The notes below the pieces were generated by a model, which worked only from the letters and a program-made list of their open reading frames with translations, did not search any database and had not been told where the DNA came from. A program made the translations under genes and the position numbers. From Anadara kagoshimensis (taxonomy: Eukaryota; Mollusca; Bivalvia; Arcoida; Arcidae), in contig CM037867.1 in assembly GCA_021292105.1 (NCBI GenBank), forward strand, positions 11,480,721 through 11,544,720: a stretch of DNA of 64,000 nucleotides. The letters are read 5' to 3'. Below, piece after piece: positions 1 to 64,000 of this stretch (positions within the stretch are counted from its first letter, which is position 1; each line of letters starts with the position of its first letter).

Positions 1-107
1 ATAAATAAATAAATAAATGAAAACATGATATAAACAGCAGAACAATTTATAGCTAAATACCTTCTTGATCTGATATTGTGGAACCTAATTGAATTCTCCT
101 TCTAATT

Positions 108-219
108 AAATAAGAGGTCAATGGGCCTTAATGCTCACCCGAGGGTATGTACATTTTAACAAACAATGGATGACGAATGACAGACAATGATAGATGGCAA
201 TAGCTCAGGTGAGCTAAAA
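108..219. mobile_element. Short hairpin-ended (Helitron/Helentron-like) element
   Basis: A miniature copy of the large repeat family seen at 27.3, 31.8 and 37.4 kb. It begins with a GAGGTCAATGGGCCTTAATG-type end and closes with AGCTCAGGTGAGCTAAAA. It is only about 110 bp long, lacks the tandem core, and ends about 15 bp before the splice donor of exon w30. Assignment rests on similarity of both ends to the longer copies. Confidence 0.6.
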
Positions 220-233
220 CTATATAAACTTAC

Positions 234-375
234 TTGCAATTTCATATTTCAATGAGAATCCTTGACTTCCAGAAGTAGCTGTAACTGCGTAGTTAATTTG
301 AATTGTCTGACCTATAGAATCAAACGGCTGAGGTATCCTAGAGCCACAATAATGTACAGATTTCCCTAGTACTCC
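234..375 (-). CDS. CUB exon w30: back half of module M16
   Basis: The exon opens in phase 0 after a TTTTCAG acceptor and reads GVLGKSVHYCG, then a hydrophobic strand and GFSLKYEIA before a GTAAGT donor in phase 1. The fourth CUB cysteine (YCG) and the terminal G-F-x-L motif are clear. The usual D-G turn is missing, and the S-D position of the family reads A-V-T, so the calcium-binding aspartate is absent. This is the most downstream exon in the window; the gene continues below position 1. Confidence 0.88.
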
Positions 376-439
376 CTGAAAATAAAAACAATTAGCTCAT
401 AAAGCGATTCAATTTTGAACAGCCATTGGGTGTCATAGT

Positions 440-693
440 GAGTGAGTGAGTGAGTAATGGTGTTTAACATCCCAGTCCAGAATATTTAACTCATATCAAG
501 ACGTCGCAAGCTATAGGCGAAGGTGCAAAAATTTTGCCTGTGCGCTGAGCTGATGGCATTATACAGCAGGGTTCTTTAGCGTGCCAAGCCCACCGTGACA
601 CAGGACCACGTTTATTTTAAGTTCCCATCCGATCGAACCCACGACCTGCCACTTACAGAGCGAACACTCTACCAACTGAGCTACCGCAGTGGT
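440..693 (-). mobile_element. tRNA-derived SINE
   Basis: On the minus strand the head reads GGTAGCTCAGTTGGTAGAGT (A-box-like) followed by GGGTTCGATC (B-box-like), then a non-tRNA body that ends in TTAAACACCATTACTCA. The same head, body and tail recur at 8805, 20073, 29315 and 31237 in both orientations, which defines a dispersed family rather than a tRNA gene. Confidence 0.85.
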
Positions 694-1001
694 TGAGTGG
701 TCTAAATTAATGCCTTCCACTGCCTAGGTTCTAATCCCAAACAGGGCAGATCCTAGTGTAAGAAAGTTTGTCAGTTCACTTGCAGAAATTCAATTGTCTT
801 CTCTGGGAACTCCAATTTTCTCCACTATCTTAGATCTGACTGCCTCCATATAATTGAAAATCTCGACTGGGTTGTAAAAGAATATTACTAAACTCAACTG
901 AAGAAACTCTTAAATGTTTTGTTAAGAATTGTTTAAAAATTTGTTTAAGTCTCATGTGGCTATCAGATTTACTCTGCTCCACTGGCTAAACCACTAGGCC
1001 C

Positions 1002-1240
1002 CAGTTTCACAATCATACCTTAACTTAGATTTAGCAAATTTTTAGTAATCTCTTTTAGGAACTACTGATGAATATTTTTGCCAAAACTAAATGCAAATGT
1101 TTTAATCCAGAAGTGATCTACAAAATGACTCCTTAAACTTCCTCAATATCTTGAAAATTAAAAACATTATATCGATTTGAAATTTTGCAATATTTAAGTT
1201 AAGGAAAATCTTAGCTAAGGAATGATTGTGAAACCCGGAG
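1002..1240. mobile_element. MITE-like element with inverted ends
   Basis: The left end contains CAGTTTCACAATCAT and the right end ATGATTGTGAAAC in inverted orientation, about 240 bp apart, with no coding capacity. The remaining intron from 1260 to 1920 is AT-rich and shows nothing else I can name. Confidence 0.55.
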
Positions 1241-1919
1241 CAGGTTAATGATTCTTTATTCTAGGTGAGACAGACGTTGACATAAAAAAAAATCATAATT
1301 ATTTTGAATAAATATTTTATTTTTATACGCAAACACAGTCTGTCTGTCCTTGAAAAACTGTGTCTGGTCAGACAATTCTAGTTTGTAAGTTGCATAAGAT
1401 TTTTATGAATAATGTTGATAAATATAATGTTTAAAAAACCCATTTAATTGCAAACATTTCCAGAAAATGCTTAAATTATGAAATTTTCAAATCCTGCTAA
1501 ATGTGAAAAGGTCTTTTGTTTGGAGCCTGTAAGGTGACATTTGTTATTTGCAATTCTAAAATTATAGTATTTTATATATTAGCAATAGTTATCTAATATT
1601 TTTGAAATTTTATTTCGATTTCATTATTAATTATTTCAAAACTTTTAGATAATATTTCTCAATTGCATTCACAATAATTATTTCACAAGTTTGGAATAAT
1701 TCTCTGCTTATTGGCTAATGTAATTTTATAATTTTTCATATTTATTTGTCTTTCTAATTTTAAATTAGTATTTAGAATATTCAAAAAGTATTCCAAATTA
1801 CAGAATAATGAAATACTATTTTGAATATCATGAATATTGCAAATACTCATTTGAAAATTCAAAATGCTATCTTAAAATTAAGAAATACACTTTTTTAACA
1901 GCCCATTACAGGCTCCATT

Positions 1920-2025
1920 TTTTAAACTGTAACAGAAAAGGGAAATGCAGGGTTGGACAGGGGATGGAACCCGGGACCTCCCGCACTATAGGCGAGTGCT
2001 CTAACACTGAGCTACCCAGACCACT
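1920..2025 (-). mobile_element. tRNA-like SINE head, type II
   Basis: On the minus strand this reads GGGTAGCTCAGTGTTAGAGC and then GGTCCCGGGTTCCATCC, resembling tRNA A and B boxes, followed by a CCCTGCATTT tail. A second copy lies at 2140-2241. The small plus-strand reading frame across this interval is incidental. Confidence 0.65.
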
Positions 2026-2139
2026 ACATTCCTCCCTTCCTTTTTTTTTTGATTCAAATCCCTTGAATCGAAACCACCAGGTTCCACCCTGGAACCAACC
2101 TGTTGGTCAGCCACTTCCCTGGGTTGGCTGAGCCCCCAA

Positions 2140-2241
2140 ATGTAACAGGAAACAGATAAAATGCAGAGTTGGACCGGGTATTGAACCCCAAACCTCCCAC
2201 ACTATAGGCAAGTGCTCTACCACTGCGCTACCCAGACCACT
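2140..2241 (-). mobile_element. tRNA-like SINE head, type II (second copy)
   Basis: Similar to 1920-2025, including the GTGTAGTGG-type start, the internal promoter-like boxes and the GCATTTTATC tail. The two copies lie in direct orientation about 215 bp apart, directly before the donor of exon w29. Confidence 0.65.
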
Positions 2242-2261
2242 ACATAACATGATTTACTTAC

Positions 2262-2473
2262 CATTGGAGAATCTCTAAATTCTAAATATTCTGCTTCACA
2301 CTGTGGGTTACTGATTAAGTTCAGATTGGAAACTGTCACTCTTACTGTCTGATCGGATTGTGGAGCATCAATCGTCCAACGACAACGAACGGTTTGTCCA
2401 AAAGCATTGGGGTATCCAGGGGAGGTAATCGTCTGTGGATCTTCTGTAGCTGTGAAACCACCTCCGCAGAGGG
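2262..2473 (-). CDS. CUB exon w29: front half of module M16
   Basis: The exon starts phase 2 after a TTTAG acceptor with LCGGGFTATE, then ITSPGYP, RCRW and QCEAEYLEF, and ends SPM before GTAAGT in phase 0. Cysteines 1 to 3 of the CUB fold are present. The acidic C-x-x-D calcium motif of typical modules reads C-E-A-E here. Together with w30 the module has about 118 residues, a usual CUB size. Confidence 0.93.
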
Positions 2474-2701
2474 CTAAACATTTAACAAATTAAAAGATAT
2501 GGTCAATTTAGATACATTTATAAAGGGAATGTCTGAAAATGAACAATAATTAAGCTGGACCTACATGAACTATGAAACAAGAAAAATAAAACTCATATTG
2601 TAAACCAGGAAATTTTTATGTCACTTAATTTTCAGGAGATGTGACATTTGAAATTATTCACAATTTTTTCCCCAACATCATTGGATGAGAGTTGGTCCAA
2701 A

Positions 2702-2893
2702 TACAGTAAAACCTTGATTCATCGCCACTATTTGTTCAGTCAAATTTTGGCGTTATAAAGGGGTTTGGCGATAAATCGAGGGAGACAGATAAAGGGAAAC
2801 ATAAATAAGATGGATTTTGGGACTTCAAAATAGTGTGGCGATAAGCGAGGTGGTAAAGTTATCGAGGGGCATTATAACGAGGTTTTACTGTAC
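2702..2893. mobile_element. MITE with ACAGTAAAACC termini (pogo/Tigger-like ends)
   Basis: The left end ACAGTAAAACCTTGATTC and the right end AACGAGGTTTTACTGTA form terminal inverted repeats around about 190 bp of non-coding sequence. Related copies are at 9892-10073 and 49693-49893. Such CAGTNAAACCTCG-like ends recall pogo/Tigger transposons; that link is inferred. Confidence 0.7.
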
Positions 2894-3200
2894 ATGTAAA
2901 TTATATCAAAGACTCCTATAGTACATGTATACTATGATGAATATATGTTGAAACATATTGAAAATGAAGATGAATTATATATGTAACAAGAAACTTATAT
3001 ATATATATAAAATTCCAAATATGTCGATAAAGTTTATCCTTTGTGTGAGGTAAATTTATACATCAAAAACTTTAAAATATGTGAAACATGTTTTACAAAT
3101 AATAAATTCAGTTATGTTTTAGAAAACATTTTAACTTATTTTTCAGTTTTTGAAATATACATATACTTATTTGAATATTTATATTAATTTTGATATACCA

Positions 3201-3201
<1 letters not shown>

Positions 3202-3259
<58 letters not shown>
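3202..3259. repeat. (TA)n microsatellite
   Basis: About 58 bp of uninterrupted TA dinucleotide in a generally AT-rich intron segment. Confidence 0.97.
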
Positions 3260-3264
<5 letters not shown>

Positions 3265-3401
3265 TAAATTTCAAATAAGTTTAATTTTATTGTATTGCTA
3301 TTCTGATGAATTTACATGAAAATTAAAACAAGAAAATTTCCCAATTTACCACGTTAACATTGTTTTGGGGCACTTTAATTCTAGTGTTTGCATGTTATAG
3401 T

Positions 3402-3582
3402 ACAGTGAAACCTGTCTATAAAGGTCACCCAAGGGAACAAGTAAAAGTGGCCTTTATGGGCAGGTGACCTTTATATACAGGTTCAAATAATACGAATAAA
3501 GAACAATTGGGATACAATTATACTGGCCTTTATGAGAAGGCGGCCCTTATCTAGAGGTGGCCTTTAAGGCAGATTGGACTGA
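3402..3582. mobile_element. MITE with CTGTCTATAAAGG ends
   Basis: Left end GAAACCTGTCTATAAAGGTC and right end GGCCTTTAAGGCAGATTG are roughly inverted. The interior mentions GTGGCCTTTATG in both directions. Relatives occur at 9697-9891, 19870-20036, 49894-50035, 51713-51782 and 62065-62200. Confidence 0.6.
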
Positions 3583-3775
3583 AGTTTTTATACATACATA
3601 ACTAAGTGGTAAAGTTTTCAGACATAGTTCACATTGCTTAATCTAATCAATAGAATGAACTTAGAAAGTTGGAAGTAAATTAAAATTTGCATTCTACTTC
3701 ATCCAAGAGTTTCTTATACTTCCAGTCGCTGGATCCCATGGTTACTGGGACACCACTGGTTTTATAAACTGGTCC

Positions 3776-3850
3776 TACATCTTCCATCTTTCTGAATGTA
3801 TGATGTGTTAAATCCTTCCCTAACGACAGAACCTACTGCATTGTAAAACA
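3776..3850 (-). pseudogene. Decayed tandem copy of the 3' end of exon w28
   Basis: The stretch around GTATGATGTGTTAAATCC matches the exon end GTATGATGCGTTAAATCC about 90 bp away, and the similarity continues through the AACGACAGAACC / AACAACAGAACC segment to a GTAAAAC. The donor at the equivalent place has changed (TAGGAC instead of GTAAG), so this copy is not usable. It is the oldest of several donor-side exon duplications in the gene. Confidence 0.7.
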
Positions 3851-3874
3851 CTGTATCATATCACTATATCTTAC

Positions 3875-4037
3875 CATCTTCTTGTGTGTATGATGCGTTA
3901 AATCCCCCTCTAACAACAGAACCATCTGTGTAAAACTGAACAAACAAAACATTTGATGAAGATCTAATGACAGGTGGGGGATTATTTCCGCAAAATTTCC
4001 CCAACAGAGGATCATCTTCACTGAATCCATCATGGAC
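3875..4037 (-). CDS. CUB exon w28: back half of module M15
   Basis: Begins in phase 0 after TTTCAG with VHDGFSEDDPLLGKFCG, then the strand LFVQFYTDGS and GGFNASYTQED before GTAAG in phase 1. It keeps the D-G turn, the FCG cysteine and a T-D at the usual calcium-ligand position. Splicing to w29 restores a GCC codon in front of LCGGG. Confidence 0.93.
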
Positions 4038-4134
4038 CTGAAACACAACAAACACATAGATAGATTGATTACAAAAATATTAATTAAATGGTTGATTCAT
4101 TGATTATTTAAACAATATTTCAGGGGTTCAAAAT

Positions 4135-4321
4135 TACTGTAAAGGGGGAATTACCACGAAAATTTTACCGAAGTGAAAATATCTACTATACAGGTTAATA
4201 TATCACATATCTAGTATATACATCCAGTTATATTTGTTACGCAAAAATTACACCCACACGAAATGCGAGATTTCAGAAATCGCGAAACTTTCATCTCGCG
4301 AAAATAATCCCCTTTACAGTA
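4135..4321. mobile_element. MITE with TACTGTAAAGGGG termini
   Basis: TACTGTAAAGGGGG at the left and CCCCTTTACAGTA at the right are an inverted pair, with TA at the outer edges as a possible target duplication. The interior contains CGCGAAA-type subterminal repeats and no coding sequence. Similar TACTGTA-ended elements occur at 36174, 37175 and 50941. Confidence 0.75.
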
Positions 4322-4363
4322 TATGTTGGAATAGAAGGTCTATTTGTTTTTATTTTTGGCAGG

Positions 4364-4525
4364 TGATTGATTGTACAGTACTTTGGATGTAGTGGTGGTT
4401 GATTGGTTTTGTATGCTGTAGTCAAGATTATATTATTAATCAGTTGATTGATTGTACAGTACTTTGGATGTAGTGGTGGTTGATTGGTCTTGTATTCTGT
4501 AGTCAAGATTATATTCATATATATT
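4364..4525. repeat. 81-bp direct repeat, two copies
   Basis: TGATTGATTGTACAGTACTT and the following GGATGTAGTGGTGG segment recur after 81 bp with few differences. The rest of the intron to 5000 is AT-rich and I see nothing further. Confidence 0.85.
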
Positions 4526-5000
4526 ATATAAATATATTTATTTTAACATTTCATGTCATTATCAGGATTTGTATTTTCAAAACATGTTTTCAAAATAAAT
4601 CATAATGTTAATTACCATGAGCCATTTCAAAATTTAATTTAGTTTTTATTTTACAGCACTAGAAAGTCGTTTTGAAATACAATGTGTTATCAGTTCTTGA
4701 ACAAAAATTGTTAAACCAAAATTTTTTGGGAATTATGTTGAAAACATTCCCAGTGGACGAAAATATATTTTACCAAATTTAGCTAAGGAAATACTTTGCA
4801 TAGGAAGTATACCTTAGTTTTTGAGGAATTTCAGAATTTAACTAGCAGCAAATTTAGACAATAGAACTCAAGGAACTGTACTCAAAAGACCACTGGTTAT
4901 AACACTGCCACAATTTTTACTGTAGTGGTGTTGATTCCCTTTTCCTACAACCTAGTACCACAACATTGGTGTACCAGGTGAGCAAAGTAAGGGCCTTTAC

Positions 5001-5197
5001 CTTAATATAGTCAAATCTACAAGCAGCCTCCTCTATCTCCATATCTTCAATAGTTAGCCTAACAAGCTTGTTATCACCAACAAATATGATCCATTTGCAG
5101 TTCAAGTTATTTTCGTAGAGTCCGTCACCATTTATGTCTATGGAGGAAAATCGTCCAGATGTAGCATTTAGGACACCTCCACAACCTTGTCTAGGTC
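5001..5197 (-). CDS. CUB exon w27: front half of module M15
   Basis: Phase 2 start after TTACAG. It reads PRQGCGGVLNATSGRF, then NNLNCKW, VRLTIEDMEIEEAACRFDYIK and stops in phase 0 before GTAAAG. The first three cysteines and the E-x-x-x-C-x-x-D acidic pattern of calcium-binding CUBs are present. The usual S-P-x-Y-P stretch is replaced by an insert rich in Asp and Gly (SSIDINGDG). Confidence 0.92.
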
Positions 5198-5810
5198 CTG
5201 TAAGGGAAGATTGACAACTTATTGTAAAGTATACAAGCAAATTCAGTGAATAAGGATCCCCCGCCAAAATGTTCTTTTTGTGATTTGAACTTATGTTCAA
5301 AGGGCAATACCCAAGTAACTCCCAAATCAACTCGGGTTAATAATATGCACATCTCCTGTCAATGTTGATTCTTTGCACCAAGTTTCATGAAAAAGTGCCA
5401 TAAAGTTTTTGAGAATCAGCGCAGACAAGCATTTCAGACTGATGGATAAATGGAAACTCAAATTTAATATTCCCCCTCTTTCTTCGAAAGGCAGGGGGAA
5501 AAAACCCATTAATAATTGAAAGACTATTTCATCAAATATTTTATATCAACCTAAATCCCATGACATATTTCTCGATTACATTTCACTAAATGAACATATG
5601 TTAGGCTTATTCAAGGCCCAAAACAATCCAGATAATAAAAGTTTTAAAAGTTTTTTTAGCCATTGTATCCCATTAGACTAGTTTTGGTTGCAAGTAATTC
5701 ATTTATATTCAGATGTCACCAGCTGTAGATGAAGTGACAGAAATAGTCACCTTTTCAGTGGGTTCAGGGCAATTTGCAGGAAGAGTTCTGTAGTGTGCCA
5801 CACCTTGCTA

Positions 5811-6353
5811 CTCAGGGCTCAAAGATGTGACTAAATTAGGCGCCATGGCAACCAAATTTTACTCATAAGTCGCCAATTTGGCGACTGCTTTTTCGGGGTC
5901 CAAAATTCTTGATCATGGCTGATTCCATTTTTCTATTTGCATTTTACATATTGACAAAGTGTTTCCGGTATCCCTCAGTCGGCCTCATGACTTATAGAAG
6001 GAATGTTTTGTATGTATATATACGAAACGTCAAAAGTGTGCCGAATAGAACAGTAATCATCAGTGGGAAGCGACTGTCAATGTGCATTGATAGTTTTTTC
6101 AAGGCAAGTACATGTGATGCTCCCAAAAGCAGGTGATAGATCCATTGCCTGATGATCGATTGATAATAAATGTTTGATATTATACAGTATACACTGTGTT
6201 GTTAGATTGTTTTTAGAATAAAACCATTTTAATTTTATTGCTGGTACCTAAAAGTCTCAATTGGCATCTAAAAGTTTCAATTGACTACTAATTTTTTTAG
6301 ATAGGGAGCCAGGCTGGTTTCTAGAATCTGTGAAAAACTCACTTTGAGCCCTG
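5811..6353. mobile_element. Inverted-repeat element with CAGGGCTCAAAG ends
   Basis: CTCAGGGCTCAAAG at the left is inverted at the right as CTTTGAGCCCTG. The interior holds GGCGCCATGGCAACC and TCGCCAATTTGGCGAC. The short plus-strand frame inside (5909-6136) resembles nothing I know. The stretch 5240-5510 before it is a worn copy of a repeat also seen at 22900-23060 and 26400-26600. Confidence 0.6.
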
Positions 6354-6445
6354 CTACTGCACCATGTGAATTTATCCAAATTATAATTTGCTCAAATATG
6401 TACAAACTAAAATTTACATATAATTATAGTACTAGATTTGTTTAC

Positions 6446-6663
6446 CAAATGTTGTGATGTAAGTTGCAATGAATCCATCAAAAGCAAGCGAAACATCAGA
6501 AACAAAGTTGACCAGCATAGAATTGCCAGTGGAACGAACTATGCCTGGCATTTCCAAACCACAATATCGACCAATCAGAGGGGAGCTTAAATCTGTACCA
6601 TCTCTAACATCAACATAGTCATAAGCACATGTGGAATGCGGCTCTAAGTTGAAAGCTGTAAAT
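6446..6663 (-). CDS. CUB exon w26: back two-thirds of module M14
   Basis: The intron breaks this module early, inside a beta-strand (phase 2 join L-K-F), so the exon holds FTAFNLEPHSTCAYDYVDVRDG, then GRYCG, the SD calcium position (NFVSDVS) and GFIATYITTF before GTAAAC. All back-half hallmarks and cysteines 3 and 4 are present. Ends phase 1 and joins GGA in w27. Confidence 0.93.
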
Positions 6664-6711
6664 CTGAAAAAGGGTAAAACACATAATTAATGAATTATTA
6701 ATTAATTATAA

Positions 6712-7093
6712 CAGGGATTGTACAGACATTTAGACTCCAAATTTAAGGACTTTTTATGGTCTTTTCAGGGTCCTTATTTGCAAATTTAAGGCCTAATCAG
6801 AGGGTCAATTTCAGCAAAAGAATATTGGTGCAAAGGCAATTAAATCAATAAAACAATTACTAAGGCGTTCGGGAGGGCCTGGTACCTTTAAATTTCTCAT
6901 TTCAACGCCACTTTTTATTTATTTTATTTACATACATCAGTCTATTCGCAAACACTAAATATCAAAATACAGACACCCAACTAGCCAAATTCAAGGGCTT
7001 TTTAGGGTCTTTAAGATAAATTCAAGGAGTTTTTAGGGTCTTTTTAGGGCAAGACCCAAAATTTAAGGACTTTCCAGGCTTGTACAAACCCTA
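6712..7093. mobile_element. MITE family 'CAGACATTTAGACTCC', copy 1
   Basis: Ends read GTACAGACATTTAGACTCC and GGCTTGTACAAACCCT, and the body repeats TTTAGGGTC and TTTAAGGAC motifs in both orientations. Copies 2 and 3 are at 10868-11302 and 21254-21495. Confidence 0.65.
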
Positions 7094-7281
7094 TATAATT
7101 AAATTTGAAATCTCAAACTCAGAATCCAGAAAACATAGAAAAGTCAAACTTAAGAGCAGCAGTTACTTGATTAAAACAAAGGTAAAGAAGCTGGATACAG
7201 GTGGTGATAAAATTCATAAGAACATACTCAGTTAGTTCTGTAAACATTTAAGATAGTGTTAACGACAACTAATTTCAGTAC

Positions 7282-7530
7282 AGGGGTTCAAAATCCTCCG
7301 GGCCCGAGGTCCGGGACCTATTGATTTTACATTCGGATCCTTGATATTTAAACCGTAAAATTTCTATGGACCTGCAGTTTTTTACTGGGATCACACTGCC
7401 TTTTCTATGTGATAACACACTTGAACCTTTCAATGTTGATATTGGACTTTCAACACTTTATGTGGAATCTGCCAAAAAAAAAGGTACTGGGCCTTCCATT
7501 TTAAAACATAATCTTGAACCCATGCAGTAG
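7282..7530. mobile_element. Repeat starting CAGGGGTTCAAAAT
   Basis: Shares CAGGGGTTCAAAAT, then GACCTATTGATTTTACAT and CAATGTTGATATTGGACTTT, with 25703-26355 and 35945-36396. The last two retain an inverted AACCCCTG / GAACTCCTG right end; this copy is truncated. The interval 7530-8160 shows nothing else clear. Confidence 0.55.
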
Positions 7531-8160
7531 AAATCTCAAAAAATTTACTTTTTTATAGCATTTATACTTCATTAGGGAACAGAAAACAATGTCACATTCT
7601 TCTTTTGGTAATTTTGGTAAATTCAACAAGAACTGTCTTTTAAAAGCCAAATCCCCCGCCCCCCTCCCACTTTAATGTTTTCCTGCAACCTTGACCTTTC
7701 GATATGACTTCAGTTCAAAGTCATTGCACACCTTTGGACCATGAAGATTATTCATGTGAAGTTTTATAGTAGTTGTCCAAAGCAATTATGAAATATGGTC
7801 AGGACACTTTTTTACACAGACAGACAGATGGTTTGACAGACATGGGGGTTCCTAGATTTGTCAAAAATAGTTTGAGAGGGTATAATTACAGGAACTGACT
7901 GATATGACAGATATGTAGTATGCACAAAAAGATTGTTTATTTTTGTAAGAACAATTTTTTATTTCAATTCATAAAAAAGTGGTCTACTGTTTATTTAGCC
8001 TATTTCGGAGAAAGCAAGATCACAAAATATTCCATAAATTTCAATACGACGGGTACAAATCAATGATTCTTTACTTACATTAGCCGAGTCGTTACTAAAA
8101 AATCCTGTTTCGGCTCCATCCTTGCTTAGTATATCATTTTATGTGACAAAATATAAACTG

Positions 8161-8520
8161 GGTGGGTGTTTACAATGGTAATCATTTATTCGAAATGGCG
8201 GGGTTCTTTATGTTATGTAGTCATAACGAAAAAGTCAACTATTTATGTAGGTTAGTGCAGCTCAAGAACGGATTGATTTTTGCGAAACTGGGATGACAAA
8301 AATTGATTTAATAAAGTAATAAAGTGAACTACCTTTCTGCATTTTTAAACTTTTTAAAAAATTGATGTAAATTTGAACTTTTAAACTCAACCAACCTTTG
8401 AGCTACCCTTCATTGAACCCCTTGCGAACCTACGTAAATAATAAATTCTTCCGTCATCATTACGTCACACAAAACACACCGCCATCTAGTCAAATTTTCT
8501 ACCATTGTAAACACCCATCC
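8161..8520. mobile_element. MITE with GGTGGGTGTTTACAATGGTA termini
   Basis: The left end and the right end TACCATTGTAAACACCCATCC are inverted repeats of about 20 bp with a single mismatch, enclosing about 320 bp without coding sequence. Confidence 0.8.
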
Positions 8521-8804
8521 AAAATATGTTTTGGAGTATTGAAGGAGTTATAATGCATGGATTAGATTGAAATTAGGACTATTAGCAATGAATCGACTCA
8601 TGTAAGTAAATGATAAATTGATTTTTAACCGTGCCATTCAAATCTTTAAAATATTAGCGTTATTCCTTTCTCTGCTGCAGAGTAAATAGATAGTAATATC
8701 CTATTCCCTTGTATTTTTGTAATTGGGTCATGAGAATCCAATATAAGATAACTTCAAGTTAAAGTTCAAGCATACTGTTCTAATGGGACTCAAACAGTTG
8801 AGTG

Positions 8805-9147
8805 TTTGAGTTGAGTGAGTAATGGTGTTTAATGTACCAGTCAAGGATATTTCACTTATATCGAGACGTCGCCAACTATAGGCAAAGGTGCAGAAATTTT
8901 GCCTGTATGTTGCGCTTATGGCATTATACAGCAGGGTTCTTTATTGTGCCAAGCCAACCGTGACACCGGACCTTGTTTATTTTAAGTTCCCATCCGAAAG
9001 AACCGTGAGTTTCAGTCCGTAATGCAAAGTGCTTGGTGAACAGTCACTACCCACTTTCAAGTCTTGGGTCAGACACGGTCGGGGTTCAAACCCTTGACCT
9101 TCCACTTACGGAGCAAGCACTCTACCAACGGAGCTACCGCAGTGGTT
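8805..9147 (-). mobile_element. tRNA-derived SINE, near full length
   Basis: Reverse strand reads from GGTAGCTCCGTTGGTAGAGT through a GGTTTGAACCCC B-box-like motif to the tail TTAAACACCATTACTCACTC. It includes the segment CACTTTCAAGTCTTGGGTCAG, missing from the copy at 440. The plus-strand frame 9033-9215 lies inside it. Confidence 0.85.
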
Positions 9148-9369
9148 TAAAACAATGTGTGTATCATACTTATTATCACAGGTACACAGCTTCTTATGAC
9201 AACTGTGACAAGTAACATCTGTACCAAATTTCAGAAAAACTGAATCTTGCAAAATTGAATAAACTTCTGAGCAAAATAATGCCTACAGATGAAAAAAAAA
9301 CCAGATGAATAAACAAGATGATTCCAGTAAATCTAGAGGGATGGAGGATAATTGATTGATCGGGTGGGG

Positions 9370-9666
9370 GTGTTACATTCAAGTCCAGAATATTTCACTT
9401 ATATCAAGAGCACAAAAGCTATGAGTGAAGTGGCAGGAGTACACTCTGGGCAATGGCAGACAGGGTTTTTTATGTGCCATGCTTGCTGTAACACTGGGCA
9501 TGGGTTTGTAAGTTCTCTTCCAAAAGACCCTATGACTTTCATTTTTTAATTTCTGAGTGCTTAGCAACAGAACTTCTTCCAAGTCTTGGTCAGAACCGTC
9601 TATGGTTTGAACCCACAACCTCCCACATACAGAGCAAGCACTCTACTAGTTAAGCTACCACAATGG
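9370..9666 (-). mobile_element. Diverged tRNA-derived SINE
   Basis: Same order of blocks as the copy at 8805 (CAGAATATTTCACTTATATC, then the head with CTCTACTAGTTAAGCTACCA) but with many substitutions. The overlapping short frames on both strands are SINE sequence. Confidence 0.7.
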
Positions 9667-9696
9667 TCTGGGGGAGGGGGGATAATAAACTACATT

Positions 9697-9891
9697 ACCT
9701 CAAAATTTCAGTAAAACCAGTCAACTTTATATAAGGACCAACACCTTTAAAAGCCAATAACATTTTATCCCAATTGCTCTTTATTCAGGTTGTTTAGACC
9801 TGTAATTAAGGGTTTCCTACCCAAAAAGGCCAGTTTTACACTTCCAATTAGCTGACCTTTATCATCATGACAGATTTGACTGTACAGTAAA
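9697..9891. mobile_element. Worn MITE of the CTGTCTATAAAGG family
   Basis: Contains CCAGTCAACTTTATATAAGG at the left and CAGATTTGACTGTA at the right, related to the element at 3402. It directly abuts the ACAGTAAAACC-ended MITE that follows. Confidence 0.5.
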
Positions 9892-10073
9892 ACCTCGTTA
9901 TAATGCCCCTCGATAACTTTGCCACCTCGCTTATCACCACACTTTTTTGAAGTCCCAAAATTCATTTTGTTTGTTTTTCTTTATGAGCCTCCCTCAATTA
10001 ATTGCCAAACCCCTTTATAACGCCAAAATTTGACTGAACAGATGGTGGCCTTTATGGACAGATTTTACTGTAC
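9892..10073. mobile_element. MITE with ACAGTAAAACC termini, second copy
   Basis: ACAGTAAAACCTCGTTATAA at the left matches, inverted, the right end of the 2702-2893 element; the right end here is GATTTTACTGTA. It stops four bases before the donor side of exon w25. Confidence 0.7.
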
Positions 10074-10077
10074 TTAC

Positions 10078-10204
10078 TTAAGATCAATTACTCTGTCTTC
10101 CTGTACTGTAATTAGCCATGTACAGTTAGCATTATGATGGTACTGTGTTGGGTATGTCGGAGTTCTGATAACACCATAAGCCTCGGTGTAGTTACCACCA
10201 CATT
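10078..10204 (-). CDS. CUB exon w25: front third of module M14
   Basis: Short front exon. After TTTTTCAG it opens phase 2 with ECGGNYTEAYGVIRTPTYP, then NANCTWLITVQEDRVIDLK and a GTAAGT donor in phase 2. The S-P of the usual SPxYP motif is T-P. The module is completed by w26. Confidence 0.93.
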
Positions 10205-10867
10205 CTGAAAAATAAAATAATAACAGTATAAATAAGGGTTAAAATAGCGAAGTGGTTATTGCCCCGTATGTCTTAATAACAAATGCGTTATTACCACGCA
10301 TCTTTTATACCGTTATTTTATAGTATACATATTTATGGGCTTTTTAACTTTATGATTGGCTATAAATACATTAATTTAGTGATAATTAAAGTATATTTAA
10401 TAGTAACTTGTCAAATTTGGGTCAAATAATAGATTATTTTGATAAAAAATGTTAATACGGTTTTAGATCCGTCATTTTGTTTTTGTCATACGGTCGGATC
10501 GTTTTTTGCAGTTCATCAATCATTTAGACAGCAACTTTTTGGAAAAAATATCAATAAAATTTTGTTTTAATTCTAAATTGGACTATTTAGTCCTATTCAA
10601 TCGATGTATGAAGTTTGATGCGTACGGTTATATGGGTATAAAAAATATGTGGTAATAACATCTGCCTTAAAATAAATAAAGAAATAAAGGATTAGAAAAA
10701 TCACAACCTGTAAGATTATGTTATCTGATGTTACTTATGGAAAATTACAAAATAAACAGCATATTTCATGTGAACAAGATCCAATGTTTTCAACTTGCCA
10801 GTATGCAGATTGTCACCTTGTGGATATAGAAATTTTCTATTTTTAAAAATATGTACAAACATATTAT

Positions 10868-11302
10868 CTCAGGGTTCATACAGACATTTAGACTCCAAAT
10901 TTAAGGACTTTTTAGGGTCTTTTTCAGGGTATTATTTGCAGATTTAAGGCCTAATCAGAGGGGCAATTTTAGCAAAGAAAGAAATATTGGTGCAAAGGCA
11001 ATTAAATCAATAAAACAATTACTTGTGTCCATAGTAACGACACTTAAAGTGGAGGTTGAAGTTAGGCTTCGGGAGGGCCAGGTACCTTAAAATTTCTCAT
11101 TTCAACTCAACTTAATTATTTAATTCATAGATATTAGTCTATTGGCAACCACACAATATCAAATACAGACACCTAAATGACCAAATTCAAGGGGTTTTTA
11201 GGGTCTTCAGGATAAATCCAAGGAGGTTTTAGGGTCAGACTTGTTTTTAGGGTCTTTTTAGGGCAAACCCCAAAACTTTTCTAGGCCTGTACGAACCCTG
11301 TA
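10868..11302. mobile_element. MITE family 'CAGACATTTAGACTCC', copy 2
   Basis: Starts AGGGTTCATACAGACATTTA and ends CCTGTACGAACCCTG; internal blocks match copies at 6712 and 21254. The preceding stretch 10248-10660 is AT-rich with GGTAATAACA / TGTTATTACC-like inverted motifs and may be another element. Confidence 0.65.
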
Positions 11303-11392
11303 TCTATGATAGGATGAACATACTACTAATTTTACTGAATTCAATTTTATTTTTACTTATGTAATTTGACATTAAATTTAATCATCACTTAC

Positions 11393-11584
11393 CAGAGGCT
11401 CTGTACATTGCACTGAATCCTCGATATACGCGGGACGCATCCGTTTTGAATTGAAGAAACATCGTTCCAAGTGAGCTTATTGCCTGTGGTGGTACCCTGC
11501 CACAGAATCTTCCCAGGAACCTGCCACGAGTATCATTGCCAGCCCATGCTGATATGGAATCAAACTGACATGATCCAACTGGTC
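11393..11584 (-). CDS. CUB exon w24: back half of module M13
   Basis: Phase 2 start after ATTTTAG: GPVGSCQFDSISAWAGNDT, then GRFLGRFCGRVPP, FLQFKTDAS and GFSAMYRAS before GTAAGT (phase 1). The third cysteine lies unusually close to the exon start and the D-G turn reads A-G-N-D. The fourth cysteine and the calcium-ligand Asp are kept. Confidence 0.92.
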
Positions 11585-11769
11585 CTAAAATATTGAACAA
11601 AACAAATACTTGTAATGATGTCTTTTGAACTTTCCCAACTTGTTACTGGGTTTAGCAAATGTGGTAAGAGTTAAAATTTAACATTAATGCTCACAACTTT
11701 TAAAAACCTTTGAATAACTGCATTATTTTCTCCAGCACCAAACCATTTCCAATTGGATTAATGAATTTT

Positions 11770-11865
11770 CTGTTCAATTGTGGTTGACTGGAGATGAACC
11801 CATAGCAGTGAAACATCTTTGATTTAAAAGCTGATGCCCTAACCATTTTAGCCACTGTGGTCCTG
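11770..11865 (-). mobile_element. tRNA-like repeat fragment
   Basis: On the minus strand GGACCACAGTGGCTAAAATG and GCTATGGGTTCATCTCC sit at tRNA-like spacing. No complete cloverleaf is evident. I see nothing else in 11585-12370. Confidence 0.4.
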
Positions 11866-12374
11866 TATTTTATGTCAACTAATAGCTTTTTATATTTACA
11901 AAAGATACAATATGATAAGAATCATTTTTGAACCCTAAAATAAAATAAAATAATTTAATTTTAGGTATCCTTTTAATATCATCATTTTCAGTTTATTTAT
12001 AACCAACATTGGTCATGTGATCCATAGAAAAGGTGACGGAGCCACGGTTGTTAATGGTTGCAAGCTCATTACGTCACTGACGTCATTTGTATAAATGTGC
12101 CATATGACGGTGGAAATTTGAATGAAACATTTTGAAAACATTAAATTGCCATGACCAAACTAAAACACAATTTTTCAATAATGCTAAATATTACTCTACC
12201 CCGAAAATCACAAATTTACACTGGTCACATGACCAAACTTAAATTACAGTTTTTGATAATGCTGAACTGGGAAATTGCACATTCAGACTTGTCACATGAC
12301 AAATTTACAGATCATATTCACAAAGATATTTCATTTATCATCAAAAAGATTGTTTACAGCATTTTCCTCTCAAG

Positions 12375-12456
12375 ACTTACCTTCAATATGGAAGATATTT
12401 TTGGAGAATTCCAGGACTATAAACTTCTGTGGGTCTACTCTAATGGTATTTACAGT
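12375..12456 (-). pseudogene. Tandem copy of the 3' end and donor of exon w23
   Basis: About 75 bp of exon end plus the GTAAGT donor are repeated with an 82-bp period immediately downstream of the real donor. Only about three bases differ. Reading on from the real exon to the second donor meets a TAG stop eight codons into the intron, so this second donor would truncate the protein. It is a young duplication. Confidence 0.93.
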
Positions 12457-12462
12457 ACTTAC

Positions 12463-12618
12463 CTTCAATATGGAAGACATTTTTGGAGAATTCCAGGACT
12501 ATAAACTTCTGTGGGTCTACTCTTATGGTGTAGTTACATAACAGATTATCTGTGTACATTTGGGGATGTCCAGGGGAGACAATCACACCAGTGTCATCTG
12601 TATATAATGCTCCACAAC
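12463..12618 (-). CDS. CUB exon w23: front half of module M13
   Basis: After TTTCAG, phase 2: CGALYTDDTGVIVSPGHP, then LLCNYTIRVDPQKFIVLEFSK and NVFHIE before GTAAGT (phase 1). The aromatic after cysteine 2 is Tyr in C-N-Y-T instead of the common C-x-W. Joined to w24 through a Gly codon. Confidence 0.92.
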
Positions 12619-12659
12619 CTGAAACAAAGAGTAAACCATGCGTAAAACACAAAATTATC

Positions 12660-12900
12660 AAGGAAACAGGCTTCAGATAAATCAATTGACGTATCGCCTG
12701 CCATGCCCACAATGTTCTGACACTGACTGCCATCACGGTACGAAAGCAGCTTCATGGCAGCTAATGACATTCTATTGTCAGTGACATCATTAAACAACAC
12801 AATTCTGGCCGCGTTTTCATTCTTTTTGCATGTAATTCAAGCATGTCGACCCTTTGTTGGAACATAGTGGGCCTGGCCGGCGATCCATCAATTGGCCATT
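12660..12900. mobile_element. Dispersed repeat 'TTCTGACACTGNCNGCCATCACGGTAC'
   Basis: The order of blocks GCCATCACGGTAC, AGCAGCTTCATGGCA, GACATCATTAAA and GTAATTCAAGCATG is shared with 43800-44005; a fragment is at 17095-17185. No coding sequence or clear ends. Confidence 0.6.
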
Positions 12901-13376
12901 CATCCTGACCACGTTGGAATAGCTAAATGACAGAGTACATATATTCAGTTCAGATCTTAGAAAAACAAAGGCAGAGATTTCCCTATCTAGCACTAGCAAT
13001 GTAGGCAGTGACTCATTTTATTATAATCAACACTAACCCTGAGGTCATGAAGCAGTTTTCAATCCATTGAGAATTCTATTCTATGATTTCGTTCATAAAC
13101 TTTTGCAGGAAAAAGGGTGTTGCAGGATGATATCTTTCATTGCCCTTTTTATGGATTTTTTTATCCATATCCATTTGTTCAAAGCTCTGTTAGCTAACCA
13201 AATAGTTAGTGAATATTGAAAATTTTACTAAAATTAAAAATCTTTCATATACAGTTATGAATTTAAGTGCTACAGTTTATTGTTTGATAATAAAAATTGT
13301 GTGCATTAACTGTTGAACAGAAATTTTAGAATATTGCCTAAAACACAGAATTCAAATTTTGAACAACTGATTGATT

Positions 13377-13575
13377 AAATGGGGTTTTACATCCCAGTCA
13401 AGAGTATTGCACTTATATCAAGATATCACCAGCTAAAGGTGAAGCGACAGAAATTTTGACCTTTGCAGTGTGCTAAGGGGTATGTGCAGGGAGGGTTTAT
13501 TATCATGCCAAGCCTGCAGTGACACAGGACCTCAGTTTTTAAGGTTTCTTCTGAAGGACCCTTTTGAACACCAAG
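13377..13575 (-). mobile_element. Diverged, truncated SINE body
   Basis: Keeps the CATCCCAGTCAAGAGTATTG tail block and the GCCAAGCCTGCAGTGACACA block of the SINE family but lacks the tRNA head. The remainder to 14120 shows no further element I can name. Confidence 0.55.
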
Positions 13576-14126
13576 TCCTAGGGTGCAAGAATATTAATTC
13601 TTCCATCTCTAAATGTGAAAGATTGAAGTACCCAGTGTAGGAAACCCATGTAGAATATTTCAGTCTTTCATCACAGGGTTTTGTTGTCTATCATCACATG
13701 ACACTAAATCTACAAGTGTGGATTTTCAGTGACATAACAATCAAAGGACAGTTGAATGACTCCATTGTGTGAGGACATGATTTTTTTTGGCGGGAAAATG
13801 ACATCAGAGTCTCCAAAACTTAGAAATTTTCATTGCGTTTCAAATGTTTATTCTGAGAGATTAGAATAAATAACTTTGTTTTTTGGTTTATACATGTTGT
13901 ATAAACCATATTCAGGTACATTCTGTCCGATGGCCATATTTTGTTTATGTAAAACTTTAAATAACAAAGTTAGATTTACAATAATGGCATTGATGTCGAT
14001 GTAACTTCTATTTGAAATTCTCGGCAAGCCTCATATCTGACAGAAATATTCAACCCCTCAGGTGAGATTTCCCTATCCTACATGGATACTCATAATAGAT
14101 TCTATTAATCTACAACAGTCAATTAC

Positions 14127-14289
14127 CTGTGTTCCAATTAGCTGAAAATCCGTTTCCATTAGTGAGTTCATCTGACCTGAATTTCACCAGCATTCTTGTA
14201 CTTGATGAGTTCAGCCTCGGTGGTGTTAGATTTTTACACCATCGTCCAATGGGTACAAATGATTCATTTCCATATGGAGAATCACTAAC
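14127..14289 (-). CDS. CUB exon w22: back half of module M12
   Basis: Opens phase 0 after ATTTTAG: VSDSPYGNESFVPIGRWC, then LVKFRSDELTNGNGFSANW before GTAATT (phase 1). The fourth cysteine is followed by Lys (W-C-K) rather than the usual Gly. The calcium-ligand S-D is present. The intron 14290-15013 is AT-rich with nothing recognisable. Confidence 0.92.
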
Positions 14290-15013
14290 CTAAAATTGAA
14301 GCAATATAATATGCAATGTGTCAAGCAGAAAACACACTCATCTCATTTTGCATGACGTTCTAAGAAATTGCAGATGTTTTCTAATTATATGAAATACATG
14401 TTTGATTCTGAAAATACACAAATTCAACACACAGAATTCATAGAATTTTTTGTAGTGGTTTCAGTCCACTGGGAAATTCCACTGTTAAAAGTTATTTTTA
14501 ACATTGGTGGGATATTGTTTTGTATCCCAACCAATTAAATTCTGTGCAAAAGTTTTGAAAAATTATTTTTCAGACATATTCAAAAAGATTTTTTTTGTTG
14601 TTTTAAGGATTTTCAGTAGAAATTAAAATTTGAATGTAGGATACAATGGAAGTCCTAATACTTACCATCAATTTAGAGCAGAGATATTAAAATTGAATAT
14701 ATATTACCGTAGTACCTCCAGTAATTTTGTTTGCATAAAATTACTACCAAATACAGGCAGTTTACTCTGGGAAAGTGACTAAAATTTCCCAATTTGACCA
14801 GTAAAATGATATACTAGCAAATTTTATCTAGTTGTCCTTTACCACAAAATGTTAGATATTGTCACAATATAACATCTTATAAAAGTTTTTAACCAGGATT
14901 CTAAGCTATTGCAAGCATGTCATTTTGCAGTTTGCTGTATTTCAGAACTTCAAATTTTCCCAATTTAAAAGGCAGAAGGCATTTTTTTTTAAAAATGTAA
15001 CAAAGCCACTGAC

Positions 15014-15198
15014 CTCAACATAATCAAAGTCACATGTATCATGAGCTTCAAGGTCAAAAGGAGGGTTAAATGTTAAGGTCACATGGTAACCGACTTGCAC
15101 ATTGATGTCCCATATACACTGTACGTTATGCGGATAACTTCTGGGCCAGTTTGGACTGTAGATATGACCAGTATTACTGTGATACATTCCACCACATC
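15014..15198 (-). CDS. CUB exon w21: front half of module M12
   Basis: Phase 2 start after TATACAG: GCGGMYHSNTGHIYSPNWP, then VQCIWDINVQVGYHVTLTF and the full acidic motif DLEAHDTCDFDYVE, ending phase 0 before GTCAGT. All front-half CUB hallmarks are present, including the Glu and Asp expected for calcium binding. Confidence 0.95.
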
Positions 15199-15480
15199 CT
15201 GTATAAAATAATAAATCCAAAATTTTAAAATACAGAGATGTGCAAATAGTATTCAGACACTTAGTAAAATCCTTCTTTATTTTTTATAAAATTAAACCAC
15301 ATATTTAAAAAAAAAAAACAGAAAATTTATTTCCTGGTCTATTTTCATGGATTTTTCACTGTTAAATGCAACATTAGTTGAAGTTTTTCTTAAATAATTA
15401 GAAAAAGGTACGTCCATTGTTTTTATAGATAAGCATTTAAAGTTCACTGGATTTTTTTTAAAATTGAAATTTACTATATA

Positions 15481-15650
15481 TGTCGTGTACATGTTATGAT
15501 TTTGTACAAGTTATAACATGTACAAAATAATCATACAAGTTATAACTTGAACGCTGCGATCATACAAGTTACAACTTGTACAATTTTTGCCATACAAGTT
15601 ATAACTTGTACAAATTTTTTAAGCAGAAAAATAATAACATGTACAGTTTT
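15481..15650. repeat. Left TIR with spaced palindromes
   Basis: Palindromic blocks start near 15505, 15534, 15563 and 15593. The same order appears inverted in the right TIR. Confidence 0.88.
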
Positions 15651-16081
15651 GTTTTTGACATGTTTCCATATGTGTTTGTCTTATTATCTTGTTTTGTCTG
15701 GTTATTTTAATACTCAAATTGTTTATTTTGTTCTTTGTTGTATACACTATTTTTAAATACATGTTATTCATCTGCAATCTTTGAACTATATTTCAAATAA
15801 CATTCAACAGCAGATGAATTATTACATAAAATATTGATGCATAATGAGATAAATAATCTAAATTTTAGAAGGAACGAGACAAGGAAGGGGCTTCGATTGC
15901 TCAAGGGTGAAAATCACGCCTCTTGTGACAGATCCTAGTGTGAGACAGTTTGCCAGTTCGCTTTTTAAAAGCTCTGGTTTTCTCCACTCTTCAAAAACAG
16001 ACATTTGGAAAATACAAGTCAATAAGTCAGCAAAAACATGCAAACATTGATAGAATATAGAATTTTTTTATCAGATATTTT

Positions 16082-16798
16082 TCACTTGTTGTTACATCCT
16101 AGTGAAGCATGGCACCTTGAATTACATAATAATCCTGAACGTTTACATTTACACTTAGCAGTTTTACAGCCGGACCTACAGCTACAGTGCAAATGCCCCT
16201 GACCACCACTGAATGATAAAATTTGAACGGATTGTCTGAGTGAAACATCCCTTCTTTCAGGAACATCACTAACTTCCATAGTGTTAATTCCATATATCTT
16301 TTAAATCTGATTTCTGTTTAAAAATCCAGCAAGGACCCAAGCTTTAGTTCCCACCTTAAATTCATGCTCAGTTTTATCTAAAATAATCCTTTTTATATTT
16401 CGGCAGTCAGTCGGTCCACGGTCTACTCTTGGTATTGGAATAACAATATTATCACCAATATTTAAGTCACAAATCCTTTTCTTGCTGAGGCTTTCCATTT
16501 CACTTGCTTGTATTGCTTGTCCAGAAAGTGCCCTTTTCCTGGCACGTACAATATTAGACTTATTAACAACATTTTCTTTTGATGTTACTTCCTGTACTCT
16601 CACATTTTCTACAATGTTAGAAGCTGTGTTTAGATCTGCTGTCTGTTCATTTGTCTGATCATTGTCTGTTGTCTCACTATTTTCAGTTTTGCCGTCAGTG
16701 TTGTCATCAGTAAAACTCTCAGTGTTCTCATTTTCACTTTCACTTTGAGATGAATCATTTGTATACAATGCTTTGAGTATTACTTTGAGACTGATCAT
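16082..16798 (-). pseudogene. C-terminal remnant of a KRBA2/Ginger-type integrase protein
   Basis: Two minus-strand frames, 16798-16301 and 16279-16082, are in the same register and separated by an in-frame TAA at 16301-16303. The first has an acidic Ser/Asn-rich stretch, a basic patch (ARKRAL) and then GDNIVIPIPRVDRGPTD, a small domain typical of the tail of KRBA2-like transposon proteins. The second has a Cys-rich C-x-C-x(3)-C-x(4)-C-x-C-x(6)-C-x(3)-C pattern. The zinc-binding and D,D-35-E integrase regions are absent, so the product could not transpose alone. Family assignment is from memory of such proteins and not searched. Confidence 0.75.
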
Positions 16799-16852
16799 GT
16801 TATGTGTTCATGTAAACGAAACTATTACCCAGTAAACATTAAATTACTAAGT

Positions 16853-17023
16853 TGTACAAGTTATTATTTTTTGGCTTAAAAAATTTGTACAAGTTATAAC
16901 TTGTATAACAAAAATTGTACAAGTTGTAACTTGTATGATCTCATCGTACAAGTTATAACTTGTATGCTTATTTTGTGCAAGTTATATATATAACTTGTAC
17001 AGAATTATAACATGTACACGACA
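16853..17023. repeat. Right TIR with spaced palindromes
   Basis: Inverted counterpart of 15481-15650. Palindrome starts lie near 16888, 16918, 16947 and 16975. The last is extended to AAGTTATATATATAACTTG. Confidence 0.88.
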
Positions 17024-17094
17024 TATACATGTACATGGTATTCACATGGCAGTTAAAAATTTACCATGCTGTGTTATAGAAAATAGCTATGCTC

Positions 17095-17185
17095 ATCTGT
17101 AATTGATGTATCGCCAACCAGGCTCTCAATGTTCCAACACTGGCCGCCATTGCGGTACTAATTTAAAAGCAGCACCAAGTATTAG
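17095..17185. mobile_element. Fragment of the 12660/43800 repeat family
   Basis: Shares GTATCGCCAACCAGGCTC-like and TGGCCGCCATTGCGGTAC blocks with the longer copies. Short and without ends. Confidence 0.45.
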
Positions 17186-17380
17186 AATGGGAGATTAAAC
17201 CGTGTGATTTAGGCAAGACAGAATGTTTCATAACCATACACACCTGGTACCCAGTAATACTATCATCTATCCATTTAAATCATTTTTATATAGCCCTTTT
17301 ATAACAAAATGTATATGTCCAATTGAATATTCAAATAAAGGTCAAACGGCTAGGTCAAACTTGACGAAATATACACATAC

Positions 17381-17606
17381 CTTCAGATTCAAATGTGTAT
17401 ATCAGCCTAAAGCCTTGTTCATGGATAGTATAATCAGATTTAAATATAACCCTCAGCTGATTACTCTGCGATAAGAATGGGCTCGGTAATGTTGACCCAC
17501 ATTTTTTACCAATGGAGGGTGAAGATGGATATCCTCCATTCAAAATGTCGACAAAATCGTATCCGCAATTCGGATGATCTTCCACTGTAAAGTTTGTAAA
17601 TTCCAC
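17381..17606 (-). CDS. CUB exon w20: back two-thirds of module M11
   Basis: Begins phase 0 after TTCATAG with VEFTNFTVEDHPNCGYDFVD, then KKCGSTLP, VIFKSDYT and GFRLIYTFES before GTATGT (phase 1). Cysteines 3 and 4, the acidic E-D-x(3)-C-x-x-D motif and the S-D ligand are intact. The coding frame starts with a GTG codon that is internal, not an initiator. Confidence 0.94.
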
Positions 17607-18526
17607 CTATGAAAATAAAAAGATTACTATTTCAGTCTATCTCAATCTTATAAGATCATCAGGCTGGTACTGATAACAGCTTCAGTAGGGAAAGGATATA
17701 GAGACTGAAAAGGATGTTATTCTTTCAAAAAGTTATGGCAGTACCCATTTATTTGCCAGCAGTGAGTGCTTGGACTGGAACAACTCAACCATACCTTTGA
17801 GCTACCCTTCACATATGCTTTAAGCATCTACATGAAAAATTCACACTTCTATCATGTCAAATTGACAGTGCCGCCATTGTGACAAGATTTTTACGATTGT
17901 ACTCCCACCAAATTGCAACTTGTTGCTTAGAAATTATTCTATTCTAATAAAACTGTTTTTGGATCCATCTATGTTTAACAGTTGCCGAGTTATATATATA
18001 GACTAGTGCTAGCACCTTAATTTTGCTCGGAGTGTGAGCTAGACTATAGCCCACATCCGCACATCTCATGCATACACCATCATGTGTAACAATATAACTA
18101 AATCGTTGATGTTGTAAAATATGTAACTTTTATTCTATTACAGGTGAACAATATTATTTGATGATACAGAGTGGCTCTCCAACTCTCTCTCCAGCTAATG
18201 GGTAATCCCTATTAGTTTTGTCGAGATGGTAATCCCTATCTGACTTTCACATTCCAATACACCTCATATATACCTAGCATGTGCTGTATTAATTTTCTTT
18301 GGTCTTTGAAATTTGATACTCTGGACAAATTTGGTTTCAGCTGACCAGATCATCATTTCTCATTATCAGTACATGATGTGTTTATATAACTTCCTGGGAT
18401 TGATTACAACATGTAAAGATAAGTAGAATTTAATGTCCATCCTATCTAAATAACCAAATTGTTCAAAGCCATGTTTTCCTAAATATTGTTACACTTCAAT
18501 TAATCCTTAGAGATTAATAAACTTGT
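17607..18526. other. Intron segment without recognised features
   Basis: AT-rich intron between exon w20 and the 88-bp array. No exon signature, SINE head, inverted ends or tandem unit that I can support on either strand. Confidence 0.6.
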
Positions 18527-19688
18527 CTCCTAGCAAATAGCTGAAAATTGTTGAAGCAATGTCAACTAGCATTATGACCAACCAATTTTTAAAACACTCT
18601 CTGTCAGAACGGTCTCTCTTACCATTTATTTCCCATAAAAATTGCTGATACAATGTTTACTAACTTTTTGACCAACCAATTTTTAAAACACTCTCTTTCA
18701 GAACCGTCTCTCTAACCATTTATTACCCATAAAAATTGCTGATACAATGTTAACTAACGTGGACTAATTTTTAAACCACTCTCTATCAGAACCGTCTTTC
18801 TAACCATTTATTACCCATAAAAATTGCTGATGCAATGTTAACTAACGTTAACTAATTTTTAAACCACTCTCCATCAGAACAGTCTCTCTAACCATTTATT
18901 GCCCATAAAAATTGCTGATGCAATGTTAACTAATGTTAACTAACTAATTTTTAAACCACTCTCTATCAGAACAGTCTCTCTAACCATTTATTACCTATAA
19001 AATTGCTGATACAATGTTAACTAACTTTTTGACCAACCAATTTTTAAAACACTCTCTATCAGAACCGTCTCTCTAACCATTTATTACCTATAAAAATTGC
19101 TGATGCAATGTTAACTAACGTTAACTAATTTTTAAAACACTCTCCATCAGAACAGTCTCTCTAACCATTTATTACCCATAAAAATTGCTGATGCAATGAT
19201 AACTAACGTTAACTAATTTTTAAAACACTCTCCATCAGAACAGTCTCTCTAACCATTTATTACCTATAAAAATTGCTGATGCAATGATAACTAACGTTAA
19301 CTAATTTTTAAAACACTCTCCATCAGAACAGTCTCTCTAACCATTTATTACCTATAAAAATTGCTGATGCAATGATAACTAACGTTAACTAATTGTTAAA
19401 CCACTCTCCATCAGAACAGTCTCTCTAACCATTTATTACCTATAAAAATTGCTGATGCAATGATAACTAATGTTAACTAATTTTTAAAACACTCTCCATC
19501 AGAACAGTCTCTCTAACCATTTATTACCTATAAAAATTGCTGATGCAATGATAACTAACGTTAACTAATTTTTAAAACACTCTCCATCAGAACAATCTCT
19601 CTAACCATTTATTACCTATAAAAATTGCTGATGCAATGATAACTAACGTTAACTAATTGTTTAAACCACTCTCTATCAGAATGGTCTC
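18527..19688. repeat. 88-bp tandem array (about 13 copies)
   Basis: Unit of about 88 bp containing CTCTAACCATTTATTACC, ATAAAAATTGCTGATGCAAT and GTTAACTAACGTTAAC-type blocks. Left copies are more diverged (ACTTTTTGACCAACC insert), right copies nearly identical. The array runs to within 46 bp of the start of exon w19, and its last block TCTCTCTCGCTGTACTTACC merges with duplicated donor sequence. Confidence 0.95.
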
Positions 19689-19734
19689 TCTCGCTGTACT
19701 TACCCATATTCTGTATCTCTCTCGCTGTACTTAC
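19686..19734 (-). pseudogene. 31-bp tandem copy of the donor junction of exon w19
   Basis: The last bases of the exon (GATACAGAATACGG) and GTAAGTAC donor are repeated 31 bp downstream as GATACAGAATATGGGTAAGT. Both donors fit the consensus. Because 31 is not a multiple of three, use of the second would shift the frame. Confidence 0.9.
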
Positions 19735-19856
19735 CCGTATTCTGTATCCTTCAGGAGCATTGATGTTCCAGACACAATTATAAGTATGGTTATAAAATCC
19801 AGGGTAATTAGGGCTAGTTATAACACCTTCTGACTCTGTTAGTATCCCTCCACAAT
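19735..19856 (-). CDS. CUB exon w19: front third of module M11
   Basis: After ATTTTAG, phase 2: DCGGILTESEGVITSPNYP, then YNCVWNINAPEGYRIR and a GTAAGT donor in phase 0. Standard front-half CUB hallmarks. The module is split early, as in M14. Confidence 0.94.
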
Positions 19857-19869
19857 CTAAAATAGTTCA

Positions 19870-20036
19870 AATCACAAATAGTCAAACCTATCTATAAAGG
19901 TCACCCAAGGGAACCAGTAAAAGTGGACCTTATATACAGGTTAAAAACATGAATAAGAAGTAATCAATATTTTACTGGCCTGTAAAAGATGGTGGTTCTT
20001 AAACAAAGGTGGTCCTTAAGGCAGGTTTGACTATAG
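19870..20036. mobile_element. MITE of the CTGTCTATAAAGG family
   Basis: Starts GTCAAACCTATCTATAAAGG, ends AAGGCAGGTTTGACTATAG, giving an inverted pair. Body matches 3402-3582. Confidence 0.65.
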
Positions 20037-20072
20037 TTCAATACTGTAATAATTCTAACTCTATCAACTGAT

Positions 20073-20407
20073 ACCACTGCTAGCTCAATTGGTAGAGTGC
20101 TCGCTCCGTAAGTGGGAGGTTGTGGGTTTGATCCCTGGCCGGGTCTGACCCAAGACTTGAAAGTGGGTAGTGACTGTTCTTTCGCCAAGCACTGGGCATT
20201 AGGAAATGAAAGTCACGGTTCTTTCGGATGGGAACTTAAAATAAACGAGGTCCCGTGTCACGGAGGGCTTGGCACGCTAAAGAACCCTGCTGTATAATGC
20301 TATCAGCGCAACGCACAGGCAAAATTTCTGCACCTTCACCTACAGCTGGCGACGTCTCGATATAAGTGAAATATTCTTGACCGAGACGTTAAACACCATT
20401 ACTCAAC
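20073..20407 (+). mobile_element. Full-length tRNA-derived SINE
   Basis: Best copy in the window. Head GCTAGCTCAATTGGTAGAGT, B-box-like GGTTTGATCCCTGG, body with GACTTGAAAGTGGGTAGTGA and CTAAAGAACCCTGCTGTATA, tail TTAAACACCATTACTCAACT. The small frames on both strands here are SINE sequence. Confidence 0.9.
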
Positions 20408-20868
20408 TTAACTTTATCAACTGATGATAGCTATTCTGTGTCTATAATCAACACTAACATACCAGTGAGTCCATGTACAAATTGCAATCCAAAAAGCAAA
20501 GTAAAAACTTTGAAAACTTGCAAATGTAGTTTAGCACATGAACATCTACCAGAAAAATAAGTCCGGGTGTTTTGGAAGGATAAGCACCCCCTGTCTAGCT
20601 AGCTACATCCTAACTTGTAAAATAAAAATTGAAAATAAAAGGACCTTGGAAATATGGGAATTTATATATATCTAGGACATTTTGGATACAGAAAAAATCA
20701 TACTTATCAACAATATTCTGAGTATGGCCATTCTGAGTATGACCACTGAATTTCTAGTCTTTACAAGCCTAGGACACTGTAGAGTTACATAAGGTAAATA
20801 GTCATGTTACACATAACTCTACAGTATCCATGCATCAACAATTTATTCGTAACCATGGTAACCTTTAC

Positions 20869-21018
20869 CTGAGAAGTAGTAATATAACAGGAATCCACGA
20901 TCAACAATAGATATATCCGTTTTAAATCTTATCCACAGTTGTGGTGAGGCGTATACACTGGGTCTGGTAATGTTGTGAGTGCCACAGTAGTGGTTCACTA
21001 AAACACCATTCTCATCTC
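20869..21018 (-). CDS. CUB exon w18: back half of module M10
   Basis: Phase 2 start after GCTGCAG: GDENGVLVNHYCGTHNI, then LWIRFKTDISIVDRGFLLYYYFS before GTAAAG (phase 1). Carries cysteine 4, the T-D ligand position and G-F motif. Preceded by w17 through a Gly codon. Confidence 0.93.
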
Positions 21019-21253
21019 CTGCAGCAAAAATATCTTGTTTTTATAACTTGTATAGTATTTCAAATTTGGAATCATGTAGCATAATTTACTAACAAAATCA
21101 ACAAAGGGTTCATAACCTAGAACCAATTACAGGTTTAGCTCTGGCTCTCAAAAAGTTAAAGCTAAAAAAATTAGCCTAATCTAAAATTTAAGAGCCAATG
21201 TATATAAACATGATAAATGTATCAATTTCAAAGTGTCAGAAAAGCTTAAACAG

Positions 21254-21495
21254 GGTTCGTACGGACATTTGGACTCCACATTTAAGGACTTTTTGGGGAC
21301 TTTTCAGGGTCTTGTTTGCAGATTTAAGGCCTAATCAGAGGGGCAATTTTAGCACAAAAAATATTGGTGCAAAAGCAATTAAATCAATAAACCAATTACA
21401 TGTCCATACCCAACTGGTCAAATTCAAGGGTTTTTAGAGTCAGACTTGTTTTTAGGGTCTTTGTAGGGTAAACTTAAGGCCTGCACAAATGCTGT
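21254..21495. mobile_element. MITE family 'CAGACATTTAGACTCC', copy 3 (shorter)
   Basis: Starts CAGGGTTCGTACGGACATTT; the internal blocks match 6712 and 10868 but a middle part is missing. The frame 21198-21437 overlaps it and is not a gene. Confidence 0.6.
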
Positions 21496-22469
21496 TAAAG
21501 AAACTAAAAGTGATTAAAAAGTCTCAAATATAGTTTATTCTAAACAGCTGTATAGATTGATCTGGATTAACATTTTGTAACACTTGTTTTATTTTGTCAT
21601 ACTTGACAGTAGAGATGTTATTGTGGACAAAATAGGTATCGCGATATCGCCAAAAATTTACAATATGATTGCGATAATATCGCAATATTTACCGATGAAC
21701 ATGCTCAAAAGGTGGGCTGGGTTTTCACTGGACTGCAATAAAGTCGAACATAATAAAAAGAATAATAAGATATAAAATTGCAAATTTTATCAAAGTTATT
21801 AAAGATTCATGGCAAAACCACATGGTTTAATCTGCTTAATCAAGATCAATACACAAGTAATGTAATGATTTCAAAGAATTTTTTGTAAGTAATAGGGTTC
21901 TACGATATCATGATGTAGGCTTTCTTCCATGCTATTGCCATTGGCAAATCCTTGGCGACGATAATGGCAATGACCATATGTAATAACACCTCTACTTGAC
22001 AGTGATCGCATAATGAAATACATAAACATTTGAGGATAAAATATTAGACAAACATTATTTTTTTATGCAAAATATTATAAAAATCAGCACTTGGCTAAAT
22101 TGGCGAATGGCAGATCAAGCTTACCCTAAATTAAAATTTCATAATTTTTTCAGGACTTTTTCATCATTTTCGAGGATATAATTACCATAATTAATGGAAT
22201 GACTTCTTGGTTGGTTGGTTGGTTGTTGCTCAACATCGCATTAGTAATTTTTCAGCTATTCGTGACAACAACTATTTTATTAATCTCTATGCATTAATCC
22301 ATCAACAATTTCGTGTATGCATGTGAAGTGCAAGTGTGCTGTATGGTCTGCCTTGTACTAGCGCACACTCAGGGTGACTAGCTCACAGAGTCAGTATGCT
22401 GCAGACAAGAGTACTACTCCCCCAGTCACATTATACTGATACCAGGTGAACCAATAAAGGACAATGACA

Positions 22470-22580
22470 AGGAAAATTCACTTTCCCACATGTGGTCAGA
22501 GCGGGACTGGAACTCACAGCGGTGAGAGACCCTGGATTGGAAGACTGACGTCTTATTTATTAGGCCACCGCGGCCTCTAT
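22470..22580 (-). mobile_element. tRNA-like SINE fragment, type III
   Basis: On the minus strand GCCGCGGTGGCCTAATAAAT and GTGAGTTCCAGTCCCGCTC occupy A- and B-box-like positions. The rest of 21500-23110 has worn repeat (22900-23060, shared with 5240 and 26400) and otherwise nothing clear. Confidence 0.55.
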
Positions 22581-23118
22581 GGAATAATGTATTGATCATG
22601 TGAAGGATAAAATTCTTTTGATATAAGGGTTTGACATTTTACATTACTATCAGTCACTGCATTTGTGACAGTGAATTATGCTTTGTTCCCATAGAAAATC
22701 CAATTGATATTGTTCACTTACTTGTGCCTTGCCGTAACTGTAAATCATTTTTAAAATTTTTTTCAAAACTTAATGTGGATAACCTATTTTTCGAGCAAGT
22801 TTCATAAAATCAATAACTTATAAGTTTAAGATTATAGAACAAAATATCACATCAAATTTTAGTATCAGTCATGCTTTTTAGAAAATTTAATCATTTTAAC
22901 AGAACTGTATGTCAAAAAGCCATAACTCCCAGAAAAATTAGCAAAACAACCCTTGGTCAATGGGATGTGCATCTCCTATCAATCAATGTTGATACTTTAC
23001 GCCAAGTTTCATGAAATAGCACTTCATAGATTTACTCCGAACAAAAATTATTTGGACAGATGGAAGATAAAAATAAGATTTATGTGGCGCAGTACAAAAA
23101 TACAAACTTGATACAAAC

Positions 23119-23334
23119 CTTCTCTGATCTCTAAGTAGTCAAAGTAGCACCTGCCATGGTATTCTAACTTAAACAGGTAAAATTTGATAGCCATTGATGC
23201 ACTGGTTTCGTTATTGTTTCTGATTATCCAGACACAGTCAAGGTTGTTGCTATAGTTACCAGGGTATCCAGGTGACGATATGTTACCATATATGTTGTTG
23301 TATGTGTTATCACTTGTAAGGATTCCACCACACG
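23119..23334 (-). CDS. CUB exon w17: front half of module M10
   Basis: After GTTTGTAG, phase 2: ACGGILTSDNTYNNIYGN, ISSPGYPGNYSNNLDCVW, then MAIKFYLFKLEYHGRCYFDY and LEIRE before GTTTGT (phase 1). Has an Asn-rich insert in the first loop with potential N-glycosylation sites (N-I-S, N-Y-S, N-E-T). Confidence 0.94.
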
Positions 23335-23954
23335 CTACAAACATAAAATACAAGTGTTATTTTTTACATTTGTGATGTTTTATAATATCAAACTCTGTTT
23401 GAGACCAAACATAACTAGAACTGTCTCTTGAGAGCCAAATACCCTACAATTTGCTAAAATGCATTTACTTGCTTGTGGCTATATGTGTGACATCATAGAA
23501 TGGCTGTTCCGATTGGAAATACATGTTGTACACTAGAGCGTTTTAAATTTATTTCAGGATTAATAACTAAAATAAGATTTTCAAAAGATGACGAAAATGT
23601 AAATACATGCATAACCAAAGAACTGTCTCATGTGTCTAGAAATGCCATTTATAGTGCTATAACTTCAATTGCAAATTGTGAATAACATGTGCTACCCTCA
23701 TTAACTAGTATTGTCTCTGAAAGATTGTTGGTGTATACAACTGATCACAGGTGATGGGTTCTTTTCACTTTTGAGGATTCCACCACAGGCTACAAACACA
23801 AAATACTTATTTTATCTTCTTGCTCAGTCTGTTTCATTCACTTCTAGTTGTAAGCATCCTCTGTAGCTGCCACAGGTGGCCTATTCTTTTTCGAACTCTG
23901 TAATCTGTCAGATAGTCAATGCAACTTATCTTATTTTTTAAATAGAGAACTTAC

Positions 23955-24172
23955 TTGCACTTTCCAGAGAAGTGTAACTTGCTTTAAAACCATGACCAGG
24001 TCTAGAGCCATCTGTTCCAAAAATAACTTTCATGACATTACCACTGCTTTCTAGAGAACTTACTAGCACTTTCCAGAGAAGTGTAATTGGCTCTAAAACC
24101 CCAGCCAGAACTCGAGCCATCTGATCTAAACATAACTTTCATGACATTACCACTGCTTCCTAGAGAACTTAC
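23955..24172 (-). pseudogene. Two extra tandem copies of the 3' half of exon w16
   Basis: The last about 105 bp of exon w16 plus its GTAAGTTCTC donor occur three times with an exact 109-bp period (exon-like starts 23955, 24064, 24173). Copies read [16 protein letters not shown] and YTSLESAS like the exon but have replacements (for example G-H-G-F-K-A and G-W-G-F-R-A). Reading through the first donor reaches a TAA within ten codons. Each extra copy is preceded by TTCTCTAG, an acceptor-like AG, only 13 bp after the previous donor, too short for a normal intron. The diverged, frame-conserved copies could be alternative exon ends or simple duplications. Confidence 0.93.
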
Positions 24173-24350
24173 TAGCACTTTCCAGAGAAGTGTAACTGGC
24201 TCTAAAACCCCGGCCAGACCTCGAGCCATCTGTTCTGAACATAACTTTCATGGTATTCCCACTGCTTTCTACAGCCTCTGGCATTGTATCTGTGTACTGT
24301 CCACATAGACGTTTTATCAAAGGAGAATCATCAAATATACCATTGTATAC
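24173..24350 (-). CDS. CUB exon w16: back half of module M9
   Basis: Phase 0 start after TTTATAG: VYNGIFDDSPLIKRLCG, then MKVMFRTDGSRSGRGFRASY and TSLESA before GTAAGT (phase 1). I take the copy adjoining the acceptor as the real exon because the others lack an upstream acceptor at intron-like distance. Confidence 0.92.
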
Positions 24351-25463
24351 CTATAAAAAACAATAAGAACTAGGATATTGTCAGAGAGATATAATTCTCA
24401 TGCCAGTAACCAGGGAATCCAGTTATTTGACCGGTGCTAGATTCCCCTTTCTCACACATGAGACATAGAAATCCCACATTTTTTTTACCCACGTGAGATT
24501 TTTCTGTCTAACCCTAGGGATGAAATCACTTGTCTCAAACCAACAATTTTCTCAGTCACAATCACTTACACACACTTAATTGATGATGTCATAATCATTT
24601 AACATGAGAATGTCAACAAAAATAGATTACGTCATTTTCACTACACACAAATGGTGACACGAATTGCTAAAGCTTGTTCTAGACAAGAAAATATTCATAC
24701 TCTTTTGAGATATCTCTGTCTTACCCTGTACCAGTGTAAGATTTTGTTAGTCTTGCCCTAGTTGAGACAGATCACACAAACAACCTCACACATTAATTGG
24801 ATTTCTCATGACTTTTAAATTTGATTCAATGGAAAAATTAAGGGCATTCCAGATGAGATAAGAACACTTATGGACACTAAATTTTACACAATAACTTCAA
24901 CAAAATTCCATGACATAATTTTCAGAAGGCATAAATGATGGCATGAAAACTGAAAATTTCATACAAATATTTGTTTTAAAATTGCGATTTTATGCAGCAA
25001 ATGTGTGAAAAAAAAAATCTTACACCAGTAACAGTATAAGACATAGATATCTTGCTAAAACTTGTTCTGGACAGGAAAACAGGAAAATAAAATTCATCCT
25101 CCATTGAGATATCTCTGCCTTACACTGTTACAGGCGTAAGATTCTATTTCCCCATAATTGTAATCACAAATCTTAAATATCAAAAACAACACCTTGGTCT
25201 TGACCTTTAAGATATAACCTTGGTTAAAGGTCAGGTCTTGGATTCTGTCAAGAGCAGCAATAAGTTATGATCTAGAAATAGAAATTGGTCTAAAATTTAA
25301 TTCGTTTATTTTTATTGGTTTATAAAAAGTAGACTTACTTTAAATAAGACAGGTCATTGAAGTCAGTTCAAGGTCAATTTCTGACCTGGCTGTATTTAAT
25401 TTTCCATAAAAGGTGAATAATAAAAATGAAGCTGTTAAATATAAATTAAGTAATATTACTTAC
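24351..25463. other. Intron with an 85-bp diverged direct repeat
   Basis: TTGCTAAAGCTTGTTCTAGA with GAGATATCTCTGTCTTACCC near 24665-24760 recurs near 25055-25145 as TTGCTAAAACTTGTTCTGGA and GAGATATCTCTGCCTTACAC. Otherwise AT-rich without recognised elements. Confidence 0.6.
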
Positions 25464-25645
25464 TGCTACATAATCATAGATACAGCGTGTATGACTTTCA
25501 ATATCAAGGTCATTGAAGTTCAAGGTCACTCTTCGACCTTGCTGTACTTTAATTTTCCACAGACACTGTCGTGAATGAGCATATTGTCCTGGATAATTTG
25601 GTGAATTGATTGTCCCTGAATCTGTTGTTAAAAATCCACCACAAA
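25464..25645 (-). CDS. CUB exon w15: front half of module M9
   Basis: After TTTTGTAG, phase 2: CGGFLTTDSGTINSPNYP, then RQCLWKIKVQQGRRVTLNF and the acidic motif DLDIESHTRCIYDYVA, ending phase 0 before GTAAGT. A canonical calcium-binding CUB front half. Confidence 0.95.
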
Positions 25646-25702
25646 CTACAAAACATTAATAAATTATGATGTCAATCTTTACAAGGAAATACATGGTAAA
25701 GT

Positions 25703-26355
25703 CAGAGGTTCAAAATTTCTTGGGTCCAAAATCCAGGATCTACTGATTTTACATTAGGACCCTTGATATTTAAACAGTAAAAGTCAAATGGACCTACTAT
25801 TTTTTACCAGGATAATATTTCTTTTTTTTTTATATGATAACATGAAACTTATTCAACGTTGATATTGGACTTTCAAAACTTCTGTGGGACCTGCCAAAAA
25901 TATAAAGGTTCTGGACCTTGCATTACAAAACATAATCATTCTTTTTGTCTACTAAAATGGTGGCCAAATCAACCTGGAATAGGGTCTGGTGACCTAAAAT
26001 TCGTAAATGGTGAGCTTGTCCACTTTAAATTTGAACATTTGTGACTAGAAACAGACTACTTTTTGTGTTACAGAATTTCCATGATAATGTTGATATTTTA
26101 GGCATTATAATGGACACTTTACATCATTGTTATTGTTATTAATAACACCGATGTATGTAAGTGATTGTAAGTCAATTCTAAAAATGTGCATTTTTGTTCT
26201 TGATACCTAAAAGATGCCTTAATGTTCCTTTATTTAAAAGAAAAGGTTGCCTGGCCACTTGGAATTTCCACTAGCCACCTGAAAATTGAAATTGGTGGCC
26301 AGCTGACCACTTAGTTTTGAAACTCACTTTGAGGGCTGGTAATGTTGAACCCCTG
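25703..26355. mobile_element. Inverted-end repeat starting CAGAGGTTCAAAAT
   Basis: Left CAGAGGTTCAAAAT and right ATGTTGAACCCCTG are inverted. The body shares blocks with 7282 and 35945. The frame 25859-26044 lies within it. Confidence 0.6.
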
Positions 26356-26379
26356 TACATACTAACTCATCATGATTAA

Positions 26380-27080
26380 CAAGCAAATTCAGTGAATTAG
26401 ACTCCCCATCTCCCCCACCCCCACCGTATGCAATTATTGTGATTTACAAAGGGACATAACTCCCAGGAAAATGAGCAAACCAACTTGGTTTAATGATATG
26501 AACATCTACTATTAATGTTGATGCTTTGCACCAAGTTTCTCTGAATAGTGTTTCATAGTTTTGTAAAATTACTCTGAACAAGAAGTGTCTGGACAGACAT
26601 TTTTATAGGAATATATCAAGTGACACAATTTGACTTTCAAATGGAACAAGAAATCTGTAAGCTACTGCTCACTTAGTATACCCCTGCTATTAACACGTGT
26701 TAGAATAAAAACAAAATGTGAACTAGATGTCTTGTAGACTTGAAATCAGTACATATGACATGGGATCTCATACTGAAGTGGCATACAAAATTTCAATGGG
26801 TTGTGATTAGTAGTTGGTGAGAAAACTGTTACAAAAATGTTCAACCATTGACTACAAATGTTGAAAAAAAACATTAAATCAGGAGACAGGAAGTAGATGT
26901 CCCACAGTCTTGAAATTGCCACTTTTAGTATGGGACCTTATACTGAACTCACATACAAAATTTCAAGTAGCTGTGTTTCGTAATTGTGGAGAAAAAGTGT
27001 TTGGAACATCATTGTTTTGGACGGACGGAAGGACATAGGTTAACCAGTATACCCCCCTTTTCTTCAAAGTGGGGGGTATA
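26380..27080. mobile_element. Worn dispersed repeat ending GGACGGACGGAAGGAC
   Basis: Starts with CAAATTCAGTGAATTAGACT and includes CACCAAGTTTCTCTGAATAG-type phrases shared with 5240-5510 and 22900-23060. It ends in GGACGG repeats and GTATACCCCCCTTTT. The phrase style resembles the interior of the hairpin-ended elements, but I see no hairpin ends. Confidence 0.45.
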
Positions 27081-27188
27081 AATATTGATAGTTTACAATA
27101 ATAATCATTTGTTGTTCACAATAATGATCATTCAACTTAAAATTTTTTTAAATTTTTATGCAAACTATAAATACAGTTAAATAATTAC

Positions 27189-27329
27189 CTTCAACACTGG
27201 CATTGAATTTTAATTTAAATCCCTGACGTGTAACTGCACTGTTGGACCTGAATCTAACGTAAGCTAAACTGTCTGATGTCAACACTGGAGGTGGACGCTG
27301 GTACCCACAACCAGCAAACAACAACGGAC
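27189..27329 (-). CDS. CUB exon w14: back half of module M8
   Basis: Phase 2 start after ATTTCAG: GPLLFAGCGYQRPPPV, then LAYVRFRSNSAVTRQGFKLKF and NASVE before GTAATT (phase 1). Cysteine 4 is in A-G-C-G. The calcium-ligand Asp is Asn in R-S-N-S, so this module probably does not bind calcium at that site. Confidence 0.9.
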
Positions 27330-27338
27330 CTGAAATAA

Positions 27339-29219
27339 AACAAACAAGAGGCCCATGGGCCTTAACGCTCACCTGAAGAAGAGTACATATCTTATGCAGA
27401 GGTTCAATGGTCAATGACATTAATAAAAGAGAATATCAAAATTTTCAGCAGTAAGGGCCAATAATATGCAAGTATTTTTGCAAATTAATTATAATAATTA
27501 TTATATAAGTATGCTATATATAACATATTTAAAGTCTAGCTACAATATATTATTTATAAACAGCTAAAACATCTGTATATTAAAATGTGCATTAGGCCAA
27601 TACCTACAGTATTCCAATATACATGCCTATACAAAGAGTTTATAGTTTTTGAGATAATTAACCATTTAAGTATTCGTTTGCATCTATGACCTTGACCTTT
27701 AAACCTATGACCTTCATTCATATATCAAAATGATTGTTGTGCAAATGCCTACAATATTCCAATGTACATGCCTATACAAAAAGTTTATAGTTTTTGAGAT
27801 AATTAACCATTTAAGTATTCGTTCGCGTCTATGACCTTGACCTTTGAACCTATGACCTTCAATCATATATCAAAATGATCATTAGGCCAATACGTACCTT
27901 ATTCCAATAAACATGCCTATACAAAAAGTTTATAGTTTTTGAGATAATTAACCATTTAAGTATTCATTTGCACCTATGACCTTGACCTTTGAACCTATGA
28001 CCTTCATTCATATATCAAAATGATCGATAGGCCAATACCTACAATATTCTAATATACATGCCTATACAAAAAGTTTATAGTTTCTGAGATAATTAACCAT
28101 TTAAGTATTAGTTTGCATCTATGACCTTGACCTTTGAACCTATGAACTTCATTTATATATCAAAATGATTGTTGTGCAAATGCCTACAATATTCTAATAC
28201 ACATGCCTATACAAAAAGTTTATAGTTTTTGAGATAATTAACCATTTAAATATTCGTTCGCAGCTATGACCTTGACCTGTGAACCTATGACCTTCATTCA
28301 TATATCAAAATGATCGTTATACCAATACCTACAATATTCCAATATACATGCCTATACAAAAAGTTTATAGTTTTTGAGATAATTAACCATTTAAGTATTC
28401 GTTTGCGTCTATGACCTTGACCTTTGAACCTATGACCTTTATCTATATATCAAAATTATCGTTAGGCCAATACCTACAATATTCCAATATACATGCCTAT
28501 ACAAAAAGTTTATAGTTTTTGAGATAATTAACTATTTTGGTATTCTTGGACATCTGTGACCTTGACCTTTGAACCCATGACCCTGATCTATGTATCAAAA
28601 TGATCGTCATGTTAATACCTACAAATAACTGAAAATCCTACGCCATTTTCACGAGAAATGCTAAAAAATAGCATTTTTTATCAAAGGTCAAAAACTGGGA
28701 CATGACCTTGACCTTCGACCTTGACATCAATTGGAAGAAAATTGCAAGACAAGATCAACAGTGAAAACTCCATACAATTATCTTCAGCCGTTATGAAGTT
28801 ATAACAATAAATGTCTCATTTTAAAAATTACGTAATTTTACGCAAAAAAAGCGTAACCTATTTTTCGTCTAATTTTCATGAAAAACACAATTTTAATGTT
28901 CCCAGGTATGCTGAATCCAAATATCCAATCAAAATTTGCCTGCACCTTTTGGATTCAGAGAAGAAGATTTTTTTGTCTTTTTGCTATTTTTAGTAACAGC
29001 GGCCATCTTGTTGGGCGTGGCCAAAGCCCGAACACAATTTTGAAAGGCTGCTACCCAGGCATGATAATCACTAAGTTTCATCAAATATGGCCCAGTAGTT
29101 TGGAGGAGAAGATTAAAATGTAAAGTTTACACACGACGGACGACGGACGACGCACGACGCACGACGGACGGTGATAGATTGCAATAGCTCATCTGAGCCT
29201 TTGGCTCAGGTGAGCTAAA
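27339..29219. mobile_element. Hairpin-ended, Helitron/Helentron-like element with 145-bp tandem core (copy A)
   Basis: Begins ACAAGAGGCCCATGGGCC with CTCACCTGA and ends ATCTGAGCCTTTGGCTCAGG then TGAGCTAAAA, a hairpin followed by CTAA as in Helitron 3' ends. The core (about 27560-28620) repeats a 145-bp unit containing TATGACCTTGACCTTTGAAC seven or so times, followed by a unique segment and CGACGGACGACG short repeats. It has no transposase, so it is non-autonomous. The plus-strand frames 28811-29123 belong to its unique segment and recur in copies at 33.7 and 39.2 kb, which explains their similarity. Confidence 0.75.
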
Positions 29220-29314
29220 AAAGTTTAACTAGTAAAGTCTCTTGAGAGACAAATATCCCTGTTCCAGCCTCTGATTTACCAATGACAGAGGAGGGGACTC
29301 TAAAATGCATACTA

Positions 29315-29625
29315 GACCACTTTGGTAGCTCAGTTGGTAGAGTGCTTGCTCAGTCAGTGGTAAGTCATGGGTTTAAACTCGGCTCGAATCCGACCCTAGA
29401 CTTGAAATTGGGTAGTGACTTCTTTCACCAAGGACTCAGCATTAGGAAATAAAAGTAACAGTTCTTTCAGTTGGGAACTAAGGGCATGGCACGATGAAGA
29501 ATCCTGCTGTATATTGCCATCAGTGCAACTCAGACAAAATTTCTGCACCTTTGTCTATAGCTGGTGATGTCTCGTTATAAGTGAATTATTCTTGACTGGG
29601 ATGTTAAACACCTTTACTCAACAAC
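29315..29625 (+). mobile_element. tRNA-derived SINE
   Basis: Head TTTGGTAGCTCAGTTGGTAG, body and tail ATGTTAAACACCTTTACTCA as in the copy at 20073, with small deletions. Confidence 0.85.
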
Positions 29626-29636
29626 TTTAAAATTCA

Positions 29637-30093
29637 TATTAAATTTACCTGAACTAACTAGTCCCCAAATTTAACAGGAAAAGAAAAGCATAAAAGCAGC
29701 TAAATCAGGACTGATATTCAAAACCTCCTCAATACTGGTCGAATATTCTACTAACTGAACTGCCAGGCCATCTATTGCACCCCAAATATGATACATACTG
29801 TAGATTACTTTTTCTATCATGAGATATTTATTAACGCCTAATTTCGCAAGGACTCTTGGATGCAAAATCATATGTGAGGCGAATATTTCCAAATCATGAA
29901 AATTCAAAATATCCCGGTATGATAAGCGTGGAAGTTAGCAAGATTTCTTAGAAAAGGGAGATTATTGCCTGTTGACTGCGAACTTAAATACCCACATGGA
30001 TTGTGGTCGCAACTTTACATATTCGCAAAATGGACATACAGAGTTAGGGGTCTGCAAAAAAATGTGATTCTCGTGAATTCACAGTAATCCACA
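29637..30093. mobile_element. Worn repeats, including a MITE shared with 52012-52320
   Basis: TATTTATTAACGCCTAATTT and CGCAAGGACTCTTGG around 29826-29860 match TTTATTAACGAATAATTTCA and CGAGGACTCTTGG at 52025, and both end near GCGAATTC or GTGAATTC and ACAGTA. A tRNA-like fragment precedes it (29690-29775, minus strand). Confidence 0.5.
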
Positions 30094-30582
30094 GTAATGG
30101 TCTATTATATTGCCAGCCTCTGAATCATCAATGACAGAAACATGAGAAAAGGAAATTCTAAAATATGAAGTTCATCTCTCAATCTTTTGTAAATTGGGCC
30201 AGGGTCTTCGTAATTGGGACAATCAACAATCAAATAGTCAAAATTGCGAAAATAAAAATTACCATTATTGTTCCAAAACTCTAAAATGGACAAGAGAAAA
30301 CATGTTTAATGAGGTTAATTACTAATATATATTTATTTATTTCCAAATTGATTTTTGACAAAAATCTTATTTTGATTTATTTGTCGATTTTATAGTCAAT
30401 TTTGCAGTTATTTTTATTAGTTGTGAAAATAAGTTTGGTGTTTGTGAAAAAATAATAGAATTTTGCTTGGTGTTGGTGAAAAAAAGCCCTAATAATATTT
30501 TCAATTGTGAATCATGCGGATGGAGCCCATTATCTGCACTAAATACGGTTGAGCGAGAACCCTGAATTTGTATAAAATTTAC

Positions 30583-30798
30583 CTGTGCTGTTGTAATCTC
30601 GGATCTGAAGTGCGTCAATATCGTTGACAGAACAGTTGGAGCTGTATACAAGATTAAATGTCTCAAATACAAACGTCAGGTAGTGACCAGTTGGTCCACG
30701 GATTAACCATTCACAATCTTCATTGTTACCGTAATTTTCTGGAAAATTTGGACTTTGGATTTCTCCACTTTGACCAGCAATGTATCCACCACATTCAG
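30583..30798 (-). CDS. CUB exon w13: front half of module M8
   Basis: After ATACTAG, phase 2: ECGGYIAGQSGEIQSPNFP, then EDCEWLIRGPTGHYLTFVF and SSNCSVNDIDALQIRD before GTAAAT (phase 1). The third cysteine is followed by S-V-N-D, so the usual C-x-x-D spacing is lengthened by one residue. Last residues N-S-T form a possible N-glycosylation site. Confidence 0.93.
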
Positions 30799-30893
30799 CT
30801 AGTATAAACAGAAAAGTACATGAATTATAACTTGTTGGATACTATCCCCCCGCAATGGTGAACATAAGTGAATTCCAAACAAAGTAAAATTTT

Positions 30894-31034
30894 TGAGAGA
30901 GAGAGAGAGAGAGAGAGTTAGTTTGATGAGACACAGGGAGACACAGAGACAGACTGAAACAAACACTCGTAATAATTCATTAACAAAAAACAATTCTGTT
31001 CTGATATAAATGCTGAGAGAAAGAGTTTGATAGG

Positions 31035-31078
<44 letters not shown>
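30894..31078. repeat. Two (GA)n microsatellites
   Basis: Runs at 30894-30917 and 31039-31078, in an intron. They resemble the two runs at 44579-44671 next to exon w9. Confidence 0.93.
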
Positions 31079-31084
<6 letters not shown>

Positions 31085-31236
31085 ATTACTATATACCCTC
31101 GGTGGCGGGGGGGATTATAATTCAGACAAATGTTTTTGGCATTGCTTGAGGGCAGAAAACACTATGACTACACTACTAGTACACACTTAATGAATGAGGA
31201 CCCTGATAATAAGACTGGTATATATTTTTGTCATAT

Positions 31237-31585
31237 GAGTTGAGTTGAGTTGAGTAATGGTGTTAAACATCCCAGTCAAGAATATTTCACTTATATCGAG
31301 ACATTGCCAGCTGTAGGCGAAGCTGCATATATTTTGCCTGTGCGTTGCGCTGATGGCATTATACAGAAGGGTTCTTTATTGTGCAAAGCCCACCATGACA
31401 TGGGACCTCGTTTATTTTAAGTTCCCATCTGAAAGAACTGTGACTTTCATTTCGTAATGCCAAGTGCTTGGTAAAACAACAGTCACTACCCACTTTCAAG
31501 TCTTAGGTCAGACCGGGTCGGGGCTCGAACCAACGGCCTTCCACTTACAGAGCTAGCACTCTACCAATTGAGCTACCACAGTGGT
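31237..31585 (-). mobile_element. tRNA-derived SINE, near full length
   Basis: Reverse strand head GTGGTAGCTCAATTGGTAGA, body with CACTTTCAAGTCTTAGGTCA, tail with repeated TTGAG/CTCAA. It ends about 30 bp from the donor of exon w12. Confidence 0.88.
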
Positions 31586-31616
31586 TTTTTTGTCATATGA
31601 ATATTAATTCAATTAC

Positions 31617-31795
31617 CTATTTTGTACGTGGCTTTAAATCCAGAGTGACTCAAACTGTTATCAGTCCTAAAACGTGCAAACATTACGTTTGCAGTAGATT
31701 TTGACGTGCTTGGGATAGTCCTACCACAAAATCTTCCAATCAAATGCGAGTTTACTGTTCCACCGTCTCTCAGTTCTATGTAATCAAACCGGCAC
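31617..31795 (-). CDS. CUB exon w12: back two-thirds of module M7
   Basis: Phase 2 join: the first base completes an Ala codon with exon w11, then CRFDYIELRDGGTVNSHLIG, FCGRTIP, ARFRTDNS and GFKATYKI before GTAATT (phase 1). The acceptor is TTGTTAAG, with a weak pyrimidine tract. Cysteines 3 and 4 and both back-half calcium-ligand positions are intact, in contrast to its disrupted partner exon. Confidence 0.92.
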
Positions 31796-31848
31796 CTTAA
31801 CAATGGCAAAATAAATAATAAATAAATAAATAAACAAAATAAATAAAC

Positions 31849-34800
31849 AAGAGGCCCATGGGCCTTATAAGCTCACCTGATAACTAATGGCTAGCTGATA
31901 GATTTAAAGAAAACGTAAATACTAAACCCCAATGACTTTTTTCTTTACATCAAAATGATCATTGTATCAATACCTACAACATTCTAATATACATGCCTAT
32001 ACAAAACGTTTATAGTTTTCAAGATAATTAACCATTTCAGTATTGTTTTACATCTGTGACCTTGACCTTTAAATCCATGACCTTTTTCTATACATCGAAA
32101 TGATTGTTTTATCGATACCTACAACATTCTAATATACATCCTTATACAAAAAGTTAATAGTTTTCGAGATAATTAACCATTTCGGTATTGTTTTCGCATC
32201 TGTGACCTTGACCTTTGAACCCATGACCATTTTCTATACATCAAAATGATCGTTGTATCAATACCTGCAACATTCTAATATACATGCCTATACAAAACGT
32301 TTATAGTTTTCAAGATAATTAACCATTTCAGTATTGTTTTACATCTGTGACCTTGACCTTTAAACCCATGACCTTTTTCTATACATCGAAATGATTGTTT
32401 TATCGATACCTACAACATTCTAATATACATCCTTATACAAAAAGTTAATAGTTTTCGAGATAATTAACCATTTCGGTATTGTTTTCGCATCTGTGACCTT
32501 GACCTTTGAACCCATGACCTTTTTCTATACATCAAAATGATCGTTGTATCAATACCTACAACATTCTAATATACATGCCTATACAAACAAGAGGCCCATG
32601 GGCCTTAACGCTCACCTGAAGAAGAGTACATATCTTATGCAGAGGTATAGAGAATATCAAATTTTCAGCAATAAGGGCCAATAATATGCAAGTATTTTTG
32701 CAAATTAATTATAATAATTATTATATAAGTATGCTATATATAACATATTTAAGTCTAGCTACAATATATTATTTATAAACAGCTAAAACATCTGTATATT
32801 AAAATGTGCATTAGGCCAATACCTACAGTATTCCAATATACATGCCTATACAAAGAGTTTATAGTTTTTGAGGTAATTAACTATTTAAGTATTCGTTTGC
32901 ATCTATGACCTTAACCTTTAAACCTATGACCTTCATTCATATATCAAATGATTGTTGTGCAAATGCCTACAATATTCTAATATACATGCCTATACAAAAA
33001 GTTTATAGTTTTTGAGATAATTAACCATTTAAATATTCGTTCGCAGCTATGACCTTGACCTTTGAACCTATGACCTTCATTCATTATCAAAATGATCGTT
33101 AGACCAATAACTACAATATTCCAATATACATACCTATACAAAAAGTTTATAGTTTTTGAGATAATTAACCATTTAAGTATTCGTTCAATTCTATGACCTT
33201 GACCTTTGAACCTATGACCTTCATTCATATATCAAAATGATCATTAGGCCAATACCTACAATATTCCAATATACATGCCTATACAAAAAGTTTATAGTTT
33301 TTGAGATAATTAACCATTTAAGTATTCGTTCGCGTCTATGACCTTGACCTTTGAACCTATGACCTTTATCTATATATCAAAATTATCGTTAGGCCAATAC
33401 CTACAATATTCCAATATACATGCCTATACAAAAAGTTAATAGTTTTTGAGATAATTAACTATTTTGGTATTCTTGGACATCTGTGACCTTGACCTTTGAA
33501 CCCATGACCCTGATCTATGTATCAAAATGATCGTCATGTTAATACCTACAAATAACTGAAAATCCTACGCCATTTTCACGAGAAATGTTAAAAAAATAGC
33601 ATTTTTTATCAAAGGTCAAAAACTGGGACATGACCTTGACCTTCGACCTTGACATCAATTGGAAGAAAATTGCAAGACAAGATCAACAGTGAAAACTCCA
33701 TACAATTATCTTCAGCCGTTATGAAGTTATAACAATAAATGTCTCATTTTAAAAATTACGTAATTTTACGCAAAAAACGCGTAACCTATTTTACGTCTAA
33801 TGTTCATGAAAAACACAATTTTAATGTTCCCAGGTATGCTGAATCCAAATATCCAATCAAAATTTGCCTGCACCTTTTGGTTTCAGAGAAGAAGATTTTT
33901 TTGTCTTTTTGCTATTTTTAGTAACAGCGGCCATCTTGTTGGGCGTGGCCAAACCCCGAACACAATTTTGAAAGGCTGCTACCCAGGCATGATAATCACT
34001 AAGTTTCATCAAATATGGCCCAGTAGTTTTGGAGAAGATTAAAATGTAAAGTTTACACACGACGGACGACGGACGACGCACGACGCACGACGGACGACGG
34101 ACGACGCACGACGGACGGTGATAGATTGCAATAGCTCATCTGAGCCTTTGGCTCAGGTGAGCTAAAAATTTATAGTTTTCGAGATAATTAATCATTTCGG
34201 TATTGTTTCGCATCTGTGACCTTGACCTTTGAACCCATGACCTTTTTCTATACATCAAAATGATCATTGTATCAATACCTACAACATTCTAATATACATG
34301 CCTATACAAAAAGTTTATAGTTTTCGAGATAATTAACCATTTCTGTATTGATTCACATCTGTGACCTTGACCTTTCAACCCATGACCTTTTTCTATACAT
34401 CAAAATGATTGTCGTATCAATACCTACAACATTCTAATATACATGCCTATACAAAAAGTTTATAGTTTTCGAGATAATTAACCATTTCGGTATTGTTTCG
34501 CATCTGTGACCTTGACCTTTGAACCCATGACCTTTTTCTATACATCAAAATGATCGTTGTATCAATATCTACAACATTCTAATATAAATGCCTATACAAA
34601 AAGTTTATAGTTTTCGAGATAATTAACCATTCCGGTATTGTTTCGCATCTGTGACCTTGACCTTTGAACCCATGACATTTTTCTATACATCAAAATGATC
34701 GTTGTATCAATACCTACAACATTCTAATATACATGACTATACAAAAAGTTTATAGTTTTAGAGATAATAATTATAATCAGAGGTAAAAAAAATTAGGTCA

Positions 34801-35309
34801 CGACCTTCACAATTGACCTTGACCTCATTTTGAAGATACTAACAAGAAGATGTCAAAACTGGAAACCCCATATCATTATCTGGTCAAGTAGTCAAGTTAT
34901 AACAATTTGAAGCTATTTTACGATTTTTTCAAAATTAAACGCAAAAACGCGTAACCCATTTTTCGACCGAATTTCACGAAATGAACAAACTACAGGCTTA
35001 AGACCCTAGAGAAGCCAAATATCACATCAGATTTTTTCTCCAATCAATACTTTCAGAGAAGAAGATTTTTGCACCCCTAGGTCACCTTGACCTAGGTATG
35101 GTAGCCATGGCAATGCCACGAACAAATCTGAATTGCACCGACCCAGACATGCTTCTGACCAAGTCTCGTTGAAATCTGCCAAGTACTTTCAGAGGAGAAG
35201 TCGAAAATGTGTGTTAACGACGCACGCACGCACACACGCACGCACGCACGCACATACACACGCTGCACCATACCATAAGCTCACATGACCTTTGGTCAGG
35301 TGAGCTAAA
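31849..35309. mobile_element. Hairpin-ended element (copy B, host of a nested copy)
   Basis: Starts ACAAGAGGCCCATGGGCC (31849) and ends ACATGACCTTTGGTCAGG then TGAGCTAAAA (35309). Its tandem core reads CTGTGACCTTGACCTTTGAA and belongs to a different subfamily from copies A, C and D. The core is interrupted at 32586-34168 by a complete element of the A subfamily. The end holds CGCACGCACGCACA-type short repeats. The minus-strand frame 35189-35551 overlaps its end and is not a gene. Confidence 0.75.
32586..34168. mobile_element. Nested hairpin-ended element (copy C)
   Basis: Very similar to copy A over its whole length but with fewer core units. The host reads CCTATACAAA before it and AATTTATAGTTTTCGAG after it; uninterrupted host units read CCTATACAAAAAGTTTATAG. 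The insertion therefore fell in the A-run with no obvious long target duplication. Confidence 0.82.
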
Positions 35310-35463
35310 AAATAAATTGTAACTGTCAATAGATTTGTGTTATTTCCTGTTTCTGTAATCTGTTTCATAACCTGTGAACAGGTGATTGACCTATCCATAG
35401 GTTTCAGTACCTTTTTGTGAAGACTTCTGGGTGCAGTGGAACCCTCAAAGAAAAAGAAAAGAA

Positions 35464-35616
35464 GGAAGGCCAAGAAACACCTGGTGGAGAAACTTGCAAA
35501 CAGAAATGGACAGAGAGGGATACAAATGGCAAGACCTGGGCAGATTAGCACAGAATAGAACTAGATGAAGGAGTGTTGTCAGTGGCCTATGTACCTCCCT
35601 GGTACCACAGGCATAA
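35464..35616 (+). pseudogene. C-terminal remnant of a non-LTR retrotransposon reverse transcriptase ORF
   Basis: The plus frame reads GRPRNTWWRNLQTEMDREG, then WQDLGRLAQNRTR, an in-frame TGA, and RSVVSGLC before TAA. The G-R-P-x-x-T-W opening, A-Q-N-R and V-x-G-L-C are a familiar ending of LINE-type ORF2 proteins. Only about 50 codons survive, with one stop, so it is dead. The clade is not decidable here. Confidence 0.7.
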
Positions 35617-35689
35617 GTAAGTGTCCATGGATGTGTCTGTCTTAAGTTTCATTGAAATCTGTCCAGTAATTTCAGAGAAGTCAAAATAG

Positions 35690-35785
35690 ATGTTAACTAT
35701 GCATGCATGCACACATGCACAAACAAACATATACACATTGTATTATGCTATACCTCACATGACCTTTGGTCAGGTCAGCTAATTA
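35690..35785. mobile_element. 3' end remnant of a hairpin-ended element
   Basis: GCATGCATGCACACATGCAC repeats followed by CTCACATGACCTTTGGTCAGGTCAGCTAA-type end, as in copy B. The body is missing. Confidence 0.55.
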
Positions 35786-35944
35786 ACTAATGTGACCTTC
35801 ACATAACAAGTGGTATCCAATCTCATTGGATACCTCATTACGTGTTGAATTTATAAAATTATTATATCAAAACTTATACCATATTAACAAGAAAAAGAGT
35901 AAAAATGCCAAATTAAATTTAATTTAATGAATGCAATAGAATAT

Positions 35945-36396
35945 ACAGGGGTTTAATCTACTGCTTTTTAATTGGACCATTGAAAGTTAAACTTAAAAAG
36001 TCTGATCATGCTGATGGAACTAATGTTTTTTACCAGGATAATCTTACTTTTTCTATATGATAACATAATTGCACATAGATCTTTCAATGTTGATATTGGA
36101 CTTTTAAAACTTTATGTGGGATCTGTGACAATTTAAGACAAACAGTTCTGGATCTTCCATAAAAAAACATAAGAGTATAAAAAGAAACATTAACGGTAGG
36201 AAACTTTCGCTGTTTTGACATTCTAAATTATTTCGCGGTAAGAAATTTTCAAGGTTCTGACTGTAAAAAAGTGTACCCAGAGAAATAAGAAAGTTTAGCT
36301 GAGAAGATATATTTGCGATAAAAAAGTAACTGTGAAAATCGCTAATATATTTTTCCACGCGAATGTTACTTCTTATACAGTAATTTTGAACTCCTG
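35945..36396. mobile_element. Inverted-end repeat with a nested TACTGTATA MITE
   Basis: Left ACAGGGGTTTAATCTAC and right TTTTGAACTCCTGAAT pair as in 25703-26355. Inside at 36174-36382 lies a MITE whose ends read GTATAAAAAGAAACATT and CTTCTTATACAGTA. Confidence 0.55.
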
Positions 36397-36784
36397 AATA
36401 ATATCTACATTAAATGCACAATTTATAAGCAACTGTTGCTGAAGTATGATGCTATGATCATGTACTCAATTAGCTCAGTGGTCAGGGTCCAATTCATATA
36501 TGTAGTTGGTTTGATTAAATTGGTAATATTTTCATACATTGGGTCAACAGTGACATATCTTGATGTATTTTATTTCAAAAGATCAGACAAAAGGTATAAA
36601 TGAGAAAAAAAACACCTGAATTTCTTCAAAATTAACTAAGACTAAAAAGATGGGCCATGTTTGGTCCGCCCACATACAATATTATGGTGAGACCAAAATT
36701 ATTTAAGGGTCAATGGACCAAAAGCCCCTTCTAGATTGAACACAGCCATCATGGTCCTTAGACAGAAATTAAGAAACAACTTAC

Positions 36785-37143
36785 GCAGCATTTGGTTCGA
36801 TATAAAATCCTTCCACGAAATCTATCTGTATTCGATGAAGAGCCGGAGCTGTTATTACCCAGGTGCAGTCCATTATGAGGATAGTTACCAGGGAAACCAG
36901 GTGACATAAAAAGTCCACTGCTTACTTCATTGGACAATGTTAAGTGACCACCACAGGTCACTTGTATCTCTGAGAACTGAAGCCTAAAACCGGTGTTTGG
37001 TCCATTATTAATCCATCAGAAATAAACCTTATAACCAGCATATTACTCGAGGTGTTCATTACAGCAGGTGCTTGGTTGCCACAGAAACGACCTTCTGACC
37101 CTCCACTTAAGGGTGGAGCATCTGTAGTTCCACCATTTAGAAG
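36785..37143 (-). pseudogene. CUB exon w11: fused back half of M6 and front part of M7, with two apparent frameshifts
   Basis: Opens phase 0 after ACTTTAG with LLNGGTTDAPPLSGGSEGRF, C-G-N and LVIRFISDG, then continues without an intron into VTCGGHLTLSN, LFMSPGFPGNYPHN and the next module. Homology requires frame changes near 37005-37018 (after S-D-G, before G-P-N-T-G-F) and near 36868-36875 (after Y-P-H-N, before D-C-T-W). Read literally the frame meets TGA at 36958-36960. The total length, 359 bp, still fits phase 0 in and phase 2 out, so the two indels compensate. It is the only place where the phase-1 intron between modules is absent. It could be a damaged exon or two base-calling errors. 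Confidence 0.85.
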
Positions 37144-37174
37144 CTAAAGTAAGAGAAAAATCAGCTTACTGTTT

Positions 37175-37385
37175 ACTGTATAAAAAGAAACATAAGTGGT
37201 AGAAATTTTTTGCAGTTTAGATCTTCTAAACTATTTTGTGGTAGGAAATTTTCATGGTTACGGCTCTAGGTAAAGTGAATCAAGGTAAAGAAGAAACTTT
37301 CACCGAGAAGATTATATTTGAAGTATACAAGTCACCGTGAAAATCTAGGATATTTTACCCACTAATATATATCTTCTTATCCAGT
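37175..37385. mobile_element. TACTGTATA-ended MITE, second copy
   Basis: Left TACTGTATAAAAAGAAACAT, right CTTCTTATCCAGTA. Body resembles 36174-36382. The next hairpin-ended element starts at once after it. Confidence 0.65.
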
Positions 37386-39541
37386 ACAAGAGGCCCATGG
37401 GCCTTAACGCTCACCTGAGGAAGAGTACATATCTTATGCAGAGGTTCAATGGTCAATGACATTAATAAAAGAGAATATCAAATTTTCAGCAGTAAGGGCC
37501 AATAATATGCAAATATTTTTGCAAATTAATTATAATATTATTATATAAGTATGCTATATAAACATATTTAAAGTCTAGCTACAATATATTATTTATAAAC
37601 AGCTAAAACATCTGTATATTAAAATGTGCATTAGGCCAATACCTACAATATTCCAATATACATGCCTATACAAAGAGTTTATAGTTTTTAAGATAATTAA
37701 CCATTTAAGTATTCGTTGCATCTATGACCTTGACCTTTGAACCTATGAACTTCATTCATATATCAAAATGATTGTTGTGCAAATGCCTACAATATTCCAA
37801 TATACATGCCTATACAAAAAGTTTATAGTTTTTGAGATAATTAAACATTTAAGTATTCATTCGCGTCTATGACCTTGACCTTTGAACCTATGACCTTCAT
37901 TCATATATCAAATGATCGTCGTTAGGCCAACATGTACCTTATTCCAATATACATGCCTATACAAAAAGTTTATAGTTTTTGAGATAATTAACCATTTAAG
38001 TATTCATTTGCATCTATGACCTTGACCTTTGAACCTATGACCTTCATTCATATATCAAAATGATCGATAGGCCAATACCTACAATATTCTAATATACATG
38101 CCTATACAAAAAGTTTATAGTTTCCGAGATAAGTAACCATTTAAGTATTAGTTTGCATCTATGACCTTGACCTTTGAACCTATGAACTTCATTCATATAT
38201 CAAAATGATCGTTGTGCAAATGCCTACAATATTCTAATATACATGCCTATACAAAAAGTTTATAGTTTTTTAGATAATTAACCATTTAAATATTCGTTCG
38301 CAGCTATGACCTTGACCTTTAAACCTATGACCTTCATTCATATATCAAAATAATCGTTAGGCCAATATCTAAAATTTTTCCAATATACATGCCTATACAA
38401 AAAGTTTATAGTTTTTGAGATAATTAACCATTTAAGTATTCGTTCAATTCTATGACCTTGACCTTTGAACCTATGACCTTCATTCATATATCAAAATGAT
38501 CATTAGGCCAATACCTACAATATTCCTATATACATGCCTATACTAAAAGTTTATAGTTTTTGAGATAATTAACCATTTAAGTATTTGTTCGCATCTTTGA
38601 CCTTCACCTTTGAACCTATGACCTTCATTCATATATCAAAATGATTGTTAGGCCAATACCTACAATATTCTAATATACATGCCTATACAAAAAGTTTATA
38701 GTTTTTGAGATAATTAACCATTTCAGTACTTGTTTACATCTGTGACCTTGACCTTTGAACCCATGACCTTTATTCATATATCAAAATGACCATTGTGCCA
38801 TTACCTACAATATTCTGATATACATGCCTATACAAAAAATTCATAGTTTTGCAGATATTAACTATTTTGGTATTCTTGGACATCTGTGACCTTGACCTTT
38901 GAACCCATGACCCTGATCTATGTATCAAAATGATCGTCATGTCAATACCTACAAATAACTGAAAATCCTACGCCATTATCACAAGAAATGTTAAAAAAAT
39001 AGCATTTTTTATCAAAGGTCAAAAACTGGGACATGACCTTGACCTTCGACCTTGACATCAATTGGAAGAAATTGCAAGACAAGATCAACAGTGAAAACTC
39101 CATACAATTATCTTCAGCCGTTATGAAGTTATAACAATAAATGCCTCATTTTAAAAATTACGTAATTTTACACAAAAAACGCGTAACCTATTTTCGTCTA
39201 ATTTTCATGAAAACACAATTTTAATGTTCCTAGGTATGCTGAATCCAAATATCCAATCAAAATTTGCCTGCACCTTTTGGTTTCAGAGACGAAGATTTTT
39301 TTGTCTTTTTGCTATTTTTAGTAACAGCAGCCATCTTGTTGGGCGTGGCCAAACCCCAAACATAATTTTGAAAGGCTGTTACCCAGGCATGATAATCACC
39401 AAGTTTCATCAAATACGGCCCAGTAGTTTTGGAGGAGAAGATTAAAATGTAAAGTTTACACACGACGCACGACGGACGACGCACGACGGACGGTGATAGA
39501 TTGCAATAGCTCATCTGAGCCTTTGGCTCAGGTGAGCTAAA
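37386..39541. mobile_element. Hairpin-ended element with 145-bp tandem core (copy D)
   Basis: Starts ACAAGAGGCCCATGGGCC and ends GAGCCTTTGGCTCAGGTGAG then CTAAAA. The core has about nine units with TATGACCTTGACCTTTGAAC. The frames at 39224-39583 lie in its shared unique segment. Confidence 0.78.
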
Positions 39542-39573
39542 ATATTGATACATACATATTACATACATATTGT

Positions 39574-39709
39574 GTATGTACAACCCTTCGTATCAGGTCA
39601 CATCCTTTTTTCAGTAGCTGCATCACTACTCTTTGTGCAAGCGCAACTCATAGTAATACCTGCTACTGAAAAAAGGATGAGACCTGATACGAAGGGTTGT
39701 ACATACACA
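39574..39709. repeat. Foldback (hairpin) repeat
   Basis: TGTATGTACAACCCTTCGTA and the following about 45 bp are repeated inverted after a 43-bp spacer, ending ACGAAGGGTTGTACATACA. A half-similar, unpaired stretch with GACCTGATACTGAGGCTTGT lies at 59395-59440. Possibly a MITE or foldback transposon. Confidence 0.85.
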
Positions 39710-39953
39710 TTGTGTATATGATATTTTTATCTAATATTTCCAACTAGGTTAATTAAAAAATAAAAATTCCACTTCAAGTAAAAAATTGTTTTGCAACAGA
39801 GAAACAATGAACTAATCAATGATTTATGTTCTGTGTGTAATGACGAGTTCATTATTTACATTTGACAAACCGAAGATTCCCAAATGACATCACAATGAGT
39901 AATCCTATTAAAAATACATGTGTACTTTACCCCCAATGTTGTATCACCACAGT

Positions 39954-42900
39954 GTGGATTGTGATTTGGACATGGATTGGTATGGCTTTGGATTGTGATT
40001 TGGACATGGATTGGTATGTTTGTTTTTATTTTGCTCTGGGATTGTGATTTGGACATGGATTGGTTTTTGTTTTATTTTGCTTTGGGATTGTGATTTGGAC
40101 ATCGATTGGTATGTTTGTTTAACTTTGTTTTTGGGATTGTGATTTGGACATGGATTAGTATGTTTGTTTTTATTTTGCTTTGGGATTGTGATTTGGACAA
40201 GGATTGGTATGTTTGTTTTTATTTTGCTTTGGGATTGTGATTTGGACATGGATTGGTATGTTTGTTTTTATTTTGCTTTGGGATTGTGATTTGGACATGG
40301 ATTGGTATGGCTTTGGGATTATGATTTGGACATGGATTGGTATGTTTGTTTTTATTTTGCTTTGGGATTGTGATTTGGACATGGATTGGTATGGCTTTGG
40401 GATTGTGATTTGGACATGGATTGGTATGGCTTTGGATTGTGTTTGGACATGGATTGGTATGTTTGTTTTTATTTTGCTTTGGGATTGTGATTTGGACATG
40501 GATTGGTATGGCTTTGGGTTGTGATTTGGACATGGATTGGTATGTTTGTTTTTATTTTGCTTTGGGATTGTGATTTGGACATGGATTGGTATGGCTTTGG
40601 GATTGTGATTTGGACATGGATTGGTATGGCTTTGGGATTGTGATTTGGACATGGATTGGTATGTTTGTTTTTATTTTGCTTTGGGATTGTGATTTGGACA
40701 TGGATTGATATGGCTTTGGGATTGTGATTTGGACATGGATTGGTATGTTTGTTTTTATTTTGATTTGGGATTGTGATTTGGACATGGATTGGTTCGGCTT
40801 TGGGATTGTGATTTGGACATGGATTGGTATGTTTGTTTTTATTTTGCTTTGGGATTGTGATTTGGACATGGATTGGTATGGCTTTGGGATTGTGATTTGG
40901 ACATGGATTGGTATGGCTTTGGGATTGTGATTTGGACATGGATTGGTATGTTTGTTTTTATTTTGCTTTGGGATTGTGATTTGGACATGGATTGGTATGT
41001 TTGTTTAACTTTGTTTTGGGATTGTGATTTGGACATGGATTGGTATGTTTGTTTAACTTTGTTTTGGGATTGTGATTTGGACATGGAATAGTATGTTTGT
41101 TTTTATTTTGTTTTAGGATTGTGATTTGACAAGGATTGGTATGTTTGTTTTTATTTTGCTTTGGGATTGTGATTTGGACATGGATTGGTATGTTTGTTTT
41201 TATTTTGCTTTGGGATTGTGATTTGGACATGGATTGGTATGGCTTTGGGATTGTGATTTGGACATGGATTGGTATGTTTTGTTTTTATTTTGCTTTGGGA
41301 TTGTGATTTGGACATGGATTGGTATGGCTTTGGGATTGTGATTTGGACATGGATTGGTATGGCTTTGGATTGTGATTTGGACATGGATTGGTATGTTTGT
41401 TGTATTTTGCTTTGGGATTGTGATTTGGACATGGATTGGTATGTTTGTTTAACTTTGTTTTGGGATTGTGATTTGGACATCGATTGGTATGTTTGTTTAC
41501 ATTTGTTTTGGGATTGTGATTTGGACATGGATTAGTATGTTTGTTTTTATTTTGCTTTAGGATTGTGATTTGGACAAGGATTGGTATGTTTGTTTTTATT
41601 TTGCTTTGGGATTGTGATTTGGACATGGATTGGTATGTTTGTTTTTATTTTGCTTTGGGATTGTGATTTGGACATGGATTGGTATGTTTGTTTTTATTTT
41701 GCTTTGGGATTGTGATTTGGACATGGATTGGTATGGCTTTGGGATTGTGATTTGGACATGGATTGGTATGGCTTTGGGATTGTGATTTGGACATGGATTG
41801 GTATGTTTGTTTTTATTTTGCTTTGGGATTATGATTTGGACATGGATTGGTATGTTTGTTTAACTTTGTTTTGGGATTGTGATTTGGACATCGATTGGTA
41901 TGTTTGTTTAACTTTGTTTTGGGATTGTGATTTGGACATGGAATAGTATGTTTGTTTTTATTTTGTTTTAGGATTGTGATTTGGACAAGGATTGGTATGT
42001 TTGTTTTTATTTTGCTTTGGGATTGTGATTTGGACATGGATTGGTATGTTTGTTTTTATTTTGCTTTGGGATTGTGATTTGGACATGGATTGGTATGGCT
42101 TTGGGATTGTGATTTGGACATGGATTGGTATGTTTGTTTTTATTTTGCTTTGGGATTGTGATTTGGACATGGATTGGTATGGCTTTGGGATTGTGATTTG
42201 GACATGGATTGGTATGGCTTTGGGATTGTGATTTGGACATGGATTGGTATGTTTGTTGTATTTTGCTTTGGGATTGTGATTTGGACATGGATTGGTATGT
42301 TTGTTTAACTTTGTTTTGGGATTGTGATTTGGACATGGATTAGTATGTTTGTTTTTATTTTGCTTTAGGATTGTGATTTGGACAAGGATTGGTATGTTTG
42401 TTTTTATTTTGCTTTGGGATTGTGATTTGGACATGGATTGGTATGTTTGTTTAACTTTGTTTTGGGATTGTGATTTGGACATGGATTAGTATGTTTGTTT
42501 TTATTTTGCTTTAGGATTGTGATTTGGACAAGGATTGGTATGTTTGTTTTTATTTTGCTTTGGGATTGTGATTTGGACATGGATTGGTATGTTTGTTTTA
42601 TTTTGCTTTGGGATTGTGATTTGGACATGGATTGGTATGTTTGTTTTTATTTTGTTTTTATTTTGCTTTGGGATTGTGATTTGGACATGGATTGGTATGT
42701 TTGTTTTTATTTTGCTTTGGGATTGTGATTTGGACATGGATTGGTATGGCTTTGGGATTGTGATTTGGACATGGATTGGTATGGCTTTGGGATTGTGATT
42801 TGGACATGGATTGGTATGTTTGTTTTTATTTTGCTTTGGGATTGTGATTTGGACATGGATTGGTATGTTTGTTTAACTTTGTTTTGGGATTGTGATTTGG

Positions 42901-43478
42901 ACATCGATTGGTATGTTTGTTTAACTTTGTTTTGGGATTGTGATTTGGACATGGACTAGTATGTTTGTTTTTATTTTGTTTTAGAATTGTGATTTGGACA
43001 TCGATTGGTATGTTTGTTTTTATTTTGCTTTGGGATTGTGATTTGGACATGGATTGGTATGTTTGTTTTTATTTTGCTTTGGGATTGTGATTTGGACATG
43101 AATTGGTATGGCTTTGGGATTGTGATTTGGACATGGATTGGTATGTTTGTTTTTATTTTGCTTTGGGATTGTGATTTGGACATGGATTGGTATGTTTGTT
43201 TTTATTTTGCTTTGGGATTGTGATTTGGACATGGATTGGTATGTTTGTTTTTATTTTGCTTTGGGGTTGTGATTTGGACATGGAATGGTATGTTTGTTTT
43301 TATTTTGCTTTGGGATTGTGATTTGGACTTGGATTGGTATGTTTGTTTTTATTTTGCTTTGGGATTGTGATTTGGACATGGATTGGTATGTTTGTTTTTA
43401 TTTTGCTTTGGGATTGTGATTTGGACATGGATTGGTATGGCTTTGGGATTGTGATTTGGACATGGAATGGTATGGTTT
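39954..43478. repeat. Minisatellite of 35-, 48- and 49-bp units
   Basis: All units share GGGATTGTGATTTGGACATG then GATTGGTATG. They end in GCTTT (35 bp), TTTGTTTAACTTTGTTTT (48 bp) or TTTGTTTTTATTTTGCTTT (49 bp). Unit types follow one another in repeating orders, so higher-order duplication has occurred. Over 75 units in about 3.5 kb. All long frames on either strand here are by-products. The array ends about 20 bp from the donor of exon w10. Related single units flank the donor of exon w3 (52615-52700) and occur at 63680-63720. Confidence 0.97.
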
Positions 43479-43502
43479 TTTTTTTTTTATTGTAATACCA
43501 AC

Positions 43503-43690
43503 CTGTACATAGTCACCTTGACACTGAGCTTCGTTACCGGCAAATGCGAAGGTACTGTTAAATGTGATTCTTATGGTCCGACCAGCTGGTACTTGGACCA
43601 CCCAGGTACAGTTTGAATTGATTGGATAGTGCTGTGGATAATTAGGACTATAAATCACTCCTTCTGTCATAGGCATTAGACCACCGCATA
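43503..43690 (-). CDS. CUB exon w10: front half of module M6
   Basis: After ATTTGCAG, phase 2: CGGLMPMTEGVIYSPNYP, then NSNCTWVVQVPAGRTIRITF and GNEAQCQGDYVQ, ending phase 0 before GTTGGT, a non-optimal donor. N-C-T and N-S-T are possible glycosylation sites. Confidence 0.94.
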
Positions 43691-43799
43691 CTGCAAATAA
43701 TTAAAATTTGATACTTTAAAATCATTTACTTCTGTGATGTCCAATTTTCATTGCTCTTTTTTGTACAGATGTTAACTTATGGTTTGTGGTTTTTGTACT

Positions 43800-44005
43800 G
43801 CATAAAATTAACATATGTTCTGACACTGGTCGCCATCACGGTACCAAAGCAGCGTCATGGCAACTAATGACATATTAGTGTCAGTGACATCATTAAATGG
43901 TACAATTCAGGCTGAGTTTGAATTCTTTTTGTGTGTAATTCAAGCATGCCATGCCTTCGTCAAACATTGTGGGCGTGGCAGGCGATCTGTCAATTAAATT
44001 CCTAT
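43800..44005. mobile_element. Dispersed repeat of the 12660 family
   Basis: Shares CGCCATCACGGTACCAAAGC, GACATCATTAAATGG and GTAATTCAAGCATGC blocks. The stretch 44006-44570 shows nothing else I recognise. Confidence 0.6.
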
Positions 44006-44578
44006 TCTGTAACATTATTTACTTTAGTGGTGTCTAATGGGGTTCATTGTTGCACTATGTGATACCCCTCGTCATTTGAGCAGAACAGTTACTTTATTTC
44101 CCATGTGATAAGGAATCATATAAGTTCATATTTCCCATAAAAACAATGTTATTCTTGGGATTCTGAAAGTAAACCTTGTCCAAAATGTCAAAAGTCGAAA
44201 AATTGGCTGGACTACCATGTCTGCCCAATCACTATGGTGGGGCTGTGCTAGTCCTGGTGTTGTATAAAGCAGTTATAATAGAATGATTTACTGCCAGACT
44301 TTCTGGTCCAGATCTTTTTAGGCTTGTGGTAGAATGTTTACATTTTACCAAAGGGCCGGGTTTGAGCTAGAGGGACTTCGTGAGGAAGTAGAGTTTTTCA
44401 GGTGTTTCCTCACTCCCTCCCTCCTGTAATATCACAGAAATGCCAATTTAACATCATAAAGTAATCATTTTGTTCAACATATTATTGTTATTTTTTTGAC
44501 AAGAGAGAATTTGATAATACAAAGAAGAGACTGAAGCAGAATGAGAGAAAGAAATGAGACACAGGAAGACAGAAACAG

Positions 44579-44671
44579 AGGGAGAGAGAGAGAGAGAGAG
44601 ATTTTGTTGAGACACAAGTCAAGACACTGAAACAGGAGAGAGAGAGCGAGAGAGAGAGAGAGAGAGAGAGA
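44579..44671. repeat. Two (GA)n microsatellites
   Basis: Runs at 44579-44601 and 44634-44671, about 100 bp beyond the donor of exon w9. The minus-strand frame 44488-44718 is made of this sequence. Confidence 0.93.
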
Positions 44672-44771
44672 GTTTGATGAGACAGAGGAAGAGAGATAAA
44701 GATCACAGATTCATCCACACATGTAAGTTATAGTAAAAACAAACAAATTCAGATATAAACTATTTATTTAC

Positions 44772-44936
44772 CTGCTTTGTATTGTAATGAGAATCCAGTT
44801 CTGTTCAAAGAGTAATCCGTTGTGAATCTGAACTTCAGAGAATTAGATGTAGAGAGTAATGGCTGACTGTTGGGTACTCTACCACAGTAGGTCCCTAGTA
44901 CATACTGGAAATAACCAGAATAACTGCCAGGACGTA
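44772..44936 (-). CDS. CUB exon w9: back half of module M5
   Basis: Opens phase 2 after TTTCTATAG: RPGSYSGYFQYVLGTYCG, then LKFRFTTDYSLNRTGFSLQY and KA before GTAAAT (phase 1). I choose the acceptor nearest this complete copy; eleven upstream partial copies carry the same acceptor. Cysteine 4, T-D ligand and G-F are present. Confidence 0.9.
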
Positions 44937-46485
44937 CTATAGAAATAACAAACAAGAAGTTATTATAACATACAGGGAATTTGACGTGGAGAGTAATGGC
45001 TGACTGTTGGGTACTCTACCACAGTAGGTCCCTAGTACATACTGGAAATAACCAGAATAACTGCCAGGACGTACTATAGAAATAACAAACAAGAAGTTAT
45101 TATAACATACAGGGAATTTGACGTGGAGAGTAATGGCTGACTGTTGGGTACTCTACCACAGTAGGTCCCTAGTACATACTGGAAATAACCAGAATAACTG
45201 CCAGGACGTACTATAGAAATAACAAACAAGAAGTTATTATAACATACAGGGAATTTGACGTGGAGAGTAATGGCTGACTGTTGGGTACTCTACCACAGTA
45301 GGTCCCTAGTACATACTGGAAATAACCAGAATAACTGCCAGGACGTACTATAGAAATAACAAACAAGAAGTTATTATAACATACAGGGAATTTGACGTGG
45401 AGAGTAATGGCTGACTGTTGGGTACTCTACCACAGTAGGTCCCTAGTACATACTGGAAATAACCAGAATAACTGCCAGGACGTACTATAGAAATAACAAA
45501 ACAAGAAGTTATTATAACATACAGGGAATTTGACGTGGAGAGTAATGGCTGACTGTTGGGTACTCTACCACAGTAGGTCCCTAGTACATACTGGTAATAA
45601 CCAGAATAACTGCCAGGACGTACTATAGAAATAACAAAACAAGAAGATATTATAACATACAGGGAATTAGAAGTAGAGAGTAATGGCTGACTGTTGGGTA
45701 CTCTACCACAGTAGGTTCCTAGTACATACTGGTAATAACCAGAATAACTGCCAGGACGTACTATAGAAATAACAAACAAGAAGTTATTATAACATACAGG
45801 GAATTTGACGTGGAGAGTAATGGCTGACTGTTGGGTACTCTACCACAGTAGGTTCCTAGTACATACTGGAAATAACCAGAATAACTGCCAGGACGTACTA
45901 TAGAAATAACAAACAAGAAGTTATTATAACATACAGGGAATTTGACGTGGAGAGTAATGGCTGACTGTTGGGTACTCTACCACAGTAGGTTCCTAGTACA
46001 TACTGGTAATAACCAGAATAACTGCCAGGACGTACTATAGAAATAACAAACAAGAAGTTATTATAACATACAGGGAATTTGACGTGGAGAGTAATGGCTG
46101 ACTGTTGGGTACTCTACCACAGTAGGTTCCTAGTACATACTGGTAATAACCAGAATAACTGCCAGGACGTACTATAGAAATAACAAACAAGAAGTTATTA
46201 TAACATACAGGGAATTTGACGTGGAGAGTAATGGCTGACTGTTGGGTACTCTACCACAGTAGGTTCCTAGTACATACTGGAAATAACCAGAATAACTGCC
46301 AGGACGTACTATAGAAATAACAAACAAGAAGTTATTATAACATACAGGGAATTTGACGTGGAGAGTAATGGCTGACTGTTGGGTACTCTACCACAGTAGG
46401 TCCCTAGTACATACTGGTAATAACCAGAATAACTGCCAGGACGTACTATAGAAATAACAAACAAGAAGTTATTATAACAGTAAAA
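44937..46485 (-). repeat. 137-bp array: 11 tandem copies of acceptor plus front of exon w9
   Basis: Each unit carries TTGTTATTTCTATAG, about 95 bp of exon from RPGSYSGY to STSNSL, and then TGTATGTTATAATAACTTC, so each has an acceptor and a GTATGT donor-like site. Acceptor positions recur about every 137 bp up to near 46446. Two copies are 138 bp and stay open through (the 143-codon frame at 45348-45779). Copies differ by few bases: YFQ or YYQ, ACC-TAC or AAC-C variants. The unit is not a complete CUB half and would shift frame if included singly by its own donor. Confidence 0.95.
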
Positions 46486-47269
46486 CATGTTTATAATTAA
46501 GCCCTGGGGACTCTGTTTTTAAGTTCTTTATAATGTTATATATACTAGATATATATATAGAGGAGCGGCCAGGCCCAATATTTGACCTTGTACTATCAGT
46601 GTAGTTGGTGTAAGCATGATCGTTATATGCATGTTTAACTGTATAATGATACATCTGAAAATACTTTAAACGTTTTTATTTTTACTGTGTACTGATTTTC
46701 ACTTAATTTGAGGTTGTTTGTGCAAGTCTCGATTGGGATATGTTACATCACATCACCCGAGACTGAGATCAGCCATTATCGGTCACACACAGGTGATAGA
46801 TTCTATTTCAAAATTAATACCGAATGAAAATTATATAACGCTTCTTGTTTTAAAGTGCACATTTCAAAAACGTGAATTTTCAACTACGTGGATACGTCTA
46901 AATTCCCTATACCGCAAAAATAAATACAGACGAAATTAAGTACGTTTACAGTAGTAAAATACAGTAAAACTTCAATTTATTGCTAGTATTTATTTAGTTA
47001 AATACAGATCATGGTGCCTTTCATTTCCTAGGTCAGAAATATACTATTGTCAAAATTTGCTGCTATTGTTAAAATCTTAAATTCCTAAAAAACTAGGCAA
47101 AGTATTTCCTTAGCTAAGTTATGGTTCTTTGGATATTATTTCAACCCCTTCACAAAAACTTTAGTTTCAGAACTTTGGTCCAAGCATAAATGATGATTCT
47201 ATATAAAAATGGCCACCTAGTGCTGTAAAATTAAAACTGGTTTGTTAAATATGTAATTTAAACCGCTGA

Positions 47270-47360
47270 GCCAGTATCTCTGCTGGTGGATGTTTTCCTG
47301 GGGATATCACAAACTCAGTATCTCTGCTGGTGGATGTTTTCCCAAGGATATCACAAATTC
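47270..47360. repeat. Short direct repeat, two copies
   Basis: CAGTATCTCTGCTGGTGGAT and GATATCACAAA are repeated after about 47 bp. The neighbouring region 46490-47270 is AT-rich with CTTAGCTAAG-type motifs and no clear element. Confidence 0.7.
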
Positions 47361-47579
47361 AGGAGGCAATACTTTTTTGTATTGTCGGAAATATACTACA
47401 TGTATTGTCTAAATTTGCTTGTAGTTAAAATCTTAAATTCCTCAAAAACTAAGATATATGCCCTCATGCAAAGTACATAAATTTGTTAAAATAAATTTTG
47501 GTCCTTTGCTAGTGCACAAGAGGTTTGATGCAAACAATAGCACTGTCATGATTGCACATGCCTCAACTCCTTGACACCA

Positions 47580-47908
47580 AGACTATGGTAGCTCAGTTGG
47601 TAGAGCCCTTGCTACCTATGTTGGAGATTGGGGTTCAAAACCCAGCCATGACTGACCAAATCCTTGAAAATAGGTAGTAACTGTTCTTTCACTAAGCAAT
47701 AAGTATTTAGAAACAAGTCATGGGGTTCTTTAGAAGAGACCTTAAAAACTGATGACCCATGTCTTGTTAGGTGTGCCACACTAGAGAACCCTCCCTGCAC
47801 ATTCCCCAGAATGCACATCAAAGTCAGAATTCTGCCATGTTACCTTTATCTAGTGACATCTCAATATAAATAATATACTCTTAACTGGATGTAAAACCCC
47901 ATTTAACT
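47580..47908 (+). mobile_element. Diverged tRNA-derived SINE
   Basis: Head TATGGTAGCTCAGTTGGTAG and body blocks in family order, many substitutions, tail ATGTAAAACCCCATTTAAC. A low-complexity AACCAACC-type stretch follows (47905-48030). Confidence 0.75.
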
Positions 47909-48059
47909 AACCAACAAACTAACCAAGCCACCAACCAACTAATCAACCCACCCACCCAACAACCCACCAACCAATCAATCCACCAACCCATTAGCCAATC
48001 AACCAACCAACCAACCAGTCAATCAATCTTGGTTCTAGCCAGACAAATTCTACACTTAC

Positions 48060-48263
48060 CATCATAAATAACAAGCTTATCATAGAGGCAGGTTCCATGT
48101 GTCTCTATATCTATGTCCGATATATTAACCCAAATGCGAAATCCTGGAAGGGAGTGGAGAGACCAGGTACAATCCAGATTGTTGTTATATCCGAATGGAT
48201 ATCCTGGAGAAGTCACCACTTGTGTTGTAGCCACTGCTCCGAAGTCACCGCCACATCCAGGGA
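48060..48263 (-). CDS. CUB exon w8: front half of module M5
   Basis: After TTTTTTCAG, phase 2: PGCGGDFGAVATTQVVTSP, then NNLDCTWSLHSLPGFRIWV and the acidic motif DIDIETHGTCLYDKLVIYD before GTAAGT (phase 1). A canonical calcium-type front half. It follows the Pro/Thr linker of exon w7. Confidence 0.95.
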
Positions 48264-48939
48264 CTGAAAAAAATGCAAATAAATAATTATGTTCAATTTT
48301 TAGAACATAAATACTGTACATCTACCAGGACAATCAAATATATGACAAGTCCATATTCATGGGAGGTGTGAGGGTTGTCAATGCATCCTCCTTTGAAAAT
48401 CATTAAACACTGTTTAAGCAATTTTTGATCAGCAGCTTTAGAAATTTGTGTAAATTTTTGTTTTAAGTTTTTCATTAAAGTGCTTCAAAATGTACTATTT
48501 TGCCTTTTATTTTCAAACATTTTCTGGTGAAACATGTCCCCATACCCCTAGCACCTTTGAATAGGACAAAGTATTATGGACAAACAGATGAATGGATGGG
48601 TGGATTCAGTAGCATCTGTGCACATGGTGTAAACATTTACAGATTTTGTGAAGGTAGTTACAGAGTTACCTCCCCTTCATGCACAAAAAATGTTAAATTC
48701 TGGTTATCAGGTATTAATTTTAGTAAAAGTATCTTCAACAAGTAGGCCCAAAAACTACATGTATTATGGAGAGAGGGACAGACAACACCTTACCATTACA
48801 GTTGGTCCAGGGACCTCTATATGTGAATGTCCTATCAACTAACCTAGCCAGACTGCTACAAAAGGCATTTGTTACTCATAACTACTTATTTCACATCAGT
48901 TTTATAACAACCAATTCCAGATTCTGCAAGTGTAATGGG

Positions 48940-49132
48940 GTAGGGGTTGGTGAGGTAGATGGTGCAGCCGTATTTTTATATTACCCTACCTCTGACTAAA
49001 ATCTAATGCCTCATCCAATATGTTTTCTGACCCTGTATTATTCCGTACGGGACACTTACAAACCATGTAACTTATAGTACATACCTGGGGTTGGTGAGGT
49101 AGATGGGGCAGGGGTATTTTAATATTACATAC
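48940..49132 (-). pseudogene. Decayed copies of the Pro/Thr linker end of exon w7
   Basis: On the minus strand CCATCTACCTCACCAACCCC followed by AGGTATGT lies at about 49083-49108 and again, without the donor, near 48950-48972. It resembles the exon end CCATCAACCACGCCAACGCC ... CCAG and GTATGT. Reading through from the real donor hits TAA at once, so these would need separate splicing, and I see no good acceptor. Confidence 0.6.
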
Positions 49133-49340
49133 CTGGAGTTGTAGATTCAGGCGTTGGCGTGGTTGATGGAGGAGATTCGTTAGTTTCGTCCCATCTGAAC
49201 AAGAAACCCTGACCTGTACTAGAGAAGTCAGAATGGAACTTGACCAGGAGCTGATTGGTGGTACTTATAAATGGATCAGGTAGTGTATATCCACACAACT
49301 GTCTAAGTACTGGACTGTCTACAAGTCCACCATCACGGAA
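49133..49340 (-). CDS. CUB exon w7: back half of module M4 plus Pro/Thr linker
   Basis: Opens phase 0 after AATTGTAG: FRDGGLVDSPVLRQLCG, then LLVKFHSDFSSTGQGFLFRW and a tail of about 22 residues rich in Pro, Thr, Ser and Glu (PPSTTPTPESTTP) before GTATGT (phase 1). The linker is suited to O-glycosylation and would separate two blocks of CUB modules. No other exon in the window carries such a tail. Confidence 0.93.
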
Positions 49341-49692
49341 CTACAATTCAAAAATTATGTTATTGCTATGAATAATATAGACTGAAATACAGTCATATTG
49401 AAAAACCCTGTCTGCACATTGTCCTGGGTGCACTGCAAAGGTAAAATTTCTGCCACTTCACCTTTTGCTGGTGATGTCTCAATGAACATGAATTTTATTT
49501 TACTGTGACGTAACACCTCATTCATTCATTCATTCATTCATTCATTCAATCATTCGTCTGTTTGTTTGTTCATTCGTTCATTGGTTCAAAAAATCAATCA
49601 ATCAATCAACCAATTAATCAATCAATCAATATACCGATTCCTTATCTCGTACAAATTAAAACAAGTTAAAAAAGTTCAAACTGGTTTAAATA

Positions 49693-50035
49693 TACTGTAA
49701 ACATTTGATTTAATGCCAACATTTGTTTAGTCAAATTTTAAATTTTGTTTGGCTTTATAAAGAGATATGACAATAAATTGATGAACACTTATAAAGAAAA
49801 CCAGAAAAAACAGATTTTGTAACTTTAAACTACTATGGTGAAATGTTAGGTGGCAAAGTTTTAAATGGGCATTATAAAAAGGTTTTACTGTACTGTCAAA
49901 CCTCCCTTTAAGGCCACCTCTACATAAGGGCCACTTGCTTTTTAAGTGAGTTTAATTTTATCCAAGTTGTTCTTTATTCATGTTATTTGAACCTGTATAT
50001 AAGGGTCACCTGCCATTAAAAGCCACCTTTACTAG
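49693..50035. mobile_element. Two abutting MITEs
   Basis: 49693-49893 starts TACTGTAAACATTTG and ends AGGTTTTACTGTA (ACAGTAAAACC family). 49894-50035 contains CAAACCTCCCTTTAAGGCC and GTATATAAGGGTCACC (CTGTCTATAAAGG family). Confidence 0.6.
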
Positions 50036-50039
50036 TGTA

Positions 50040-50155
50040 ACATGATAGGGAAAAAATGGTCAAACCGGGAATTCAAAACCTGGGATCTTCCAAATACTAG
50101 TGGGATGCTCTTCCCACTGAGCTACTCGACCACCTATTGAGTCAAGCCCACCACA
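50040..50155 (-). mobile_element. tRNA-like SINE fragment, type II
   Basis: Minus strand: GTCGAGTAGCTCAGTGGGAA and CCAGGTTTTGAATTCCC at A/B-box spacing. Confidence 0.55.
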
Positions 50156-50219
50156 CTGGTTTACTTGAGTGGTCCTTATAGACAGGTTCCATTGTAATTT
50201 AAAGATAAAAATAGTGTAC

Positions 50220-50407
50220 CATAATGTAGTCATAGTAACAGTTTGTGTTAAATCCACTTTCCATATCCAAGGTAACAAAAGTAATTCTGATCATCATCCC
50301 CACAGTAACAGTTATCGTCCAGGTATAGTCAGTGTTATGTGGATACTGTCCTGGATATCCAGGGGAGGCAATCTGTCCTGTACTTCCTGTCAGTGCTCCA
50401 CCATACA
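50220..50407 (-). CDS. CUB exon w6: front half of module M4, lacking the first disulfide
   Basis: After TTGACAG, phase 2: YGGALTGSTGQIASPGYP, then HNTDYTWTITVTVGMMIRIT and NTNCYYDYIM, ending phase 0 before GTACAC, an unusual donor. The first and second CUB cysteines, always paired with each other, are both Tyr (Y-G-G and D-Y-T-W), while cysteine 3 and, in w7, cysteine 4 are kept. The rest of the module is standard, so the exon looks functional. Confidence 0.92.
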
Positions 50408-50940
50408 CTGTCAAGTATAAATTTAAAATAGTTTTATTTCACAATTAAACTGTCTCGAAATGATGTTTAGATAGTGTAGCATATAATCATAAATATCATT
50501 GTCAAGAAAAAAACAATACCATTGCATACTTTTACACCTCAACCACTCCATTATGCTAACACCAGTTAAGTCAGCAGCGATATGAAACAAAGTAATTTGC
50601 TTGAGGTAAGAACATGCCCCTGTCAGGATTCAAACCCATGAACCTTAGATATGGGCAAAAAGGGCCTTTAGAACAATTTAATCTTAAAAGAAAACAGATT
50701 TTGAAATGCAATAAACATAGTCTACTGAGAAAACATGGTTTTGTGTTTTTTACAATTTCTCCACAACTACTAATGTGATTTCACTTCTAATTATAATTTT
50801 TGTTTTGTTACTAAAACATAACGAAAATTGAAAATTTCAAATCTCAATTTTGTGACCTAATTAGGGGCTCTTTTTGCATGTGGATGGTCAATATTTTATA
50901 AACCAGAGATTTTGAACTGTTTCTATTTGATACATTCACA

Positions 50941-51151
50941 TACTGTAAAAGTATTTAATTCCGTGTGTATTTATTTTCGTGGTATGGGAAATTTAGGGAT
51001 TTCCGTGTAGTAAAATTTTCGTGTTTTTGAAATATGCAGTATAACACAATAAGTATAAAATAATTTTTGCTTGGTATTAATTTTTACACAAAACAAACAA
51101 CCAAGAAATAAAGAAAAATAATAAAACTCGAAAATAAATATGTTTACAGTA
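50941..51151. mobile_element. MITE with TACTGTAAA / TTTACAGTA ends
   Basis: Terminal inverted repeat about 9 bp, interior with CGTGTTTTTGAA and CTCGAAAATAAA motifs; ends 15 bp from the donor of exon w5. Confidence 0.65.
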
Positions 51152-51166
51152 ATATGTTTGACCTAC

Positions 51167-51366
51167 TTGTGCTGAATTGACCCATAAAACCAATTCCAGA
51201 ACTCTCGCCGTCTGATCTAAATTTCATCCAAAGACCATTGGTTGCTGTTATGTTACCAGGTGTGTTAGTTCCACAGAATCGACCAATCAAACGACCATTT
51301 ACATCTCCTTCTCGGAACTCAACATAATCAGAGTTACAGGTTTCATGTTCTTCAATGTTGAAAAGA
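51167..51366 (-). CDS. CUB exon w5: back two-thirds of module M3
   Basis: Phase 2 join: first base completes a Ser codon, then LFNIEEHETCNSDYVEFREG, FCGTNTPG, KFRSDGES and GFMGQFST before GTAGGT (phase 1). Cysteines 3 and 4 and the calcium ligands are intact. Confidence 0.94.
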
Positions 51367-51712
51367 CTTAAAATAAAAGTAAGAAATAGTAAAAAATAAA
51401 TATCAAGTTATTTTTATATTGTTTAAAATATAATTTCCTATGAAAGCAAAAATATTTCATGAAACACAACATTTTTTCCATCTTTTGGTAGCTACTGAGA
51501 ATGTCCTCATCACATCCCATATCAAAGTGCATGACAGAGGATAATAAAAATAACAGGATAATACATGTACATTGTATTTGTTTTGTTTTTAATAGCTTTT
51601 GAGAAGTTTTGAAGCCGTAAATTTTTAAGGGTATTCAAGGAAGACAGATACTTGAATAACATCATATTAACTAGCTAGTATCTTTAAATGACACTCAAGA
51701 TACTTTTGAAAG

Positions 51713-51782
51713 TACAGTCAATCCTGTCTATAAAGGCCACCAAAGGGAACCAATAAGCATGGCCTTTATGGCAGGTTTGACT
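51713..51782. mobile_element. MITE fragment of the CTGTCTATAAAGG family
   Basis: ACAGTCAATCCTGTCTATAA at the left, ATGGCAGGTTTGACT at the right; internally deleted relative to 3402-3582. Confidence 0.6.
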
Positions 51783-51833
51783 CTATTTATATTATCATGA
51801 TTATGTAAATTGTAAACCAAGAAAGACAGTTAC

Positions 51834-51966
51834 CTAAATGACACCATTATACGGTTTCCAGGAGCTATTGAAAAAGTCCATACACATTCTGTGTCTAGTG
51901 GGTAATTGTCTGGATAAGAAGGACTGAGAAACGATCCTCTTTCTGCTGTGAAATCTCCACCACAAC
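51834..51966 (-). CDS. CUB exon w4: front third of module M3
   Basis: After TTTCCAG, phase 2: CGGDFTAERGSFLSPSYP, then TECVWTFSIAPGNRIMVSF and GTAACT in phase 2. Front-half hallmarks complete; the module is split inside a strand as in M14. Confidence 0.94.
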
Positions 51967-52007
51967 CTGGAAAAACCAAAACATATCATAATGTTAGTCT
52001 AAAGTAA

Positions 52008-52320
52008 AACGTAAATTACTTTTTTATTGAGAGAAATTTATTAACGAATAATTTCACGAGGACTCTTGGTTGAATATTATTCTTGGAATCACGAAAATTT
52101 AAAAGCCAAATTTAAACCATAAAGGAAATTGACTAAGATCACGGAAGGTATAATTAACTATGTTAACATGACAAGGCTTCCTAGGAAAGGAAGATAAATG
52201 CCTATCAATTGTGAATTTTAATATAATATTCACATAGCTTCTTGCCAAGAATTTACAAATTCACAAAATGATGCTTAGTGGTCAGCACGCAAAATGTGAT
52301 ACTCGCGAATTCTACAGTAT
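52008..52320. mobile_element. MITE shared with 29800-30093
   Basis: TTTATTAACGAATAATTTCA and CGAGGACTCTTGG at the left, GCGAATTCTACAGTA at the right. Confidence 0.5.
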
Positions 52321-52389
52321 TCTAGGGGTGCAAATGTCAAGTCTCTTTCAATATCATTTAGCTCTATCACAACCTTAAAATGTTTTCAA

Positions 52390-52700
52390 GACATCCCTCC
52401 TGGGTCACCATGTCTCACTTCCCTGGTAAAAGTTCATGTGTCTAACTTTATTTACAAGTTTCAAAGTTTTCATGTTGCTTTGAGATTTTTGATTTGGACT
52501 GGAATTAGTATGTTTATTTGTTATAAAAACACCATTGATATCTTTATCAAAACCATCAGTGTTGGAAGTTCATGTGTTAAACTTCATTTGCCAGTTTCAA
52601 AGTTTTTACTTTGCTTCAGGATTGTGATTTGGACATGGATTGGTATGTTTGTGTTCACTGTGCTTTAGGATTGTGATTTTGACATGGGTCGTATGTTTGT
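52390..52700. repeat. Ancestral-looking relatives of the 40-43 kb minisatellite unit
   Basis: Two diverged copies of a longer block (AAGTTCATGTGT ... GTTTCAAAGTTTT) each run into GATTGTGATTTGGACATGG-like units (52480-52510, 52618-52640, 52665-52690). The last unit ends about 20 bp from the donor of exon w3. The same block and one unit are at 63600-63720. Confidence 0.8.
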
Positions 52701-52717
52701 TTTTGATGATTACTTAC

Positions 52718-52957
52718 TTGAAGCAGACTTGGTATACACAGCTCTAAATCCTGACAACTGAACAGAGTTGTCCGATATAAACGTAACATACATAGAGGAA
52801 CCATAGGATGTGATTGGTGCTGGCACAGTGTTACCACAGTAACTACCAATGACTGGTGCTCCTACATCATCTCCATTATAGACAGTAACACTGTCATGAT
52901 CACAGGTCCCAGATGGCTCAATACCCATATCAGTGAAGGTCAAGGTCACTTTATCAT
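52718..52957 (-). CDS. CUB exon w3: back two-thirds of module M2
   Basis: After TGTTTCAG, phase 2: DDKVTLTFTDMGIEPSGTCD, H-D-S-V-T-V-Y-N-G-D, SYCGNTVP, VTFISDNS and GFRAVYTKSAS before GTAAGT (phase 1). A complete back half with calcium-ligand residues. Confidence 0.94.
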
Positions 52958-53226
52958 CTGAAACAAAAAAGAAGGTGTTCATATCTGTGAAGAGCAAGGT
53001 TATCTTGTCATCTTTTCATCTTAAAAGAAAAAGAGCCTCAATATTCTTTTCAGTGGAAGTCAAGGTCACTTTATCATCTGAAATTAAAAAGATGCTCGAT
53101 GTTCAATATTCTTATCAGTGGACAATGTTCAAATGAATGAAGGTCAAGGTCACTTTATTATCTGAAAAGAAAATGATGCTTGATGTTCAAATGAATGAGG
53201 GTCAAGGTCACTTTATCATCTGAAAC
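52958..53226 (-). repeat. Tandem partial copies of the acceptor and front of exon w3
   Basis: The block ATGATAAAGTGACCTTGACC with its preceding TTTCAG acceptor recurs about four times upstream with irregular spacing (near 53080, 53160, 53222 and a worn one near 53012). Each keeps TTTCAGATGATAAAGTGACC or a close variant. They are acceptor-side counterparts of the donor-side duplications. Confidence 0.85.
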
Positions 53227-53289
53227 AAAATATAGTTGAAACTACAACTATCAACCTTTCATCATGTCAAAATCTGGTAAGTTTGAATA

Positions 53290-53520
53290 TGTAAGAAGGC
53301 CTTGATGGGAGAGTAGTCTAAAGGACTCACTTACAAATCACATTACATCTCACCAACTTGGCTGGAATCCCACTGGAGCAGATCCTAGTGAGATTAAGTT
53401 TGTTCGCTTGCCAAAGGTTGGCGATTTTTTCACACTCCAGTTTAAGAACTGACTGACCCAGTACAAGTGAGAGAATCTTCACTAGGGTGTTAAACCTTTA
53501 CTCCAACCCACTCTCACTCA
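53290..53520 (+). mobile_element. tRNA-like repeat fragment
   Basis: GATGGGAGAGTAGTCTAAAG and GGCTGGAATCCCACTGG have tRNA-like order; the following GATCCTAGTGAGATTAAGTT tail is shared with 750 and 15935. Confidence 0.45.
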
Positions 53521-53867
53521 ATTATACCATGTAATCAAATTGTAATATTATCATAAACAAAGATCAAAGTTACTTTTTTAATGTTGGAGCTAGTGTGGAG
53601 CTTATCAAAATGTTCAGGTGCCAATTAAAAATCTTTGTTGCCAAAAATGAAAATATTAAAAATAAAATTCTGGATGCTCCTTTAAACAACTAATCTCCTT
53701 GTTTTGTCCTTCCTGTTAGTCCGGTTGCAAGTGTGGCCCTTGGGAAAGAAATTGTGGACTGGCAATTGTGGGCCACATAATGGGAATCGGAGGTAATTTA
53801 AGCAAGATTTCCTACGTGGAACTATGGAAAACTAGAAAATAACAGGGAAGAAATAAAGCAATTTTAG

Positions 53868-53945
53868 TAGCTCAGTTAGTAGAGCACTTGCCTATAGTGA
53901 AGAGGTCCTGGGTTTGGTCCCTACTTTGACCCTGCATTTTTATTT
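53868..53945 (+). mobile_element. tRNA-like SINE head, type II
   Basis: TTAGTAGCTCAGTTAGTAGA then GGTCCTGGGTTTGGTCCC and a CCTGCATTTTT tail, related to 1920-2241 in the opposite orientation. Confidence 0.65.
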
Positions 53946-53972
53946 TTTTGCATTCCTGTTACACATACATAC

Positions 53973-54086
53973 CTGAGTGATCAGCCGTTATCAACCAGGA
54001 ACAGTTGTTAGCTCTGTCATAATTGTCAGGATAATTTGGTGAAGTTATAACTCCATCTTCTTCTGCATTTAGTATACCACCACAAC
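53973..54086 (-). CDS. CUB exon w2: front third of module M2
   Basis: After TTTTTGCAG, phase 2: CGGILNAEEDGVITSPNYP, then NNCSWLITADHS before GTATGT (phase 1). A partial, inverted copy of this exon is at 63937-64000. Confidence 0.94.
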
Positions 54087-54232
54087 CTGCAAAAAAATCA
54101 CAACCAACAATAAAACACAGACACAAGATAAATATAAATCAAAGCACTCAAAGTACTCAAATCAGATTAATCTCCAACCTAGCATAATCTGATGCCCTTT
54201 TTGGTAACCTATTCATCTGCTTTCAGACCTTT

Positions 54233-57200
54233 CAGAACTTTGATGAATATTTGATGTTAATGTTATCTTACAAGATCACCACCATTATATAAAAAGCAGA
54301 AATAAGTTAAATATTTATCAAAGTACTGAAAGTAGATGAATGTTCAACCTGTCATAAAATGGTGTTCTTACTCACAGGGGCCAGTTTCATAATGAAATTT
54401 AAAAAATACCGATTAGTATATAAAAAAAAGTAAAGGGGAACAACGAACCAGATTTTTTTACTTGTAGGTGCTCCGACAAAATTCTACATTTATTTACTTT
54501 TTTAATTTGTGTCCGATCATCGTGATCTTGGAGTCAGTTTGTTCCAAGATAAATATTCTTTAAATTGACATTAAATTTTTGGACATAACTTAAAATTTTA
54601 ATTAAATGTTCACACAGAAAAATGTTGTAATTTTGGCCGATGTAGCTAAGCCCGTCCATGTAAAATTAGCCTAAAATTTGTATTACGATCATGTTTTTCA
54701 CTATCAGCGTCCGTGTCAACTACAAATGCTGATGTGGATCGAAAAACTAAATAAAAAGCAATAAATTTCAAAGGTTAATGTTAACTTACAAGATCACCAC
54801 CATTACATAAAAAGCAGAAATAAGTTAAATATTTATCAAAGTACTGAAAGTAGATGAATGTTCAACCTGTCATAAAATGGTATTCTTACTAACAGGGGCC
54901 AGTTTCATAATGAAATTTAAAAAATACCGATTAGTATATAAAAACCAGAGGCTCAGTGTGGCTGAGCCTGTATCGCTCACCTGACTAAAATGCTTTTAAA
55001 GCAAATTTGTTTATATGCTTTTCCCATAGGGTCCAATGTGAACAATGTTCTCCGCTGGCAGCCATGTTTTATGGCAGATCAGAAAAATTTTGGCAATCTA
55101 TGTAAAGGACCTTCTATACATCATTCCTGTAAAGTTTGGTTCAATTTGCTTCAGTCATTTCTGAGGACATAGTCTAAAATGCGTTTTTCCCATAGGGTCC
55201 AATGTTAAACTATCTTATACATCATTCCTGTAAAGTTTGGTTGAATTTGTTTCACTAGCTTCAAAGGAGATAGGGTCCAATGTGAAACTATATTCTCCGC
55301 TGGCAGCCATGTTTTTTGGCAGATCAGAAAAATTTTGGCAATCTATGTAAAGGACCTTCTATACATCATTCCTGTAAAGTTTGGTTAAATATGCTTCAGT
55401 CATTTCTGAGGAAATAGTCAAAAATGCATTTTTCCCATAGGGTCCAATGTAAAACAATCTTCTGTGCTGGCAGCCATGTTTTTTTGGCGGATCAAAAAAG
55501 TTTCGGCAATCTAAGTAAAGGAGCTTCTATACATCATTCCTGTAAAGTTTGGTTAAGTTTGCTTCAGTAGTTTCAGAGGAGATAGCCAAAATGTGTTTTT
55601 CCCATAGGGTCCAATGTTAAACTATGTTCCCCGCTGGCAGCCATGTTTTTAGGCGGATCAGAAAAATTTCGGCAATCTTTGCAAAAGACCTTCCATACAT
55701 TATTCCTGTAAAGTTTTATTGAATTCGCTTCAGTAGTTTCAGAGGAGATAGCCAAAATGTGCGTTTTCCCATAGGGCCCAATGTTAAACTTTGTTTGGCC
55801 ATGGCGGCCATTTCTTTGGGCAGATCAGAAAAATTTGGGCAATCTTAGTAAAGGACCTTACATACATTATTCCTGTAAAGTTTGGTTTAAATTGGCTCAG
55901 TGGTTTCAAAGAAGATAGCAAATATATGTTTTTCCCATAGGGTCTAATGTTAAACTATCGTCTGCGCTGGCGGCCATGTTTTTTGACGGATCAGAAAAAT
56001 TTTGGCAATCTAAGTAAAGGACCTTCCTCACACCATTCCTGTAAAGTTTGGTTAAATTTGCTTCAGTCATTTTTGAGGAAATAGTCAAAAATGCATTTTT
56101 CCCATAGGGTCCAATGTTAAACAATCTTCTGCGCTGGCAGCCATGTTTTTTGGCGGATCAAAAAAATTTTGGCAATCTAAATAAAGGACCTTCTATACAT
56201 CATTTCTGTAAAGTTTGGTTAAGTTTGCTTCAGTAGTTTCAGAGGAGATAGCCAAAATGTGTTTTTCCCATAGGGTCCAATGTTAAACTATGTTCCCCGC
56301 TGGCAGCCATGTTTTAAGGCGGATCAGAAAAATTTCGGCAATCTTTGCAAAAGACCTTCCATACATCATTCTTGTAAAGTTTAATTGAATTCACTTCAGT
56401 CGTTTCAGAGGACATAGCCAAAATGTGCGTTTTCCCATAGGGCCCAATGTTAAACTTTGTTTGGCCCTGGCGGCCATTTTTTTTGGCGGATCAGAAAAAT
56501 TTGGGCAATCTTAGTAAATGACCTTACATACATTATTCGTGTAAATTTTGGTTTAAATTGGCTTAGTGGTTTCAAAGAAGATAGCAAATATATGCTTTTC
56601 CCATAGGGTCTAATGTTAAACTATCTTCTGTGCTGGCGGACATTTTTTTTGACGGATCAGAAAAATTTTGGCAATCTAAGTAAAGGACCATTCCTACACC
56701 ATTCCTGTAAAGTTTGGTTAAATTTGCTTCAGTCACTTCTGAGGAAATAGTCAAAAATGCATTTTTCCCATAGGGTCCCATGTTAAACTATCTTCTGCGA
56801 TGGCAGCCATGTTTTTTTGCGGATCAAAAAAATTTCGGCAATCTAAGTAAAGGAACTTCTATACATCATTCCTGTAAAGTTTGGTTTAAATTGGCTCAGT
56901 GGTTTCAAAGAAGATAGCAAATATATGTTTTTCCCATAGGGTCTAATGTTAAACTATCTTCTGCGCTGGCAGCCATGTTTTTTGGCGGATCAAAAAAATT
57001 TCGGCAATCTAAGTAAAGGACCTTCTATACATCATTCCTGTAAAGTTTGGTTAAGTTTGCTTCAGTAGTTTCAGAGGAGATAGCCAAAATGTGTTTTTCC
57101 CATAGGGTCCAATGTTAAACTATGTTCCCCGCTGGCAGCCATGTTTTTAGGCGGATCAGAAAAATTTTGGCAGTCTTTGCAAAAGACTTTCCATACATTA

Positions 57201-57449
57201 TTCCTGTAAAGTTTGGTTAAATTTGCTTCAGTCATTTCTGAGGAAATAGTCAAAAATGCATTTTTCCCATAGGGTCCCATGTTAAATTATCTTCTGCGCT
57301 GGCAGCCATGTTTTTTGGCGGATCAAAATAATTTCGGCAATCTAAGTAAAGGACCTTCTATACATCATTCCTGTAAAGTTTGGTTAAATTTGGTTCAGGG
57401 GTTTCAGAGGAGATAGTTAAAATGTGAAAAGTTTACAGACGGACTGAAT

Positions 57450-57480
<31 letters not shown>

Positions 57481-58100
57481 GGACTGACGGATTGACGGAC
57501 GACGGACGCCGAGTGATGGCAAAAGCTCACATGGCCTTTAGGCCAGGTGAGCTAAAAAGTAAAGGGGAAAAACGAATCAGATTTTTTTACTTGTAGGTGC
57601 TCCCGACAAAATTCTACATTACTTTTTTAATTTTTGTCCGATCATCATGATCTTGGTGTCAGTTTGTTCCAAGATAAATATTCTTTAAATTGACATTAAA
57701 TTTTTGAACATAACTTAAAATTTTAATAAAATGTTCAAACAGAAAAATGTTGTAATTTTGGCCGATGTAGCTAAGCCCGTCCATGTAAAATTAGCCTAAA
57801 ATTTGTATTACGATCATGTTTTTCACTATCAGCGTCCGTGTCAACTACAAATGCTGATGTGGATCGAAAAACTAAATAAAAAGCAATAAATTTCAAAGGT
57901 AACCATTGGTTATTATTGGTATTTTTAAATTTTTTTTTGAAACTGGCCCCTGTGTTCTTACTGGTATCCTATTTATCTGCTTTCAGCCCAACCAGTATTT
58001 TGATTACTATTTAATGTTAATGTTAAAGTACAACAAGATCACCATCAACTTAAACAACATTAATAAGTTAAATATTAATCAAAGTACTGAAAGTACTGAA
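54233..58100. repeat. 516-bp tandem duplication, right copy split by a large insertion
   Basis: CAGGGGCCAGTTTCATAATG occurs at 54377 and 54893; the preceding 120 bp and following about 400 bp match between copies. The left copy runs uninterrupted through TATATAAAAAAAAGTAAAGG. The right copy breaks at TATATAAAA and resumes at AAAAAGTAAAGG after 57553. The right copy ends TTTGAAACTGGCCCC, inverted to GGGGCCAGTTTC, so the duplicated unit includes an inverted-end element. Confidence 0.82.
54949..57556. mobile_element. Hairpin-ended element with 165-bp tandem core (copy E)
   Basis: Starts CCAGAGGCTCAGTGTGGCTG with CTCACCTGA, ends CTCACATGGCCTTTAGGCCA then GGTGAGCTAAAA, so the end architecture equals copies A to D. 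The core is a different unit of about 165 bp containing TTTTTCCCATAGGGTCCAAT, about 13 copies, then GACTGACTGACGG short repeats. The small minus-strand frames at 55573-57280 are core units. Confidence 0.8.
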
Positions 58101-59542
58101 AGCAGATTCGTGATTGGTAATCTTAATTAGGATATATCCAGAATTACTTCACCTCACTACACTCAACTTTTCAACCCATGATAAATTTACATATTTCATT
58201 TTTAAATATAGGATATATCAAAATATTACTGTATTTATTTCTGATATGTGCTTTTTGTTTTCAAAACATAATTCAGAACCGTTATCTCTTATAAATCCCA
58301 TATATCATGATTTAATATGGCTAGAATGATACAACCCTTTGTAATACGATATGTATCACAATACATGACTTGCGATACAATATGCTCCTTTAAATATGAG
58401 TTTGTGAAAGCTTTGTATCACAAGGAATTTCATATCTTGATTTATATACATTTATAAATTTGCACATTATTTGTAACAGTAGAAAATAGCATATATGGCA
58501 AGAAACTTATTTCTGTAAAAATATTTTACACACATAGTTATTTTTATCCCCGCCTTTAACACAAAAGTATCTATTCTGAAGAACAATATGCTGTTGGAGC
58601 ATATTTCAGCTTGAACAGTGGGCTAATATGATGTCTGCCATCTTGTTTTAGTCAAGACTAAAAGACAAATCAGACCGAAACCAAATTCCAGAAACTTGAT
58701 CAATAAACTAAACCCAACAAAAATATCGCAGTGAATCGCATTAGTCCTGGATTTTTATAGCTGAGCAAGTTCACAACTGTTCCTTAACTAAAATTTTCCT
58801 TAACTTAAATCTTGAGAAATAGAACACTTACTTATTTTCTGACTGTTAAGATATTCAGAAGTATAAGAATTCATTATGAAGATAACATCTGTATTAGTCT
58901 TGTCAAAAAAAAATTCTATTTAAAATTCCCAAACCAACTGCCATCAAGGCATCACAAGTGATACTAATACCCTCCTAATAGAGCTGGTATTTTACTCAAA
59001 TAAACAAAGGGAAATAACTCTGTCAAATTAGGTTCCCCAGTTGCAAAACATGAACTTGTCCAAGATATTACCATGATAAACCCTTTTATCTAACATTAGA
59101 CTAGTTTTTTTATCTGACTTGACGAAATACAAGTTTTATCGAACACGCATGATACAGAATCTTGTATCACCAGTGTGGTGATACAACATTGGCGGTAAAG
59201 TGCACATGCACTTTCACATTGTGACATCATTAGGAAGTCTTTGATTCAAATGTCATAACATAGTTCAGTGGTTTTCTGTGGTAAAATGTATTTTTTTCAC
59301 ATAAAGTATTGGGTTTTTTTTTTTGTTATTTTAAATAACCTAATTGGAAATGTTAGATAAAAACGAGACTCGTAGTGATACAGCTACGAAAAAAGGACTT
59401 GACCTGATACTGAGGCTTGTACATACACACTGTGTATATAATATGTAAGTATTAAGTTCTTAAACATGATAAATATGTTAAATTCTGCTGAGAAATAAAG
59501 TTTTTTAGAGCACTGACAAGGAAAGTGTAACATACATGTTTA
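58100..59542. other. Intron stretch without supported features
   Basis: AT-rich, with GATACAA / TTGTATC-like inverted motifs near 58330-58440 and 59155-59190 and a stretch at 59372-59445 related to the foldback at 39574. No exon signature seen. Confidence 0.5.
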
Positions 59543-61799
59543 TGTACATACAGGCCAAATCCTATATTCTCTCCAAACTTATATATACATACAGGCCAAA
59601 TCCTATATCCTCTCCAAACTTATATATACATACAGGCCAAATCCTATATCCCCTCCAAACTTATATGTACATACAGGCCAAATCCTATATCCCCTCCAAA
59701 CTTATATATACATACAGGCCAAATCCTATATCCTCTCCAAACTTATATATACATACAGGCCAAATCCTATATCCCCTCCAAACTTATATGTACATACAGG
59801 CCAAATCCTATATCCCCTCCAAACTTATATATACCGGTACATACAGGCCAAATCCTATATCCCCTCCAAACTTATATATACATACAGGCCAAATCCTATA
59901 TCCTCTCCAAACTTATATATACATACAGGCCAAATCCTATATCCCCTCCAAACTTATATATACATACAGGCCAAATCCTATATCCTCTCCAAACTTATAT
60001 ATACGTACAGGCCAAATCCTATATCCCCTCCAAACGTATATGTACATACAGGCCAAATCCTATATCCTCTCCAAACTTATATGTACATACAGGCCAAATC
60101 CTATATCCTCTCCAAACTTATATATACATACAGGCCAAATCCTATATCCCCTCCAAACTTATATATACATACAGGCCAAATCCTATATCCCCTCCAAACT
60201 TATATATACATACAGGCCAAATCCTATATCCCCTCCAAACTTATATATACATACAGGCCAAATCCTATATTCTCTCCAAACTTATATATACATACAGGCC
60301 AAATCCTATATTCTCTCCAAACTTATATGTACATACAGGCCAAATCCTATATCCTCTCCAAACTTATATGTACATACAGGCCAAATCCTATATCCTCTCC
60401 AAACTTATATGTACATACAGGCCAAATCCTATATCCTCTCCAAACTTATATGTACATACAGGCCAAATCCTATATCCTCTCCAAACTTATATGTACATAC
60501 AGGCCAAATCCTATATCCCCTCCAAACTTATATATACATACAGGCCAAATCCTATATCCCCTCCAAACTTATATGTACATACAGGCCAAATCCTATATCC
60601 TCTCCAAACTTATATGTACATACAAGCCAAATCCTATATCCTCTCCAAACTTATATGTACATACAGGCCAAATCCTATATCCTCTCCAAACTTATATGTA
60701 CATACAGGCCAAATCCTATATCCCCTCCAAACTTATATGTACATACAGGCCAAATCCTATATCCCCTCCAAACTTATATGTACATACAGGCCAAATCCTA
60801 TATCCCCTCCAAACTTATATATACATACAGGCCAAATCCTATATCCCCTCCAAACTTATATGTACATACAGGCCAAATCCTATATCCTCTCCAAACTTAT
60901 ATGTACATACAGGCCAAATCCTATATCCCCTCCAAACTTATATGTACATACAGGCCAAATCCTATATCCTCTCCAAACTTATATGTACATACAGGCCAAA
61001 TCCTATATCCCCTCCAAACTTATATGTACATACAGGCCAAATCCTATATCCCCTCCAAACTTATATGTACATACAGGCCAAATCCTATATCCCCTCCAAA
61101 CTTATATATACATACAGGCCAAATCCTATATCCCCTCCAAACTTATATGTACATACAGGCCAAATCCTATATCCTCTCCAAACTTATATGTACATACAGG
61201 CCAAATCCTATATCCCCTCCAAACTTATATGTACATACAGGCCAAATCCTATATCCTCTCCAAACTTATATGTACATACAGGCCAAATCCTATATCCCCT
61301 CCAAACTTATATGTACATACAGGCCAAATCCTATATCCTCTCCAAACTTATATGTACATACAGGCCAAATCCTATATCCCCTCCAAACTTATATGTACAT
61401 ACAGGCCAAATCCTATATCCTCTCCAAACTTATATGTACATACAGGCCAAATCCTATATCCTCTCCAAACTTATATATACATACAGGCCAAATCCTATAT
61501 CCTCTCCAAACTTATATATACATACAGGCCAAATCCTATATTCTCTCCAAACTTATATGTACATACAGGCCAAATCCTATATCCTCTCCAAACTTATATA
61601 TACATACAGGCCAAATCCTATATCCCCTCCAAACTTATATGTACATACAGGCCAAATCCTATATCCCTTACAAACTTATATGTACATACAGGCCAAATCC
61701 TATATCCTCTCCAAACTTATATGTACATACAGGCCAAATCCTATATCCCCTCCAAACTTATTCGTACATACAGGCCAAATCCTATATCCCCTCCAAACT
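59543..61799. repeat. 41-bp minisatellite (about 55 copies)
   Basis: Unit TACATACAGGCCAAATCC then TATATCC(C/T)CTCCAAACTTATAT(A/G). Only two positions vary often; one unit has an ACCGG insert near 59833. 41 is not a multiple of three and the unit is free of stops in all plus frames, which produces three overlapping frames of 761, 583 and 477 codons. These have no start context or domain and are not genes. The array ends 68 bp from exon w1. Confidence 0.97.
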
Positions 61800-61867
61800 G
61801 AGAGGAGATCAAAATTACTAAATTTAGGTTAAGATATGATTGTGAAGCTGGGGCCAGGTGTTCTTAC

Positions 61868-62030
61868 CTGTGACATAACTTGCTTTAAATCCTTGTCCAG
61901 TTACAGAAGAATCCGTCCTCATTTTGATGTACATCTGGTTACCTGACGACCTATATATACTGGGTACAGGCAGAGAATTACCACAATGTTTGACCAGTTC
62001 TGGAGCATTAGGGCTTGTTCCATCATACAA
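61868..62030 (-). CDS. CUB exon w1: back half of module M1
   Basis: Phase 0 start after CTTTACAG: LYDGTSPNAPELVKHCG, then MYIKMRTDSSVTGQGFKASY and VT before GTAAGA (phase 1). It needs a front-half partner upstream, which I cannot find up to 64000, so that exon is presumably beyond the window. Confidence 0.94.
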
Positions 62031-62064
62031 CTGTAAAGATACATATAGATGTTATAGCAACTAA

Positions 62065-62200
62065 ATAAAAACCACACAAAGGAACCAATAAAAGTGGCTT
62101 TTGGGAGAAGGTGACCTCTATACAAGTTCAAATAACACCAATAAAGAACAAGTGAGAAAATGTACTGGAATTTTGACTTTTAATGCAGTTTCAACTGAAG
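62065..62200. mobile_element. MITE fragment of the CTGTCTATAAAGG family
   Basis: AAGGAACCAATAAAAGTGGC and TATACAAGTTCAAATAACAC blocks as in 3402-3582; ends eroded. Confidence 0.5.
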
Positions 62201-62251
62201 ATGTTCTATCAATGTGGTTTTTCACTGTTCTGTGTGATTAACAATCCCGAT

Positions 62252-62508
62252 TGAGCCCGACCCAAGACTTGAAATGGGTAATGACTATTCTTTTGAGCAC
62301 TTGGCTTTATGTAATGAAAGTAATCATTCTTTTGGATGGAAACTTAAAATAAATGAGGTCCTGTGTCATGGTTGCTTGGCATGCTAAAGAACCCTGCTGT
62401 ATAATGCCATCAGCGCAAAGCACAGGCAAAATTTCTACATCTTTGCCTATAGCTGGTGATGTCTCGATATAAGTGAAATATTCATGACTTGGACAATTCA
62501 ACTCAATG
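62252..62508 (+). mobile_element. SINE lacking the tRNA head
   Basis: Body from CCCGACCCAAGACTTGAAAT through CTAAAGAACCCTGCTGTATA to the tail. A 5' truncation typical of retroposition. Confidence 0.75.
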
Positions 62509-62726
62509 GGAATAATGGAGTTTGCTGCTGTTCAACACCCCTTAATGTTTGTGCAGGAGGTTTTGGAAAATGTGATTTCTTGGAATAACACTACAGGAAA
62601 ATGTGAACTGAAATGGAAATTTGTTTTTGTTTTTTTTTAATTTGAGTTTGATTTTTACCAATTTAAGTCCAAATAAGGCTGATATTCAAGTCAATATTTT
62701 CAAAAAATAAATTGTTTTTGATTAAT

Positions 62727-62985
62727 TAGAAGTTTTACATTCCGATCAAGAACATTTTATTTATATCAAGATGTCAACAGCTAAAAGTGTGCTCATGGCA
62801 ATGTGCAGGGACGGTTCTTTTAGGTAACCTGCCTGACATGACACAGGTCTCTTCCAAAGGACCTAGTGACTTTCATTTCTCAATGCTGAGTGCTTGGCAA
62901 AAAACAGTCACTACCTATTTTCAAGTTTTGGTCAGACCTAGTCTGGGATCTAACCCACAACTTTTCACATACAGAATTAAATAAT
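62727..62985 (-). mobile_element. Diverged SINE body
   Basis: Blocks CTATTTTCAAGTTTTGGTCAG and CATTCCGATCAAGAACATTT are in family order on the minus strand, with much decay. From 63000 to 63600 I see only AT-rich sequence. Confidence 0.6.
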
Positions 62986-63599
62986 GATGTCAATAACCCT
63001 AAGGGTAAAATAACAAAAGTTAAACTGATGACAATCATTTTTCTAATGAATTTATTTTGATCAGTCCAATACCAAATTCTAGATTCATTGAGGAAATTGG
63101 AAAAAGTTTATTATTATTACATAATTCTTTTTAAATTTGTCTATTTCAGAATAAAATTTGCTTGGACCAAAATTATGGCAATCAAGAAAAATTGAAGATG
63201 CTAAAATCAGAAAATAGAAGCACTTAAGTGCCAAATCCACTTTAAACAACACTTTGAATGACTAAGTATTGTTTAGTGCAGAATTTAAAATGTAAGAAGC
63301 AAATAATTTAAGCAGTCTTTATCTGAAGAATAATAATAAATCTAAGTGATTTGCAGGAAGTTATGAGAAAAATCTGCTAACAATTCTAGGTCTATTGGTA
63401 AATTCTTGATGATTGTTTGGATCAAATTCATTTACTCATCAAGGTCCTCAAAAAGTTTCATGGATGCCATCACATATAGTATGATGTCTCTGTATCCGAA
63501 ATTACCCTGGATATATTTAACGTACCATAGCCCTATGTTCCTTTCACTGTCAATTTTCATAACACAGATGGCAGGTGTAGCTAGCTAAACAGGAGGTGC

Positions 63600-63730
63600 T
63601 TACCCTCCAGAGCACCTATCCTCACTTCCCTGATGGAAGTTCATGTGATTGACCTAATTTGTCAGCTTCAATGTTTTTACTTTACTATGGAATTGTAGTT
63701 TGGACATGGAATAGTATGGTTTTTTTATTA
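63600..63730. repeat. Single relative of the 40-43 kb minisatellite unit
   Basis: AAGTTCATGTGATTGACCTA ... TTGTAGTTTGGACATGGAAT matches 52555-52645 in the same orientation, giving a third location of the block. Confidence 0.75.
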
Positions 63731-63936
63731 AATGATTCAAGCAATATATAAAAATTCTGTATTGTAAAAAGACTCCTGGCCCAAGTTTTTGGCACCTAAA
63801 GAGTTTTATTTTGCATAAGTTTAGTCTAGTAATTTGAATTCTGAATGAATTTGGTAGGTTTTCAAGATATCAATGAATTTAAGATGACATTCTAAAGATC
63901 ACTTTAAGCTTATAACTTTAAAAAACATATTTGAAG

Positions 63937-64000
63937 TACTAAATGCAGAAGATGGAGTTATAACTTCACCAAATTATCCTGAGAAATATGACAGAGCTAA
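63937..64000 (+). pseudogene. Inverted fragment of a CUB front-half exon
   Basis: The plus strand reads TACTAAATGCAGAAGATGGA and on to GACAGAGCTAA at the window edge, encoding LNAEDGVITSPNYPEKYDRA. This matches exon w2 (LNAEEDGVITSPNYPDNYDRA) but in the opposite orientation. The cysteine-bearing start (C-G-G-I) is missing and there is no acceptor next to it, so this copy is probably broken. Confidence 0.85.

Follow-up and report, generated by a model that had tools for sequence, protein, structure and literature searches.

Tandem copies of exon-intron junctions in a cubilin-like gene of the bivalve Anadara kagoshimensis resemble the boundary minisatellites of lancelets

At several exon-intron junctions in a cubilin-like gene of Anadara kagoshimensis, the exon edge together with its splice site is present in additional tandem copies. 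The first-pass annotation had named seven such junctions, on both donor and acceptor sides, and all seven were confirmed when read base by base. It is likely that these copies are "mirages", i.e. boundary minisatellites, originating from ordinary tandem duplication that junctions tolerate, since the spare copy can be passed over in splicing. Mirages of this gene are present at both boundary types, at the donors 3874, 12462, 19734, 24172, 49132 and -317 and at the acceptors 44936 and 52957 (Table 1). The donor at -317 lies just outside the window, which is the whole stretch of 64,000 nucleotides analysed here, and carries tandem copies of the exon edge and splice site in a 46 bp x 17 array.

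The gene is composed of 53 exons on the minus strand, extends over 103 kb and encodes 27 CUB domains, each on two exons, with one fused pair; 30 of the 53 exons are within the window. This count refers to the CUB-domain exons, exons upstream of the CUB domains being outside it, and the exons at 37.1 and 36.9 kb were counted as one. The predicted protein matches the cubilin structure 3kq4 (E 3e-78), and the Pfam CUB domain was found in nine of the ten supplied translated stretches. Checked exon by exon, intron phase is consistent through the authentic sites in 51 of the 52 introns. The assembly carries a Hox homeodomain followed by PKLTGP, the Lox5 signature, and one further Hox gene of the Lox2/Lox4 type, which indicate a lophotrochozoan, probably a mollusc.

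Table 1. Position of the cubilin-like gene, of copied junctions and of arrays used for comparison.
Feature	Position	Strand	Description
Cubilin-like gene, A. kagoshimensis	234..62030	-	CUB profile matches and splice signals; the 30-exon part inside the 64,000-nt window
Donor mirage, exon 3875-4037	3775..3936	-	one decayed copy at a distance of about 90 bp, spare GT lost
Donor mirage, exon 12463-12618	12375..12529	-	82 bp x 1.9, 97%, both donors AAG/GTAAGT
Donor mirage, exon 19735-19856	18580..19748	-	31 bp x 2 (19685-19748), 97%, abutting 88-bp x 12.5 minisatellite
Donor mirage, exon 24173-24350	23943..24271	-	109 bp x 3, 89%; second gene copy the same
Decayed donor copies, exon 49133-49340	48943..49134	-	48 bp; CAG/GTATGT recurs at +48; another piece about 144 bp on
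Acceptor mirage, exon 44772-44936	44836..46479	-	137 bp x 12, 98%; 5 units in second gene copy
Acceptor mirage, exon 52718-52957	52917..53230	-	extra acceptors at -62, -120, -204 and -262, all four decayed
Partial acceptor copy, exon 23119-23334	23307..23806	-	about 455 bp upstream, no clean tandem
Weak cluster over donor, exon 25464-25645	25337..25559	-	period about 153; 50-base scan only, strict test negative
49/84-bp minisatellite	39955..43479	-	begins 23 bp past donor of exon 43503-43690
Repeat related to the 49/84-bp minisatellite	52608-52700		begins 17 bp past donor of exon 52718-52957
81-bp duplication (comparison)	4360..4515	-	purely intronic, away from junctions
145-bp array, dispersed kind (comparison class)	27576..28624	.	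likewise 31923-32587, 32795-33551, 34164-34768, 37615-38954

A scan with 50-base windows gave ten junction clusters in the cubilin-like gene, namely the seven junctions above, the donor at -317, the acceptor at 23334 and the donor at 25463. A strict copy test, using a 60-base window at the junction, found 7 of 104 junctions to be covered by a copy, six of these seven lying inside the 64,000-nucleotide window, and nine junctions in a second copy of the gene; with reversed targets it detected copies at none of the 104 junctions. Of the three clusters beyond the initial seven, the strict test supports the donor at -317, with 16 extra copies, and the acceptor at 23334, with a single partial one, and gives no confirmation of the donor cluster at 25463. 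It misses the junctions at 19.7 kb, where the 31-bp unit is shorter than the test window, and at 49.1 kb, where the copies are too decayed. When copies of each junction window were located, intron-side copies were present for 9 of 105 and exon-side copies for none. Six of the 22 locus-specific TRF arrays extend across a junction, locus-specific being judged within the regions around the two gene copies; arrays with more than one match elsewhere in these regions were classed as dispersed and excluded from the locus-specific counts.

The recurrence and the differing ages of the copies, both noted in the first-pass annotation, are confirmed, those at 3.8, 49.1 and 53 kb being decayed and those at 12.4, 19.7 and 44.9 kb retaining 97-98% identity. 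The exon portion of the unit, as read from the alignments, ranges between about 4 and about 100 nt depending on the junction, and there is therefore no fixed cut site. An array of this kind would start when a short stretch, by chance including an exon edge and the adjoining intron, is duplicated in tandem, probably by slippage or unequal exchange with variable breakpoints. The extra copy lies towards the intron, and splicing at the first donor or at the last acceptor would leave the mRNA unchanged, so that selection would not remove it. Thereafter the array could grow, shrink and decay as any minisatellite.

The spare splice sites are intact at 12.4, 19.7, 24.0 and 44.9 kb and at -317, the spare donor at 3.8 kb being lost. 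At 12.4 kb, and for several of the copies at -317, the spare donor scores equal to the authentic one. The 137-bp array holds 11 intact spare acceptors (TTTCTATAG), and GTATGT at the unit joins would delimit a 100-nt pseudo-exon. These sites could be functional, retained for use in alternative splicing or in regulating the splicing of the gene; by analogy, border repeats which change splicing in some human genes, according to passages of PMC2812944, would support such a role and can be held against the reading as mirages. Every copied site that was scored, however, leads to a stop or a frame shift, as had been noted at first for those translated through, copies are decayed at 3.8, 49.1 and 53 kb, and copy number drifts. 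A function is therefore quite improbable, and this candidate was set aside. Only one extra AG is in frame and free of stops; it lies 27 nt ahead of exon 52718-52957 and is no copied acceptor. Local duplication of exon sequence is also the origin of tandem exon duplications and mutually exclusive exons. This candidate too was set aside, as only partial exon copies are present, with the scored sites leading to stops or frame shifts: the exon at the 137-bp array is 165 nt long, and about 100 nt of it are copied, so that the array contains no whole usable exon.

A second cubilin-like copy is located 0.4 Mb away. Paired loci found along the same contigs indicate that it is probably the other allele, but the two could instead be true paralogues. 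Mean identity over the 43 exons compared is 98.8%, and aligned blocks longer than 1 kb are 88-98% identical (chain blocks below 85% left out). Seven copied junctions are common to both gene copies, and at four of them the number of extra copies differs (11 versus 4, 1 versus 3, 1 versus 2 and 16 versus 13); the junction arrays thus behave as minisatellites. At 12.4 kb the second gene copy has 3.9 units compared to 1.9, at 3.8 kb it has two extra copies, better preserved, and for the minisatellite at 19.7 kb TRF found no array at the corresponding place. Misassembly might be suspected, since an open frame is absent from one of 53 exons in the first gene copy and from three of 43 in the second, and both haplotypes seem to be present in the assembly. 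It is nevertheless a very improbable source of the copies and was set aside: the same seven junctions are copied in each of the two gene copies, which are placed apart in the assembly, with differing number at four of them, and misassembly of identical sequence cannot yield decayed copies.

The region also contains dispersed 145-bp arrays. These recall the Cg_HINE elements of oyster, described in passages of PMC7492417 as non-autonomous Helentrons with central tandem repeats that spread by transposition, in having comparable units (140-180 bp there), a short microsatellite and a terminal palindrome. In distinction to the junction arrays, none of the dispersed arrays contains an exon edge. Delivery of the junction arrays by transposons was set aside, as none of the 11 dispersed arrays spans a junction and one is within 20 bp of one.

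Targeting of the duplications to junctions, as put forward in the first-pass annotation, is moderately supported. Founding units span six junctions compared to 1.35 expected (P = 0.003), and with three control genes added eight compared to 1.62-1.75 (P 0.0003-0.0005). Such an over-representation speaks against purely neutral, random duplication. A tentative explanation is that junctions are hot spots of tandem duplication, where splice-signal DNA, or pausing or R-loops in splicing-coupled transcription, would raise the founding rate. In line with this, 10 of the 22 locus-specific arrays span or lie within 20 bp of a junction (3.3-3.8 expected) compared to one of 11 dispersed arrays, and genome-wide the donor motif occurs in short tandem pairs at 14 loci versus three for the reversed motif, 3.4 times as often per occurrence (P = 0.03). 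Two C12 loci 0.39 Mb apart are merged in the 14 (15 if unmerged), and the comparison at spacing 20-50 is among the places listed (the first hundred or so). Similar cases come from lancelets, for which the passages at hand give no rate. Against a hot spot, the 20-bp limit was set after the distances were seen, junction spanning taken by itself gives a weak result in the permutation of these arrays (P 0.03-0.10), and the breakpoints have no fixed offset. Introns are also more repeat-covered than junctions: a nearby copy exists at 15.6% of intronic points (24.7% including dispersed arrays; control points exclude low-complexity windows) compared to 9 of 105 junctions.

The excess may alternatively result from retention or detection, junction duplications being founded at the ordinary rate and staying visible for longer, since exon selection fixes one copy and deletions at the edge would be harmful. 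We regard this as possible, with some reservation. Arrays present in one gene copy only have little junction bias, 4 of 19 being near a junction versus 7 of 13 shared arrays, as would be expected if retention and not origin caused the bias. The identity of the exons and of the longer aligned blocks given above also fits retention. The numbers are small, however (P = 0.07), one constant copy should by our reasoning prolong visibility at most about twofold, which is below a 3-4 fold excess, and the copies at 12.4, 19.7 and 44.9 kb are young. A moderate junction excess of about 2-4 fold remains, to which hot-spot formation and longer retention or detection may each contribute. Selection against duplications altering the exon, the other process initially considered, fits with the absence of arrays wholly inside an exon among the 33 TRF arrays, but too few are expected there to prove depletion.

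The first-pass annotation knew of no such pattern in CUB genes. Our literature search likewise found no report of mirages for CUB genes or lophotrochozoans, and passages of PMC9210306, PMC6792250 and PMC4039745 do not describe copied boundaries; the pattern itself, however, is known. In lancelets, according to passages of PMC3087553 and PMC3902484, mirages are present in Adh3, the globins BflGb6 and BflGb9, troponin C and PGBD5. As in Anadara, these are tandem repeats across 5' and 3' exon-intron borders; their units measure between 10 and about 160 bp, and AG/GT is retained in many of them. Their number differs between haplotypes or sequence versions in lancelets, and between two gene copies, probably alleles, in Anadara. 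Unlike in lancelets, the host is a bivalve with lophotrochozoan Hox genes and many junctions are affected in one gene, in addition to other genes. For lancelets regular splicing, which can ignore the mirages, is reported, as is somatic instability of the Adh3 mirage. In human segmental-duplication genes, passages of PMC2812944 describe variable internal tandem repeats at exon-intron boundaries, whose number also varies between near-identical copies. Those were chosen by transcript evidence of altered exon/intron structure, including novel introns, whereas in Anadara each copied site that was scored gives a stop or a frame shift.

Tandem duplication of DNA with splice signals is also the basis of the intron gain that is the subject of PMC4974935, where the duplication reportedly gives a new intron. 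The 137-bp units, with an acceptor and GTATGT, could be recruited in this way, but the copies in Anadara sit in existing introns beside authentic sites and no new intron is evident from the Anadara gene considered by itself. A speculative extension, which we hold to be rather unlikely, is that in animal genomes with large introns tandem duplication generally concentrates at junctions, the same process acting in lancelets and Anadara and steadily supplying spare splice sites. If true, arrays like the 137-bp one, with an acceptor and GTATGT in its units, would form a standing reserve from which introns and exons could newly arise. Mirages had so far been mainly a lancelet observation, together with the border repeats in human duplicated genes, and are now found at many junctions in several genes of a lophotrochozoan; this spread across genes and animal groups suggests that they are widespread in animal genomes. 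Two questions become testable with existing genomes, namely if duplication is favoured at splice junctions and if the minisatellites there contribute to intron gain. For gene annotation, strong spare splice sites call for caution, as they can be inert copies.

Mirages are not special to cubilin. The three other CUB genes examined as controls, in which 49 junctions with a profile match and a splice signal above a set score were tested, have one mirage each. The case at C5:6.20 Mb (23 bp) was caught by TRF and by eye and missed by the copy test; a weak match at the C5 donor 5501 (score 34) was left uncounted. Outside the CUB genes, a GTPase exon carries a 44-bp array and one further exon a 37-bp array.

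The copied exon-intron junctions of the cubilin-like gene are mirages, tandem copies of an exon edge with its splice site, a known kind that here occurs in several genes of a lophotrochozoan. Mirages have also been described in troponin C and PGBD5 (PMC3902484), and human genes in segmental duplications show variable tandem repeats at exon-intron boundaries, with 27 intron modifications (PMC2812944). In titles and abstract openings of the open-licence literature we found no prior report of copied junctions in CUB genes or lophotrochozoans.

The assembly examined comprises 1.115 Gb in 36 contigs, the window being C11:11480721-11544720. The cubilin-like gene lies on the minus strand of the window and has 53 exons across about 103 kb, 30 of them inside the window, in which 27 CUB domains were found. 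Each domain is coded by two exons, one fused pair excepted. Pfam CUB was assigned to nine of the ten stretches submitted, and the best match among solved proteins is cubilin (3kq4, E 3e-78). Introns are phase-consistent in 51 out of 52 cases, the sole exception coming after a frame-shifted exon, and the open frame is missing in one exon of the 53. This is the fused exon 36785-37143, two CUB half-exons joined with no intron between them, which measures 359 nt here versus 362 nt in the second gene copy.

The second copy of the whole gene, inverted and about 0.4 Mb away (C11:11.77-11.94 Mb), holds all 53 exons in the same order. Mean exon identity is 98.8% (43 exons compared, three of them lacking an open frame in the second copy), and aligned blocks longer than 1 kb are 88-98% identical. 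Because several other CUB and Hox matches are likewise paired closely on single contigs, the two members of the one Hox pair compared being nearly identical, we infer that the gene copies are two alleles placed adjacent in an assembly which probably keeps both haplotypes. One intron of the second copy contains a 23-kb array (C11 about 11.861-11.884 Mb; 395-bp unit, 50 copies), of which TRF found no counterpart in the window copy.

The first-pass annotation had listed seven junctions with extra tandem copies, and each, read in the sequence, matches its description. A scan with 50-base windows gave ten junction clusters, these seven plus donor -317 (outside the window), acceptor 23334 and donor 25463; 4,515 windows reached score 38 on real targets versus 17 of 20,529 on reversed targets, and 4,378 versus 8 of 20,529 reached score 42. 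A stricter test, in which a 60-base junction window was searched against up to 2 kb of adjacent intron, found junction-covering copies at 7/104 junctions of the window copy and at none of the 104 with reversed targets; it does not recover 19.7 kb, where the unit is too short, 49.1 kb, where decay has gone too far, or donor 25463. In the second copy it found nine such junctions, two exclusive to that copy (scores 34 and 40). A third test, taking 25 bases either side, gave 6/52 donors and 3/53 acceptors in the window copy, and 5/41 and 2/42 in the second.

The authentic site stands first among the copies at donors and last at acceptors, and copies lay on the intron side of 9/105 junction windows and on the exon side of none. 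The exon portion of the unit can be as short as about 4 nt (donor -317) or as long as about 100 nt (44.9 kb), thus the breakpoints lie at varying distances from the junction. The 137-bp unit at 44.8-46.5 kb carries an acceptor and, at the unit joins, GTATGT, forming a 100-nt pseudo-exon. Every copied site scored leads to a stop or frame shift, as had been stated for those extra sites that could be translated through; an AG 27 nt upstream of exon 52718-52957 is in frame without a stop, yet is not a copied acceptor.

Under the strict test the two gene copies share seven junctions with extra copies, whose numbers are unequal at four (Table) and equal at 52957, 24172 and 23334. TRF detects the array at 19.7 kb in the window copy only. 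Such differences are minisatellite behaviour.

Table. Copied junctions and repeat arrays, with numbers of extra copies in the two copies of the cubilin-like gene
Feature	Location	Description	Extra copies, window gene copy	Extra copies, second copy
Acceptor, cubilin-like gene	44936		11	4
Donor, cubilin-like gene	12462		1	3
Donor, cubilin-like gene	3874		1	2
Donor, cubilin-like gene	-317		16	13
Control CUB gene	C5:40.18 Mb	acceptor mirage with three (by eye) or four (copy test) extra copies
Control CUB gene	C18:14.04 Mb	donor mirage, one extra copy 92 bp further along
Control CUB gene	C5:6.20 Mb	donor mirage, 23 bp x 1.9
GTPase exon (MMR_HSR1, E 1e-6)	L037, C1:15.781-15.784 Mb	donor, then long 44-bp CAGGTAAGT array, at least 68 pairs
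Exon ending DSDTDSET		about four 37-bp units beyond it; no Pfam match
WDR11 exon (PDB match E 7e-7)		42-bp pair, weakly alike
Dispersed 145-bp arrays	27576-28624, 31923-32587, 32795-33551, 34164-34768, 37615-38954

Three control CUB genes, picked for dense CUB matches before any inspection of their repeats, have one mirage each (3/49 junctions). Among five Hox acceptors one has upstream tandem repeats, T-rich and without a copied AG; these reach the acceptor of a Lox5-type homeobox exon at 1400-1486 of L031, another stretch of the assembly. Two Hox genes point to a lophotrochozoan: one with PKLTGP, the signature of Lox5, directly behind its homeodomain, and one of Lox2/Lox4 type.

A junction-targeted process, one of two options first suggested, has moderate support. 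Under two placement schemes, 2.7-3.3 of the 22 locus-specific TRF arrays are expected to span a junction and 6 do (P 0.03-0.10); when arrays ending no more than 20 bp from a junction are counted too, a limit chosen after the data were seen, there are 10 versus 3.3-3.8 (P 0.0004-0.002); of the 11 dispersed arrays none spans a junction and one lies within 20 bp. Founding units span 6/104 junctions versus 1.35 expected from the periods of 16 intronic locus arrays (P=0.003), the control genes (TRF alone) give 2 versus 0.27 (P=0.03), and all four genes pooled 8 versus 1.62-1.75 (P 0.0003-0.0005). Against targeting, with dispersed arrays set aside a nearby copy exists at 15.6% of intronic points (24.7% including them) but at fewer junctions (9/105), the intronic value dropping to 3.8% when arrays of more than four copies are excluded; in control genes it is 4.4%, mirage-internal points counted, versus 3/49 junctions. 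Arrays common to both gene copies lie near or across junctions in 7/13 cases versus 4/19 for arrays in one copy only (P=0.07), the four including 3.8 kb of the second copy, which has a decayed form in the window copy; therefore retention may account for some of the excess. Overall, a moderate excess of tandem duplication at junctions is indicated, and junctions may be hot spots. Most likely the copies are ordinary tandem duplications, tolerated because splicing can ignore them, that turn into minisatellites.

Across the genome there are 13,923 occurrences of the donor motif CAGGTAAGT and 10,032 of its reversal, and pairs spaced 20-50 bases number 1,123 versus 345, a count dominated by long arrays. 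At spacing 26-28, listed completely, there are 14 separate loci, or 15 when two on C12 are not merged, versus 3 (3.4x per occurrence, P=0.03). For the wider spacing of 20-50, the matches listed cover C1 and the first 19 Mb of C2 and comprise 7 versus 3 loci; adding them to spacing 26-28 gives 20 versus 6 loci (2.4x, P=0.04). Six of the seven were inspected, and three start at an evident exon end, namely that of the GTPase exon, the exon ending DSDTDSET and the WDR11 exon (Table); for the other three no exon link could be established. A 37-bp array at C4:58.737-58.740 Mb holds at least 55 CAGGTAAGT pairs.

Low GC suggests a mollusc, and so do the dispersed 145-bp arrays, which share a short microsatellite and a terminal palindrome with the oyster Cg_HINE elements (PMC7492417); after the array at 28.6-29.2 kb come an ACGACGG microsatellite and a GAGCCTTTGGCTC palindrome. 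A 41-bp x 55 minisatellite (59541-61799) begins 68 bp past the donor of exon 61868-62030, and related 49-bp repeats (39955-43479 and 52608-52700) begin 23 and 17 bp past two different donors of the cubilin-like gene.
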